Part shown: positions 1 through 39,560 of the stretch, in pieces
Layout of the letters: the number at the start of each line of letters is the position of its first letter
Numbering within the stretch: position 1 is the first letter of the stretch
DNA from: a virus
Virus record (IMG/VR): IMGVR_UViG_3300043595_000047
Coordinates: 1-39,560 of that record
DNA length: 39,560 nucleotides
Direction: 5' to 3' (one strand)
The notes under the pieces: model-generated
The model's input: only the letters and a program-made list of their open reading frames with translations
The model's database searches: none
What the model was told of the DNA's origin: nothing
Made by a program: the position numbers and the translations under genes

Positions 1-54
1 CGCAGCTACGTTTTCGGGACGTCAGTCTCGATCACCAAAAAGCCGGGCCCTCCG

Positions 55-363
55 ATGACCGATCTGCACCGGATCCGGATCCACGTCGGCGAGACCGCCT
101 GGTTCACGCGACTCTGGCTCGACGACGTCGAGATGCGGGGTCTCGTGGCCGTCAGCCTCCAGGTCGGCATCGGACCCGATGTGCGCATGGACGAGGAGCC
201 GCTCGTCGTTCTGACCATCGCGCCCAAGGTCGTCGAGGTCGAGGGACAGGCCAGTCTCCACGTCTACGACGACCATGTCCGGCCGCGGCGCATCCGTCCC
301 ACCTGGCTTCGCCGCAGCTGGCGCGAGCGGATCCGGATCGCGTGGGAGGTGCTGCGTGGCTAA
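55..363 (+). CDS. Hypothetical protein, possibly 5'-incomplete
   Basis: Encodes 102 residues from ATG at 55 with no convincing ribosome binding site. The frame is open back to base 1, so the true start may lie left of the window. The protein is rich in beta-prone Val/Ile/Asp segments in the first 90 residues and ends in an Arg/Trp-rich tail (residues 80-102). I recognise no family. Its 3' end overlaps the next gene by 8 bases, which suggests co-transcription and translational coupling with the glycosyltransferase at 356. It may be a structural or accessory protein at the end of an operon that begins outside the window. Confidence 0.6.
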   Translation: MTDLHRIRIHVGETAWFTRLWLDDVEMRGLVAVSLQVGIGPDVRMDEEPLVVLTIAPKVVEVEGQASLHVYDDHVRPRRIRPTWLRRSWRERIRIAWEVLRG

Positions 364-1069
364 CCAGGCGTCGATCTGGTTCATCACTCCCGCCTGGCAG
401 CGCTACGAGCTGACCGCGGTCTGCCTCGAGCAGCGCCGCCGGGTGATCGAGGCGCTCGCCGGCCAGGGCATCGAGGGCCGCTGCGTCGTGATCGCCGACG
501 ACGAGAACCTCGACATCGCGCGCGGGCTGGGCTTCGACGTCGTCGAGCGCGACAACGACGGGCTCGGCCGGAAGGTCAACGACGGCTACGAGTACGCCGC
601 CGGCCAGGGCGCCACCTGGCTCGTCTTCATCGGGTCGGATTCGTGGATCGATCCCGCCTACCTGGCACCGCTGCCGACCGATGGCGCGGCCATCGTGCGC
701 AGCTCGCCGGCGTACTGCGCGGTGACGCCGGACCGCCTGGCGCTGCTGCGCGTCACGCACCCGACGAATCCCGCCGGACCACACCTCTTCCACCGTGACC
801 TGCTGGCGCGCGCCGCCTTCCGCCCGGTCGCCGACGATCTGATGCGCCACATCGACAGCCGCACGAATCGCGCCCTCTCCCCGTTCCGCTGGTCATTCCG
901 CGACGTCCACCCGCTGCAGTACATCGGCTTCCGGGCGCCGCCGATGATCACGCGCTACGACGCGCTCTGGAATCGCTGGGGCATCGCCGAGTACCCCGAC
1001 CCGTGGGCGCTGCTGGCCGAGCACTACCCGGCCGACCTGGTCGCCGCGGCGCGGAAGGTGATCACGTGA
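356..1069 (+). CDS. Glycosyltransferase, GT-A (family 2-like)
   Basis: A 237-residue protein starting at GTG 356, chosen because the beta-strand beginning SIWFITPAW then lies at the N terminus and the overlap with the upstream gene is short. It resembles nucleotide-sugar-dependent GT-A transferases: an N-terminal strand, a VVIADDEN segment near residue 45, a long helix, then a hydrophobic strand ending in an acidic GSDSW turn (about residue 88) where the DxD-like metal site sits. There is no signal peptide or membrane segment, so it should act in the cytoplasm. It shares a GTGA overlap with the nucleotidyltransferase at 1066, suggesting they act together. Donor and acceptor cannot be told. 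Family-level call is moderately firm. Confidence 0.7.
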   Translation: MANQASIWFITPAWQRYELTAVCLEQRRRVIEALAGQGIEGRCVVIADDENLDIARGLGFDVVERDNDGLGRKVNDGYEYAAGQGATWLVFIGSDSWIDPAYLAPLPTDGAAIVRSSPAYCAVTPDRLALLRVTHPTNPAGPHLFHRDLLARAAFRPVADDLMRHIDSRTNRALSPFRWSFRDVHPLQYIGFRAPPMITRYDALWNRWGIAEYPDPWALLAEHYPADLVAAARKVIT

Positions 1070-1467
1070 GGATCCTGACCATCGGCTCGTTCGGCGTCCC
1101 CCATCTCGGGCATGCCGCCTTCCTGCGCGCCAGCGAGCGGTTCGGGACGCTGACCGTCGGTGTCAACTCCGACCGCTTCATCCTCGCCTACCGCGGTACG
1201 GCCGCGCCGTTCACCGAGGAGGAGCGCGTGCGCCTGGTCGCCTCGCTGGGTTACCGGGTGCTGCTCAACGACGGCCCGGGCCGCGCGCTGATCGAGCGCG
1301 AGCGACCCGACGTGCTGACGGTCGGCACCGACTGGGCACGGCGCGACTACCTGGCCCAGATCGAGGTCACCCAGGACGAGCTCGACGAGTGGGGCGTGAC
1401 GCTCGCCTACGTGCCGATGCGACCCGGCGGCATCAGTTCAACGGAGGTCTGGAACCGATGTCGATGA
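1066..1467 (+). CDS. Cytidylyltransferase-like nucleotidyltransferase (TagD/RfaE2 fold)
   Basis: A 133-residue single-domain protein starting at GTG 1066, overlapping the previous stop by 4 bases. It has the hallmark HxGH nucleotide-binding motif (H13-L-G-H16) after a GSFGVPH strand, a VGVNSD segment near residue 37, and a GISST motif at 122-126 equivalent to the (I/T)S(S/T)T signature of glycerol-3-phosphate cytidylyltransferases and heptose-phosphate adenylyltransferases. Its length matches that family (about 130 residues). It should activate a phosphorylated small molecule to its CDP or ADP form. CDP-glycerol is the favoured product because a CDP-glycerol-transferase-like gene lies at 16167, but the substrate is inference. 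Confidence 0.82.
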   Translation: MRILTIGSFGVPHLGHAAFLRASERFGTLTVGVNSDRFILAYRGTAAPFTEEERVRLVASLGYRVLLNDGPGRALIERERPDVLTVGTDWARRDYLAQIEVTQDELDEWGVTLAYVPMRPGGISSTEVWNRCR

Positions 1468-2076
1468 CCCAGTCCCAGGGGCTGCGCTTGATGACGGACC
1501 TGCGCTTCGCCATGGAGCGCTGCCGCTGGCGGTTTCCCCACCGAAAGCTCGATCACTGGGAAGCGGACGCGGAGAAGCTCACCGAGCTGCAGATAGCGGC
1601 AGGCCCGTATGCGTTCCCGGCGCCCAACGACTTCATCACGGGCACGCTCTTCGGCCTGCCGCTACGTCCGTCAAAGGGGGCTTCGTGGCAGCTGGTGACG
1701 GTCGACCTGCTCGGCGTCGAAGACGAGCTCCAGCACGACGTCACCGAGTTGCTCGCTGGGGTCAGCGATACCGAGCCGCCGTCACCCGCGGCTGACCTCT
1801 CTCAGATCGAGGCCGACCTGATGGCACTGGCCCAAAAGCAGCCGGCACTCGACCTCGAGGACGAGCGAGTACGGCACGCCGTACTCGCTCGTCGGGTTCC
1901 CCGACTCCGAGTACATGGCGGTCGCCGCGCAGCTGCGCAAGATCGCCGACCTCTACGAGGCCGGCGAGGTCCACACCAACACGGTCGAGGCCCTCACGCC
2001 TTGCCCAACAGCCGTCTTGCGAATCAGCGTCACCGTCACGAAGCAGGAGGTCCCATGGAAGCTCTCAAATCTCTGA
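1464..2076 (+). pseudogene. Hypothetical gene with a frame switch at a perfect palindrome
   Basis: From ATG 1464 (ATGA overlap with the preceding stop) the frame looks coding to about 1865, then becomes Arg-rich and unnatural. Natural-looking coding resumes in the +1 frame from GAG at 1867 (EYGTPYSLVGFPDSEYM onward) to TGA at 2074-2076. Removing one base, C1866, joins the halves into one reading frame of about 203 residues. Function is unknown. The N-terminal half has Arg/Trp-rich helices, and the C-terminal part has a helix around AAQLRKIADLYEAGEV. Alternatives are two separate genes (the second starting at ATG 1915), programmed +1 frameshifting, or an assembly error. The next gene starts at 2055 inside the restored 3' end. 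Confidence 0.6.
1860..1893. repeat. Perfect 34-base palindrome (16-bp arms)
   Basis: The left arm GACGAGCGAGTACGGC (1860-1875) and right arm GCCGTACTCGCTCGTC (1878-1893) are exact reverse complements separated by AC. The structure lies exactly where the coding frame switches. The unpaired-base test is notable: deleting C1866 both restores the reading frame and breaks the pairing opposite G1887, as expected if a quasipalindrome was perfected by a templated one-base insertion. Confidence 0.9.
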
Positions 2077-2420
2077 CCGCCCCAGCCGTCGAGGCCCCGT
2101 CACCAGCCCAGGAGACGACCAAGCCGCTGAAGCTGTCCGAGGCCATCCGCCTCGGCGCGATGATGACCGAGCAGGCGTTCGGCACCTTCGGCGACCAGGA
2201 ACACACCTGCGGCATCGGCGCAGCGCAGATCGCGCTCGGGCTCACGCCATCCGATGGCGGACCGCTGAATGCGCTGCTGCGGAATGCTCTCGTCACACCG
2301 CCATGCGATCACGACAACCTGTACGGCGGCGACGTTCGCAGCGCGATCATCCACCTCAACGACGACCACCACTGGCCGCGCGAGAAGGTCGCGGACTGGC
2401 TCGAGGGGCTCGGGCTGTAG
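2055..2420 (+). CDS. Hypothetical protein, DUF6197-like
   Basis: ATG 2055 follows an AGGAGG-type site (GCAGGAGG, 2043-2050) at good spacing, which decides the start even though the same frame is open upstream to 1389. The 121-residue product has a flexible Pro/Ala/Thr-rich N terminus (to about residue 28), then a compact domain with EHTCGIGAAQIALGLTP (about 57-75) and a C-terminal LNDDHHW-PREKVADWLE helix. This layout resembles small bacterial and phage proteins annotated DUF6197, whose function is not known. It overlaps the downstream GTG by one base. Confidence 0.7.
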   Translation: MEALKSLTAPAVEAPSPAQETTKPLKLSEAIRLGAMMTEQAFGTFGDQEHTCGIGAAQIALGLTPSDGGPLNALLRNALVTPPCDHDNLYGGDVRSAIIHLNDDHHWPREKVADWLEGLGL

Positions 2421-2734
2421 TGGGCAAGGCGCGACGATCCCGTCCCGCGACCAACGGCACCGAGCCGACGCCGATCCAGCACGCCATCGAGGCGCGCGAG
2501 CTCAAGGCGCAGCCGATGCGGCTCACGCTGGACGCCGCGCCTCAGCCCGTGCGCCTGGCGCTCGACGGCGTCATCACCATCGAGCAGGGCGACGAGGCCA
2601 ACGAGGCGCAACTGCTGGTGCGCACTCGCGATGGCCTGTGGCACGGCGTGCTCTTCCCGATCGGCTCGACCTTCCAGCTCAAGCGCGGCGGCGCAGCGGC
2701 CGCCATCTGGACGCCGCCGGGGGCGAAGCGATGA
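2420..2734 (+). CDS. Hypothetical small protein
   Basis: A 104-residue protein starting at GTG 2420, whose first base is the last base of the upstream TAG stop. The first 25 residues are basic and probably disordered. The remainder alternates beta-prone segments (RLALDGVITIE, AQLLVRTRDGLWHGVLFPIG), suggesting a small beta-barrel. Beta-barrel is inference and no family is recognised. It is coupled by an ATGA overlap to the next gene, so it belongs to the string of small early or accessory genes running from 1464 to 4625. Confidence 0.65.
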   Translation: MGKARRSRPATNGTEPTPIQHAIEARELKAQPMRLTLDAAPQPVRLALDGVITIEQGDEANEAQLLVRTRDGLWHGVLFPIGSTFQLKRGGAAAAIWTPPGAKR

Positions 2735-3120
2735 GCACCACCGAACGACCCACAACGGAAGCGGCGCTGGGCAGGTACGCCGATACGTGGCGACGCGCTT
2801 ATTGGGCACATCGCGAGGTTCCGGGGCGACACCAAAGTGAGTGCTGCCAAGACGCGTGCTGGCCCGACATCGCAGAGCGCGTGGTCGATGAGATCGCGCC
2901 GTCCATCGCTGCCGAGTTGGCTCTCCCCGCCGAACCGACTACACCGCCCGTACTGGACGCCGCGGCTCTGGAGAAGCTGGAACGTGACCTAGCGGCGGGC
3001 TCGGTCGAGGGGATGGGCGACGTGTGGGAGCGACTGCGGGCCATCCTCGATGAGCCGCAGCAGCGTGCTCTGGTCGCCCGTCTCGCTGCCGACACCGATC
3101 CACAGGAGCCGAGCCGGTGA
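2731..3120 (+). CDS. Hypothetical, mostly helical protein
   Basis: Encodes 129 residues from ATG 2731 (ATGA overlap with the gene at 2420). Residues 1-45 include Trp/Tyr/His/Cys-rich sequence (ADTWRRAYWAHREV, then SECCQDACW) that could hold a metal. The remainder is amphipathic helix with a Pro-rich linker near residue 75. It ends in a GTGA overlap with the zinc-ribbon gene at 3117. I recognise no family. Confidence 0.65.
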   Translation: MSTTERPTTEAALGRYADTWRRAYWAHREVPGRHQSECCQDACWPDIAERVVDEIAPSIAAELALPAEPTTPPVLDAAALEKLERDLAAGSVEGMGDVWERLRAILDEPQQRALVARLAADTDPQEPSR

Positions 3121-3335
3121 GCGAGAACGTCTGCCCGCGCTGCAATGGCGAGCGACTGCTCCAGGTTGAGGGGATGCCGGCGGGCGTCCAGGCTGCATGC
3201 CCGGAGTGCGGGGGATCCGGCGTCTACCGCGCGGGATGCCGCTGGCCGCTTACCGACTGCGCTTGCGATCTTCCGGCCGGTGTCGTGGGGACCGATCGGA
3301 TGAGCGACTGGCACTACAAGGGGTGGCGTCCGTGA
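3117..3335 (+). CDS. Zinc-ribbon small protein (DnaJ-type Cys motifs)
   Basis: A 72-residue protein starting at GTG 3117. It contains CPRCNG near the N terminus and CPECGGSG about 25 residues later, the spacing of a DnaJ-like CxxCxG zinc finger, followed by two further cysteines (CRW, CAC). Such proteins are common as small phage genes with unknown partners and probably bind zinc. The gene overlaps upstream by 4 bases and the next gene's GTG by 4 bases. Confidence 0.7.
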   Translation: MSENVCPRCNGERLLQVEGMPAGVQAACPECGGSGVYRAGCRWPLTDCACDLPAGVVGTDRMSDWHYKGWRP

Positions 3336-3679
3336 CCCGCCGCGGCGGCAAGCTCATGCCCGACGCGCAGGCCCTGGCCGACGCCAGCATGACGCCCGAG
3401 GCCGCGTTTCAGGTGCAGGTCGTGCGGCTCCTGAAGCTCCGCGGCTGGCGCACGTTCCACGTCTACGACAGCCGGCGCTCGGAGGCCGGCTTCCCTGATC
3501 TCATCGCGCTTCGTGGCCAGCGCTGCCTGGCGCTCGAGCTGAAGTCGCTGCGCGGACGGGCGACGCCCGCGCAGCTCGAATGGCTGGTCGCGTTCCGCGA
3601 GGTCACCCAGGTCGACGCCCACGTCGTACGCCCGCCGCGCGACGGCGACTGGTCGGAGCTCGAGGAGCTGGTCCGATGA
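3332..3679 (+). CDS. VRR-NUC domain nuclease
   Basis: A 115-residue protein starting at GTG 3332. It matches the virus-type replication-repair nuclease (VRR-NUC) fold of the PD-(D/E)XK superfamily. There is an N-terminal helix (EAAFQVQVVRLLKLRGW), GFPDLIAL with D56, LALELKS with E69 and K71, then RGRATPAQ-x2-WL, where Q81 completes the usual signature. It covers the whole domain and nothing else, as in phage stand-alone versions. The family is found in structure-specific DNA nucleases and in phage replication or recombination genes. Its exact substrate is not predictable here. Confidence 0.85.
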   Translation: MTRRGGKLMPDAQALADASMTPEAAFQVQVVRLLKLRGWRTFHVYDSRRSEAGFPDLIALRGQRCLALELKSLRGRATPAQLEWLVAFREVTQVDAHVVRPPRDGDWSELEELVR

Positions 3680-3786
3680 TCCGCCGCAGGCGCCGCCTCG
3701 CCTCGCTCCTGTTCGGATGCCCCGTCTGCCGCAGGCGATGGACCCATCTCCGATTCTGCCTCTGGACCCGGTCGGTGCCGCGATGA
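3676..3786 (+). CDS. Small basic CxxC protein
   Basis: A 36-residue protein starting at ATG 3676 (ATGA overlap with the nuclease stop) and ending in an ATGA overlap with 3783. It opens with a polyarginine stretch and contains CPVC with a later Cys, so it may form a half zinc knuckle. Support comes from the unbroken chain of 4-base overlaps on both sides rather than from homology. Confidence 0.5.
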   Translation: MIRRRRRLASLLFGCPVCRRRWTHLRFCLWTRSVPR

Positions 3787-4064
3787 AGCCGATCCGCACC
3801 GCTGACTCGAACCTCGTCTACACCGGCCCGCCTGGCGTCGGAGACCTGCACTGCCAGCGAATTGAACCGGGTGTGATCCGGACCGTCTGGCACTTCTCGA
3901 AGTCTGAGCGTGAGGCGATCGCCCAGGGCGCGACGCTGGCGTTGGAGATCTTCACTGAGCCCGTGCCGCCGGTCGGCATGGCGGTCGGCTGGGAGCAGGG
4001 CATCGGCGAGGATGCGCCCGACGTGCTGCCGCGGCTCGAGCAGCTGCAGGACCGCGAGCGATGA
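3783..4064 (+). CDS. Hypothetical protein
   Basis: A 93-residue protein starting at ATG 3783. It has a beta-rich first half (SNLVYTGPPGVGDLHC, VIRTVWHFSKSE), a helix at SEREAIAQGATLALEIF, then a Pro/Gly turn and an acidic C-terminal helix. No membrane segment or catalytic motif is visible and I recognise no family. It overlaps both neighbours by 4 bases and belongs to the same coupled transcript. Confidence 0.6.
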   Translation: MKPIRTADSNLVYTGPPGVGDLHCQRIEPGVIRTVWHFSKSEREAIAQGATLALEIFTEPVPPVGMAVGWEQGIGEDAPDVLPRLEQLQDRER

Positions 4065-4270
4065 CCATCATCTTCGTCGCCTACGCCATCCTCGCCGCGG
4101 CCGCCTGGTGGCTCGGCGGCACGGTCGGCGTCGCGACACTCGCCATCCTGACCGGGCTGAGCGCGCTGGCCATCATCGTCCTGGCCCAGGTGATCGAGGC
4201 CGGTGATGACCGGCGCCAGCGGCGCATCGCGCTGGCTCGGCTGGCCGAGTGGGAGCGCGAGCGCCGATGA
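4061..4270 (+). CDS. Small two-helix membrane protein
   Basis: A 69-residue protein starting at ATG 4061. Residues 2-20 (IIFVAYAILAAAAWWLGG) and about 23-43 (VGVATLAILTGLSALAIIVL) are strong transmembrane segments, followed by a charged cytoplasmic helix rich in Arg and Glu. Similar short proteins occur in many phages, sometimes linked to superinfection exclusion or lysis, but nothing here fixes a role. It is coupled by ATGA overlaps at both ends. Confidence 0.65.
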   Translation: MTIIFVAYAILAAAAWWLGGTVGVATLAILTGLSALAIIVLAQVIEAGDDRRQRRIALARLAEWERERR

Positions 4271-4407
4271 TGCAGCCGACGCCGTGCCACTGCGGCTCAC
4301 CGACTCGCCGGGACCATTGGCACTACCCCGCTTGGCTGCTGCTCGTTGGCGACAGCGCGGTGTGGATGATGCTCGAGCGTTGGTGGGTCCGGAGACGTCC
4401 GCGATGA
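4267..4407 (+). CDS. Small Cys/Trp-rich protein
   Basis: A 46-residue gene starting at ATG 4267 and ending at TGA 4405-4407. It overlaps the upstream stop and the excisionase ATG by 4 bases each. It begins with CHCG, has a short hydrophobic stretch (PAWLLLVGDSAVWMML) and ends with a Trp/Arg-rich tail, so it may associate with membrane. No family is recognised. The call rests on its exact fit in the overlap chain. Confidence 0.5.
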   Translation: MMQPTPCHCGSPTRRDHWHYPAWLLLVGDSAVWMMLERWWVRRRPR

Positions 4408-4625
4408 GCCAGCCCTTCGAGCCGATCGCCATGACGATGCGCGAGGTAAGCGAGCGCCTGCAGATCGGCCGCACCAGCGCCCATCGCCTGGTCAGCTCCG
4501 GCGCTCTTCCCGGCTTCCGGGTCGGCTCGTCGTGGCGGGTCCTGCGCCGGGACTTCGAGGCCTACATCGAGCAGCAACGGGCCGAGGCGGAAGCGGCTTA
4601 CCAGCGAGCGCGGTGCGCGTCATGA
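4404..4625 (+). CDS. xis: Excisionase-like winged-helix protein (HTH_17)
   Basis: A 73-residue protein starting at ATG 4404. The sequence TMREVSERLQIGRTSAHRLV followed by SGALPGFRVGSSWRVLRRDFEAYI is the MerR/excisionase HTH_17 pattern: helix, recognition helix, then a wing with GSSWRV and a terminal helix beginning RRDFEAYIE. Such proteins bend att DNA and direct tyrosine integrases toward excision. The ATGA overlap with the integrase gene makes excisionase the natural role, although a plain regulator of int is possible. Confidence 0.75.
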   Translation: MSQPFEPIAMTMREVSERLQIGRTSAHRLVSSGALPGFRVGSSWRVLRRDFEAYIEQQRAEAEAAYQRARCAS

Positions 4626-5836
4626 TGGATGAGATGGGCGGGCTGCGGCGCGACAAGGGATCCGGCGGAAAGCCGCTCTGGCTCACCGCCGACAAGCGCT
4701 GGCGGGCGACATACACCGACCCGCGCACCGGTAAGCGCGCGGCGGTCTACTCGCGGACCCACGGCCGTGTCGGTGCGCGCGAGGTGTCCAAGCTGCGCGA
4801 CGAGGCGCTGCGTGCCATCGAGGCCGGCCTGAGCCTCGGCGAGGCGTCGCAGACGCTGGCGCAGTTCCTCGAGCGCTGGCTCTCGACGGCCGCCAAGCAG
4901 AAGCTCCGCGCCCGCAGCTGGGAGCGCTACGCCGGCATGGTGCGCCTGCATATCGTCCCGGCCCTCGGCGAGCAGCAGCTCGGCCGGCTGCGGCCGCAGC
5001 ACATCGCCGACCTGTACGCCAGGCTCGCCACGCCGGCCACCGTCACCATCAGCCATGCTCGTTCCACGCGGAACGTCCAACGTGCCATGTCGCCGGCCAG
5101 CATCCGCTACCTGCATGCCGTCCTGCACGGCGCGCTCGAGCAGGCGGTCGCGTGGCGGATCCTCGCGCTCAACCCCGCCGACGGCGTGACGCTGCCGCGG
5201 AAGTCGTCGGGCACCATGACCCCGCTCTCACCGGAGCAGGCGCGCGTCTTCCTGGACGCGATCGTCGGCAAGCCGCTCGAGGCCCTCTTCACATTGGCAA
5301 TCGCCACCGGCATGCGCCAGGGCGAGCTCCTCGGGCTGACGTGGGGCGACGTCGACCGCGATCGCCTGCACGTCCGTCACACGCTGTCACGCATCGGGCA
5401 GCGCTGGTGGCTCGACGATCCGAAGACGCCAGGCAGCAGCCGCGTCATCGAGCTCACGGCGCCGACTGTCGACGCGATCCGCCAGCACCGGCTGCGCCAG
5501 GCGGAGCAGCTGCTGGCCATTGGGCACCGCGTCACCGATGCCGACCTGGTCTTCACCGACGACGCCGGCGCCCCGCTGCACGGTCGCCACGTCACGCAGC
5601 GCGACCTGCCGCGAATCCTCACCGCGGCCGAGCTGCCGCGGATCCGGTTCCATGACCTGCGTCACACCTACGCCACCATCCAGCTGGCGGCAGGCACGAA
5701 CCCGAAGCTGGTCAGCGAGGTCCTCGGCCACAAGGACGTCCAGATCACGCTCGATCGGTACAGCCACTCGCTGCCGACGATGCACCGCGCGGCGGCCGAG
5801 CGGCTCGACGCGATCCTCGGACGAGTGGCGCGATGA
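4622..5836 (+). CDS. int: Tyrosine site-specific integrase
   Basis: A 404-residue protein starting at ATG 4622. It has an AP2-like arm-binding N terminus (about 8-60, beginning with a WRATYTDPRTGKR strand), a SAM-like core-binding domain (about 75-190) and a catalytic domain. Catalytic residues are visible: R232 (ATGMRQGE), K268 (DPKTPGS), H344-xx-R347 (HDLRHTY), H370 (GHKD) and the nucleophile Y380 (DRYSHS). Length and layout are those of phage integrases of the lambda superfamily. It integrates the phage at an attP, for which the repeat-flanked segment at 6244-6459 is the best candidate. Confidence 0.95.
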   Translation: MMDEMGGLRRDKGSGGKPLWLTADKRWRATYTDPRTGKRAAVYSRTHGRVGAREVSKLRDEALRAIEAGLSLGEASQTLAQFLERWLSTAAKQKLRARSWERYAGMVRLHIVPALGEQQLGRLRPQHIADLYARLATPATVTISHARSTRNVQRAMSPASIRYLHAVLHGALEQAVAWRILALNPADGVTLPRKSSGTMTPLSPEQARVFLDAIVGKPLEALFTLAIATGMRQGELLGLTWGDVDRDRLHVRHTLSRIGQRWWLDDPKTPGSSRVIELTAPTVDAIRQHRLRQAEQLLAIGHRVTDADLVFTDDAGAPLHGRHVTQRDLPRILTAAELPRIRFHDLRHTYATIQLAAGTNPKLVSEVLGHKDVQITLDRYSHSLPTMHRAAAERLDAILGRVAR

Positions 5837-6093
5837 GCCAGGCCACCGACGAAACGACGGTGCCGGCCGTCCTCAAGCGGCCGGCGATCCTCGCCTACGT
5901 CGCACAGCTCCTTGCGGCCGGATCGGGGTGGAAGGAAGGCGACGTCCCGCCCGCCCCGCCGACCACGCTGACGCTCTCGCTGCCCGAGCTCATCGGCTAC
6001 ATGAGCGACCCGAACAACCGCGCCTACGTCGCCCGTCGGCTGTCGGTACTGACGGCCAACCGAGACGAGCGGCGAGCGAGGCGTCGGCGATGA
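5833..6093 (+). CDS. Hypothetical protein
   Basis: An 86-residue protein starting at ATG 5833, overlapping the integrase stop by 4 bases. It reads as helix (VLKRPAILAYVAQLLAAG), Pro-rich loop, helix (SLPELIGYMSD), basic helix (RAYVARRLSVLT) and an Arg-rich tail. It could bind nucleic acid, but no family is recognised. An ATGA overlap joins it to 6090. Confidence 0.6.
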   Translation: MSQATDETTVPAVLKRPAILAYVAQLLAAGSGWKEGDVPPAPPTTLTLSLPELIGYMSDPNNRAYVARRLSVLTANRDERRARRRR

Positions 6094-6332
6094 GCGACCG
6101 CGGCGACCTCTTCGGCTCGAGCACGTTCTGCGGCGCAGAGGATCCGGATCAGCCGGGCTGGCTCTGCGTCAAGTCGCCTGGCCACGAGGCGCACGGCTAC
6201 GGCAGGCACCTCTACGGTCAAGGCATTCGGCTCGGTGAGATAACCGATAGGGGTCCAGATAGGGGTCCTGCGAGTCAGTCGCCCCCCACAACGAGGCCCG
6301 ATCCGAGCGTGGATCGGGCCGGGGAGCGCTGA
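6090..6332 (+). CDS. Small protein with Cys/His motif
   Basis: An 80-residue protein starting at ATG 6090. Its centre reads FCGAEDPDQPGWLCVKSPGH followed by another His, the C-x11-C-x4-GH arrangement seen in many small phage proteins that probably bind zinc. Residues beyond about 52 are encoded by the first 29-bp direct repeat and the hairpin at 6295-6320, so the C terminus looks like low-constraint sequence reading through a DNA site. Confidence 0.5.
   Translation: MSDRGDLFGSSTFCGAEDPDQPGWLCVKSPGHEAHGYGRHLYGQGIRLGEITDRGPDRGPASQSPPTTRPDPSVDRAGER
6244..6272 (+). repeat. 29-bp direct repeat, copy 1 (arm-site candidate)
   Basis: This is an exact match to 6431-6459. Each copy contains the 11-mer GATAGGGGTCC twice in tandem with a 12-base period, giving four 11-mers in total. 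Paired direct repeats flanking a short segment beside int are typical of integrase arm-type binding sites. Confidence 0.9.
6295..6320. terminator. Hairpin, 10-bp perfect stem
   Basis: GGCCCGATCC (6295-6304), loop GAGCGT, and GGATCGGGCC (6311-6320) pair perfectly. No T-run follows, so intrinsic termination of the int operon is possible but not certain. It may instead be part of the attachment site structure. Confidence 0.6.
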
Positions 6333-6430
6333 TTTGGTACCGCATACCGGATACGCGGTCTCGCCCTTCGCCTTCGTCGGGGTCGGGTTGCCTGGAACGT
6401 GGCGGGACGAGGGGAACGGCAGAACAGCGG

Positions 6431-6459
6431 CCGATAGGGGTCCAGATAGGGGTCCTGCG
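6431..6459 (+). repeat. 29-bp direct repeat, copy 2
   Basis: Identical to 6244-6272, again with two tandem GATAGGGGTCC units. It ends 2 bases before the ATG at 6462, so it also forms the 5' region of that gene. Confidence 0.9.
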
Positions 6460-6461
6460 GC

Positions 6462-6785
6462 ATGACCCACCCCTCTTGGCGCGAGTTCTTCACCGACCCG
6501 GCCGCGCGCTCGCAGCTGATCGCCGCGGCTAAGGAATGCACGCAGGCCGGCTGTCGCCGGTCGCACCTCGATGACCGCGGCGAAGTGTCCGAGGACCCGG
6601 CGTTCTGCGACTGCCCCGCCAACCGCGAGATGACGCCGCTCGAGTTCGCCGAGTGGATCGAGCTCGAGGTCTTCATCGCCGAGCGCGGCGCCGGCGTTCG
6701 GCGGCCGGACCATCGCGAGCACATGAGCGACGGCGCCATCGACCGCCATGCTCGAACGCGGATGGAGTGCGCCTCGGCCTCCTGA
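6462..6785 (+). CDS. Hypothetical Cys-containing protein
   Basis: A 107-residue protein starting at ATG 6462. It is mainly helical, with cysteines at ECTQAGC (about 26-31) and FCDC (about 48-51) bracketing an HLDDRGEV loop, and an acidic helix PLEFAEWIELEVFIAERG. The four Cys plus His could form a metal site. I recognise no family. It starts immediately after the second att-region repeat and is probably the last gene of the integration region. Confidence 0.55.
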   Translation: MTHPSWREFFTDPAARSQLIAAAKECTQAGCRRSHLDDRGEVSEDPAFCDCPANREMTPLEFAEWIELEVFIAERGAGVRRPDHREHMSDGAIDRHARTRMECASAS

Positions 6786-6787
6786 AC

Positions 6788-6817
6788 TTGATCGTTACCC
6801 AGCGGTTGCGTTATACG
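6788..6817 (+). promoter_or_regulatory. Promoter upstream of lysis cassette
   Basis: TTGATC (6788-6793) is followed after 17 bases by TTATAC (6811-6816), or after 18 bases by TATACG, a good sigma-70-type match in otherwise GC-rich sequence. It lies in the 76-base gap before the GTG at 6862 and would start a transcript of the lysis and packaging genes. The 18-base reading aligns with the promoters at 14593 and 30713. Confidence 0.6.
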
Positions 6818-6861
6818 CTGGCTGATGTCTGCCATCGCGCCCGCCAAGCTCTGTCGGTGAC

Positions 6862-7206
6862 GTGCCCGACCTCGGACCGTTGCTGCCGGCCATCGCCGCT
6901 CCCCTTTTGGCGATCGCCTCTGGGTTCGTGGGCCTGCGGCTCGCGTCAAAGCTCGGCGTCGGGCCTGTCCAGGCGCAGTACGTCGCGCTGCTGAAGGGCA
7001 TGACCGATGCGCAACAGGAACGAATCGAGCAGCTCGAGACCGAGAACGGCGACCTCCGCAAAAGGGTCGGCACGATCGAGAAGGAGCGCGATGGCGACCG
7101 GCGCGACTTTGAGCGCCGCGAGCGCGCGCTGCGAAAGCAGCTCAGCGACCTCCGCACCGAGCTCCACATCCTGCGCGACGAGATCGCCGAGGGCCGCAAA
7201 CGATGA
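6862..7206 (+). CDS. Membrane-anchored coiled-coil protein (lysis region)
   Basis: A 114-residue protein starting at GTG 6862. Residues about 5-28 (LLPAIAAPLLAIASGFVGLRL) form one hydrophobic segment. From about residue 48 to the end the protein is a highly charged coiled coil (EQLETENGDLRKRVGTIEK and following heptads). The layout, one membrane helix plus a long coiled coil just before holin and endolysin genes, resembles spanin-like or holin-associated proteins of phages, though no lipobox is present. It overlaps the next ATG by 4 bases. Confidence 0.65.
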   Translation: MPDLGPLLPAIAAPLLAIASGFVGLRLASKLGVGPVQAQYVALLKGMTDAQQERIEQLETENGDLRKRVGTIEKERDGDRRDFERRERALRKQLSDLRTELHILRDEIAEGRKR

Positions 7207-7595
7207 CGTTTGATCTCGGCCAGATCTTCCTGGTCGTGCACGCCGAGCAGCTGGTCAGCATCGCCGTCACCGGCTTCCTGCTGGGCTACGTCTTCATCGG
7301 CAAGGTCAGCGCCCATCTCTCGCCGCTGGAGTGGGGCTTCCGCACCTTCATCATCGGCGGCGTGTTCCTGGTCGGGCTGGGCCTGACCCGCCTGCTGGGC
7401 GGCGCATCTGCCTGGGAGATGTGGATCGGGATCCTGCTCGCCTTCTTCGTCTACAACGTCGGCTGCGTGCTGGGCCTGGTGCTGTATGACCGGCGCCTGA
7501 AGCGCGCGATCGAGCGCCAGCTGGGCCACCCGCTGCGTTCCAGCCCGCGCGGCATCTTCCACGTCGAGCAGCGACGCAAGGGCGACGACAAGTGA
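7203..7595 (+). CDS. Putative holin (three membrane helices)
   Basis: A 130-residue protein starting at ATG 7203. Hydrophobic segments lie at about 13-31 (VSIAVTGFLLGYVFIG), 47-66 (TFIIGGVFLVGLGLTRLLG) and 72-95 (WIGILLAFFVYNVGCVLGLVLY). A basic cytoplasmic tail follows (RRLKRAIERQLGHP onward). Membrane protein directly upstream of, and GTGA-coupled to, the amidase gene: this is the classic holin-endolysin arrangement. The function is inferred from context. Confidence 0.65.
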   Translation: MTFDLGQIFLVVHAEQLVSIAVTGFLLGYVFIGKVSAHLSPLEWGFRTFIIGGVFLVGLGLTRLLGGASAWEMWIGILLAFFVYNVGCVLGLVLYDRRLKRAIERQLGHPLRSSPRGIFHVEQRRKGDDK

Positions 7596-8644
7596 GCCTG
7601 CCGCGCGTCGAGTGGACGCCATCCCCGAACCACTGGGCCGGCCGCAACGGGCAGCCGATCCGCGGCTGGGTGCTGCATCGCATGGTCGGCTGGCTGGCTG
7701 GCACCGACCGCCTCTTCGCGGATTCGGCGCGCCAGGCCAGCACGCACTTCGGGATCGGCCACGACGGCATCGGCGAGCTCTGCCCGCAGTGCGGCCACCT
7801 CACCGGGGCCCGTGGCACGCTGCGCATCCACCAGTACGTCGACCTGGCCAACAGCGCCTGGGGCAACGGCGACGTGCGAGATCCCACCTGGGGTGTCGCA
7901 CGCTCGCTGCCGAGCGTCAACCCGAACCTCTATACCGTGAACACCGAGCACGAGGACGGCGGCGAAGCCGGCCGCGGCATCGTCACCGACCACGTCTGGG
8001 ACGCGAGCGTCGAGCTCATGCGCCTGGTGACGTCCGGCTCGATCGACCGCATTCGCCAGGCAGGCGTCGTGGTCAGCAACGTGGCTACCGTCCAGCAGCT
8101 AGCCGCGATCCCGCGCGACGCCTCCGGCTTCGTCGACCACAACCAGATCAGCGGACCCAACAAGCCCTATTGCTGGCGACCCTGGCAGGCCGACGCGGGC
8201 TTCGTGCCCGGACGCCGACCGTCACTGCTCGCGGCGCTCAACGAGGTGACTGGAACCATGGCTCCCCCGCTCCAATTCAAGCCGGAGGAATGGACGGTCT
8301 CCAAGGACGCGCCATTCTGGATCGACGGGCCCGGCGGCCCACAGGACGGCACCTTCGCGGGCGGCGAGGCGGTCAGTGTCGCTGAGTCGAAGGACGGGCT
8401 GTATCGGCTCGTCCTGGCCGGCGAGGCACCGGACGCCGTGTGGGTCGCCCGCAAGTCCATGACGCCGAAGACGCCGGGCGGCGATGCCGCCTATGTGGCC
8501 GCGGTGACTGCGGCGCTCAACCGCGAGGCGACGGGCACCGTGACCGAAGTCGAGGCGAAGGGACGCGTGGGTGTTGCCGCTCGAGCGGTGGCCGATGCGG
8601 GGAAAGCGGCGCTCGACACCGAAGCAGCGAGGTTCACGGCATGA
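7592..8644 (+). CDS. N-acetylmuramoyl-L-alanine amidase endolysin
   Basis: A 350-residue protein starting at GTG 7592. The N-terminal ~200 residues are a peptidoglycan-recognition/Amidase_2 domain with Zn ligands H29 (VLHRMVG), H183 (DHNQI) and C194 (KPYC). H120 in the NTEHED motif matches the conserved TxxxEHE strand. It should cut the MurNAc-L-Ala bond. Residues about 225-290 (WTVSKDAPFWIDGPGG to APDAVWVARK) look like an SH3-like cell-wall binding module, followed by an Ala-rich helical tail. No signal peptide is present, so release would need the holin. Confidence 0.88.
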   Translation: MSLPRVEWTPSPNHWAGRNGQPIRGWVLHRMVGWLAGTDRLFADSARQASTHFGIGHDGIGELCPQCGHLTGARGTLRIHQYVDLANSAWGNGDVRDPTWGVARSLPSVNPNLYTVNTEHEDGGEAGRGIVTDHVWDASVELMRLVTSGSIDRIRQAGVVVSNVATVQQLAAIPRDASGFVDHNQISGPNKPYCWRPWQADAGFVPGRRPSLLAALNEVTGTMAPPLQFKPEEWTVSKDAPFWIDGPGGPQDGTFAGGEAVSVAESKDGLYRLVLAGEAPDAVWVARKSMTPKTPGGDAAYVAAVTAALNREATGTVTEVEAKGRVGVAARAVADAGKAALDTEAARFTA

Positions 8645-8829
8645 GCCGCCGAACGCGCTACGTCCTGAATGTCAACGAAGGCATCGACACCATCCATCGC
8701 GATCCACTCGAGCAATGCAACAACGACGACGCCGAGGGCCGCCAGGTCATCGACGAACAGACCGCCATCGCCCTCGTCGAGGGTGGCACGGCCCTTAGAT
8801 GCCAGCATTGCTGGCCGGAGGACAACTGA
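8641..8829 (+). CDS. Small CxxC protein
   Basis: A 62-residue protein starting at ATG 8641 (ATGA overlap with the amidase stop). It has a beta-rich start (TRYVLNVNEGIDTIH), a single Cys at about 26, and a C-terminal RCQHCWPEDN. It may bind a metal. It sits between endolysin and a second holin-like gene. No family is recognised. Confidence 0.55.
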   Translation: MSRRTRYVLNVNEGIDTIHRDPLEQCNNDDAEGRQVIDEQTAIALVEGGTALRCQHCWPEDN

Positions 8830-8831
8830 CC

Positions 8832-9200
8832 ATGGAGTTCAACCTGCCCGGGCTGCTCACCGCGCCCGAAGTCACGGCGTGGGCTGCTGGCATCGCGCTC
8901 ATCGTGGGCGTCATTCAGCAGCTCAGCTTCATCCCGATCCCCGACGGCTCCAGGGCGCGAGCCTGGGCCGTCTCGATCCTGGCTGCGGCGATCATCGTGC
9001 TGACCCTGCCGATGGCGGGAGAGGCGGCCGTCGGCCAGCTCGTTCTCGCTGCGGTCCTCAGCTGGGCCGCCCTGGCCAGCGCCTCGCTTGGACTCAACCG
9101 TGCCGGCAGCTACAGCGTCAAGGCCGTGCAGGCCGGCGTCAGCGGGCCAGCGGTCGAGGACTCGCCTCCTACGACCAACACACGCGGCGACGCGCCCTAA
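8832..9200 (+). CDS. Membrane protein, second holin candidate
   Basis: A 122-residue protein starting at ATG 8832. Hydrophobic segments lie at about 14-33 (AWAAGIALIVGVIQQLSFI), 43-62 (AWAVSILAAAIIVLTLPMAG) and 67-87 (GQLVLAAVLSWAALASASLG), followed by a flexible Ser/Pro/Thr tail. The size and topology are those of class I-like holins, so this gene and the one at 7203 are alternative holin/antiholin assignments. Confidence 0.6.
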   Translation: MEFNLPGLLTAPEVTAWAAGIALIVGVIQQLSFIPIPDGSRARAWAVSILAAAIIVLTLPMAGEAAVGQLVLAAVLSWAALASASLGLNRAGSYSVKAVQAGVSGPAVEDSPPTTNTRGDAP

Positions 9201-9203
9201 CCC

Positions 9204-9533
9204 ATGCCCTGGCGACCTCTCGTGTCCTGCGCGGGTGGCTGCGGTCGGAAGGTGACTTCCGGCCGCTGCTCCGCGTGCCGGGCCGCCTACGAGCGCCAGC
9301 GTGGCTCTCGTCAGCAGCGCGGGCTGGGCGCCGAATACGAGCGAGAGCGGCGTGTCGTCCTTCGCGGCGCTACGCACTGCGCGCGCTGCGGGAAGCCGTT
9401 CACCCCGTCTCGCCGGCCGACCGCCGGCCACATCGTTCCACGTGTGAAGGGCGGCGGCAACGAGGGCAACCTCGAAGCTCAGTGCGAGCCCTGCAACTAC
9501 GGCGAAGGCGCTCGCCTGGCGAGGGCCCGATGA
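9204..9533 (+). CDS. HNH endonuclease (packaging-associated)
   Basis: A 109-residue protein starting at ATG 9204. Zinc cysteines C59/C62 (CARC) and C94/C97 (CEPC) frame the HNH core TAGHIVPRVKGGGNEGNLEAQ, with H76 as catalytic general base and Asn at 86 and 89. An extra N-terminal Cys knuckle (CAGGC, CSAC) may form a second zinc site. HNH proteins next to terminase genes in HK97-type phages are required for DNA packaging by assisting terminase cleavage. Overlap with the small terminase gene by 4 bases supports that role here. Confidence 0.88.
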   Translation: MPWRPLVSCAGGCGRKVTSGRCSACRAAYERQRGSRQQRGLGAEYERERRVVLRGATHCARCGKPFTPSRRPTAGHIVPRVKGGGNEGNLEAQCEPCNYGEGARLARAR

Positions 9534-10009
9534 CAGCTCGCAAGTCGAACGTGCAGAAGCTCTTCGAGGGCACCGACCGCCCGGATCGTGTCGCTCCCGA
9601 GGCGCCTCGCTCCGAGGCCGGCAAAGCCGCCCCGAAGCCGCCCAGCTGGCTCGGCCGTTACGGGATGGCCAAGTGGCGCGAGCTCGTGCCCGAGCTTGAG
9701 TCCCGCCGACTGCTCACCAGCGATTCACTCAGCCTGCTCGAGCTGCTGTGCGCGGCCTGGGCTGACTTCCGTCGCGCGCAGGCCATCGTGCGCCGCGGCG
9801 GCTCGTATGACGCGGTGACCGAGGCGGGAGCGGTAATGCACCGCAAGCATCCCGAGGTCGACCAGGCGCGCGATGCGCGCAAGGAGTACGCGGGTCTCCT
9901 CGACAAGCTGACCCGCCTGCTCGCCACCGCCGAGCCGATTGGTGAGCGTGATCCACTTGACGACTTCCTCGACCGGAGACCCAATGGCAATCGCAGCGCC
10001 AGCGGCTGA
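9530..10009 (+). CDS. terS: Terminase small subunit (P27-like)
   Basis: A 159-residue protein starting at ATG 9530. It has an N-terminal basic, Pro-rich region ending in PPSWLGRYGMAKWRELVPEL, then LESRRLLTSDSLSLLELLC, typical of the P27 family small subunits (W-x-R/E-LVPEL and L-T-x-x-D motifs). The C-terminal helices should form the oligomerisation and large-subunit contact region. The 3' end overlaps the large-subunit start by 26 bases. It recognises phage DNA and delivers it to TerL. Confidence 0.8.
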   Translation: MTARKSNVQKLFEGTDRPDRVAPEAPRSEAGKAAPKPPSWLGRYGMAKWRELVPELESRRLLTSDSLSLLELLCAAWADFRRAQAIVRRGGSYDAVTEAGAVMHRKHPEVDQARDARKEYAGLLDKLTRLLATAEPIGERDPLDDFLDRRPNGNRSASG

Positions 10010-11747
10010 CCCGGTGGTCGCCTACGCGGATGCCGTGGTCCGGCGCGACGTCGTCGCAGGGCCCTGGGTGCGCATGGCCGCCGAGCGTCACCTGCGCGAC
10101 CTGGAGGACGGCCACAAGCGCGGCCTTGTCTGGGACCAGGAGCTGGCCGACCGCGGTATCGCGTTCTTCGGCTACCTGCGCCTGCCGGAGGGTGATATCG
10201 GCGAGGACGGTACGGTCGACGGCGATCCATTCGTGCTGCAGCCGTTCCAGCAGTTCATCGTCGGCAGCCTGGACGGCTGGCGCCTCAGCGACGGCAGTCG
10301 GCGCTTCCGAACCGCCTACGTCGAGTCCGGCAAAGGCTCGGGGAAGACGCCGCTGGCAGCCGGCATGGGCATCAAGGGCATCGTGGCCGATGGCGAGGCG
10401 GCCGCCGAGGTCTACACCGCCGGCGTGACGCGCGAGCAGGCCAGCTATCTCCTCCAGGACGGGCGCGCGATGGCGATCGCCTCCAAGGCGCTGCAGTCGC
10501 GCCTCGACATCGCGGCCCACAACATCGCCGCGCCGAAGACAAAGAGCTTCATGCGCGCCGTGAGCAGCGAAGGGCGCAGCCTCGACCAGAAGCGCGTGTA
10601 CATGGCGCTCATCGACGAGATCCACGAGCATCCCACTGGCGACGTCGTCCGAAAGATGCGCGCCGGCGTCAAGAACCGACGCAACGCCCTGATCTTCGAG
10701 ATCACCAACTCGGGCTATGACCGCCACAGCATCTGCTGGCAGCACCACGAGTACTCGACGAAGGTCCTGCAGGGCATCATCGACAACGATTCCTGGTTCG
10801 CGTTCGTGTGTGCCCTCGACGAGGGCGACGACTGGCGCGACGAAGCGGTGTGGCCGAAGGCCAATCCGGGGCTCGGGGTCACGATCCCGCTGCGCTACCT
10901 GCGCGAGCAGGTCGCGGAGGCTGAGGGCATGCCCGCCAACGAGGACCTCGTCAAGCGCCTCAACTTCTGCATCTGGACCGAGCGCTCAGCCGGCATGTTC
11001 GACATGGGGCGCTGGGATCGCTGCGCTGACGAGCCGCAGCTGCGCAAGGGCCAGCGCGTGTGGGCCGGGCTCGACCTGGCGTCCACCACCGACATCGCCG
11101 CCCTGGCCATCATCGCGCCGCGCCCGGGCACCGTGATCGTCGAGCCGGAGCCGGGGCTGCACGAGGAGATGCCCGTCACCCTGCTCGACGTGGAGCTCCG
11201 CTTCTGGGTGCCCGGCGAGGGCGCCAAGCTGCGGGAGCGGCGCGACCACGTCCCATACGCGGAGTGGATCCGCCAGGGCCATCTGACCGCGACGGTCGGC
11301 GACGTCATCGACTACGACGTCATCCGAGCCGCCATCCTCGAGCTCGGCGAGCGCTATGAGCTCGTCGACCTCGGCTTCGACCCATGGAACGCGACGCAGC
11401 TGGTGACGCAGCTCCAGGATGAGGGCGCCACCTGCACCCCGGTTCGCCAGGGATTCGGCAGTCTCTCCGCGCCCACGAAGCAGTTGGACCAGCTGGTCGC
11501 CGGCGCACGGCTGCGCCACGGCGCGAACCCGGTGCTGCGCTGGATGGCGTCGAACGCGGTGGCGGAGACCGACCCCGCCGGGAATATCAAGCCGAGCAAG
11601 AAGCTGTCGACCGAGCGCATCGACGGCATCGCCGCGCTGGTCATCGCGATCGCGCGCTGGATCGATACCCATGCAGATGAAGACGACGGTCCCTCGGTCT
11701 GGGAGCTGCCCGTCAAAGATGGTGGCCGAAGGAGCCTGACGATATGA
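9984..11747 (+). CDS. terL: Terminase large subunit
   Basis: A 587-residue protein starting at ATG 9984, which has GGAG at 9975-9978 five bases upstream. An in-frame upstream start at 9939 is less likely. The ATPase has Walker A G116-KGSG-K121-T122 (ESGKGSGKT) and Walker B ending D211-E212 (VYMALIDEIHE). The C-terminal RNase H-like nuclease begins with GLDLAS-TTD (D364) and has a second acid at LGFDPWN. The length and motifs match terminase_1/HK97-type large subunits that power genome packaging and cut the concatemer. Confidence 0.95.
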   Translation: MAIAAPAADPVVAYADAVVRRDVVAGPWVRMAAERHLRDLEDGHKRGLVWDQELADRGIAFFGYLRLPEGDIGEDGTVDGDPFVLQPFQQFIVGSLDGWRLSDGSRRFRTAYVESGKGSGKTPLAAGMGIKGIVADGEAAAEVYTAGVTREQASYLLQDGRAMAIASKALQSRLDIAAHNIAAPKTKSFMRAVSSEGRSLDQKRVYMALIDEIHEHPTGDVVRKMRAGVKNRRNALIFEITNSGYDRHSICWQHHEYSTKVLQGIIDNDSWFAFVCALDEGDDWRDEAVWPKANPGLGVTIPLRYLREQVAEAEGMPANEDLVKRLNFCIWTERSAGMFDMGRWDRCADEPQLRKGQRVWAGLDLASTTDIAALAIIAPRPGTVIVEPEPGLHEEMPVTLLDVELRFWVPGEGAKLRERRDHVPYAEWIRQGHLTATVGDVIDYDVIRAAILELGERYELVDLGFDPWNATQLVTQLQDEGATCTPVRQGFGSLSAPTKQLDQLVAGARLRHGANPVLRWMASNAVAETDPAGNIKPSKKLSTERIDGIAALVIAIARWIDTHADEDDGPSVWELPVKDGGRRSLTI

Positions 11748-11956
11748 GCCGACTCCGCGCCGTCCTCGACGGCATGAACGATCTTGAAAAGGTGCTCTTC
11801 CCGGCGCTCGCCATGGCGGCCGTCGGCTGGGGCCTGGTGTGGATGCCCCTTGCGCTCATCGTGCCGAGCGCGGTGCTGATCTTCATCGTCCTGCGCGCCA
11901 ATCCCCAGGCGCTCGCCGAGCTCGGGGCGCTGGAAGATGACGAGGTGGCCGAGTGA
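11744..11956 (+). CDS. Small membrane protein
   Basis: A 70-residue protein starting at ATG 11744 with ATGA overlap. Two hydrophobic stretches (LFPALAMAAVGWGLVWMPL and ALIVPSAVLIFIVL) are followed by an acidic tail. It lies between TerL and portal genes, where small hypothetical proteins are common. Its role is unknown. Confidence 0.6.
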   Translation: MSRLRAVLDGMNDLEKVLFPALAMAAVGWGLVWMPLALIVPSAVLIFIVLRANPQALAELGALEDDEVAE

Positions 11957-13530
11957 CCGCCCTGGGCCGCGTGGCGGCCGCGTCATCGACGATCACCTTC
12001 CGCGCCACCGACGAGTTCGCGGTCGAGGCGTTCAACGCCGGCGGCCGCACGGCGTCCGGGATCTCGATCAACGCCAGCTCTGCGATGCGCATCAGCGCCG
12101 TGTACGGGGCTGTCTCGATCATCGCGGAGACGACAGCCGCGCTGCCGCTGCACATGTACGAGAGCCTCGGCGACCAGGGCAAGCGACTGGCGCCCGAGCA
12201 TCCGCTCGACGAGAAGCTGCACGACCAGCCCAACGACTACCAGACCGCGATCGAATTCCGCGAGATGATGACCGCCTTCGCCCTGCTGCGCGGCATGGGT
12301 ATCGCGGAGTCCCGAAAGAGGCGCGGTGGTCGCGACTTCGACCTCATCCCGCTCCACCCCGACTGCCTCAGCCGCGACTTCACGCGCAGCGGCGTCGAGC
12401 GCTTCCGCTATGCCGACCCACACACCGGGGAGACGCGGATCCTGCTGGCCGACGAGCTCTTCATCGTCCGCGGCCGGTTCGGGCGCAGCGTCATCGACTT
12501 CGCGCGCGACTCGCTGGGCCTGGCGCGCCAGATGGACATCTACGCCAGCAACCTCTTCGCCCGCGGCGCGCGCCCGTCCGGAGTGCTGACCCACCAGAAG
12601 CTGCTCAGCCCGAAGGCGCGCACCAACCTGCGCAAGGCGCTCAACGAGTACTCGGCTGGCGGCGACAACGCCGGTCGTCCGATGCTGCTCGAAGAGGGCA
12701 TGACCTGGACGCAGATGCAGATCAGCAACAAGGACGCCGAGTTCCTTGAGAGCCGCAAGTTCAGCGTCGCCGAGATCGCCCGCTGGTTCAGGGTCCCGCC
12801 GCACAAGCTCCAGGACCTCGAGCGCGCCACGAACAACAACATCGAGATGCAGAGCATGGAGTTCGTGGTCGACACGATGGTGCCGTGGTGCGAGCGCTGG
12901 GAGCAGTCGATTCGCCGCGACCTCATCATCGACCGCCGCTTCTTCGCGGAGCACGTCCTGGCCGGGCTGCTGCGGGGCGACACGAAGAGCCGGTACGAGG
13001 CGTATGCCCTCGCCATCCAGTTCGGATGGATGAGCCCGAACGAGGCACGCCGCCTGGAGAACCTCAACCCCTACGCGGGCGGCGACCTCTTCCAGCGTCC
13101 GCTCAACATGGAGCCGATCACCGGCGGCGGCCGCGGGCCGGGCGCGATCGCCTACCTCGACGGCCACAGCGGCAGGGTTATCAGCCTGGCTGACACGACG
13201 CGCGGCTACCTGCGCGCCCTGGTGCGTAGCGCCGTCACACGAGCGGTGCGCAAGGAGGCGGGCTCGATCGCCAAGCTGGCCGAACGCACCGGTGCCTCCG
13301 GCAGCGAGTGGCGCGAGGGCGTGCAGGCCTTCTACCGCGAGCACGCCGAGTTCGTCGCCACCCTGCTGCATCTGCCCGACGAGGCCGCCCAGCAGTACGC
13401 CGTGGCGCGCGCTGAGCGCGTGCTCGAGATCGGCACCGACGCGCTGGCCAATGACTCCGGCTCGATCGACGAGCTGTCAACCCTGTCACTCGAGAGGGCT
13501 GACGTGCTTCGTCTGCCCGCCGCAGCATAA
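11953..13530 (+). CDS. Portal protein (HK97 family)
   Basis: A 525-residue protein starting at GTG 11953 (GTGA overlap). The N-terminal segment SAMRISAVYGAVSIIAETTAALPLHMYE (split around residues 38-65), the FVSRGR-like IVRGRF strand, ARGARPSGVL, and FSVAEIARWFRVPPHKL with ERATNNNIE are the hallmark HK97 gp3 portal signature. It would form the dodecameric ring through which DNA passes and to which TerL docks. The C-terminal ~100 residues (after about 400) are helical and less conserved. Confidence 0.93.
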   Translation: MTALGRVAAASSTITFRATDEFAVEAFNAGGRTASGISINASSAMRISAVYGAVSIIAETTAALPLHMYESLGDQGKRLAPEHPLDEKLHDQPNDYQTAIEFREMMTAFALLRGMGIAESRKRRGGRDFDLIPLHPDCLSRDFTRSGVERFRYADPHTGETRILLADELFIVRGRFGRSVIDFARDSLGLARQMDIYASNLFARGARPSGVLTHQKLLSPKARTNLRKALNEYSAGGDNAGRPMLLEEGMTWTQMQISNKDAEFLESRKFSVAEIARWFRVPPHKLQDLERATNNNIEMQSMEFVVDTMVPWCERWEQSIRRDLIIDRRFFAEHVLAGLLRGDTKSRYEAYALAIQFGWMSPNEARRLENLNPYAGGDLFQRPLNMEPITGGGRGPGAIAYLDGHSGRVISLADTTRGYLRALVRSAVTRAVRKEAGSIAKLAERTGASGSEWREGVQAFYREHAEFVATLLHLPDEAAQQYAVARAERVLEIGTDALANDSGSIDELSTLSLERADVLRLPAAA

Positions 13531-13540
13531 GGAGCTCGCG

Positions 13541-14596
13541 ATGACCCGCTACGCACACATCGCCCGGGCGGTCCTCTCGCGACCGTGGGCGATCAAGAAG
13601 GACTCGGTCGAATGGGCCGCCATCACCGAGATCCTCAGCTCACGCCTTGCCGGTGAACGGTTCAGCGAGGACGAGATCGAGCAGCGCCTGGCGGCTGTGC
13701 CACGGCGTCAGGTCAGCGCACCGTCAAGCGCCGGCGAGGATCGCTACGTCAGCGTCATCCCGATCCACGGCGTGCTGATGCCGCGTGCCTCGCTGATGAG
13801 CGAGATGAGCGGAGGCCAGTCGGTGGCCCAGCTGTCGGCTGCGTTCAACGAGGCAGTGACTGACGACCGCGCCGTGGCCATCGTGCTCGACGTCGACAGC
13901 CCCGGCGGCATGGTCGACGGGATCCCGGAGTTCGCGGCCCAGATCCGCGCCGCCCGCGGCACAAAGCCGATCGTGGCCATCGCGGACACCATCGCCGCCT
14001 CGGCCGCCTACTGGCTGGCCGTCCAGGCAGACGAGGTGTCGGTGACGCCATCGGGCGAGGTCGGCAGCATCGGCGTGTTCAGCGAGCACGAGAGCTGGGC
14101 GAAGTTCTGGGAGACGACCGGCGTCGAGCACACCTACATCAGTGCGGGCAAGTACAAGACGGAAGCCAACGAATATGAGCCGCTGTCCGAGGACGCTCAG
14201 GCACACATCCAGGCGATCGTCGACGACTACTACGGCATGTTCGTCAACGACGTCGCGAAGGGTCGTGGCGTCAAGGCGTCAGAGGTCCGTTCTGGCTACG
14301 GTCAGGGCCGGGTCCTGACGGCCAGCATGGCCAGGGCGGCCGGCATGGTCGACCGCATCGAGACGCTCGGCGCGGTACTCGACCGGCTGAGCCGCTCCAG
14401 CGGGCGCCGCCAGGGCCGCTCGGCACTGGCCGACGTCGGCGGTGTGACGGTCGCGATCGACGAGGTGACCGAGACCTTCACCCAGACCGTCGAGGTCGAG
14501 GTGGAGGACGTCGTCCAGGACACGGCGCCGGCGGCTGCGTTCGAGGTCGAGCTCGAGCGGATCCGAGCGGAGCGTCATCGTCGCAGCCGCGCTTGA
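13541..14596 (+). CDS. S49-family prohead protease
   Basis: A 351-residue protein starting at ATG 13541 with an ideal AAGGAG (13529-13534). It contains the SppA/S49 fold: DVDSPGGMVDG near residue 113, catalytic nucleophile S154 in TIAASAAYWLA, GSIGVF, and general base K204 in the GKYKTEANEYEP segment. It belongs to the Ser-Lys dyad family used by many phages to process scaffold and capsid. The C-terminal ~70 residues are an acidic, Val/Glu-rich then Arg-rich tail that may act as scaffold. The following capsid gene has its own promoter. Confidence 0.92.
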   Translation: MTRYAHIARAVLSRPWAIKKDSVEWAAITEILSSRLAGERFSEDEIEQRLAAVPRRQVSAPSSAGEDRYVSVIPIHGVLMPRASLMSEMSGGQSVAQLSAAFNEAVTDDRAVAIVLDVDSPGGMVDGIPEFAAQIRAARGTKPIVAIADTIAASAAYWLAVQADEVSVTPSGEVGSIGVFSEHESWAKFWETTGVEHTYISAGKYKTEANEYEPLSEDAQAHIQAIVDDYYGMFVNDVAKGRGVKASEVRSGYGQGRVLTASMARAAGMVDRIETLGAVLDRLSRSSGRRQGRSALADVGGVTVAIDEVTETFTQTVEVEVEDVVQDTAPAAAFEVELERIRAERHRRSRA

Positions 14597-14622
14597 CAGT
14601 TACGAACGGGTTTCAGCAGACT
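14593..14622 (+). promoter_or_regulatory. Capsid gene promoter, TTGACA-N18-CAGACT
   Basis: A consensus TTGACA (14593-14598) is followed after 18 bases by CAGACTGCG (14617-14625). The same -35 box, spacing and nine-base -10 block recur at 30713-30745 before the Cro-like gene. The -35 overlaps the protease stop codon. It would give a ~170-base leader before the capsid ATG and allow strong, separate capsid expression. Confidence 0.6.
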
Positions 14623-14726
14623 GCGGCCAATTGAACCAGGCCCCCGCGGCGAGAGGCTCCATCGAGACCCGACGCTCCTGGGCGACACAGTAGGCGACGA
14701 CCCATAGGTCGGACGCGCTGTCAGCT

Positions 14727-14744
14727 CCCTTCACACATGAAGGG
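14727..14744. promoter_or_regulatory. Leader hairpin upstream of capsid gene
   Basis: CCCTTCA (14727-14733), loop CACA, and TGAAGGG (14738-14744) form a perfect 7-bp stem. It sits in the 201-base gap 14597-14797, which otherwise holds the promoter and GAGGAG ribosome site (14783-14788). It may stabilise the capsid mRNA. No T-run is present. Confidence 0.5.
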
Positions 14745-14797
14745 CGCCGGCGGCGCGTTCTGCGTTTCTCCCGGCGCCATCCGAGGAGAAACGACCA

Positions 14798-16105
14798 ATG
14801 GCCCGACTGCTGCAGGTTCTCGAAGCGCGCCAGGGTGCGCTCGAGACCGAAGAGAACGAGATCATCGCCGCGGCCGAAGGCGCCGGCGGCTTCACCGACG
14901 AGCAGCGAGAGCGCCTCCAGGAGCTGCGCGCCGAGTACGGCACTGTCGGTGCCGACATCACCGGCGAACGCGCCCGCATGGAGCGCACGCGTCGCGAGCC
15001 CAGTGCCGCCGGCGACGTCCGCGAGGGACCGATCACGCCGCTCGGCGCGTTCCCGGGCGACTTCGACCCGCGCCCCTACGGGCAGCGCTTCACCGAGGAC
15101 GAGGGCTGGGCCGAGTACGTCGGCCGCGTCGCTCCTCACGGCTTCAGCGCCAACGCGCGCATCGAGTCGCCGAAGATCGACATGGGCGCGGGCTTCGTGC
15201 CCAGCCGTCGACCGCAGGCGGCGATCATCACCTCGGGAAGCTCGAGCGGTGGCGCCCTCTCGATCCCCGCCGAGTCCGGGATCTTCGATCCGGCGACCTT
15301 CCAGCGCGAGCTGACGGTCCGTGACGTCATCCGCACCGGCACGACCGACAGCGACTCGGTCGAGTACGTCCGGGTCCTTGCCTTCTCCAACGCCGCCGCC
15401 GCGGTTGCCGAGGCGGACAGCATCGACCCGACGGACACGACCGGCCTCAAGCCGGAGTCGACGCTGACCTTCCAGCGCGTGCTGGACACGGTCCGCACCA
15501 TCGCCCACTGGCTGCCGGCCACGACTCGCGCCCTCCAGGACGCGGGCCAGCTGCGCACCATCATCGACCAGTTCCTGCGCTACGGGCTGGCCGAGGAGCT
15601 CGAGGATCAGATCGTCTCCGGCAACGGCCAGGGCGAGAACTTCAAGGGCATCCTCGAGTACGACGGCGAAGGCCTGCAGGAGCAGGGCTGGGACACCGAC
15701 ATCCTGACCACGACGCGCAAGGCGCGGACGCTGGTCCGGACGGTCGGCAAGGCGCGCGCCAACGCCTACATGTTCCACCCGAACGACTGGGAGGTCATCG
15801 ACCTCGAGCTCAGCCTCGGCGGCGGCGGGACCAACAACCGACAGGCCGGCGAGATGAGCCCGCCCCGGCTGTGGGGTCTGCCGGTCATCGAGTCCGAGGG
15901 CGTCCCGGAGGGCACCGGCCTCGTCGGCGACTTCCGCCAGGCCGTCCTATGGGATCGGATGCAGACGACCATCCAGGCCTCGAGCGGCGTGGAGAACTTC
16001 TTCCTCAAGAACATGGTCGCTATCCTGGCCGAGCTCCGGGCCGCCTTCGGCGTGATCCGGCCCCAGGCCTTCGTGGCGATCGACACCGAGGCAGCCGGCT
16101 CGTAA
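14798..16105 (+). CDS. Major capsid protein (HK97 fold)
   Basis: A 435-residue protein starting at ATG 14798 with GAGGAG nine bases upstream. Residues 1-75 are a charged coiled coil (LEARQGALETEENEIIAAAE, EQRERLQELRAEYG) typical of the delta-domain scaffold removed by the prohead protease. After a linker, an HK97-type shell domain follows: IDQFLRYGLAEELEDQIVSG, GNGQGENFKGIL, YMFHPNDWEVIDL, PRLWGLPVIES, and a final strand with FGVIRPQAFVAID. It is placed directly after the S49 protease, as expected. Confidence 0.94.
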   Translation: MARLLQVLEARQGALETEENEIIAAAEGAGGFTDEQRERLQELRAEYGTVGADITGERARMERTRREPSAAGDVREGPITPLGAFPGDFDPRPYGQRFTEDEGWAEYVGRVAPHGFSANARIESPKIDMGAGFVPSRRPQAAIITSGSSSGGALSIPAESGIFDPATFQRELTVRDVIRTGTTDSDSVEYVRVLAFSNAAAAVAEADSIDPTDTTGLKPESTLTFQRVLDTVRTIAHWLPATTRALQDAGQLRTIIDQFLRYGLAEELEDQIVSGNGQGENFKGILEYDGEGLQEQGWDTDILTTTRKARTLVRTVGKARANAYMFHPNDWEVIDLELSLGGGGTNNRQAGEMSPPRLWGLPVIESEGVPEGTGLVGDFRQAVLWDRMQTTIQASSGVENFFLKNMVAILAELRAAFGVIRPQAFVAIDTEAAGS

Positions 16106-16126
16106 GCCGGTCCCGCTGAGGGAGAC

Positions 16127-16160
16127 GGGAGAGCCGGCGGATCGCCATGCCGGCTCTCCC
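16127..16160. terminator. 12-bp perfect hairpin after capsid gene
   Basis: GGGAGAGCCGGC (16127-16138), a 10-base loop, and GCCGGCTCTCCC (16149-16160) pair perfectly. It lies 21 bases after the capsid stop and 6 bases before the next ATG. There is no T-tract, so it may be a partial terminator or an mRNA-stabilising attenuator that keeps capsid expression above that of the transferase genes. Its right arm could also occlude the weak ribosome site of the next gene. Confidence 0.7.
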
Positions 16161-16166
16161 ACCACC

Positions 16167-17129
16167 ATGCAGCTAGACGCGCTCGCTACCGAGCCACACT
16201 TTCTCGATCACCTGGCCGCCATCTGGTCCGCGCTTCCGGCGCGCCAGCGCGGCCGCTTCGCCGTGCGGCCCGAGCTTGCCGAGCGCGCTCGATCGCATGG
16301 CATCAAGCCGTCCACGACGTTGACTGGCGGGCAGCGGCCCGTGATCGTGGCGGCCTACGGCGACCTGAAGCGCGCCCGAGCCGCTGGCCGTGAGCGCATC
16401 GCCTTCGCCGAGCATGGCGCCGGCCAGTCCTACAGCAACGACCACCCCAGCTACTCGGGCGGCAAGGACCGAGGCGACGTTGGCCTCTTCCTGGTCCCGA
16501 ACCAGCACGCCGCCGACCGCAACCGTGCCCGCTATCCCGACACGCGGATCGACGTCATCGGCTGCCCGAAGCTTGAGCTGCTGCCGAAGCGCGCGAAGCC
16601 CGAGGACGACCGGCCGACGATCGCGATCAGCTTCCACTGGCAGTGCGGCGTGAGCTTCGAGACCCGGTCCGCCTGGCGCGCCTATCGCAACGTGCTGCCG
16701 CAGCTGGCAAAGACCTACCGCGTCCTCGGCCACGCGCATCCGAAGATGCTCGGCACGGTGCGCCCGTACTACGAGCGCCTCGGCATCGAGGTCGTGTCTG
16801 ACTTCGCCGACGTCTGCCGCCGCGCGGATCTCTACGTGTGCGACAACAGCTCGACGCTCTATGAGTTCGCCTCGACCGGGCGCCCCGTCGTGGTGATGAA
16901 CGCGCCCTGGTATCGGCGCCGGGTCAAGCACGGCCTGCGCTTCTGGGACGCCGCGGGCGTCGGCATCAACGTCGATCGCCAGCAGCAGCTCATCGCCGCC
17001 ATCAAGCGAGGCCTGGCGGATCCGGCAGACGTGCGCCGCGACCGCCAGGCGGCCCTGCGGGTCGCCTACGCCTACCGCACCGGAGCGGCAAAGCGCGCGG
17101 CGACCGCGCTGCTGGAGTGGGCATCGTGA
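16167..17129 (+). CDS. CDP-glycerol glycerophosphotransferase-like GT-B enzyme
   Basis: A 320-residue protein starting at ATG 16167. It resembles the catalytic GT-B region of TagB/TagF teichoic acid polymerases: AEHGAGQSYS near residue 86, VIGCPKLE near 130, GHAHPKM at 188 (H189, H191), and D226-NSSTLYEFASTGRPVVVM, the counterpart of the family's SDxSS motif near the donor site. It lacks a membrane anchor and is shorter than host enzymes. It lies between capsid and connector genes and shares a GTGA overlap with a glycosyltransferase. The acceptor could be virion protein or wall polymer. The donor is inferred as CDP-glycerol or similar. Confidence 0.75.
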   Translation: MQLDALATEPHFLDHLAAIWSALPARQRGRFAVRPELAERARSHGIKPSTTLTGGQRPVIVAAYGDLKRARAAGRERIAFAEHGAGQSYSNDHPSYSGGKDRGDVGLFLVPNQHAADRNRARYPDTRIDVIGCPKLELLPKRAKPEDDRPTIAISFHWQCGVSFETRSAWRAYRNVLPQLAKTYRVLGHAHPKMLGTVRPYYERLGIEVVSDFADVCRRADLYVCDNSSTLYEFASTGRPVVVMNAPWYRRRVKHGLRFWDAAGVGINVDRQQQLIAAIKRGLADPADVRRDRQAALRVAYAYRTGAAKRAATALLEWAS

Positions 17130-17872
17130 CCGTCCTCGTCTCGATGCCCTTCTATGGCGCCCCCGAGCTCCTCGAGCGGGCCGTGCGCTCGGTGCTGGCA
17201 CAGACCCACGAGGACCTGCAGCTGCTCGTCGTGGCGGACGGCGAGGATCCGCCGCTCAGCGGCATCAGCGATAGCCGCCTCGAGGTGTACCGGATCCCGG
17301 AGAACCGCGGCGCATACTTCGCCCAGGCCGTCGCGCTCGGCGCCAACCCGCACGCCTGGTACGCCCCGCACGGCGCCGATGACTGGAGTGACCCGGATCA
17401 CCTGGAGACGCTGCTCTCGGTCGAGGGTGACGCGGTCGCTGCCGGCGCGGTGTGGTTCCACCGAGGCGCGATCGTGTCGGAGCACATCGCCAACTATGAG
17501 GTCGGCGCCTTCGCGACGAAGCGCCTGCGCGAGCTCGGCGGCTACAACCCGGCTGAGCGCATCGGGCAGGACAGTCTGATGCTGCGGCTGCTGCGGCTGA
17601 CCGGCGGCTTCGCCGCCACCAACCGGGCGACCTACCACCGCGTGAAGCGCGCCGGCGCGCTCACGACGGCCCCAGCGACGAAGATCGGCTCGCCGGGTCG
17701 CAATGCCATGCGGCGCCGCAACCGCGCCGTGTGGGCCGCCGTGCGCGGCATGACGGATCTCCGCGAGGTGCGTGCCTACCGTGCGCGCCTGGTGCCGACC
17801 GAGATCTCGGCCGAGGTGGCCTTCCACGTGGAACGTCTCAGCGAGCGACTGGGCCAGGTGGCAGCGGCATGA
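17126..17872 (+). CDS. Glycosyltransferase family 2
   Basis: A 248-residue protein starting at GTG 17126 (GTGA overlap), although GTG 17117 is in frame too. It has a canonical GT2 start: TVLVSMPFYGAPELLERAVR, SVLAQTHEDLQLLVVADGED, ENRGAYFAQAVALG, then the metal-binding turn HGADDWSDPDHLE near residue 90 and a catalytic-base candidate GQDSLMLRLL near 150. The C-terminal ~70 residues are basic. It acts in the cytoplasm and probably works with the phosphotransferase upstream. Donor and acceptor are not predictable. Confidence 0.85.
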   Translation: MTVLVSMPFYGAPELLERAVRSVLAQTHEDLQLLVVADGEDPPLSGISDSRLEVYRIPENRGAYFAQAVALGANPHAWYAPHGADDWSDPDHLETLLSVEGDAVAAGAVWFHRGAIVSEHIANYEVGAFATKRLRELGGYNPAERIGQDSLMLRLLRLTGGFAATNRATYHRVKRAGALTTAPATKIGSPGRNAMRRRNRAVWAAVRGMTDLREVRAYRARLVPTEISAEVAFHVERLSERLGQVAAA

Positions 17873-18774
17873 TCCGCGTCGACGTCGCAATCGACTCCCC
17901 CGCCACGCTCCTGGACACCGATGCTTTCGGCGCGGCCGCGGTCGTGCGCCTCGAGCGCGCCGCCACCGAGACCGGTGTCTACGCCGAGATCGACACCGCG
18001 GTGCTGGTGGCCACGACCTACCTCTACACCTTCTGGGACGCCGCTGGCGTCGAGACGAGCTGGTATCGATGGCGCGTCAGCAACGCTGCCAACGACGAGC
18101 AGAGCGGGTACTCCGATCCGTTCCAGGGCGACGACGTCGGCGACGACGCGCTGCCCGACGCCTACGTGTCGCTGTCTGAGGTCATCGGCAGCTACAACCA
18201 GGCGCTCGACTCGAAGCGCAAGGCGCAGCTGCGCGACGCGATCGGCGACGCGACGAGCGAGATCGACGACCTCGTCGGCTTCGACTTCTTCCGTCATCCG
18301 CAGACGGGCACGGAGACCTTCACCGTCGAGGCCAACGGACACGGCCGGCTCTGCGTCCACGACGGCATCGTGCCCGGCAGCGTGACGAAGATCGAGGTGC
18401 GCGGCACCGTGTTCGACACCTGGACCGAGCTCGAGCTTGTGGACTGGGTGCTCGAGGATCCCGAGAAGCCCGGGCATCCGAGCTTCCACCTGCGCCTGTC
18501 GGGCCTGGGCTCGTGGGCCCGTTTCCCGTGCGGCGTCGCCCTGGTGCGGATCACCGGCGCCCGCGGCTGGCCGGCGGTTCCGCGCAGCGTGCGGCGGGCT
18601 GCACGGGACAAGGCGCGTCAGCTGATGGCCTGGGATGCTACGCGTCCCGGTGGCGCGAGCGGGCCCGAGGAGCTCGGCGCCAGCGTGGGCCCGAACCGCA
18701 TGCCCGACTCGATGTTCCGCCTGCGCTACGACTACTCCGCCATGGAGCTGGGCCTCGCCCAGTGCGAGCTGTGA
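17869..18774 (+). CDS. Head-tail connector with N-terminal Ig-like domain
   Basis: A 301-residue protein starting at ATG 17869. Residues 1-85 form a beta sandwich resembling fibronectin-III (YLYTFWDAAGVETSWYRWRV). From about 98 comes a gp6-like connector: YVSLSEVIGSYN, helix RKAQLRDAIGDATSEIDDLVG, FDFFRHPQTG, then strands and a C-terminal helix RRAARDKARQLMAWD. It should attach beneath the portal. The added Ig-like domain may be surface-exposed, making it a possible decoration or attachment target. Confidence 0.7.
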   Translation: MIRVDVAIDSPATLLDTDAFGAAAVVRLERAATETGVYAEIDTAVLVATTYLYTFWDAAGVETSWYRWRVSNAANDEQSGYSDPFQGDDVGDDALPDAYVSLSEVIGSYNQALDSKRKAQLRDAIGDATSEIDDLVGFDFFRHPQTGTETFTVEANGHGRLCVHDGIVPGSVTKIEVRGTVFDTWTELELVDWVLEDPEKPGHPSFHLRLSGLGSWARFPCGVALVRITGARGWPAVPRSVRRAARDKARQLMAWDATRPGGASGPEELGASVGPNRMPDSMFRLRYDYSAMELGLAQCEL

Positions 18775-19208
18775 GCGCGGTCATCTACACCGACCTGCGC
18801 GGTCTCCCCGAGGTCGAGGAGATGCTCGAGCAGTTCCAGGGGCGCGAGCTCAACAACCGCACCCGTCGCGCCGTTCGCGCCGGCGCGGCCGAGTTCCGCG
18901 ACGAGATGCGCAGCGAAGGGCGATCGCGGAGCGACCTGCCAAAGACGTTCTCGAAGACGCGCACGCGCAACCACCGCAACCCGATCGGGACCAGCGTCAG
19001 CCCGAAGTCGGCGCTGTCCAGCATCTTCGAGCACGGCGCGAAGCCTCACACGATCCCAGGGAGCGGCAGCTCCGGATTCGGGCGAGGGTGGCCGACCGTC
19101 CGTCATCCGGGCATGGCCGCTCGCCCCTTCATTGGTCCGGTGTTCGATGCCGCCAAGGACGAGGCCGAGGATGCCGTGGCCGACGAGCTCTTCAAGGGCA
19201 TTCGCTGA
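18771..19208 (+). CDS. HK97 gp10-like head-tail joining protein
   Basis: A 145-residue protein starting at GTG 18771. Signature elements of the gp10 family are an N-terminal helix (NNRTRRAVRAGAAEFRDEMRS), IFEHGAKPHTIPG, and the C-terminal ARPFIGPVFDAAKDEAEDAV. The position after the connector and before the tail terminator matches HK97-like order. It probably acts in head-tail joining or tail completion. Confidence 0.8.
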   Translation: MSAVIYTDLRGLPEVEEMLEQFQGRELNNRTRRAVRAGAAEFRDEMRSEGRSRSDLPKTFSKTRTRNHRNPIGTSVSPKSALSSIFEHGAKPHTIPGSGSSGFGRGWPTVRHPGMAARPFIGPVFDAAKDEAEDAVADELFKGIR

Positions 19209-19681
19209 TGCCTGACATCGAGACCTGGTTCGACGCGATCGCCAAGGTGGCGTCGGGCATCACCGGCATAAAGGCAACCTTCGCCGGCGGCCGCGGCGGC
19301 CAGGGTGATGTCGTCCAGCCGATGATCGACGAGGAGCTGATGGTCGCCCCGGCCGCGGTGCTGTTCGCCGGCGACTGGACCGTCCTGGCCGGCAGCTGGG
19401 AGCACCAGACCCACGACCTGCAGCTGCTGATCTGGATCGATCGCGATCCGATCGCGACGTCCTACGCCGAGGCGGTCGCCTTCCGAGAGCGCGCCATGGC
19501 CGTCTTCCCGCCGCACGCCAAGGCCTTCGAGGTCCACCCCGCCCTGCAGTCGGTGCTCGTCACCGGCGGCGGCGGCATCGACGCACGCCGCTGGCCCGAG
19601 GGTTCCGAGCGCGAGTACCTCGTCGTTCCGGTGAACCTCGAGGTCGAGCTCCGTCGAGCCGCCCAGTACCTGCCGAGATAA
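19208..19681 (+). CDS. Tail terminator-like protein
   Basis: A 157-residue protein starting at ATG 19208, one-base overlap with the upstream stop. It is a mixed alpha/beta protein with TWFDAIAKVASGITGIKATF, VLFAGDWTVLAGSWEHQTHD, LQLLIWID and a C-terminal strand REYLVVPVNLEVEL. Topology and gene position match tail terminator/minor tail proteins that cap the tail tube. The identification is by context, with weak sequence resemblance. Confidence 0.65.
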   Translation: MPDIETWFDAIAKVASGITGIKATFAGGRGGQGDVVQPMIDEELMVAPAAVLFAGDWTVLAGSWEHQTHDLQLLIWIDRDPIATSYAEAVAFRERAMAVFPPHAKAFEVHPALQSVLVTGGGGIDARRWPEGSEREYLVVPVNLEVELRRAAQYLPR

Positions 19682-19693
19682 GGAGCAATCGTC

Positions 19694-19939
19694 ATGCCTC
19701 AGTCATCGAAGTCACCGACCGACGTCGAGCTCCGCTTCAACGGCGACCCGACGCTTCACATGCGCGGCGTTCCCGCGCGCGACCTCACCCGAGCCGACGT
19801 CGACCGCCTGGTCTACCGGCGCACGGTTCCCGGCCCCGGGATCCGCGGTCTGAACCGCGGCCAGCGGGGCTTCCAGGCCGCCCGCAACCGGCTCGTTCGC
19901 GAGCTGCTCACCACGGGCAAGTTCGAGAAGGAGCGCTAG
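19694..19939 (+). CDS. Hypothetical small basic protein in tail operon
   Basis: An 81-residue protein starting at ATG 19694 after AAGGAG (19680-19685). It opens with a beta hairpin (VELRFNGDPTLHMRGVPARDL) and continues with basic helices (RRTVPGPGIRGLNRGQRGFQ, RNRLVRELL). It lies between the tail terminator and tail tube genes and may be an assembly accessory. No family is recognised. Confidence 0.6.
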   Translation: MPQSSKSPTDVELRFNGDPTLHMRGVPARDLTRADVDRLVYRRTVPGPGIRGLNRGQRGFQAARNRLVRELLTTGKFEKER

Positions 19940-19942
19940 ACC

Positions 19943-20968
19943 ATGACCTCATCGGCCGTCTACAACGTCGTCCAGCTGGGCAGCCAGTCGGCGCTCGGCA
20001 CCGCCGTCTCCGCCGGCGTCATCTTCCCCACCGATCCCGGCCAGCTGCCGGAGCTCGACCGCGCCACGACCTCTCCGGAAGAGGACCACGGCGACATTAG
20101 CCGTCACCATGCCGGCCGCTCGTATCACGGCATGCGCGGTGGCGGCGCGACGCTCGCCGGCGAGGCGCGCTTCGAGGATCTGATGGAGATGCTCGAAATG
20201 CACGTCGAGGGCGGCGTCGTCCCGTCGGGTGGTCCGGACTACAGCTGGCAGTACGACTTCGACGAGACCAGCGACACGCTGACTCCGTACACCATCGAGA
20301 CCGGCGCTGACGCGGCCCAGGACCAGTGGCGCATCGTCGATTGCCTGGTCACCGACTTCGAGCTCGGCTTCGACGCACTGACCGTCCCGGGCGCCTCGCC
20401 CTGGAAGTTCAGCGCCACCGTGCTGGGCAAGGATCGCGAGCCGCACGCGCTGACCGCGGCCCTCTCGGCGCCCAACCCGCTCGAGACGATCCTCGGTCAC
20501 CACAGCAAGCTGATGGAGGGCTCGACCTCGACGGGCTACGCCTCGCTGACCGAGCTCGAGGCGCATCTGGCCATGTTCCGCATGCGCTCGGCGCTCAACC
20601 TGTCCCGCCTCGGCTACGGCGGCGACGAGGACACGTTCGCGCAGTACGCCCGTGGCAGCGGCACGGTCGAGTTCGAGGCCATGGTGCGCATCAGCGCCAC
20701 GAGCAAGACCGACATCCACGACGTGTGGAACGTGGACAGCTCGCTCGCCACCGAGCGGCGCTGGAGGATCCCGGTCGCCGGATCGGGCAACAAGGCACTG
20801 ACGATCGATGCCCAGGTGAACTTCACCACGGTCCAGATCGGCAACCGCGAGGGTGAGCGCGTCTACCAGGTCAACGGGTACTTCGTGAAGGACGCCACCC
20901 TGGCCAGCCGCGGCCGCATCACGATCGTCAACGGGGTCTCCGCCCTTCCCAGCGCCAGCGGCAGCTGA
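19943..20968 (+). CDS. Major tail (tube) protein
   Basis: A 341-residue protein starting at ATG 19943 with GAAGGAG upstream (19927-19933). It is beta-rich, with LGSQSALGTAVSAGVIFPTD at the N terminus, DFDETSDTLTPYTIETG in the middle, and a C-terminal region resembling an added domain (VQIGNREGERVYQVNGYFV). Phage tail tube proteins of this size typically contain a core plus decoration domain. The order tail terminator, small gene, tube, then chaperone supports it. Confidence 0.75.
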   Translation: MTSSAVYNVVQLGSQSALGTAVSAGVIFPTDPGQLPELDRATTSPEEDHGDISRHHAGRSYHGMRGGGATLAGEARFEDLMEMLEMHVEGGVVPSGGPDYSWQYDFDETSDTLTPYTIETGADAAQDQWRIVDCLVTDFELGFDALTVPGASPWKFSATVLGKDREPHALTAALSAPNPLETILGHHSKLMEGSTSTGYASLTELEAHLAMFRMRSALNLSRLGYGGDEDTFAQYARGSGTVEFEAMVRISATSKTDIHDVWNVDSSLATERRWRIPVAGSGNKALTIDAQVNFTTVQIGNREGERVYQVNGYFVKDATLASRGRITIVNGVSALPSASGS

Positions 20969-21003
20969 TCTGCGCCAGCTGCTCGCGAGCGCCCGTCCGG
21001 ATC

Positions 21004-21459
21004 TCACCCGGGCGGGCGTTCTGCTGCCAGGCGCAGTGCGAGGTCGAGGTCGATCGCCACTCCGCCCTGGCCGGTGGCGGCCGCGCGCTGGTAGCGGATC
21101 GCGAAGCCGAGCACGTCGACGGCGTCGAGGCCGGGCGCGATGCGCCGCACCTGCGCCACCCAGTGGGCCGTGTCACGCGTGAAGCCAGTCAGCTGCCCCG
21201 CACGCGCCACGACGCCCAGGACGGGCAGCACGAGCGCCGCCTCCTCGGCTCCGGCCTCGACGCTGCCCCATGCCTCGGAGCGGTCGGTGGGTCGCAGCTC
21301 GCGCGCCATGTCCTCGATGGTGCGCAGGCTCGGCAGGCGGCCGCTGAGCCGCTCATCGCGCTCGAGCTCGCGCAGGGTGCTGGACGGCGAGTAGCCGAGC
21401 AGCAGCGTCCGCGTGAGCGCCTGCAGGACGTCGGGATCAATGCGCCGCCGACGGGTCAC
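21004..21459 (-). CDS. Putative HTH protein, reverse-strand cargo gene
   Basis: A 151-residue protein read from GTG at 21459, overlapping the 96-residue gene's stop by 4 bases. The N-terminal half RRRIDPDVLQALTRTLLLGY then SSTLRELERDERLSGRLPSL-RTIEDMARE looks like a homeodomain-like HTH with an extended recognition helix. The C-terminal half is a hydrophobic alpha/beta region (AALVLPVLGVVARAG). It runs opposite to the tail operon, suggesting a moron gene with its own expression in the lysogen. Confidence 0.55.
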   Translation of the reverse strand: MTRRRRIDPDVLQALTRTLLLGYSPSSTLRELERDERLSGRLPSLRTIEDMARELRPTDRSEAWGSVEAGAEEAALVLPVLGVVARAGQLTGFTRDTAHWVAQVRRIAPGLDAVDVLGFAIRYQRAAATGQGGVAIDLDLALRLAAERPPG

Positions 21460-21746
21460 CCGACCTCGGCCAGGTCGTGCGGCATCGAACCGTCCTGGAG
21501 GGTCTCGGGCCCTGGCGCCGTGGTGCCGATACGTCGCAGCCACTGCTCGGCCGAGATGGCCTTCGGGACTGGCTTCGGGATCCGGGTGCCGTCTGGGATC
21601 GCAACCTTGAACCAGCGCCGGCGCACGTGGCGGCACTTCTGGCAGCGCGACTCCCAGCGCAGCCACTCGACACGGGCACCGATGACGCGCGGGAAGAGCT
21701 GCCAGGCGTTGTAGGCATGGCGGCCGAAGACGCATCCGATGTTCAT
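21456..21746 (-). CDS. Small CxxC protein, reverse-strand cargo gene
   Basis: A 96-residue protein starting at ATG (21746). Cys and His are concentrated at GCVFGRHAY and SRCQKCRHVRRRWFKV, a one-knuckle zinc-ribbon style arrangement. The remainder is Pro-rich and ends with an amidated-looking loop of polar residues. It is the first gene of a two-gene reverse operon inserted between tail tube and chaperone genes. No family is recognised. Confidence 0.6.
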   Translation of the reverse strand: MNIGCVFGRHAYNAWQLFPRVIGARVEWLRWESRCQKCRHVRRRWFKVAIPDGTRIPKPVPKAISAEQWLRRIGTTAPGPETLQDGSMPHDLAEVG

Positions 21747-21767
21747 CGCGTCACTCTACTCGTCGAA

Positions 21768-21805
21768 GTTGCGGCATGTTGCGGAGTATTGCTACCCCGT
21801 TGCGG
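21768..21805. repeat. Three phased GTTGCGG repeats (operator candidate)
   Basis: GTTGCGG occurs at 21768, 21778 and 21799, i.e. at spacings of 10 and 21 bases, one and two helical turns. They lie between the reverse-strand operon start (21746) and the chaperone ATG (21830), as expected for a regulator binding one face of the DNA. The HTH protein at 21004 would be a natural binder. This is inference. Confidence 0.55.
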
Positions 21806-21829
21806 TCCGGTTGGTCGCACGCTCTGGCC

Positions 21830-22285
21830 ATGACGCGATTCGCAGACATGATCCCAACCCGCACCGTCGAGCTCGGCCCGTGTGAGTGCCCGCTCGACGC
21901 ATCGGGCGACAAGCCACACGAGACCGACAGCGTCGAGGTGCACGCCGAGCTGGGCTACCAGGCGCTCGGCAAGATCCAACTCGCCGGCCTCCTGCCCGAC
22001 GGTCGCTTCAGCTATTACGAGGCGAAGCTCGAGCTGCTGAGCATCGGCATCAAGAAGTGGGACCTGCGCGGCGCCGACGGCAAGGTCATGCACCTGAACC
22101 GTGGCTCGATCGGGGCCATGCGCGAGGCCGACATCGAGAAAATCGCCAAGGTCCTCGATGAGGTGGCCAGCGCCGGCGAGGAGCCGGTCCCAAACGAGTC
22201 AAGCGCCTCCTCAGCGACTGGGTCTGCGGAGAGCGCTTCGTCCACCCAGACGATTCCGACGCCGGCGCTGTCTACGACGGCCTGA
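21830..22285 (+). CDS. Tail assembly chaperone, short form (gpG-like)
   Basis: A 151-residue protein starting at ATG 21830 (upstream ATG 21776 and downstream 21848 are alternatives). It begins with strands (TRTVELGPCECPLDASG, SVEVHAELGYQALGKIQ), then a helical C-terminal region (MREADIEKIAKVLDEVAS). Between tail tube and tape measure genes, this is the expected gpG slot. After about residue 122 the unshifted product becomes a Ser/Ala/Thr-rich tail (NESSASSATGSAESASST) and stops at 22283-22285, typical of the dispensable in-frame tail upstream of a programmed shift. Confidence 0.8.
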   Translation: MTRFADMIPTRTVELGPCECPLDASGDKPHETDSVEVHAELGYQALGKIQLAGLLPDGRFSYYEAKLELLSIGIKKWDLRGADGKVMHLNRGSIGAMREADIEKIAKVLDEVASAGEEPVPNESSASSATGSAESASSTQTIPTPALSTTA

Positions 22286-22596
22286 TCCTGTGGCGCACCG
22301 GCTGGAAGCCCTGGGACCTGGCTCACGCGCCGAAGCCGGTCGTGCGTCGGTTGCGCTGGATCGTCTTCGCCGAGCAGCTGCGCCAGAGCGCGACCATGGA
22401 CATCGACGGCCCCCGGCGCGAGCTCGACGAAGCCGAGTTCGAGCTGACGCATCCCAACCAGGCGCAAGCCGACATGCGCAAGCGGGTCCAGATCGGCACG
22501 GCGCGCCTGGGGATCGCCGAGATGATCGCGGGCAAGGAGTCAGCGCGCGCCACGTTGTGGCCCGAGGACAAGCCGGCCGCACCGGTCGAGGAATGA
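21830..22596 (+). CDS. Tail assembly chaperone, -1 frameshift fusion (gpGT-like)
   Basis: A -1 shift at CCCAAAC (22189-22195) joins the gpG-like part (122 residues) to a 133-residue extension read from 22195 to TGA 22594-22596. The extension begins RVKRLLSDWVCGERFVHPD and continues with Trp-rich sequence (LILWRTGWKPWDLAHAP) and helices ending MRKRVQIGTARLGIAEM. It has no convincing own start near the junction: the first ATG is at 22396, well inside the domain. The fusion would escort tape measure protein during tail assembly, as lambda gpGT does. Confidence 0.85.
22189..22195 (+). promoter_or_regulatory. Programmed -1 ribosomal slippery site
   Basis: C-CCA-AAC is a perfect X-XXY-YYZ heptamer (X=C, Y=A, Z=C) in the zero frame of the chaperone, where P-site CCA and A-site AAC slip to CCC and AAA. 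The GC-rich downstream sequence could fold, but no single hairpin is obvious in the next 40 bases. Confidence 0.85.
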
Positions 22597-23081
22597 CGTG
22601 GGTTGATCGCTTCTGGGCGAAGGTCGAGGTCCGCGCCGACAACGAGTGCTGGCCCTGGACGGCTTCACGCTTCCCCGAAGGCTACGGCCGATTCGGGTTC
22701 AGGTGGATTGCGTGGGGAGAGCGTGCACATCGGATTGTCCTAGTCATGACCCTCGGACGACCGATTCGCGAGGGCTACGAGGCCTGTCACCGGTGCAGCA
22801 ACCCGCCGTGCTGCAACCCCGCGCATCTATACGAAGGCACCCACGCCGAGAACATGGCCGACATGATCCGGCTCGGGCGAGGCATCGCCGCTCGGTCGAG
22901 CGTCGGCACGTCGAATCCTAGAGCGCGGCTCACTGAGGATGACGTGCGCGCCATCCGTACCGCCGATCTCAGTCACTACGGGTCTCAGGTAGCGCTGGCT
23001 CGCCGCCTGGGCGTGACTCGCGAGACGATCCGAGAGATCCGGATCGGCAAGCGGTGGGCTCATCTCGGGGGAGGGCAGTAG
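22593..23081 (+). CDS. HNH homing-type endonuclease with C-terminal HTH
   Basis: A 162-residue protein starting at ATG 22593 (overlaps the fusion stop by 4 bases). The nuclease module has CWPWTASRFPEGYGRF (residues 19-34), H46 in RAHRIVL, CHRCSNPPCCNPAHLY (65-80, with C65, C68, C73, C74, H78) and ENMADMIRLGR, typical of HNH_3 homing enzymes. Residues 131-152 (SQVALARRLGVTRETIREIR) form a helix-turn-helix for target recognition. It sits exactly between chaperone and tape measure, a frequent site of invasion in phages. Confidence 0.88.
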   Translation: MTWVDRFWAKVEVRADNECWPWTASRFPEGYGRFGFRWIAWGERAHRIVLVMTLGRPIREGYEACHRCSNPPCCNPAHLYEGTHAENMADMIRLGRGIAARSSVGTSNPRARLTEDDVRAIRTADLSHYGSQVALARRLGVTRETIREIRIGKRWAHLGGGQ

Positions 23082-25504
23082 CCACGGCCGAAAGAGAATT
23101 GGCGATTTTGGTCAAGGCGAAGGACCTCGCCACTCCGATCCTGCGCTCGATTGGGCGCGAGACGAAGAACCTCAACGCCACTGTCGGGCGCGGCCTGAAG
23201 AGCCTCGGCCGCAACATCGAGCGCGGCCTCGTCATCGCAGGCGGTGCGGCCGTGGCGGGGATCGGGTACGCGCTGAAGGCGGCTGGCGACTTCGAGGCGC
23301 AGCTGAACACGATCAACACCGTGGCGATGAAGTCGCCCGAGGCGCTGAAGCAGATCGGCTCGGAGATCCGCGGCATCGCGCGCGACACCGGCACCGTCCT
23401 CGAGGACCTGACCACCGGCTACTACGACCTCGTCAGCGCCGGCATCGATGCCAGCCAGGCGACCGACGTCCTGCGCAACGCCAATACGCTGGCCATCGGC
23501 GGCCTGTCCACGACCGCGGAGTCAGTCGACCTGCTGACCACCGCCCTCAACAGCTACGGCGTGGAAGCCAAGAACCAGGGCGCTGAGTCGCAGCGATTCG
23601 CGGACATCTTCGCCAAGGCCATCGAGCGCGGCAAGGTCACGGCCGCCGAGCTCGCCTCGTCGTTCGCGAACATCGGACCGATCGCCGCCGCCAACGGCAT
23701 CGAGATCGAGGAACTCGCTGCGTCCTACGCCGAGCTCACCGCGCGCGGTGTGCCGGCAGCCGAGGCCTCTACCCAGATGGCATCCGCGCTCGTCGCCCTC
23801 ATGCGGCGCACCGGCGACCTGGAGAAGCTGGAGAAGCAGACCGGCAAGAGCTACCTGGCCATCGCCGGCGAGAAGGGCCTGGTGGCGGCGCTGCAGCAGC
23901 TTCGCGAGGACGGCGAGGCGGCGGGCACCCCGCTCATCGATCTGCTGGGCCGGATCGAGGGTCTGCAGTTCGTCACCAACACCACCGGCGAGGCGTTCGA
24001 CAGCTACAACGAATCGCTGGCCGCGATGACGAACGCCAATGGCACCGCGGCCGATCAGATGAGTGAGCGGCAGCAGGGGCTGAACTTCCAGCTCGCGCGG
24101 CTCAAGGCGCTGGCCCACGACGCCGCGATCACCGTCGGCGATGCGCTGCTGCCGAAGATCGTGCCGAAGATCAAGGAGCTGGTCGAGTGGCTGGCCAGCC
24201 ACCAGGACAAGGTGGCGCAGTTCGCCGACGACGTGGCGGACGGCTTTGACGAGGTCGCATCTGCACTCGGCAAGGTGGACTGGAAGGCGGTCGGCGCCGG
24301 ACTCGGCGTGGCCAAGGACGTGGCGCTCACCCTGCTCAACGCGTTCCTCAAGATGCCGGCCTGGGTACAGACCGCGGTCGTCACCGGATGGGGGCTGAAC
24401 AAGCTCACCGGCGGCATGATCGGCACACTCCTGGGCCAGCTCAGCAGCGGCATCATCAAGGGTGTTCTGGGCATCAACGCCGGCGTCGTGAACGTGCGCG
24501 GAGCCGTCGTCAACGGCGGCGTCGGAGCGCCGGTCGCAGGCGGTAAGGGACTGTTGGGCAAGGCCGGGGGCTTCCTCGTCGGCCTCAGCGGTGCTGCCAT
24601 CGTGGCGGCTATCGCGGACACTTTCGAGGAGCCGTCCGAAGAGCTGGCCTCTCAGATTCACAACAACAGCTTCCTCAAGGACACGCCGCTGTCCGGCCTG
24701 TCGCTGAACGACCTGCAGTGGCCGTTCGGTCCGAAGAACACGCCGACCATCTTGCCGGAGCTCTTCGGCGGCAACGGACTGCTCGGCGGGAACGCGGAGG
24801 GCACTTCGGCCGGCCGCTCGCGGGGCGGCAGCTTCGGGCCGCCGGTCAACCCCGGCGCCGACGCGGCGAGCGCCGATGCCGTCCTGACTCGGGCCTTCGG
24901 CGGCAAGATCGACAAGATTGCGACGAACGAGGTCATTCAGCAGCTGGGTCGCACGACCGAGATGGGCCTCAAGGGCGTCGGCACATCGATCGAGCAGGGC
25001 GTGATGACCGGCATGGATCCGATCGGCGACACCGCCACGCGCATCCTGGCCAGCGCGCTCCACCCCAAAGCGCCGGCGGTGATGGACGAGATCCAAGGCC
25101 ATATCGCGGGCCTCGAGGAGATCCAGAAGACCTACCTCGACCGCGGCGACGTGGCGTTGGCGGCCAAGGTGCAGCGCAACATCGACACGCTCAGCGGACT
25201 GATCGGCACCGTCGACAAGGTGCGCGCGGTGACCGAGATGCAGAAGCAGGAGGCCGCCTCGGCCGACGCCGCGATGCTCAACAGCGCGCGCAACCAGACC
25301 GACCGCCTCGACAGCCTGAAGGTCACGCAGTCCGAGGCGCTGGCCGCGGTCCGCGCAACGAACGCCACGCTGGCCACGAAGAACTTCAGCCCGCTGGTGA
25401 AGGTCAGCCCGACGATCACGACCATCGTCAACATCAGCACCCAGGAGTGGATGCGGACGCAGATCAGCTCGATCCGCGCCGAATCGCCGACCGGGTTCAT
25501 CTAG
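23054..25504 (+). CDS. Tape measure protein
   Basis: Up to 816 residues from GTG 23054. The GTG overlaps the HNH stop by 28 bases and the true start is uncertain, because GGGGGAGG at 23068-23075 would suit a start near 23085 but no ATG/GTG is there. The TIGR01760 tape measure core begins with DFEAQLNTINTV near residue 76 and includes FADIFAKAIERGKVTAAEL. A hydrophobic segment (RGLVIAGGAAVAGIGYAL, about 57-73) lies before it and two more membrane-like stretches follow residue 500. The size implies a tail of roughly 120 nm by the usual rule of 0.15 nm per residue. Confidence 0.9.
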   Translation: MGSSRGRAVATAERELAILVKAKDLATPILRSIGRETKNLNATVGRGLKSLGRNIERGLVIAGGAAVAGIGYALKAAGDFEAQLNTINTVAMKSPEALKQIGSEIRGIARDTGTVLEDLTTGYYDLVSAGIDASQATDVLRNANTLAIGGLSTTAESVDLLTTALNSYGVEAKNQGAESQRFADIFAKAIERGKVTAAELASSFANIGPIAAANGIEIEELAASYAELTARGVPAAEASTQMASALVALMRRTGDLEKLEKQTGKSYLAIAGEKGLVAALQQLREDGEAAGTPLIDLLGRIEGLQFVTNTTGEAFDSYNESLAAMTNANGTAADQMSERQQGLNFQLARLKALAHDAAITVGDALLPKIVPKIKELVEWLASHQDKVAQFADDVADGFDEVASALGKVDWKAVGAGLGVAKDVALTLLNAFLKMPAWVQTAVVTGWGLNKLTGGMIGTLLGQLSSGIIKGVLGINAGVVNVRGAVVNGGVGAPVAGGKGLLGKAGGFLVGLSGAAIVAAIADTFEEPSEELASQIHNNSFLKDTPLSGLSLNDLQWPFGPKNTPTILPELFGGNGLLGGNAEGTSAGRSRGGSFGPPVNPGADAASADAVLTRAFGGKIDKIATNEVIQQLGRTTEMGLKGVGTSIEQGVMTGMDPIGDTATRILASALHPKAPAVMDEIQGHIAGLEEIQKTYLDRGDVALAAKVQRNIDTLSGLIGTVDKVRAVTEMQKQEAASADAAMLNSARNQTDRLDSLKVTQSEALAAVRATNATLATKNFSPLVKVSPTITTIVNISTQEWMRTQISSIRAESPTGFI

Positions 25505-25505
25505 G

Positions 25506-28500
25506 ATGGCGACGAAGGTCACGGTCCGCATCGGGGGCGAGGCCGACTCAACGCTGTGGGACGCGACCAGCCAGGTCCCGCTCTTCGACGACAAGAGCGC
25601 GCCGCTGCTCGACGCCGGTCAGCAGATCAACAACGGCGGTGGCTGCCAGTGGCAGTTCCGGGTCGAGGACCGCTTGGGCGAGATCCCAAAGGCCGACCTG
25701 ACCAAGAAGCTCTCGTCCCACAACGTCGTGACCGTCATCGAGGACGCGCCGGGCTTCGACTGTTGGATCGGCCGCGGTCGCATCGCCGACAAGGGCATCG
25801 GCCGGTGGCTTCAGAAGTTCGGTGACGCGCGCAGCTTCAGGGTCACCGTCGACGACGGCAACGCGGACCTCAAGGGCCTGGCGCTTCTCGAGGCGTGGGA
25901 TCGCCCGGCCGAGTCTGGACGCGCGCGCGTCCTTGCCGCTCTAGCCGCGTTCTGCGACGGCGACCCGCGCCTGACGACGGAGATCGGCACGCACCTGGTC
26001 GCCGCCGGTGGCGAAGTCACGATGCCGGCCAAGAAGTACCCCGCCAGCACAGAGCTCAACGAGATCTTCGCCGACTGCGCCACCGTCGAGGGCAAGATCT
26101 TCGGCGCCGTGATCCATCACAGCGGCGGCTCGCATCTCTGCTTTCTCTACATCGACGAGGCGGATCACACGACCTTCGCCAGCACGCTGTCGATCACCGA
26201 TGACGGTCCAGACTACCTGACCAGCTTCCCGCCCATCTGGGACCAGGGGGATGCGGCGATCGAGTCGGGTGGCGACAACCCGGTCAGCCACATCGTCAGT
26301 CGCTGGGGCGCCGGCGAGGACAACTACGTCGTGGCGGATGGCGAGGCCGCCGACATGATCGAGGGCTACGACTACTGGGCGGTGCCCAACAACGACAGCA
26401 TCAGCGTCACTGTGGCCCAGGCCCAGACGCGCGCCAACGCGATCGCAAACAGTCGCCGCACCGAGCACGTCACCCACCAGGTCAGCATCCAGATCACCGC
26501 CGACATCGTTGACGAGATCGGTGCCGGCATGTCGATCGACATCAAGAGCGCCGCCAGCATGGGTGGCCAGTACCTGGGAACGACGCAGACCCGGCGCATC
26601 GCGCAGTGCAAGTTCGAGCAGGTCAGCCCGAAGGTCGCCGGCGTCGAGGGCTACTACCTGGCGCACCTGCAACTGGACCGACCGCAACGGATCTTGGCCC
26701 AGGGCAAGGGTCTGCCACCCGGCCCGAAGCCACCGGTTGTCGGCGGGACAACGACCTTCTATGACCTCCACTGGCCCGGCTCCGTGGCGGAGACAGTGTC
26801 GATCTATCCCAGCGGCACCGGAGTGTGGCCGACTGGTGGCGATTCGAGCGTCAGCAGCACCAACGGACCCGACGGCAATCCCGGCGTCGTTGACTCCGGC
26901 AGCATCATCGACACCGATGCAAAGAGCCCGCCGCTGCCGGCCGCGCCCGGTGTGACCTATCGCTTCACTGCCTCGGCGTGGACCAACTGCGACGGCGGCA
27001 CAGGCGTTCCGCTGCTCGTCGTCAGGTTCTTGCAGGCCGATTCCAGCGAGATATCGAGGCACACCATCGTTCCCGGTGTCACAGCGGGCGACGAGACATG
27101 GCATACCAACACCGTCGATCTCGTAGCCCCGGCGCTCACGACCTCGATGGAAGTGCGAACGGGCGACTCGCCCACCTGCACGATCCGTTACGACGACGTG
27201 AAGATCGTCAGCGTCGACGCCGGCACCGGCACGCCTTCGCTCGGCGGTCCGGGTGAGGGTGACACCGGCACGCCGGGCAACTACCTGCCGCCCGATGTGG
27301 TGATTGAGCACGGCGACCTGTCTGGCAAGGGCGGGACGATGCACGACGCCTCGCAGGACGAGTTTGACTCGACGGGTCTGACGAACACGGACGCCATCAA
27401 CGTGCAAGAGGCCATCGAAGACCTCGACGCGGCGATCAGTGGCGGTGGCATCGCGGCCACCATCGTGGATGCCAAGGGCGATCTCATCGTCGCCTCGGCC
27501 GCCGATACCGTCGACAACCTCGGGGTCGGCACCAACGACCACGTCCTGACCGCCGCGTCGGGCGAGGCGCTCGGCGTGAAGTGGGCGCAGCCGGACCACG
27601 GCAACCTCGCGGGCCTGTCCGACGACGACCATCCGCAGTACGTCAAGGACTCCGAGTTCGGAGCCAAGGGCCGCATCCTCATCGGCACCGGCTCGGGCAC
27701 CTTCGATGATCTTGTCGCAGGCACCGACGACCAGGTGCTCACCGCCGACTCGGGCGAGACGACCGGCGTGAAGTGGGCCGATGCGCCGAGCGGCGGCGCC
27801 TCGGATCTCGATGACCTGACGGACGTTGACCTAACGACGGATGCGCCAGCCGACGAGGAAGTACTTACCTACGAAGCATCCACGTCGCTGTGGGTGCCGA
27901 AGCCAGCGGCCTCGGGCTTTAGCAACCCGATGACCGACGAGGGCGACATCATCACGGGCGGCACGTCGGGCGCGGCCGGACGGCTGGGCGCGGGCACCGA
28001 AGGCCAGGTGCTCACCGTCGCGTCTGATGGGACGCTGGAATGGACCGCGCCGGCGGATGGCGGCGGCGGTTCGTCGCCATACGATCTCGATGCCGTCTCA
28101 CTGCACGGTACCTATGGCGATGACTTCGGCGGCACGTCGCTCGATGCGAAGTGGACTCGTCGCAACATCGAGGTCGCCGAAATCGCTTTTGAGGCATCCC
28201 ACGCCCTGATCGACATTAGCAGCGGGAGCGCGGATCGCCAGCTCGGCCAGTCGTTCACGAACACCGATGAGGTCGAGATCGTCACGGTTCACAAGAACGT
28301 AGCGATGGCGTCGGACCAGGCAGTTGGTCCGATGTTCCTCGACGCATCCGGCACCGGGATCGTCGTCGCGTATCAAGGCGGTGGCGGTCGGCTGCGATTG
28401 CTCAATCTCGCATCCTTCGTCTACACCTCGCAAGCTGCGGAAGCGCTCGTGGATTCTTCAAACGTGAGCCCTTGGAATAACGGCGCGCGAATCTGGCTCA

Positions 28501-29102
28501 GCTTGATGAAGGTGGGCAGCACATACCACGCGCGCTATTCGCTCGACGGCAAAACGTGGTCGAGGTGGGTGCTCTTTGTGACGAAGACGCTGACACCAAC
28601 GAGTGTGGCGTGGGGTCGCGCCTATCTGAATCCGGTCCAACACCAAGTCGCCCTCGACCGCTTCAATGTTATCGACAACAAGAATGTCGGCAACAACCTT
28701 GTCCGCACCCCGTCGAGCGGCACCGCGACGTACACGGCCAGTGGATCGTATAGCGCTGGCTACGACGCGACGAAGGCAGCCGATGGAACGACCTCCGAAG
28801 GCTGGGCGGCGAACACGAACTCGGGCTCGATCTGGTGGAACGTGGCGTGGTCAGCCGGGCAGACGCTCAACAGGGTCCGCATCTACGATCGGCCGGGTTC
28901 CAACTCGTTCGGAACGGGCTATATCGAGTTCAGCGACGGCTCAACCGTTCCATTCGGCCAGCCTCTTGGAGGATCCAGTCGGCTCCATCCGCTTCGGTTT
29001 GCTACGAAGACCGGCATCACCTCGATGAAGATCTGGAGCACTGGCGGCCGGGGCGGCGGTAATCCTGGTCTAGGTGAGGTGGAGGCATATCTCGCAAGCT
29101 GA
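25506..29102 (+). CDS. Fused tail tip / receptor-binding fibre protein
   Basis: A 1198-residue protein starting at ATG 25506. Residues 1-400 look like a tail-tip/hub region (beta-rich, with ANAIANSRRTEHVTHQVSIQ). About 425-575 is a carbohydrate-binding module of the CBM_4_9 type (TYRFTASAWTNCDGGTG to CTIRYDDVKIVSV). Residues 656-694, 720-758 and 811-848 are three fibre repeats, with a GLSDDDHPQY fibre motif near 707. About 871-1040 looks like a LamG/DUF1349 lectin (DDFGGTSLDAKW), and about 1072-1198 like an F5/8 type C galactose-binding domain. No separate Dit, Tal or fibre gene follows, so one gene seems to do all of this. Confidence 0.78.
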   Translation: MATKVTVRIGGEADSTLWDATSQVPLFDDKSAPLLDAGQQINNGGGCQWQFRVEDRLGEIPKADLTKKLSSHNVVTVIEDAPGFDCWIGRGRIADKGIGRWLQKFGDARSFRVTVDDGNADLKGLALLEAWDRPAESGRARVLAALAAFCDGDPRLTTEIGTHLVAAGGEVTMPAKKYPASTELNEIFADCATVEGKIFGAVIHHSGGSHLCFLYIDEADHTTFASTLSITDDGPDYLTSFPPIWDQGDAAIESGGDNPVSHIVSRWGAGEDNYVVADGEAADMIEGYDYWAVPNNDSISVTVAQAQTRANAIANSRRTEHVTHQVSIQITADIVDEIGAGMSIDIKSAASMGGQYLGTTQTRRIAQCKFEQVSPKVAGVEGYYLAHLQLDRPQRILAQGKGLPPGPKPPVVGGTTTFYDLHWPGSVAETVSIYPSGTGVWPTGGDSSVSSTNGPDGNPGVVDSGSIIDTDAKSPPLPAAPGVTYRFTASAWTNCDGGTGVPLLVVRFLQADSSEISRHTIVPGVTAGDETWHTNTVDLVAPALTTSMEVRTGDSPTCTIRYDDVKIVSVDAGTGTPSLGGPGEGDTGTPGNYLPPDVVIEHGDLSGKGGTMHDASQDEFDSTGLTNTDAINVQEAIEDLDAAISGGGIAATIVDAKGDLIVASAADTVDNLGVGTNDHVLTAASGEALGVKWAQPDHGNLAGLSDDDHPQYVKDSEFGAKGRILIGTGSGTFDDLVAGTDDQVLTADSGETTGVKWADAPSGGASDLDDLTDVDLTTDAPADEEVLTYEASTSLWVPKPAASGFSNPMTDEGDIITGGTSGAAGRLGAGTEGQVLTVASDGTLEWTAPADGGGGSSPYDLDAVSLHGTYGDDFGGTSLDAKWTRRNIEVAEIAFEASHALIDISSGSADRQLGQSFTNTDEVEIVTVHKNVAMASDQAVGPMFLDASGTGIVVAYQGGGGRLRLLNLASFVYTSQAAEALVDSSNVSPWNNGARIWLSLMKVGSTYHARYSLDGKTWSRWVLFVTKTLTPTSVAWGRAYLNPVQHQVALDRFNVIDNKNVGNNLVRTPSSGTATYTASGSYSAGYDATKAADGTTSEGWAANTNSGSIWWNVAWSAGQTLNRVRIYDRPGSNSFGTGYIEFSDGSTVPFGQPLGGSSRLHPLRFATKTGITSMKIWSTGGRGGGNPGLGEVEAYLAS
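27471..28049 (+). repeat. Three tail-fibre repeats in coding sequence
   Basis: Repeat units at 27471-27587, 27663-27779 and 27936-28049 encode GDLIVASAADTVDNLGVGTN, GRILIGTGSGTFDDLVAGTD and GDIITGGTSGAAGRLGAGTE, each followed by a conserved QVLT-(A/V)-SG/SD and (K/E)W stretch. Units of 38-39 residues are typical of trimeric phage fibre shafts. They are also potential sites of recombination and host-range change. Confidence 0.8.
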
Positions 29103-29925
29103 GCAGCACGATCAGCAGGTAGTTCGGCAACAGGTACGGACTCAGCGCCAGCCCCGCCCATGCGACACGGCCGCGCCACGTCAGCCATGCGGCCAGCGGC
29201 ACGCCGACGACCAGCCACGCCAACCCGAGGAAGTGCGACGGCGAGAGGTTGGTCGATGACGCGAGGTCGTGGTTCGCGCCGGGCAGCGCCGCGATCCATT
29301 CCGGCCCGTAGCCGGTCAGGAGCACCGCCACGGCGTGGAAGGCGAACATCAAGGCGAACGGCACGCGGAGGCCCGGCTGGCGCCACAGGAGCCACGCCAC
29401 GGCGGGCAGCACCAGCGGGCGCGGGATGAGCAGCGCGAGGGCGAGGAAGGCGAGGCCGGCCCAGCGGTTGCCGCGCAGCGCATGGAACCCGAGCACCGCG
29501 ACGAAGATCAGCGTGTTGCCTTCCCAGGTGTCCATCCAGAACGGCCACGACAGCGCGACGGCGATGCGGACGGGCCAGCTCGGGATGATGGCCAGCGCGG
29601 CGATGTGCGCCAGGCGCCAGACCCAGATGCCGAGCGTGGCGATCGGCGCGAAGAGCCAGGCGAAGACCGGCGAGTAGGGGTAGATGTAGCCGTTGCCCCA
29701 GTCGTACATCGTGCCGTCGAAGAGGCGCTCCGACGCCATGCGGTAGATCGGGAAGTCCCACGGCCCATGGCGGATCGCCCACGGCAGCCACACCGCGATG
29801 AAGACGACGTTGAGCGCCACGACGACGCCGAGCCCCAGCGCGATGAGCAGCCGCCGGCCCCTTGCCGCATCCGCGGTGGCGGCCGGCCCGATCCGGCGGC
29901 CCTGCTCGGCCACGAGGTTAGCCAT
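29017..29925 (-). CDS. GT87-like polyprenol-dependent mannosyltransferase, possibly truncated
   Basis: Read from ATG 29925 (GTG 29931 is an alternative), about 302 residues with roughly eight membrane helices. The loop after the first helix, WDFPIYRMASERLFDGTMYD followed by YIYPYSPVFAWLFAPIATLG, matches the GT87 signature of Actinobacterial alpha-mannosyltransferases (a D-x-Y-x(12)-LY and YPP/S motif). It is shorter than usual (about 400). The last ~28 codons are antisense to the 3' end of the tail gene, as if truncated. It would use polyprenyl-phosphate mannose at the membrane to modify host polymer. Strong candidate for lysogenic conversion. Confidence 0.72.
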   Translation of the reverse strand: MANLVAEQGRRIGPAATADAARGRRLLIALGLGVVVALNVVFIAVWLPWAIRHGPWDFPIYRMASERLFDGTMYDWGNGYIYPYSPVFAWLFAPIATLGIWVWRLAHIAALAIIPSWPVRIAVALSWPFWMDTWEGNTLIFVAVLGFHALRGNRWAGLAFLALALLIPRPLVLPAVAWLLWRQPGLRVPFALMFAFHAVAVLLTGYGPEWIAALPGANHDLASSTNLSPSHFLGLAWLVVGVPLAAWLTWRGRVAWAGLALSPYLLPNYLLIVLLSLRDMPPPHLDQDYRRPGRQCSRSSSR

Positions 29926-30105
29926 CGGCACTTACCACGGACTTATTCACGCTCCGAATGGTTGCCGGTGCAGCAGTGCGCCGAAATGGCCCGATGGTAC
30001 GGGCGTCGCGTCATCGAACCTGTCAGTGAGCGAGCGCATGCTTACTGCGATACCCCGCGACAGCGGGACGCATGGAGGGAATGTTGGACCTGCCTGACCC
30101 CGCCG

Positions 30106-30660
30106 TCATTGCGCGGATCGTTGACGCCGTGGAGCGTCGGCGCCGCGCTCGTTATCGCTGTCGCTGTGATCCGAAGCGTTGCCGCCGGCGCCTGGAGCTG
30201 CGACACGAAGTGACCGAAGAGGTCCTAGCACTTCTTCGATGCCTGCCCAGAGATCCTCGCGTCGCCGCAGCTCTTCCACCGCCTCGTTCCACTCCTCGTC
30301 GCTGATCTTGTTGCGCCGCTGGAGCAAGAGCAGCATGGCCTCGTTGCGCAGCACTTGGCCCATCAGCATCTGAGCCCAGGGTGGCGGCTCGTCGAGGCGA
30401 CGCACCAAGTCCTGCGCCCAGGCTGGCATCGCGGGCTCGTCGCGGGCCGGACTCGGTGCCTCGTAGAACCTTTCGAGCTGCTCGGCGATCGCCTTGCTCG
30501 GTGGCCGTCTCCCCGACTCGAACTGGCGCAGCGTGGCCGGATTGATCTGCAATCCGAGCCGCTCATGGATGGCATCGGCCAGGGCTTCGGTGTTGCGATA
30601 GCCCTTCGCCTTGCGCTGCTCGATCGCCCAGGTACTGAGTGGCGGCCGCTCTCGATCCAT
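30106..30660 (-). CDS. Immunity repressor-like HTH protein
   Basis: A 184-residue protein started at ATG 30660, though the frame is open to 30756. It has an XRE-type HTH (STWAIEQRKAKGYRNTEALA, INPATLRQFESGRRPPSKAI, about residues 8-55). Following residues 75-140 are helical and acidic (WNEAVEELRRREDLW) and may dimerise. The C-terminal 40 residues are low complexity. It is divergent from a Cro-like gene with an operator region between them, the standard lambda-like switch layout. No peptidase-type LexA motif is visible, so its induction mechanism is unclear. Confidence 0.75.
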   Translation of the reverse strand: MDRERPPLSTWAIEQRKAKGYRNTEALADAIHERLGLQINPATLRQFESGRRPPSKAIAEQLERFYEAPSPARDEPAMPAWAQDLVRRLDEPPPWAQMLMGQVLRNEAMLLLLQRRNKISDEEWNEAVEELRRREDLWAGIEEVLGPLRSLRVAAPGAGGNASDHSDSDNERGADAPRRQRSAQ

Positions 30661-30701
30661 GGTGGCAACGTACCAGCCTGAACGCCCCGCGCAACATTTC
30701 T

Positions 30702-30752
30702 CTACGTAGTACTTGACACCACGTTTCGCTACGTGGCAGACTGCGCTACGTG
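30702..30752. promoter_or_regulatory. Immunity switch promoters and operators
   Basis: The rightward promoter has TTGACA (30713-30718), 18-base spacer, and CAGACT (30737-30742), placing transcription start at or next to GTG 30750, with no ribosome site. CTACGT-containing half sites recur: CTACGTAG (30702-30709, palindromic), CTACGTGG (30729-30736) and CTACGTGA (30746-30753). The inverted repeat CCACGT-N6-ACGTGG (30719-30736) fills the spacer. CGCTACGTG repeats at 30727 and 30744 (17-base step). These are probable repressor/Cro operators. Confidence 0.75.
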
Positions 30753-30950
30753 ACAACCGGACTGGATCTCAAGCTCCATCGCGTCGCCGCCAACATCAAG
30801 GGCTACGAGCTGGCCGAGGCGATGGGCGTGAGCGCATCGCGCGTCAGCGCCATCGAGGGCAGTCGGATCGTTCAGCCGGACACCGCGACCCGCTACCTCA
30901 CCGCTCTCGACACGTTGCGAAACGTGCCGGCATCGCAGGTGGCGTCATGA
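30750..30950 (+). CDS. Cro-like HTH regulator, probably leaderless
   Basis: A 66-residue protein starting at GTG 30750. It is a single XRE-type HTH: AANIKGYELAEAMGVSASRV followed by SAIEGSRIVQPDTATRYLTAL, the second helix containing the recognition residues. The start codon lies within the last operator half site and about 7 bases downstream of the -10, so the mRNA is probably leaderless. It faces the repressor gene and heads the early operon, as Cro does. Confidence 0.8.
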   Translation: MTTGLDLKLHRVAANIKGYELAEAMGVSASRVSAIEGSRIVQPDTATRYLTALDTLRNVPASQVAS

Positions 30951-31246
30951 TCGACGGGCGCGTCGCCGTGTACCGGGCCATCCCCGAGACGGCAGCCCTG
31001 GACCGCGCGAACGACGTGCTGGTCCTGAGCGATGAGAGCCGCAAGCAGCTCGAGCGGGCGTTGAAGGGCCACGACGACTGGGGCCTTTTCCTGGGTGCCG
31101 TCGAGGTCATCGACCAAAAGCTCGTCGAGCTGGGAGACATCGCCTGGCGCTGGGCCCGCGAGGTCCAGGACGCGCCGGTGGTCCACGCCGACCAGCTCGC
31201 GCTGTTCCGGCCCGAGCTCATCCAAGGCGGCCTCGCGGCCGCATAG
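30947..31246 (+). CDS. Hypothetical early protein
   Basis: A 99-residue protein starting at ATG 30947 (ATGA overlap with the Cro-like stop). Residues 20-60 are beta/helix mixed (NDVLVLSDESRKQLERALKG), then helical (IDQKLVELGDIAWRWAREVQ). It is the second gene of the early operon. A hairpin follows it. No family is recognised. Confidence 0.65.
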   Translation: MIDGRVAVYRAIPETAALDRANDVLVLSDESRKQLERALKGHDDWGLFLGAVEVIDQKLVELGDIAWRWAREVQDAPVVHADQLALFRPELIQGGLAAA

Positions 31247-31250
31247 CAAA

Positions 31251-31287
31251 CCGCCGAGCTCAACGGGCGGTAACCCGAGCTCGGCGG
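31251..31287. terminator. 11-bp hairpin in early operon
   Basis: CCGCCGAGCTC (31251-31261) and GAGCTCGGCGG (31277-31287) pair perfectly around a 15-base loop. It lies in the only gap of this operon, before a gene with its own GAAGGGA site. With no T-run it may be a partial terminator or an antitermination/processing element separating immunity from recombination genes. Confidence 0.6.
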
Positions 31288-31309
31288 CCTGACGAAGGGA
31301 ATCTAACAG

Positions 31310-31504
31310 ATGGGCATCCGAGCACACATCGAGCGTCGTAAGGCCGACTCTCAGGTCGTTCCGATTCTGGAACGCAGGGGCGGCGTCGAGCAGCAGGCCA
31401 CGCCAGAGCCGCGCATCCCGGAGTGGAAGCGCCGGGCCACCGAGCAGCGCGACCGCCTGGGCTACGTTGCGGTCTCCGACCTGACGACGAGGCTGGCGGC
31501 ATGA
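31310..31504 (+). CDS. Small basic hypothetical protein
   Basis: A 64-residue protein starting at ATG 31310 with GAAGGGA upstream (31293-31299). It is highly charged and helical (GIRAHIERRKADSQVVPILE, then IPEWKRRATEQRDRLGYV) and may bind nucleic acid. It overlaps the next ATG by 4 bases. No family is recognised. Confidence 0.6.
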   Translation: MGIRAHIERRKADSQVVPILERRGGVEQQATPEPRIPEWKRRATEQRDRLGYVAVSDLTTRLAA

Positions 31505-31704
31505 CGCGCCGACCCGTCCAGCAGGCGCGGCGCATCACCGACAAGCAGCTGGTCGACTGGCCAGCGCCGCTCCACTTCGAGCCGGACCGCAGCCGCGCCA
31601 CCTGGCGCGACGTGCGCGAGATCGTGGGCGGGACCCTCGTCCTGATCCTGTGCTTCGTGGCCATCGTGGCGGCGCTCTTCGTGGCCAGCGGGATGGCATC
31701 GTGA
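31501..31704 (+). CDS. Small single-pass membrane protein
   Basis: A 67-residue protein starting at ATG 31501. It has a basic N-terminal half (TRRPVQQARRITDKQLVDW) and one C-terminal membrane segment (GGTLVLILCFVAIVAALFVA, about 43-62), so it probably inserts as a C-tail anchor. An overlap at GTGA joins it to the next micro-gene. Confidence 0.6.
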   Translation: MTRRPVQQARRITDKQLVDWPAPLHFEPDRSRATWRDVREIVGGTLVLILCFVAIVAALFVASGMAS

Positions 31705-31793
31705 TGCTCTTCCTCGCCGGCCTCTACCTCATCGTCGCCACGCTGTTCGTGGTCGGCCTGTGCAGGGCGGCTGCGCGGGGTGACGGGCGATGA
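31701..31793 (+). CDS. 30-residue membrane micropeptide
   Basis: GTG 31701 (or ATG 31704) to TGA 31791-31793 encodes a peptide that is almost one hydrophobic helix (LFLAGLYLIVATLFVVGL) followed by a basic tail. It is supported by GTGA and ATGA overlaps at both ends and its position directly after another membrane protein. No homology claim is made. Confidence 0.45.
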   Translation: MMLFLAGLYLIVATLFVVGLCRAAARGDGR

Positions 31794-32074
31794 CGTTCAT
31801 TGATCAGATCGATCGCGCATGCCCGCGCTGCGACGTCACCTACGCCGTGACCGAAGAGCCGCACGTCTGCGCCGACCCGGGCACCATGCAGCTCTGCGGC
31901 GAGTGCGCCGAGCTGCGCTGGCCGTTCGAGCTGTCGCCCGTCACTGACGGTCGCCGCCCGCCCTGGCTGCGCTGTGACACGTGCCGTTCCCGCGATGCCG
32001 AGCGCGAGTGGGCCGCCCTGCGCGCTGAGGGCTTGTCTGAGGCTGAGCTCCGCTCGCGGAGCGGCGCGGCATGA
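31790..32074 (+). CDS. Zinc-ribbon-type hypothetical protein
   Basis: A 94-residue protein starting at ATG 31790. Cys pairs at CPRC (11-14), a single C near 27, CGEC (36-39) and CDTC (62-65) suggest one or two zinc ribbons. A helix (REWAALRAEGLSEAELRS) ends the protein. Similar Cys-rich proteins are common in phage early regions. An ATGA overlap joins it to the next gene. Confidence 0.65.
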   Translation: MTFIDQIDRACPRCDVTYAVTEEPHVCADPGTMQLCGECAELRWPFELSPVTDGRRPPWLRCDTCRSRDAEREWAALRAEGLSEAELRSRSGAA

Positions 32075-32205
32075 AGATCCGCATCGTCGGCATCCGCACC
32101 CCGATCCGCGGCCCGGTGCTGGTCGTGGGCGAGTGGCTCGTCGTCCTGAACCCGGCGCTCAAGCGCACGAAGCCGGCGCCTGAGCTGCGTGGGGGCGGGC
32201 GATGA
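32071..32205 (+). CDS. 44-residue hypothetical protein
   Basis: ATG 32071 to TGA 32203-32205. It is a beta-rich peptide (MKIRIVGIRTPIRGPVLVVG, then EWLVVLNPALK) with a basic, Pro-rich tail, perhaps a tiny beta domain. Its overlaps with both neighbours (ATGA) support it as a real gene. No family is recognised. Confidence 0.5.
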   Translation: MKIRIVGIRTPIRGPVLVVGEWLVVLNPALKRTKPAPELRGGGR

Positions 32206-32762
32206 GCGAGCGCATCACCGCGCTGTGGCGCGAGTGCGGCGGAGGCACCGACGCGTATGACGCCGAGCGCAACATGGCGCTGCTCTACGCCGAGGGCCTG
32301 CTCCACCAGCGCCGGACCTTCCGCCAGGTCGTGGAGGGCGCGCTGGCCCTTACCCACCTGCCAGTTGAGTCCACCGAGGAGGTGGCACGCGCCATCAGCG
32401 CCGGCCTGAGCGCATCGGGCTACGGGATCCACGACCGTGCGCAGTGCGTGCGCCCTGCTCCGCTCGACGTCGAGCAACGCTGGACGCAGGCCGCGGCGCT
32501 CGAGTTCGGCGGTGAGGAGCTGGCCAGCCGCGTGGCGCTCGACGAGATCGTCGACGCGCTGAACACCGGCGCCCTGGCGCCGCCATCAGATACGCCAGCG
32601 AGGCCCGAGAGGGCGACAGCTGGCTCCGGGCCGGAGCAGGATGGGGCGTCTGGCGCCCCTGGGCACTCTGCTCCGGCCTCCGTGCCCGAGGCGGGTAGTT
32701 CCCCCCTGCCCGCCTCGGGCCCACGCCCGCGACCACGCAGCCGCAGGGCGGTGCCGGCGTGA
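32202..32762 (+). CDS. Hypothetical protein with disordered tail
   Basis: A 186-residue protein starting at ATG 32202. Residues 1-120 are helical (MALLYAEGLLHQRRTFRQVV, QAAALEFGGEELASRVALDE). From about 125 it becomes a Pro/Ala/Ser/Gly-rich region likely to be disordered, ending in an Arg-rich patch. It is GTGA-coupled to the exonuclease gene and may be an accessory of the recombination module. No family is recognised. Confidence 0.6.
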   Translation: MSERITALWRECGGGTDAYDAERNMALLYAEGLLHQRRTFRQVVEGALALTHLPVESTEEVARAISAGLSASGYGIHDRAQCVRPAPLDVEQRWTQAAALEFGGEELASRVALDEIVDALNTGALAPPSDTPARPERATAGSGPEQDGASGAPGHSAPASVPEAGSSPLPASGPRPRPRSRRAVPA

Positions 32763-33769
32763 CGCGGGGAGGCGTCGCGCTCGCCGTCCGCCAAGGCAGC
32801 GACGAGTGGCTCGAGGAGCGCCAGCGCGGCATCGGCTCCTCCGACGCGCCGGCCACCGTCGACCTCGACCCGTACAGCAGCCGCCTGGAGAAGTGGGCCC
32901 TCAAGGTCGGGCTCATTGATCCACCGCAGCAGACGCCGACGATGCGCATCGGCAAGCTCGTCGAGCCGCTGATCGCGACCCTCTACGAGGAGCAGACCGG
33001 GCGCAAGGTCCGGCGCCGGCTGCAGATGCTGCAGCACGCCGAGCACCCGTTCCTGCGCGCCAGCCTGGACCGCGTAGCCGCCGGCCGCATCGTCGAGCTC
33101 AAGAAGAGCCGCACCGGCGACGGCTACGGCCGTCCGGGCAGCGACCAGGTGCCGCCCTACGTCTTCATCCAGGTCCAGCACCAGATGCTCGTCACCCGCT
33201 ACGAGGTCGCCGACGTGGCGGTCTGGGTCGGCGGCGAAGAGCTGCGGCGCTACGAGGTGCCGGCCGACCGCCGCACCCAGGACCTCCTCCTGCAGCGCGA
33301 GCTCGTCTTCTGGCAGTGCGTCGTCGACGAGGTGTCGCCGGTGGCCATCGACGGCTCCGCTGCCACGCAGCGCTACTTGGCGGCTCGCTATCCCGAAGAC
33401 CGCGGCCACCAGCTGATCCCCGACGAGGATCTGATCGAGCTCGCTGTGCACCTGCGCGAGGCGCGCGAAGCGGTTGTGGCCGCATCGCTGATGCAGACCC
33501 GGATCGAGAACGAGATCAAGGCGCGCATGGGCGACGCCGCGCTCGTCGAGGGACCGGGCTTCCGCATCACCTGGCGCAATCCCAAGCCGTCCGAGTCGAT
33601 CGACTGGATGGCGGTCGCCACCGAGTACCGGGATCTGATCGACCGCTATGAGCACGGCCAGCCGACGCCGGATCCGTCGCTCGAGCTCGAGGAGATCGTG
33701 CGCCGCCACACCACCGCGAAGCCAGGCGCCAGGCGCTTCCTTCCCACCTTCACAGGAGACCCCGCATGA
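32759..33769 (+). CDS. YqaJ/lambda-Exo-type exonuclease
   Basis: A 336-residue protein starting at GTG 32759. Conserved elements are RQRGIGSSDAP (residues 21-31), RIGKLVEPLIATLYEEQTG near 62-80, LRASLDR with D104, and VELKKS with E113 and K115, the catalytic PD-(D/E)XK set of YqaJ recombinases. The C-terminal ~110 residues are helical. It should degrade one strand from DNA ends to give 3' tails, working with the annealing protein encoded 4 bases downstream (ATGA overlap). Confidence 0.9.
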   Translation: MTRGGVALAVRQGSDEWLEERQRGIGSSDAPATVDLDPYSSRLEKWALKVGLIDPPQQTPTMRIGKLVEPLIATLYEEQTGRKVRRRLQMLQHAEHPFLRASLDRVAAGRIVELKKSRTGDGYGRPGSDQVPPYVFIQVQHQMLVTRYEVADVAVWVGGEELRRYEVPADRRTQDLLLQRELVFWQCVVDEVSPVAIDGSAATQRYLAARYPEDRGHQLIPDEDLIELAVHLREAREAVVAASLMQTRIENEIKARMGDAALVEGPGFRITWRNPKPSESIDWMAVATEYRDLIDRYEHGQPTPDPSLELEEIVRRHTTAKPGARRFLPTFTGDPA

Positions 33770-34986
33770 GCCAGAACAGCCAGACCGCCATCATCGCGGC
33801 GCTCGACAACCCGATCCTCGCCACCACGGAGGAGGAGCGCCAGGCCGAACTGATGAGCGTCGTGGAGCGCGTCGCCATCATCGGCGACCTTGCGCTCCTC
33901 CACCCGGCCGACCGCGTCCGGTACTACGCGCGGCTGTGCGAGTCGCTGGGGCTCAACCCACTAACCCGGCCGTTCGAGTTCATCTCGCTCAACAACAAGC
34001 TGACGCTCTACCCGCGCCGCGACACGACCGACCAGCTGCGCGTGAAGCGCGGCGTGTCGATCGACAAGGTCGAGCGCCTGCATGACGCCGAGAACGCCCT
34101 GGCCATCGTCACGACCTGGGGCAGCACGCGCGACGGGCGCACCGACCAAGCGCAGGGCCTCGTATCGCTGGCGGGACTCAAGGGCGAGGCGCTGGCCAAC
34201 GCCTGGATGAAGGCGGAGACCAAGAGCAAGCGGCGGCTGACGCTGTCGCTGGTCGGCCTCGGGATGCTCGACGAAACCGAGGTGTTCGACACGCCCGGCG
34301 CACAGCGCGTCGAGGTTGATCCCGACGACGGCACGATCAAGCAGCTCCCCCGCCCGGTCGGCGCCAGCCGCACCGAGCAGGTGCGCGGCCTGCTCGAGCA
34401 GCAGGTGGCGGATCCGGTCCTAGCCGGCGACGAGCTGAAGAAGGCGCTCGGCGGCATCCATGCCGCCGGGAAGAAGCGCGGACTAGACCACGACGGGATC
34501 CATGCCATCGCGGCGGGCCTCTTCGACTGGGGCGAGGGCACGGAGCACTCGCTCAATGATCTGACGCGCGGCGAATGGGACCGGCTCGACGACGCGCTGG
34601 CGTCGATCAAGCCGAATGAGCAGCCGCAGGAGTCCACGCCTTCGGGCGACGCGGGGTCGGATACTGGCCCGACCCCTCCTGCGGTGTCGACGCCGGCGGC
34701 GAGCGAGGGGGATCCGGGAAAAGCACCCTCGCCGTCGCCGGCCCCCACGGTCGACGAGGCCGCGGCCGCCTTCTGGAAGGCTGCCGTCGATCGCAAGCTC
34801 CCCGGCGTCACGGGCGAGTGGGACGCGGACTGGGCGGTCCTGAATCCCCAGGCGGCCAAGGTGCTCGACCTCAACGATGAGGCGAAGCTCGACGATCTGG
34901 ACGCGGCTGGCTGGGTAGGCCTACGCGACCGGGTCGAGGCGGGCGAGTTCGATGCACCGCGCCGGCGCACCCGGAGCTCGAAGTGA
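33766..34986 (+). CDS. recT: RecT-like single-strand annealing protein
   Basis: A 406-residue protein starting at ATG 33766. The region ARLCESLGLNPLTRPFEFIS (about 56-75) plus LYPRRDTTDQLRVKRG and the AWMKAETKSKRRLTLSLVGL stretch (about 145-165) are typical of RecT/RedB-superfamily annealing proteins of phages. A Ser/Pro-rich linker (about 285-325) connects to a small helical C-terminal domain (AVDRKLPGVTGEWDADWAVL). It pairs with the YqaJ exonuclease for homologous recombination. Family-level confidence is good, but the precise subfamily is not certain. Confidence 0.85.
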   Translation: MSQNSQTAIIAALDNPILATTEEERQAELMSVVERVAIIGDLALLHPADRVRYYARLCESLGLNPLTRPFEFISLNNKLTLYPRRDTTDQLRVKRGVSIDKVERLHDAENALAIVTTWGSTRDGRTDQAQGLVSLAGLKGEALANAWMKAETKSKRRLTLSLVGLGMLDETEVFDTPGAQRVEVDPDDGTIKQLPRPVGASRTEQVRGLLEQQVADPVLAGDELKKALGGIHAAGKKRGLDHDGIHAIAAGLFDWGEGTEHSLNDLTRGEWDRLDDALASIKPNEQPQESTPSGDAGSDTGPTPPAVSTPAASEGDPGKAPSPSPAPTVDEAAAAFWKAAVDRKLPGVTGEWDADWAVLNPQAAKVLDLNDEAKLDDLDAAGWVGLRDRVEAGEFDAPRRRTRSSK

Positions 34987-35066
34987 GCTGGCGCCGCTGG
35001 GCCATTCGGCTCTTCGCCTGGGGCATCTTCATCCTGGCGGCCGGCGCACTGCCGGCGGGGCGCTGA
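34983..35066 (+). CDS. 27-residue hydrophobic micropeptide
   Basis: GTG 34983 to TGA 35064-35066. It consists of a basic/Trp start and one hydrophobic helix (FAWGIFILAAGALPAG). The GTGA overlap with the annealing-protein stop and the short distance to the next ATG (35072) support it, but coding is otherwise unproven. Confidence 0.4.
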   Translation: MSWRRWAIRLFAWGIFILAAGALPAGR

Positions 35067-35071
35067 CGTGG

Positions 35072-35713
35072 ATGGAGGTACTGAGCGAGGCGCAGGTCCT
35101 CGACCTTCGGCAGCGCCACATGGAGGGCACGAACGCCACGGAGCTCGGGCGCAGGTTCGGCCTCGATCCGCGCCAGGCGGTGAAGGTCGCCACCGGGGAG
35201 CGCTACCCCGAGATCCCGATGCCGGCGCGCTGGGAGCCGCTCTGCATGGACGCCGAGGACCTCGAGGGCTGGCGGCGCCTGAACCGCGGCGGATCCAGGG
35301 CGCGGCGCCCATGCGAGGACTGTCCGCTCGACTTCGCCGCCGAGATGCGGCTGCTGGGCCGCTGCAACGGCTCTCCCTCATCCGTTACCGAGGACGACGA
35401 CATGACTGAAGCGATCGCCGTGGTGCTGACTGCGCCGTGTGGCTCTTGCCAGCACCGACCGGTGTGCGGCCTGCGCCGGCAGGTCGAGGGCCTGACGCAG
35501 CTGCAGGTGGCGCCGCCCGACGTCGACGAGGCGCTGCACCTGCAGCTCGCCGCAACGATCGAGTGCGACCACTACCTCCGCGACAAGGGCGTGCACCGTC
35601 CGATGACGAGCGCACACCGGGAGGCGATCCGCCGCGGCCGCCTACGCGCCGCGGGCAAGGAGCATCCCGCTTCCCTGCCGGAGCCGACACGCATCGCCGC
35701 TGTCGGCGAGTAG
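35072..35713 (+). CDS. Cys-rich HTH-containing early protein
   Basis: A 213-residue protein starting at ATG 35072. Residues 1-45 form an HTH (VLDLRQRHMEGTNATELGRR). CEDCPLDFAAEMRLLGRCNG (residues 85-104) is a Cys-containing motif common in Actinobacteriophage proteins. A second cluster, PCGSCQHRPVCGLRRQVE (residues 122-139), adds two or three cysteines. The C-terminal half is helical. It could be a zinc-dependent DNA-binding regulator, but this is inference. AGGAG at 35712-35716 leads to the next gene. Confidence 0.6.
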   Translation: MEVLSEAQVLDLRQRHMEGTNATELGRRFGLDPRQAVKVATGERYPEIPMPARWEPLCMDAEDLEGWRRLNRGGSRARRPCEDCPLDFAAEMRLLGRCNGSPSSVTEDDDMTEAIAVVLTAPCGSCQHRPVCGLRRQVEGLTQLQVAPPDVDEALHLQLAATIECDHYLRDKGVHRPMTSAHREAIRRGRLRAAGKEHPASLPEPTRIAAVGE

Positions 35714-35722
35714 GAGACGACC

Positions 35723-37072
35723 ATGGCCACCGCCACCATTCCACGCGGAACGCCCGCGTCACCCGACTGGCCGAAGCTGACCGACGTCCCGGTCGGCCTG
35801 ATCGACGTCGCGGACAACGTGCGCGTCGACGTCGGCGACGTGAGCGAGCTCGCCGATTCGATCCGCGAGCACGGCGTCATGCAGCCGGTCAGCGTGGTGC
35901 TGGCCGGGCAGCCCGGTCGCTTCACGCTCGTCACCGGGCAACGCCGCCTGGCGGCCGCGAAGGTCGCAGGCCTCGAGCGGATCCCGGCGATCTTCGATCC
36001 GCGGGGCATGCCGGGCACGGCGTCGCGCAGCGTCCGCCAGCTCGTCGAGAACCTGCAGCGGCAGGACCTCAACGCGCTCGAGGAGGCGCGCGCACTGCGC
36101 GGGATCCTCGATGCCGACAAGAAGCTCACCCAGGCGGCACTGGCGAAGCGCATCGGGCGCTCGGCGCCCTACGTCAGCAACGCGCTGCGGATCCTGGAGC
36201 TCGACAGGAAGGTCCTGCCGCTCGTCGAGTCGGGGCAGCTGAGCGCCGGCCACGCCAAGGCACTCGCCGGCCTGCCTGCGGATGGCCAGCGCGCGATCGG
36301 TCCCCTGGCCGTCGAGGCGGGCTGGAGCGTTCACCAGATCGAGCAGCACATCCAGCACCGCCGGGAGGCGGACGAGCGCGAGCGCAAGGAGGTCGAGGCA
36401 CTCACGACATGGGCTGAGCAGGCCGAGGCACAGCTCATCGAGCAGGGCGCCGACAAGAAGGCCTCGACGCTCACATCGCTCGACGGGTACGCCTGGTCGA
36501 GCGAGAAGCAGCTCAAGGCGATGAAGGCGCGCGGCTGGAAGACCACGCCCGAGTCGTGGTCGCGCGGCAAGCAGTGCGACTGCAGCGCCTTCGGCGTGGG
36601 CCAGACCTACGACCACCCGGTGCGCACCGTGCGCCGCTGCATCGTCAACGCCCACTACCAGGCGAAGCTCAACGCCGAGGGCCGGCGCGAGAGCGTCAGC
36701 TACGAGGAGCAGAACCGTGAGCGCGCGCGCCACGAGGCCGAGAAGGAGCGGCTGCACGAGGCCGTCACGCCGGCGTTTCGCGCGGCCTTCGCCAAGCTGC
36801 CACCCGACGTCGCCCGGATCCTCCTGTGGTCGGTCATGGACTACTCGCTCAACGACTGGATCAAGGAGCACAAGGGCGACCGCAAGAAGCCCGACGCCTG
36901 GGGCGCGCTGAGCGATCGCACGAGCACCGAGCTGGCCGACGAGCTGGTGCGCTTCGTCTTCCGGGACTTCGACAGCCGCTACAACGTGAAGCTCGACCTC
37001 GCGGCGATCGCCGCGGCGTTCGCCGTGTCGGAGTCGAAGCCAGCGCGCGTGAAGAAGGCGGCGAATGCCTGA
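35723..37072 (+). CDS. ParB-like protein (no partner ParA)
   Basis: A 449-residue protein starting at ATG 35723 with TAGGAGAC upstream. ParB N-domain signatures are present: TGQRRLAAAKVAGLERIPA (71-89, the CTP-binding GxxRxxA element) and ENLQRQDLNALEEA (109-122). An HTH (135-158, TQAALAKRIGRSAPYVSNAL) follows. The C-terminal half (from about 230) is not ParB-like: it has Cys residues (CDCSAFG, RRCIVN) and a helical domain (MDYSLNDWIKEHKGDRKKPD). With no ParA nearby it may instead be a DNA-binding nuclease or regulator, which also occur in phage ParB families. Confidence 0.82.
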   Translation: MATATIPRGTPASPDWPKLTDVPVGLIDVADNVRVDVGDVSELADSIREHGVMQPVSVVLAGQPGRFTLVTGQRRLAAAKVAGLERIPAIFDPRGMPGTASRSVRQLVENLQRQDLNALEEARALRGILDADKKLTQAALAKRIGRSAPYVSNALRILELDRKVLPLVESGQLSAGHAKALAGLPADGQRAIGPLAVEAGWSVHQIEQHIQHRREADERERKEVEALTTWAEQAEAQLIEQGADKKASTLTSLDGYAWSSEKQLKAMKARGWKTTPESWSRGKQCDCSAFGVGQTYDHPVRTVRRCIVNAHYQAKLNAEGRRESVSYEEQNRERARHEAEKERLHEAVTPAFRAAFAKLPPDVARILLWSVMDYSLNDWIKEHKGDRKKPDAWGALSDRTSTELADELVRFVFRDFDSRYNVKLDLAAIAAAFAVSESKPARVKKAANA

Positions 37073-37625
37073 GCGCCGCCTCAACCTCGCTGAGGGCCTC
37101 AGTCTGCCGCTGGACGCGGTCACCGAGACATTCGCCATCCTGGCCAAGCGCGGCGTCGGCAAGACCTACACCGGCGCTGTGCTGGCCGAGGAGATGGTCG
37201 GCGCCGGCGCCCAGGAGGGTCGCAGCCAGAAGCAGGTCGCGACGCTCACGGGCTACTCGCCGAAGAGCGGCGGATTCTTCGGGGCGCTGAGCAACCTCCG
37301 CAAGCTGGACGCGATCGAGGGCAGTGCCGCGCTGCTGCGCATCACCGAGGACGGCCGCCAGATCGTCGGTGACGACTACGACCCGCTGCCGACCGGCCCC
37401 GCGCTGCAGGAGCACTGGTACGCGAAGCTGTCGAAGTCCGAGGCCACCATCCTGCGCGCCCTGGTCGAGGCCTACCCGACGGCGCTGAGCCAGGACGAGC
37501 TCGGCGAGCGAACCGGCTACTCGACGACGTCGGGCGGCTTCTTCGGCGCCCTGGCCAAGCTCCGCACGCTGGAGCTCATCAGCGGCGGCAAGCCCGCGCT
37601 GCGGGCCAGCGAGGACCTGTTCTGA
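37065..37625 (+). CDS. HerA/FtsK-like ATPase with large internal deletion
   Basis: A 186-residue protein starting at ATG 37065. The N terminus LPLDAVTETFAILAKRGVGK-T (Walker A, residues 27-34) closely resembles phage HerA/DUF87-type ATPases, but from residue ~50 it jumps straight to the family's C-terminal winged helices. Two tandem repeats are visible: SQKQVATLTGYSPKSGGFFG (54-) and SQDELGERTGYSTTSGGFFG (142-), each ending LRxLxxIxG, with YDPLPTGPALQEHW between. No Walker B or sensor region is present. A GGCGCCGGCGCC palindrome (37200-37211) marks the junction. It is probably not an active ATPase. Confidence 0.75.
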   Translation: MPERRLNLAEGLSLPLDAVTETFAILAKRGVGKTYTGAVLAEEMVGAGAQEGRSQKQVATLTGYSPKSGGFFGALSNLRKLDAIEGSAALLRITEDGRQIVGDDYDPLPTGPALQEHWYAKLSKSEATILRALVEAYPTALSQDELGERTGYSTTSGGFFGALAKLRTLELISGGKPALRASEDLF

Positions 37626-37849
37626 TGCCAGGCACCGCCCGCACGCCCGACCTGACCGACGCCAGCCGCACCCGCGCCCTCGTCCAGGGCGTCGAGTCGC
37701 TGATCGCCAAGCTGGCGGATCCCGACGCCCGCATGCCGCTCGACCTCATCGACCGCTACGAGCGGGCGCTGGCGGCCGGGCATCGCAGCAACCTGCTACG
37801 GCTGTCGGCGATCGAAGACCGCTGCCTGGCGCAACGGGAGGCCGACTGA
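37625..37849 (+). CDS. Hypothetical helical protein
   Basis: A 74-residue protein starting at ATG 37625 (one-base overlap with the stop before). It is a helical bundle-like sequence (ASRTRALVQGVESLIAKLAD, then DLIDRYERALAAGHRSNLLR), with no motif. It shares the early replication operon. No family is recognised. Confidence 0.55.
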   Translation: MPGTARTPDLTDASRTRALVQGVESLIAKLADPDARMPLDLIDRYERALAAGHRSNLLRLSAIEDRCLAQREAD

Positions 37850-38058
37850 TGCCGCGCAGTGTGCTCGTGCCCGACGTCGGCGACGCTGTGCTGCTCAACG
37901 GGGTGAAGTACCGGATCCGCACCATCCTGCTCAACGTGGCGCGCCTCGTGCCGCTCACCGGGCCAGAAGAGGTGGTGGATCCGCGCAGCCTGCAGTGGAA
38001 CGCTACCCGGGACGCCTGGACGGCGCCAGCGCGGCGGACAGATCGATGCGCACGCTGA
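37849..38058 (+). CDS. Hypothetical small beta protein
   Basis: A 69-residue protein starting at ATG 37849. Beta-prone segments (SVLVPDVGDAVLLNGVKYRI, then RTILLNVARLVPLTG) suggest a small barrel. The tail is basic. It overlaps the previous stop by one base and lies 3 bases before the replication ATPase. No family is recognised. Confidence 0.55.
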   Translation: MPRSVLVPDVGDAVLLNGVKYRIRTILLNVARLVPLTGPEEVVDPRSLQWNATRDAWTAPARRTDRCAR

Positions 38059-38061
38059 CCG

Positions 38062-39351
38062 ATGATGCCACCCGAGCAGGCCTCCGGGCCTCCAGCGCGT
38101 CCCCGTCCCCGGAGCCGGCCGAAGGCCGCGCCGGTTCAGAACGGGCACGTGGAGCCAGCGGCGAGCATCCAGATGCCGGCGCGCGACCCGCGCCACCAGA
38201 AGCTCGACGCCCTGCTGGGCGACCTCCACGACCTGGGGCGCCAGCTCGGCCTGCCGCCGATGCGGGTGGACATCGAGCCGTGGCCCGAGGACAAGAAGGA
38301 TCCGGATCCGGCCCTGACCGCCCAGGTCAACCGCCTGCTGCGCCGGCTGACCGACCTGGAGTACGCACCGCAGGGCCCGCAGCCGCTGCCGCTCCACGCC
38401 ATCCAGCCACCCAGCGAGGTGGACGCCTTCCTGGTCGAGGGCTTCATCCGCCCGGGGACCACCGTGATGCTCACCGGGCCGCCGGGCGCGGCCAAGAGCT
38501 GGGCCAGCCGCCAGCTGGCGCTGACCGCCGGCGCGGGCCTCGCTGCCTTCCTGCAGCGCTACCAGGTGCACCGCCCGCTGAAGGTGCTGGTGGTCGACGA
38601 GGACAACGGGCCGCGCGAGGAGTGGCGGCGCGAGGAGCGGCTGCTCGAGCACTTCGAGCTGACGCGCATGGACGTGAACACCGTGGTGCGCGTGAGCCTG
38701 GAGGGCGTGCGCCTCGACCAGCCGGTCTGGCAGCAGTGGCTGCGATCGCAGATCGAGCAGTGGGCGCTGGACCTGGTGATCCTCGATCCGATCAGCGAGA
38801 TGCACGGTGGCAAGGAGCTGCGCGAGGACGAGAGCTTCCGTTCGCTCATCACCTTCCTGAAGCGGCTCAAGGTCGACTTCCCGCGCCTGGCCACGGTGCT
38901 GGTGCATCACACCCGCAAGCTGCCGAGCAGCGACCGCAGCACGGCGCGCGGCATGGAGGACGTGCGTGGCCAGTGGGGACAGACGCCCGACGTCGTCGCG
39001 CTGCTCAGCCCGACGGGCGAGAACCGCTCGACCTGGGAGCTGCACAAGCGGGTGCCGCACAGCCGGCTGATCCTCGAGCAGAACGAGGCGGGCGCGCTGG
39101 TCGTGGTGGCGGACGAGACGACGAGCGCGCGCCGGCAGCAAAGCACCGACGACCGGGTGCTCGCCTCCCTGGAGTCGGGTGCCACCACGGTGGACGAGGT
39201 GCGCATCGCCATCGGCAAGGGCAAGACAGCGGTCTACGAAGCGCTGAAGCGTCTGGCCGGAGCGGGGCTCGTGACCCGCAACGGCAGCGAGTACACGCTG
39301 ACCGAGGAGGCCGGCGAGAGGCATCTGAGCGGGCTGGAGGAGCCGGAATGA
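38062..39351 (+). CDS. RecA-fold AAA ATPase (AAA_25/RepA-like), replication
   Basis: A 429-residue protein starting at ATG 38062. After a Pro/Arg-rich region (1-45) and a helical domain, the RecA-type core has Walker A G139-PPGAA-K145-S146 (AKSWASRQLAL), VLVVDEDNGPREEW, Walker B ending LDLVILDPISEMHGG and the VLVHHTRKL strand typical of AAA_25/RepA hexameric helicases and replication regulators. An A in place of the usual glycine precedes the Walker lysine. The C-terminal ~80 residues are a winged helix (DEVRIAIGKGKTAVYEALKR). It may load at, or regulate, the iteron region directly downstream. Confidence 0.85.
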   Translation: MMPPEQASGPPARPRPRSRPKAAPVQNGHVEPAASIQMPARDPRHQKLDALLGDLHDLGRQLGLPPMRVDIEPWPEDKKDPDPALTAQVNRLLRRLTDLEYAPQGPQPLPLHAIQPPSEVDAFLVEGFIRPGTTVMLTGPPGAAKSWASRQLALTAGAGLAAFLQRYQVHRPLKVLVVDEDNGPREEWRREERLLEHFELTRMDVNTVVRVSLEGVRLDQPVWQQWLRSQIEQWALDLVILDPISEMHGGKELREDESFRSLITFLKRLKVDFPRLATVLVHHTRKLPSSDRSTARGMEDVRGQWGQTPDVVALLSPTGENRSTWELHKRVPHSRLILEQNEAGALVVVADETTSARRQQSTDDRVLASLESGATTVDEVRIAIGKGKTAVYEALKRLAGAGLVTRNGSEYTLTEEAGERHLSGLEEPE

Positions 39352-39352
39352 C

Positions 39353-39384
39353 AGGCGGAAAATCGGCGGAAAACAGGCGGAATC
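39353..39384 (+). repeat. Iteron-like tandem repeats (11-bp period)
   Basis: Three units, AGGCGGAAAA (39353), CGGCGGAAAA (39364) and AGGCGGAATC (39375), occur with exact 11-base spacing, immediately after the ATPase stop. A further AGGCGGAAAAGCGGAATC lies at 39447-39464. Clustered 11-bp repeats beside a replication ATPase suggest an origin or operator. The frame from ATG 39348 across them is open to the window end, so coding cannot be excluded. Confidence 0.55.
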
Positions 39385-39420
39385 CGGGGGTCGGCAAGCC
39401 TTCCGGCAGGATTCCGTCAT

Positions 39421-39444
39421 GGTCCCCCCCCTTTAGGGGGGACC
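39421..39444. terminator. 9-bp perfect hairpin at window end
   Basis: GGTCCCCCC (39421-39429), loop CCTTTA and GGGGGGACC (39436-39444) pair perfectly. It lies between the two iteron clusters. It could end the early transcript, although no T-run follows, or be part of an origin structure. Bases 39445-39560 hold more GCGGAA repeats and no recognisable gene. Confidence 0.6.
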
Positions 39445-39560
39445 GGAGGCGGAAAAGCGGAATCGTCCGGCGGACTGGTCCATGGGTCGCGGAAACGGAA
39501 CGGACATCGACCCTCGGGGTAGGGGGGTCAAATCCTCGGCGATCGGTTGGTGCTAAGGAC

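Follow-up and report, generated by a model that had tools for sequence, protein, structure and literature searches.

The window is 39,560 bases long and linear in IMG/VR, with no exact terminal repeat found in this virus record. It carries four genes for sugar-handling enzymes at two loci ~15 kb apart. This raises the question whether the two loci form one system and, if so, what is decorated by it.

Genes of locus A and locus B

All four reading frames are open on the + strand and their Pfam matches all exceed the curated cut-offs. Locus A, located in the early region, consists of a GT-A (GT2-like) glycosyltransferase (GTA, 356-1069; PF00535 Glycos_transf_2, 1.5e-5) and an HxGH nucleotidyltransferase of the cytidylyl- or adenylyltransferase type (1066-1467; PF01467 CTP_transf_like, 3.8e-10), coupled by a GTGA start/stop overlap at 1066-1069. 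Locus B starts directly downstream of the major capsid gene with a TagB/TagF-like GT-B transferase (16167-17129; Glyphos_transf PF04464, 8.9e-8), the hallmark enzyme of the cassette described below, followed by a GT2 glycosyltransferase (PF00535 Glycos_transf_2, 9.4e-10). The frames as listed for locus B (16167-17129 and 17117-17872) overlap by 13 nt. Since the GT2 relatives in contigs L129 and L131 begin with MTVLV or MTALV, the GT2 start is probably the GTG at 17126 (17126-17872), and a GTGA overlap with 16167 therefore results here as well. The four genes and the overlap in locus A thus agree with the initial annotation, and the overlap it had given for locus B is obtained with the later start.

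The AF2 model of 16167 has a pLDDT of 95.9. By fold search alone TagF (3l7m, Z 21.6 over 297 residues) and UDP-GlcNAc 2-epimerase (7vz6, Z 22.2) are tied, hence Pfam and the profile search decide for PF04464: the Pfam score of 31.9 bits compares with a curated cut-off of 22.1, and hmmsearch with the 16167 family retrieved TagF-like Cps3D (7.9e-4) and TarL (0.034) and no epimerase. 16167 is thus a GT-B enzyme which, judged by profile, belongs to the Pfam CDP-glycerol transferase family, where it had been placed at the outset. It shares the GT-B fold of the teichoic-acid-type polymerases over its whole length (Z 20.0-21.6). In contrast to them it is only 320 aa long, is 12-13% identical to solved members, recovers only Cps3D and TarL by its family profile, and its predicted acceptor is apparently a protein and not a wall polymer.

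For 1066 (AF2 pLDDT 89) the best fold matches are the Fom1 CyTase 5x3d (Z 16.7), TagD 1coz (Z 16.4) and HldC 5xf2 (Z 15.1). It keeps the HLGH and ISST motifs of these enzymes, while the window subgroup has GSFGVPHLGH in place of GTFD..H.GH. Model and profile concur that 1066 is an HxGH cytidylyl/adenylyltransferase; motifs and fold place it in the PF01467 superfamily. The scan of the viral contigs with the single 1066 sequence gave no relative, the back-translated patterns being too narrow; PF01467 searches found homologs. A more specific assignment is less clear. NCBIfam rates 1066 as heptose-1-phosphate adenylyltransferase (1e-12) ahead of glycerol-3-phosphate cytidylyltransferase (9e-4), both below cut-off. 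The TagD equivalog TIGR01518 gives 19.3 bits (cut-off 165.4), and rfaE_dom_II scores higher with 48.1 bits yet stays far under its own cut-off of 181.5. Of the initial view of 1066 as a maker of CDP-glycerol, the cytidylyltransferase superfamily stands and the score falls short of the TagD cut-off; a heptose or some other donor is as compatible with the data as CDP-glycerol.

Linkage of the loci in relatives

In two relatives homologs of all four genes lie side by side in the interval between capsid and tail genes, namely in L131 (GT2 47%, nucleotidyltransferase 65%, GTA 45%, TagB 53% identity) and in L129 (48%, 69%, 62% and 54%, respectively). The neighbourhood survey thus bears out the earlier pairing of loci A and B as one system. 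16167 has 127 relatives in viral contigs; almost all related phages have the cassette within their head operon, and the distance from TagB to the capsid gene is 1.0-11.8 kb in 36 loci. Further members by Pfam are transferases (GT2/GT7C, rhamnosyltransferase-like, PS_pyruv_trans, NTP_transf_3, hexapeptide transferase, methyltransferases) as well as Polysacc_synt_2 (PseB-like), an epimerase and a DegT aminotransferase. The nucleotidyltransferase occurs in 7/48 TagB-bearing records, each time near the capsid gene, and in 0/49 controls. It was not seen in the other 41, many of which are fragments, and the donor may therefore often be host-derived.

The two glycosyltransferases are found in similar surroundings. 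GTA has 20 viral relatives, mostly adjoining terminase, portal, capsid or other glycan genes; the motifs ADDEN-L and G(S/T)D do not vary within its family. The GT2 homologs in L140 (62%), L136 (54%) and L131 all reside within head-module cassettes. Among cultured phages GTA has no match, GT2 three matches only, all partial, and TagB relatives are nearly absent (1/50,697 records). Cellular TagB homologs belong to glycan clusters of Robertmurraya and Halalkalibacter, and prophage-like homologs appear in MAGs labelled as Chloroflexi, Solirubrobacteraceae and Coriobacteriia. A Methylomirabilis enrichment is the source of virus Rctr41k (KX853513), in which a TagB homolog (37%) likewise lies two genes past the capsid/protease gene, in this case with no PF00535 GT2 or PF01467 match anywhere in the record.

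C-terminal serines of capsid and tail proteins

The HK97-type major capsid protein of the window (14798-16105, + strand; PF05065 2.2e-37, phrog_10) ends in ...DTEAAGS and is proposed as acceptor. The probable major tail (tube) protein (19943-20968, + strand), assigned by homologs and by its position between the head completion genes and the tape measure gene (23108-25504), ends in ...LPSASGS and is proposed as a second one; its homologs in L144, L157, L166 and L167 are all Ser-ended. A large tail protein (25506-29102, + strand; phrog_38058 tail fiber, 1.5e-6) with the C-terminus ...AYLAS is a weak candidate for a further acceptor.

In cassette phages the -(Gly/Ala)-Ser end recurs on major capsid proteins of unrelated families as well as on tail tubes. 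It is present in 12/13, 11/12, 3/4 and 3/3 members of the capsid families and in 13/14 tail tubes; TerL (0/21) and portal (0/15) of these phages lack it. Within two capsid families the -(G/A)S end was found in 23/23 GT-bearing contigs vs 0/49 GT-free ones (p=2.6e-19), GT-plus status being assigned by models made from the cassettes themselves; in 49/49 of the GT-free contigs no GT2 was found anywhere in the record. Behind this contrast stand 5 well-supported independent switches (7 in all), all in the same direction, and the sign test is therefore weak once corrected for descent. The nearest switch is L302 (with TagB, -GS), nested among L295 and L296 (without TagB, -AP/-TP). G024, G035, G043, G045 and Rctr41k possess TagB but no PF00535 GT2; their capsids nonetheless end in -GS or -AS. 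L238, with a capsid ending in -AAS and no modelled GT, was considered as a control exception and rejected, a GT2 being located ~1 kb from its capsid gene. The association of C-terminal serine and cassette supports the virion as target, one of the two (virion or envelope) suggested initially.

Virion glycosylation has been described for the mycobacteriophage Che8 and others, with capsid and tail tube reported as glycosylated at their C-termini (Freeman et al. 2023, as cited in PMC11256854 and PMC12619734). The initial statement that no such phage system was known is thus too strong. A literature text search, with the primary Che8 study outside its coverage, found no paper naming the terminal -(G/A)S motif. 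The Che8 capsid ends in ...TGS and its tail tube in ...DGS, resembling AAGS and SASGS in the window. Moreover Che8 gp109 belongs to GT family c1 (E 1.2e-34), which also includes Baka gp16 and Firecracker gp35, is common to many cassettes and is matched by 24 cassette GTs in relatives. Among cultured phages, the capsids of prophiGD102-1, Firecracker, Marvin, Babsiella and GMA2 end in -[GA]S, those of AGM1 (capsid 52% identical), D29 and TM4 do not. The c1-bearing Baka, with a capsid ending in ...PSF, speaks against the association.

Both systems employ phage-encoded GTs, in the window two of the PF00535 type and one GT-B of the PF04464 type. They differ in that the Che8 GTs are located near the right end of the genome with none matching the TagB model, while a nucleotidyltransferase and a TagF-like enzyme are present in the window and a c1 match, which would make a GT homologous to that of Che8, was not found there. 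Its system would therefore work like the Che8 type with a different enzyme set, as a TagF-like, nucleotidyltransferase-equipped variant of the known C-terminal virion glycosylation. The missing c1 link to Che8 and the ~15 kb separating locus A from locus B weigh against this reading of the window.

Proposed pathway and competing explanations

Taken together our sequence data make it probable that the cassette is a virion glycosylation system, the dispersed sugar enzymes most likely decorating the phage's own capsid and tail tube at the final serine. From what was computed, i.e. enzyme families and folds, four-gene linkage in relatives and the tight association of tag and cassette, we infer that decoration would occur in the window phage with the following donor, chemistry and order of transfer. 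The nucleotidyltransferase 1066 would activate a phosphorylated sugar or polyol using CTP or ATP. 16167 would move the activated group to the C-terminal serine of capsid and tail tube (-(G/A)S-COOH), and the GT-A enzymes 356 and 17126 would then add more sugars. Because of their position in the head operon, 16167 and 17126 would be made together with the capsid protein. More tentatively, -(Gly/Ala)-Ser-COOH may be a general address tag on virion proteins for phage transferases, in which case a (phospho)polyol or (phospho)sugar in nucleotide-activated form may be joined by the TagF-like enzyme to the terminal serine itself, through a phosphodiester or glycosidic bond, with donor-making enzymes carried by the phage.

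The initial annotation had 1066 making CDP-glycerol and 16167 placing glycerol phosphate on virion or envelope. The PF04464 score and the Cps3D and TarL matches of 16167 argue for this, as do the second rank of TagD among the folds of 1066 and the occurrence of both enzyme types in the same cassettes. Nevertheless we consider it rather unlikely: the preference of NCBIfam for the heptose enzyme, folds of Fom1, TagD and HldC differing by no more than 1.6 Z units, and the many, partly fragmentary, TagB-bearing records in which the nucleotidyltransferase was not seen all weigh against it. Even less probable is a modification of host surface glycans blocking superinfection (lysogenic conversion). 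In its favour, the phage is temperate-like with a tyrosine integrase (4622-5836), locus A is an early locus, and cellular TagB homologs sit in glycan clusters. The head-operon position in most relatives by far and the tag on virion proteins that tracks the cassette speak against such a role. A search for defence systems with PADLOC gave no match.

A DNA hypermodification, with the transferases acting on modified bases, finds its precedent in Bacillus phage SP-15, where gene 151, a PF04464-type protein among sugar genes, carries the annotation CDP-glycerol glycerophosphotransferase, lies in a cluster for base modification and is proposed to act there (PMC5977210). The SP-15 protein also turned up in the viral fold search; in contrast it shows no similarity to 16167 at tblastn E<=1e-4. 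Searches of the window for a base hydroxylase/hydroxymethylase gave no PF12851 or PF00303 match, among relatives Tet_JBP exceeds its cut-off in 1/49 (plus one weak match) and the thymidylate-synthase family is seen in 2/49, and the C-terminal tag is left unexplained. We thus regard this explanation as highly improbable.

For C-terminal virion glycosylation, our preferred reading, the findings join scattered phage sugar genes into a single system that can be tested, predict its acceptor site and suggest what the enzymes recognise. A coating known only from few cultured phages is extended to many uncultured ones, among which virion glycosylation is probably common, beyond the mycobacteriophages. 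If the two-residue end tag holds true, glycosylated capsids and tail tubes would be predictable from sequence, for which mass spectrometry has been needed so far. With the TagF-like enzyme, a fold of teichoic-acid enzymes would be put to a new use, the modification of proteins.

Two loci of one cassette

The four genes named by the initial annotation are genuine ORFs, each exceeding its curated Pfam cut-off. Locus A consists of a GT2-like transferase (GTA, 356-1069) and an HxGH nucleotidyltransferase (1066-1467), coupled by GTGA as claimed. In locus B, immediately 3' of the major capsid gene (14798-16105), the PF04464 member TagB (16167-17129) is paired with a GT2. The claimed GTGA overlap of these two is regained once the GT2 start is set at the GTG at 17126, its likely start. 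The window, a linear virus contig from IMG/VR with 69% GC, has genes for integrase, terminase, portal, protease, capsid and tape measure as well as for recombination/replication. Its base composition is uniform and so gives no hint of a chimera at locus A, though there may be one. The phage encodes both a ParB-like partition protein (35723-37072) and a tyrosine integrase (4622-5836), perhaps indicating a plasmid-like prophage state. On visual inspection, the ORF at 22593-23081, which lies after the tail chaperone region and before the tape measure gene, resembles an HNH endonuclease.

At least 127 TagB relatives were found in viral contigs. Among 50,697 phage records only Virus Rctr41k (KX853513) has one, there too 3' of the capsid gene; this copy (22338-23415) seems split near its 3' end, where 23276-23389 gives a further short match in a different frame. 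Gene maps of 51 relatives include 36 loci in which TagB and a capsid gene could both be identified; the distance between them is always 1.0-11.8 kb.

The proposal that loci A and B form one system is borne out by these relatives. In contigs L131 and L129, homologs of all four genes lie contiguously, flanked by capsid and tail genes (identities: GT2 47% and 48%, nucleotidyltransferase 65% and 69%, GTA 45% and 62%, TagB 53% and 54%, respectively). Moreover, PF01467 occurs in 7/48 TagB-bearing records versus 0/49 control records (p=0.006), in all seven <7 kb from the capsid gene, and GTA relatives mostly have terminase, portal or capsid genes, or other glycan genes, as neighbours. In the window the cassette is divided between two places; in relatives it is intact.

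Record G045 (contig L006, 8953-11515) has a tandem TagB pair immediately 3' of the capsid gene, the first copy being strongly diverged. In record G037 a Tet_JBP dioxygenase (36062-36556) exceeds its family cut-off, therefore this TagB-bearing phage may modify its DNA as well. Cellular relatives in Robertmurraya siralis and Halalkalibacter hemicellulosilyticus (genome_contigs L095, 1-17002, and L098) belong to a cluster of glycan genes that includes a PseB-like one; by eye, their neighbours resemble pseudaminic-acid/flagellin glycosylation genes.

Predicted enzymes of the cassette

According to Pfam, cassettes contain GT2, GT7C-like and rhamnosyltransferase-like enzymes, polysaccharide pyruvyltransferase, hexapeptide transferase, PseB-like 4,6-dehydratase, NTP_transf_3, NAD-dependent epimerase, DegT aminotransferase, SAM methyltransferases (Methyltransf_24, Methyltransf_11, FkbM) and asparagine-synthase-like and WbqC proteins. 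The predicted functions are sugar-nucleotide synthesis, transfer and capping.

The AlphaFold2 model of TagB (pLDDT 95.9) matches TagF (3l7m; Z 21.6, 297 residues, 3.5 A) and, in a tie, UDP-GlcNAc 2-epimerases (Z 22.2). Sequence profiles favour the TagF side, with PF04464 in Pfam and only Cps3D and TarL as PDB matches. Conserved in the family are His83-Gly84-x-Gly86, His189-x-His191-Pro192, Asp226-x-x-Ser229 and Glu233. The nucleotidyltransferase model (pLDDT 89) resembles Fom1 cytidylyltransferase (Z 16.7), TagD (Z 16.4) and HldC (Z 15.1); in NCBIfam it scores better as a heptose-1-phosphate adenylyltransferase than as TagD, though neither score reaches the cut-off.

A C-terminal tag on virion proteins

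In cassette phages, capsids of several unrelated clusters end in -Gly/Ala-Ser (12/13, 11/12, 3/4 and 3/3), as do 13/14 tail tubes. The tag was found in 0/21 terminases and 0/15 portals, and nucleotidyltransferases and GT2s likewise go without. Small head-tail proteins of family c12 (e.g. contig L137, 7137-7511) bear it in 11/13 cassette loci, therefore decorated virion proteins may go beyond capsid and tube.

As controls, 160 contigs from two unrelated capsid families were fetched by capsid similarity alone, counting contigs as GT-free only where flanking DNA sufficed. Where a cassette glycosyltransferase is present, 22/22 capsids end in -[GA]S, versus 1/50 where it is absent (p=1.3e-17). A GT2 adjoins the capsid gene of this sole exception, giving a revised 23/23 versus 0/49 (p=2.6e-19); a GT2 anywhere in the record was found in 0/49 GT-free contigs. 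Among GT-bearing controls the tag ends 6/6 tail tubes and 10/10 c12 proteins, compared with 0/48 terminases of both classes together. The compared capsids share descent, leaving 3 and 2 independent contrasts in the two families on well-supported branches (4 and 3 overall), every one of which runs as expected. L302 (TagB, -GS) among L295 and L296 (no TagB, ending -P) is the clearest case.

Capsid and tail tube of mycobacteriophages reportedly bear glycans at their C-termini, Che8 being included for the capsid (PMC12619734, PMC11256854). Che8 capsid and tail tube end in ...NKTGS and ...QYSDGS. Cassette GT family c1 takes in Che8 gp109, Baka gp16 and Firecracker gp35, and five more c1-bearing phages have -[GA]S capsids. 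Baka is an exception (capsid ...PSF), yet its tail tube ends in Ser. The AGM1 capsid, 52% identical to that of Che8, ends in ...TAV, and AGM1 has no c1 match. D29 and TM4 capsids also end differently.

Proposed virion decoration

TagB would be the enzyme reading the tag. It is the best candidate because in G024, G035, G043, G045 and Rctr41k the models used detect no other glycosyltransferase, and the capsids are tagged nonetheless. The GT-A enzymes (starting at 356 and 17126) would extend the glycan and the nucleotidyltransferase would supply a donor, the chemistry and order of transfer being inferred. Virion glycosylation by phage GTs is already known. New are the TagF-like hallmark enzyme, the predicted phage-borne donor synthesis and the wide occurrence among uncultured phages, and the C-terminal tag tracking the cassette may be new as well. 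With a capsid ending in ...TEAAGS and a tail tube in ...LPSASGS, the best reading is that the window phage would decorate both at the terminal Ser.
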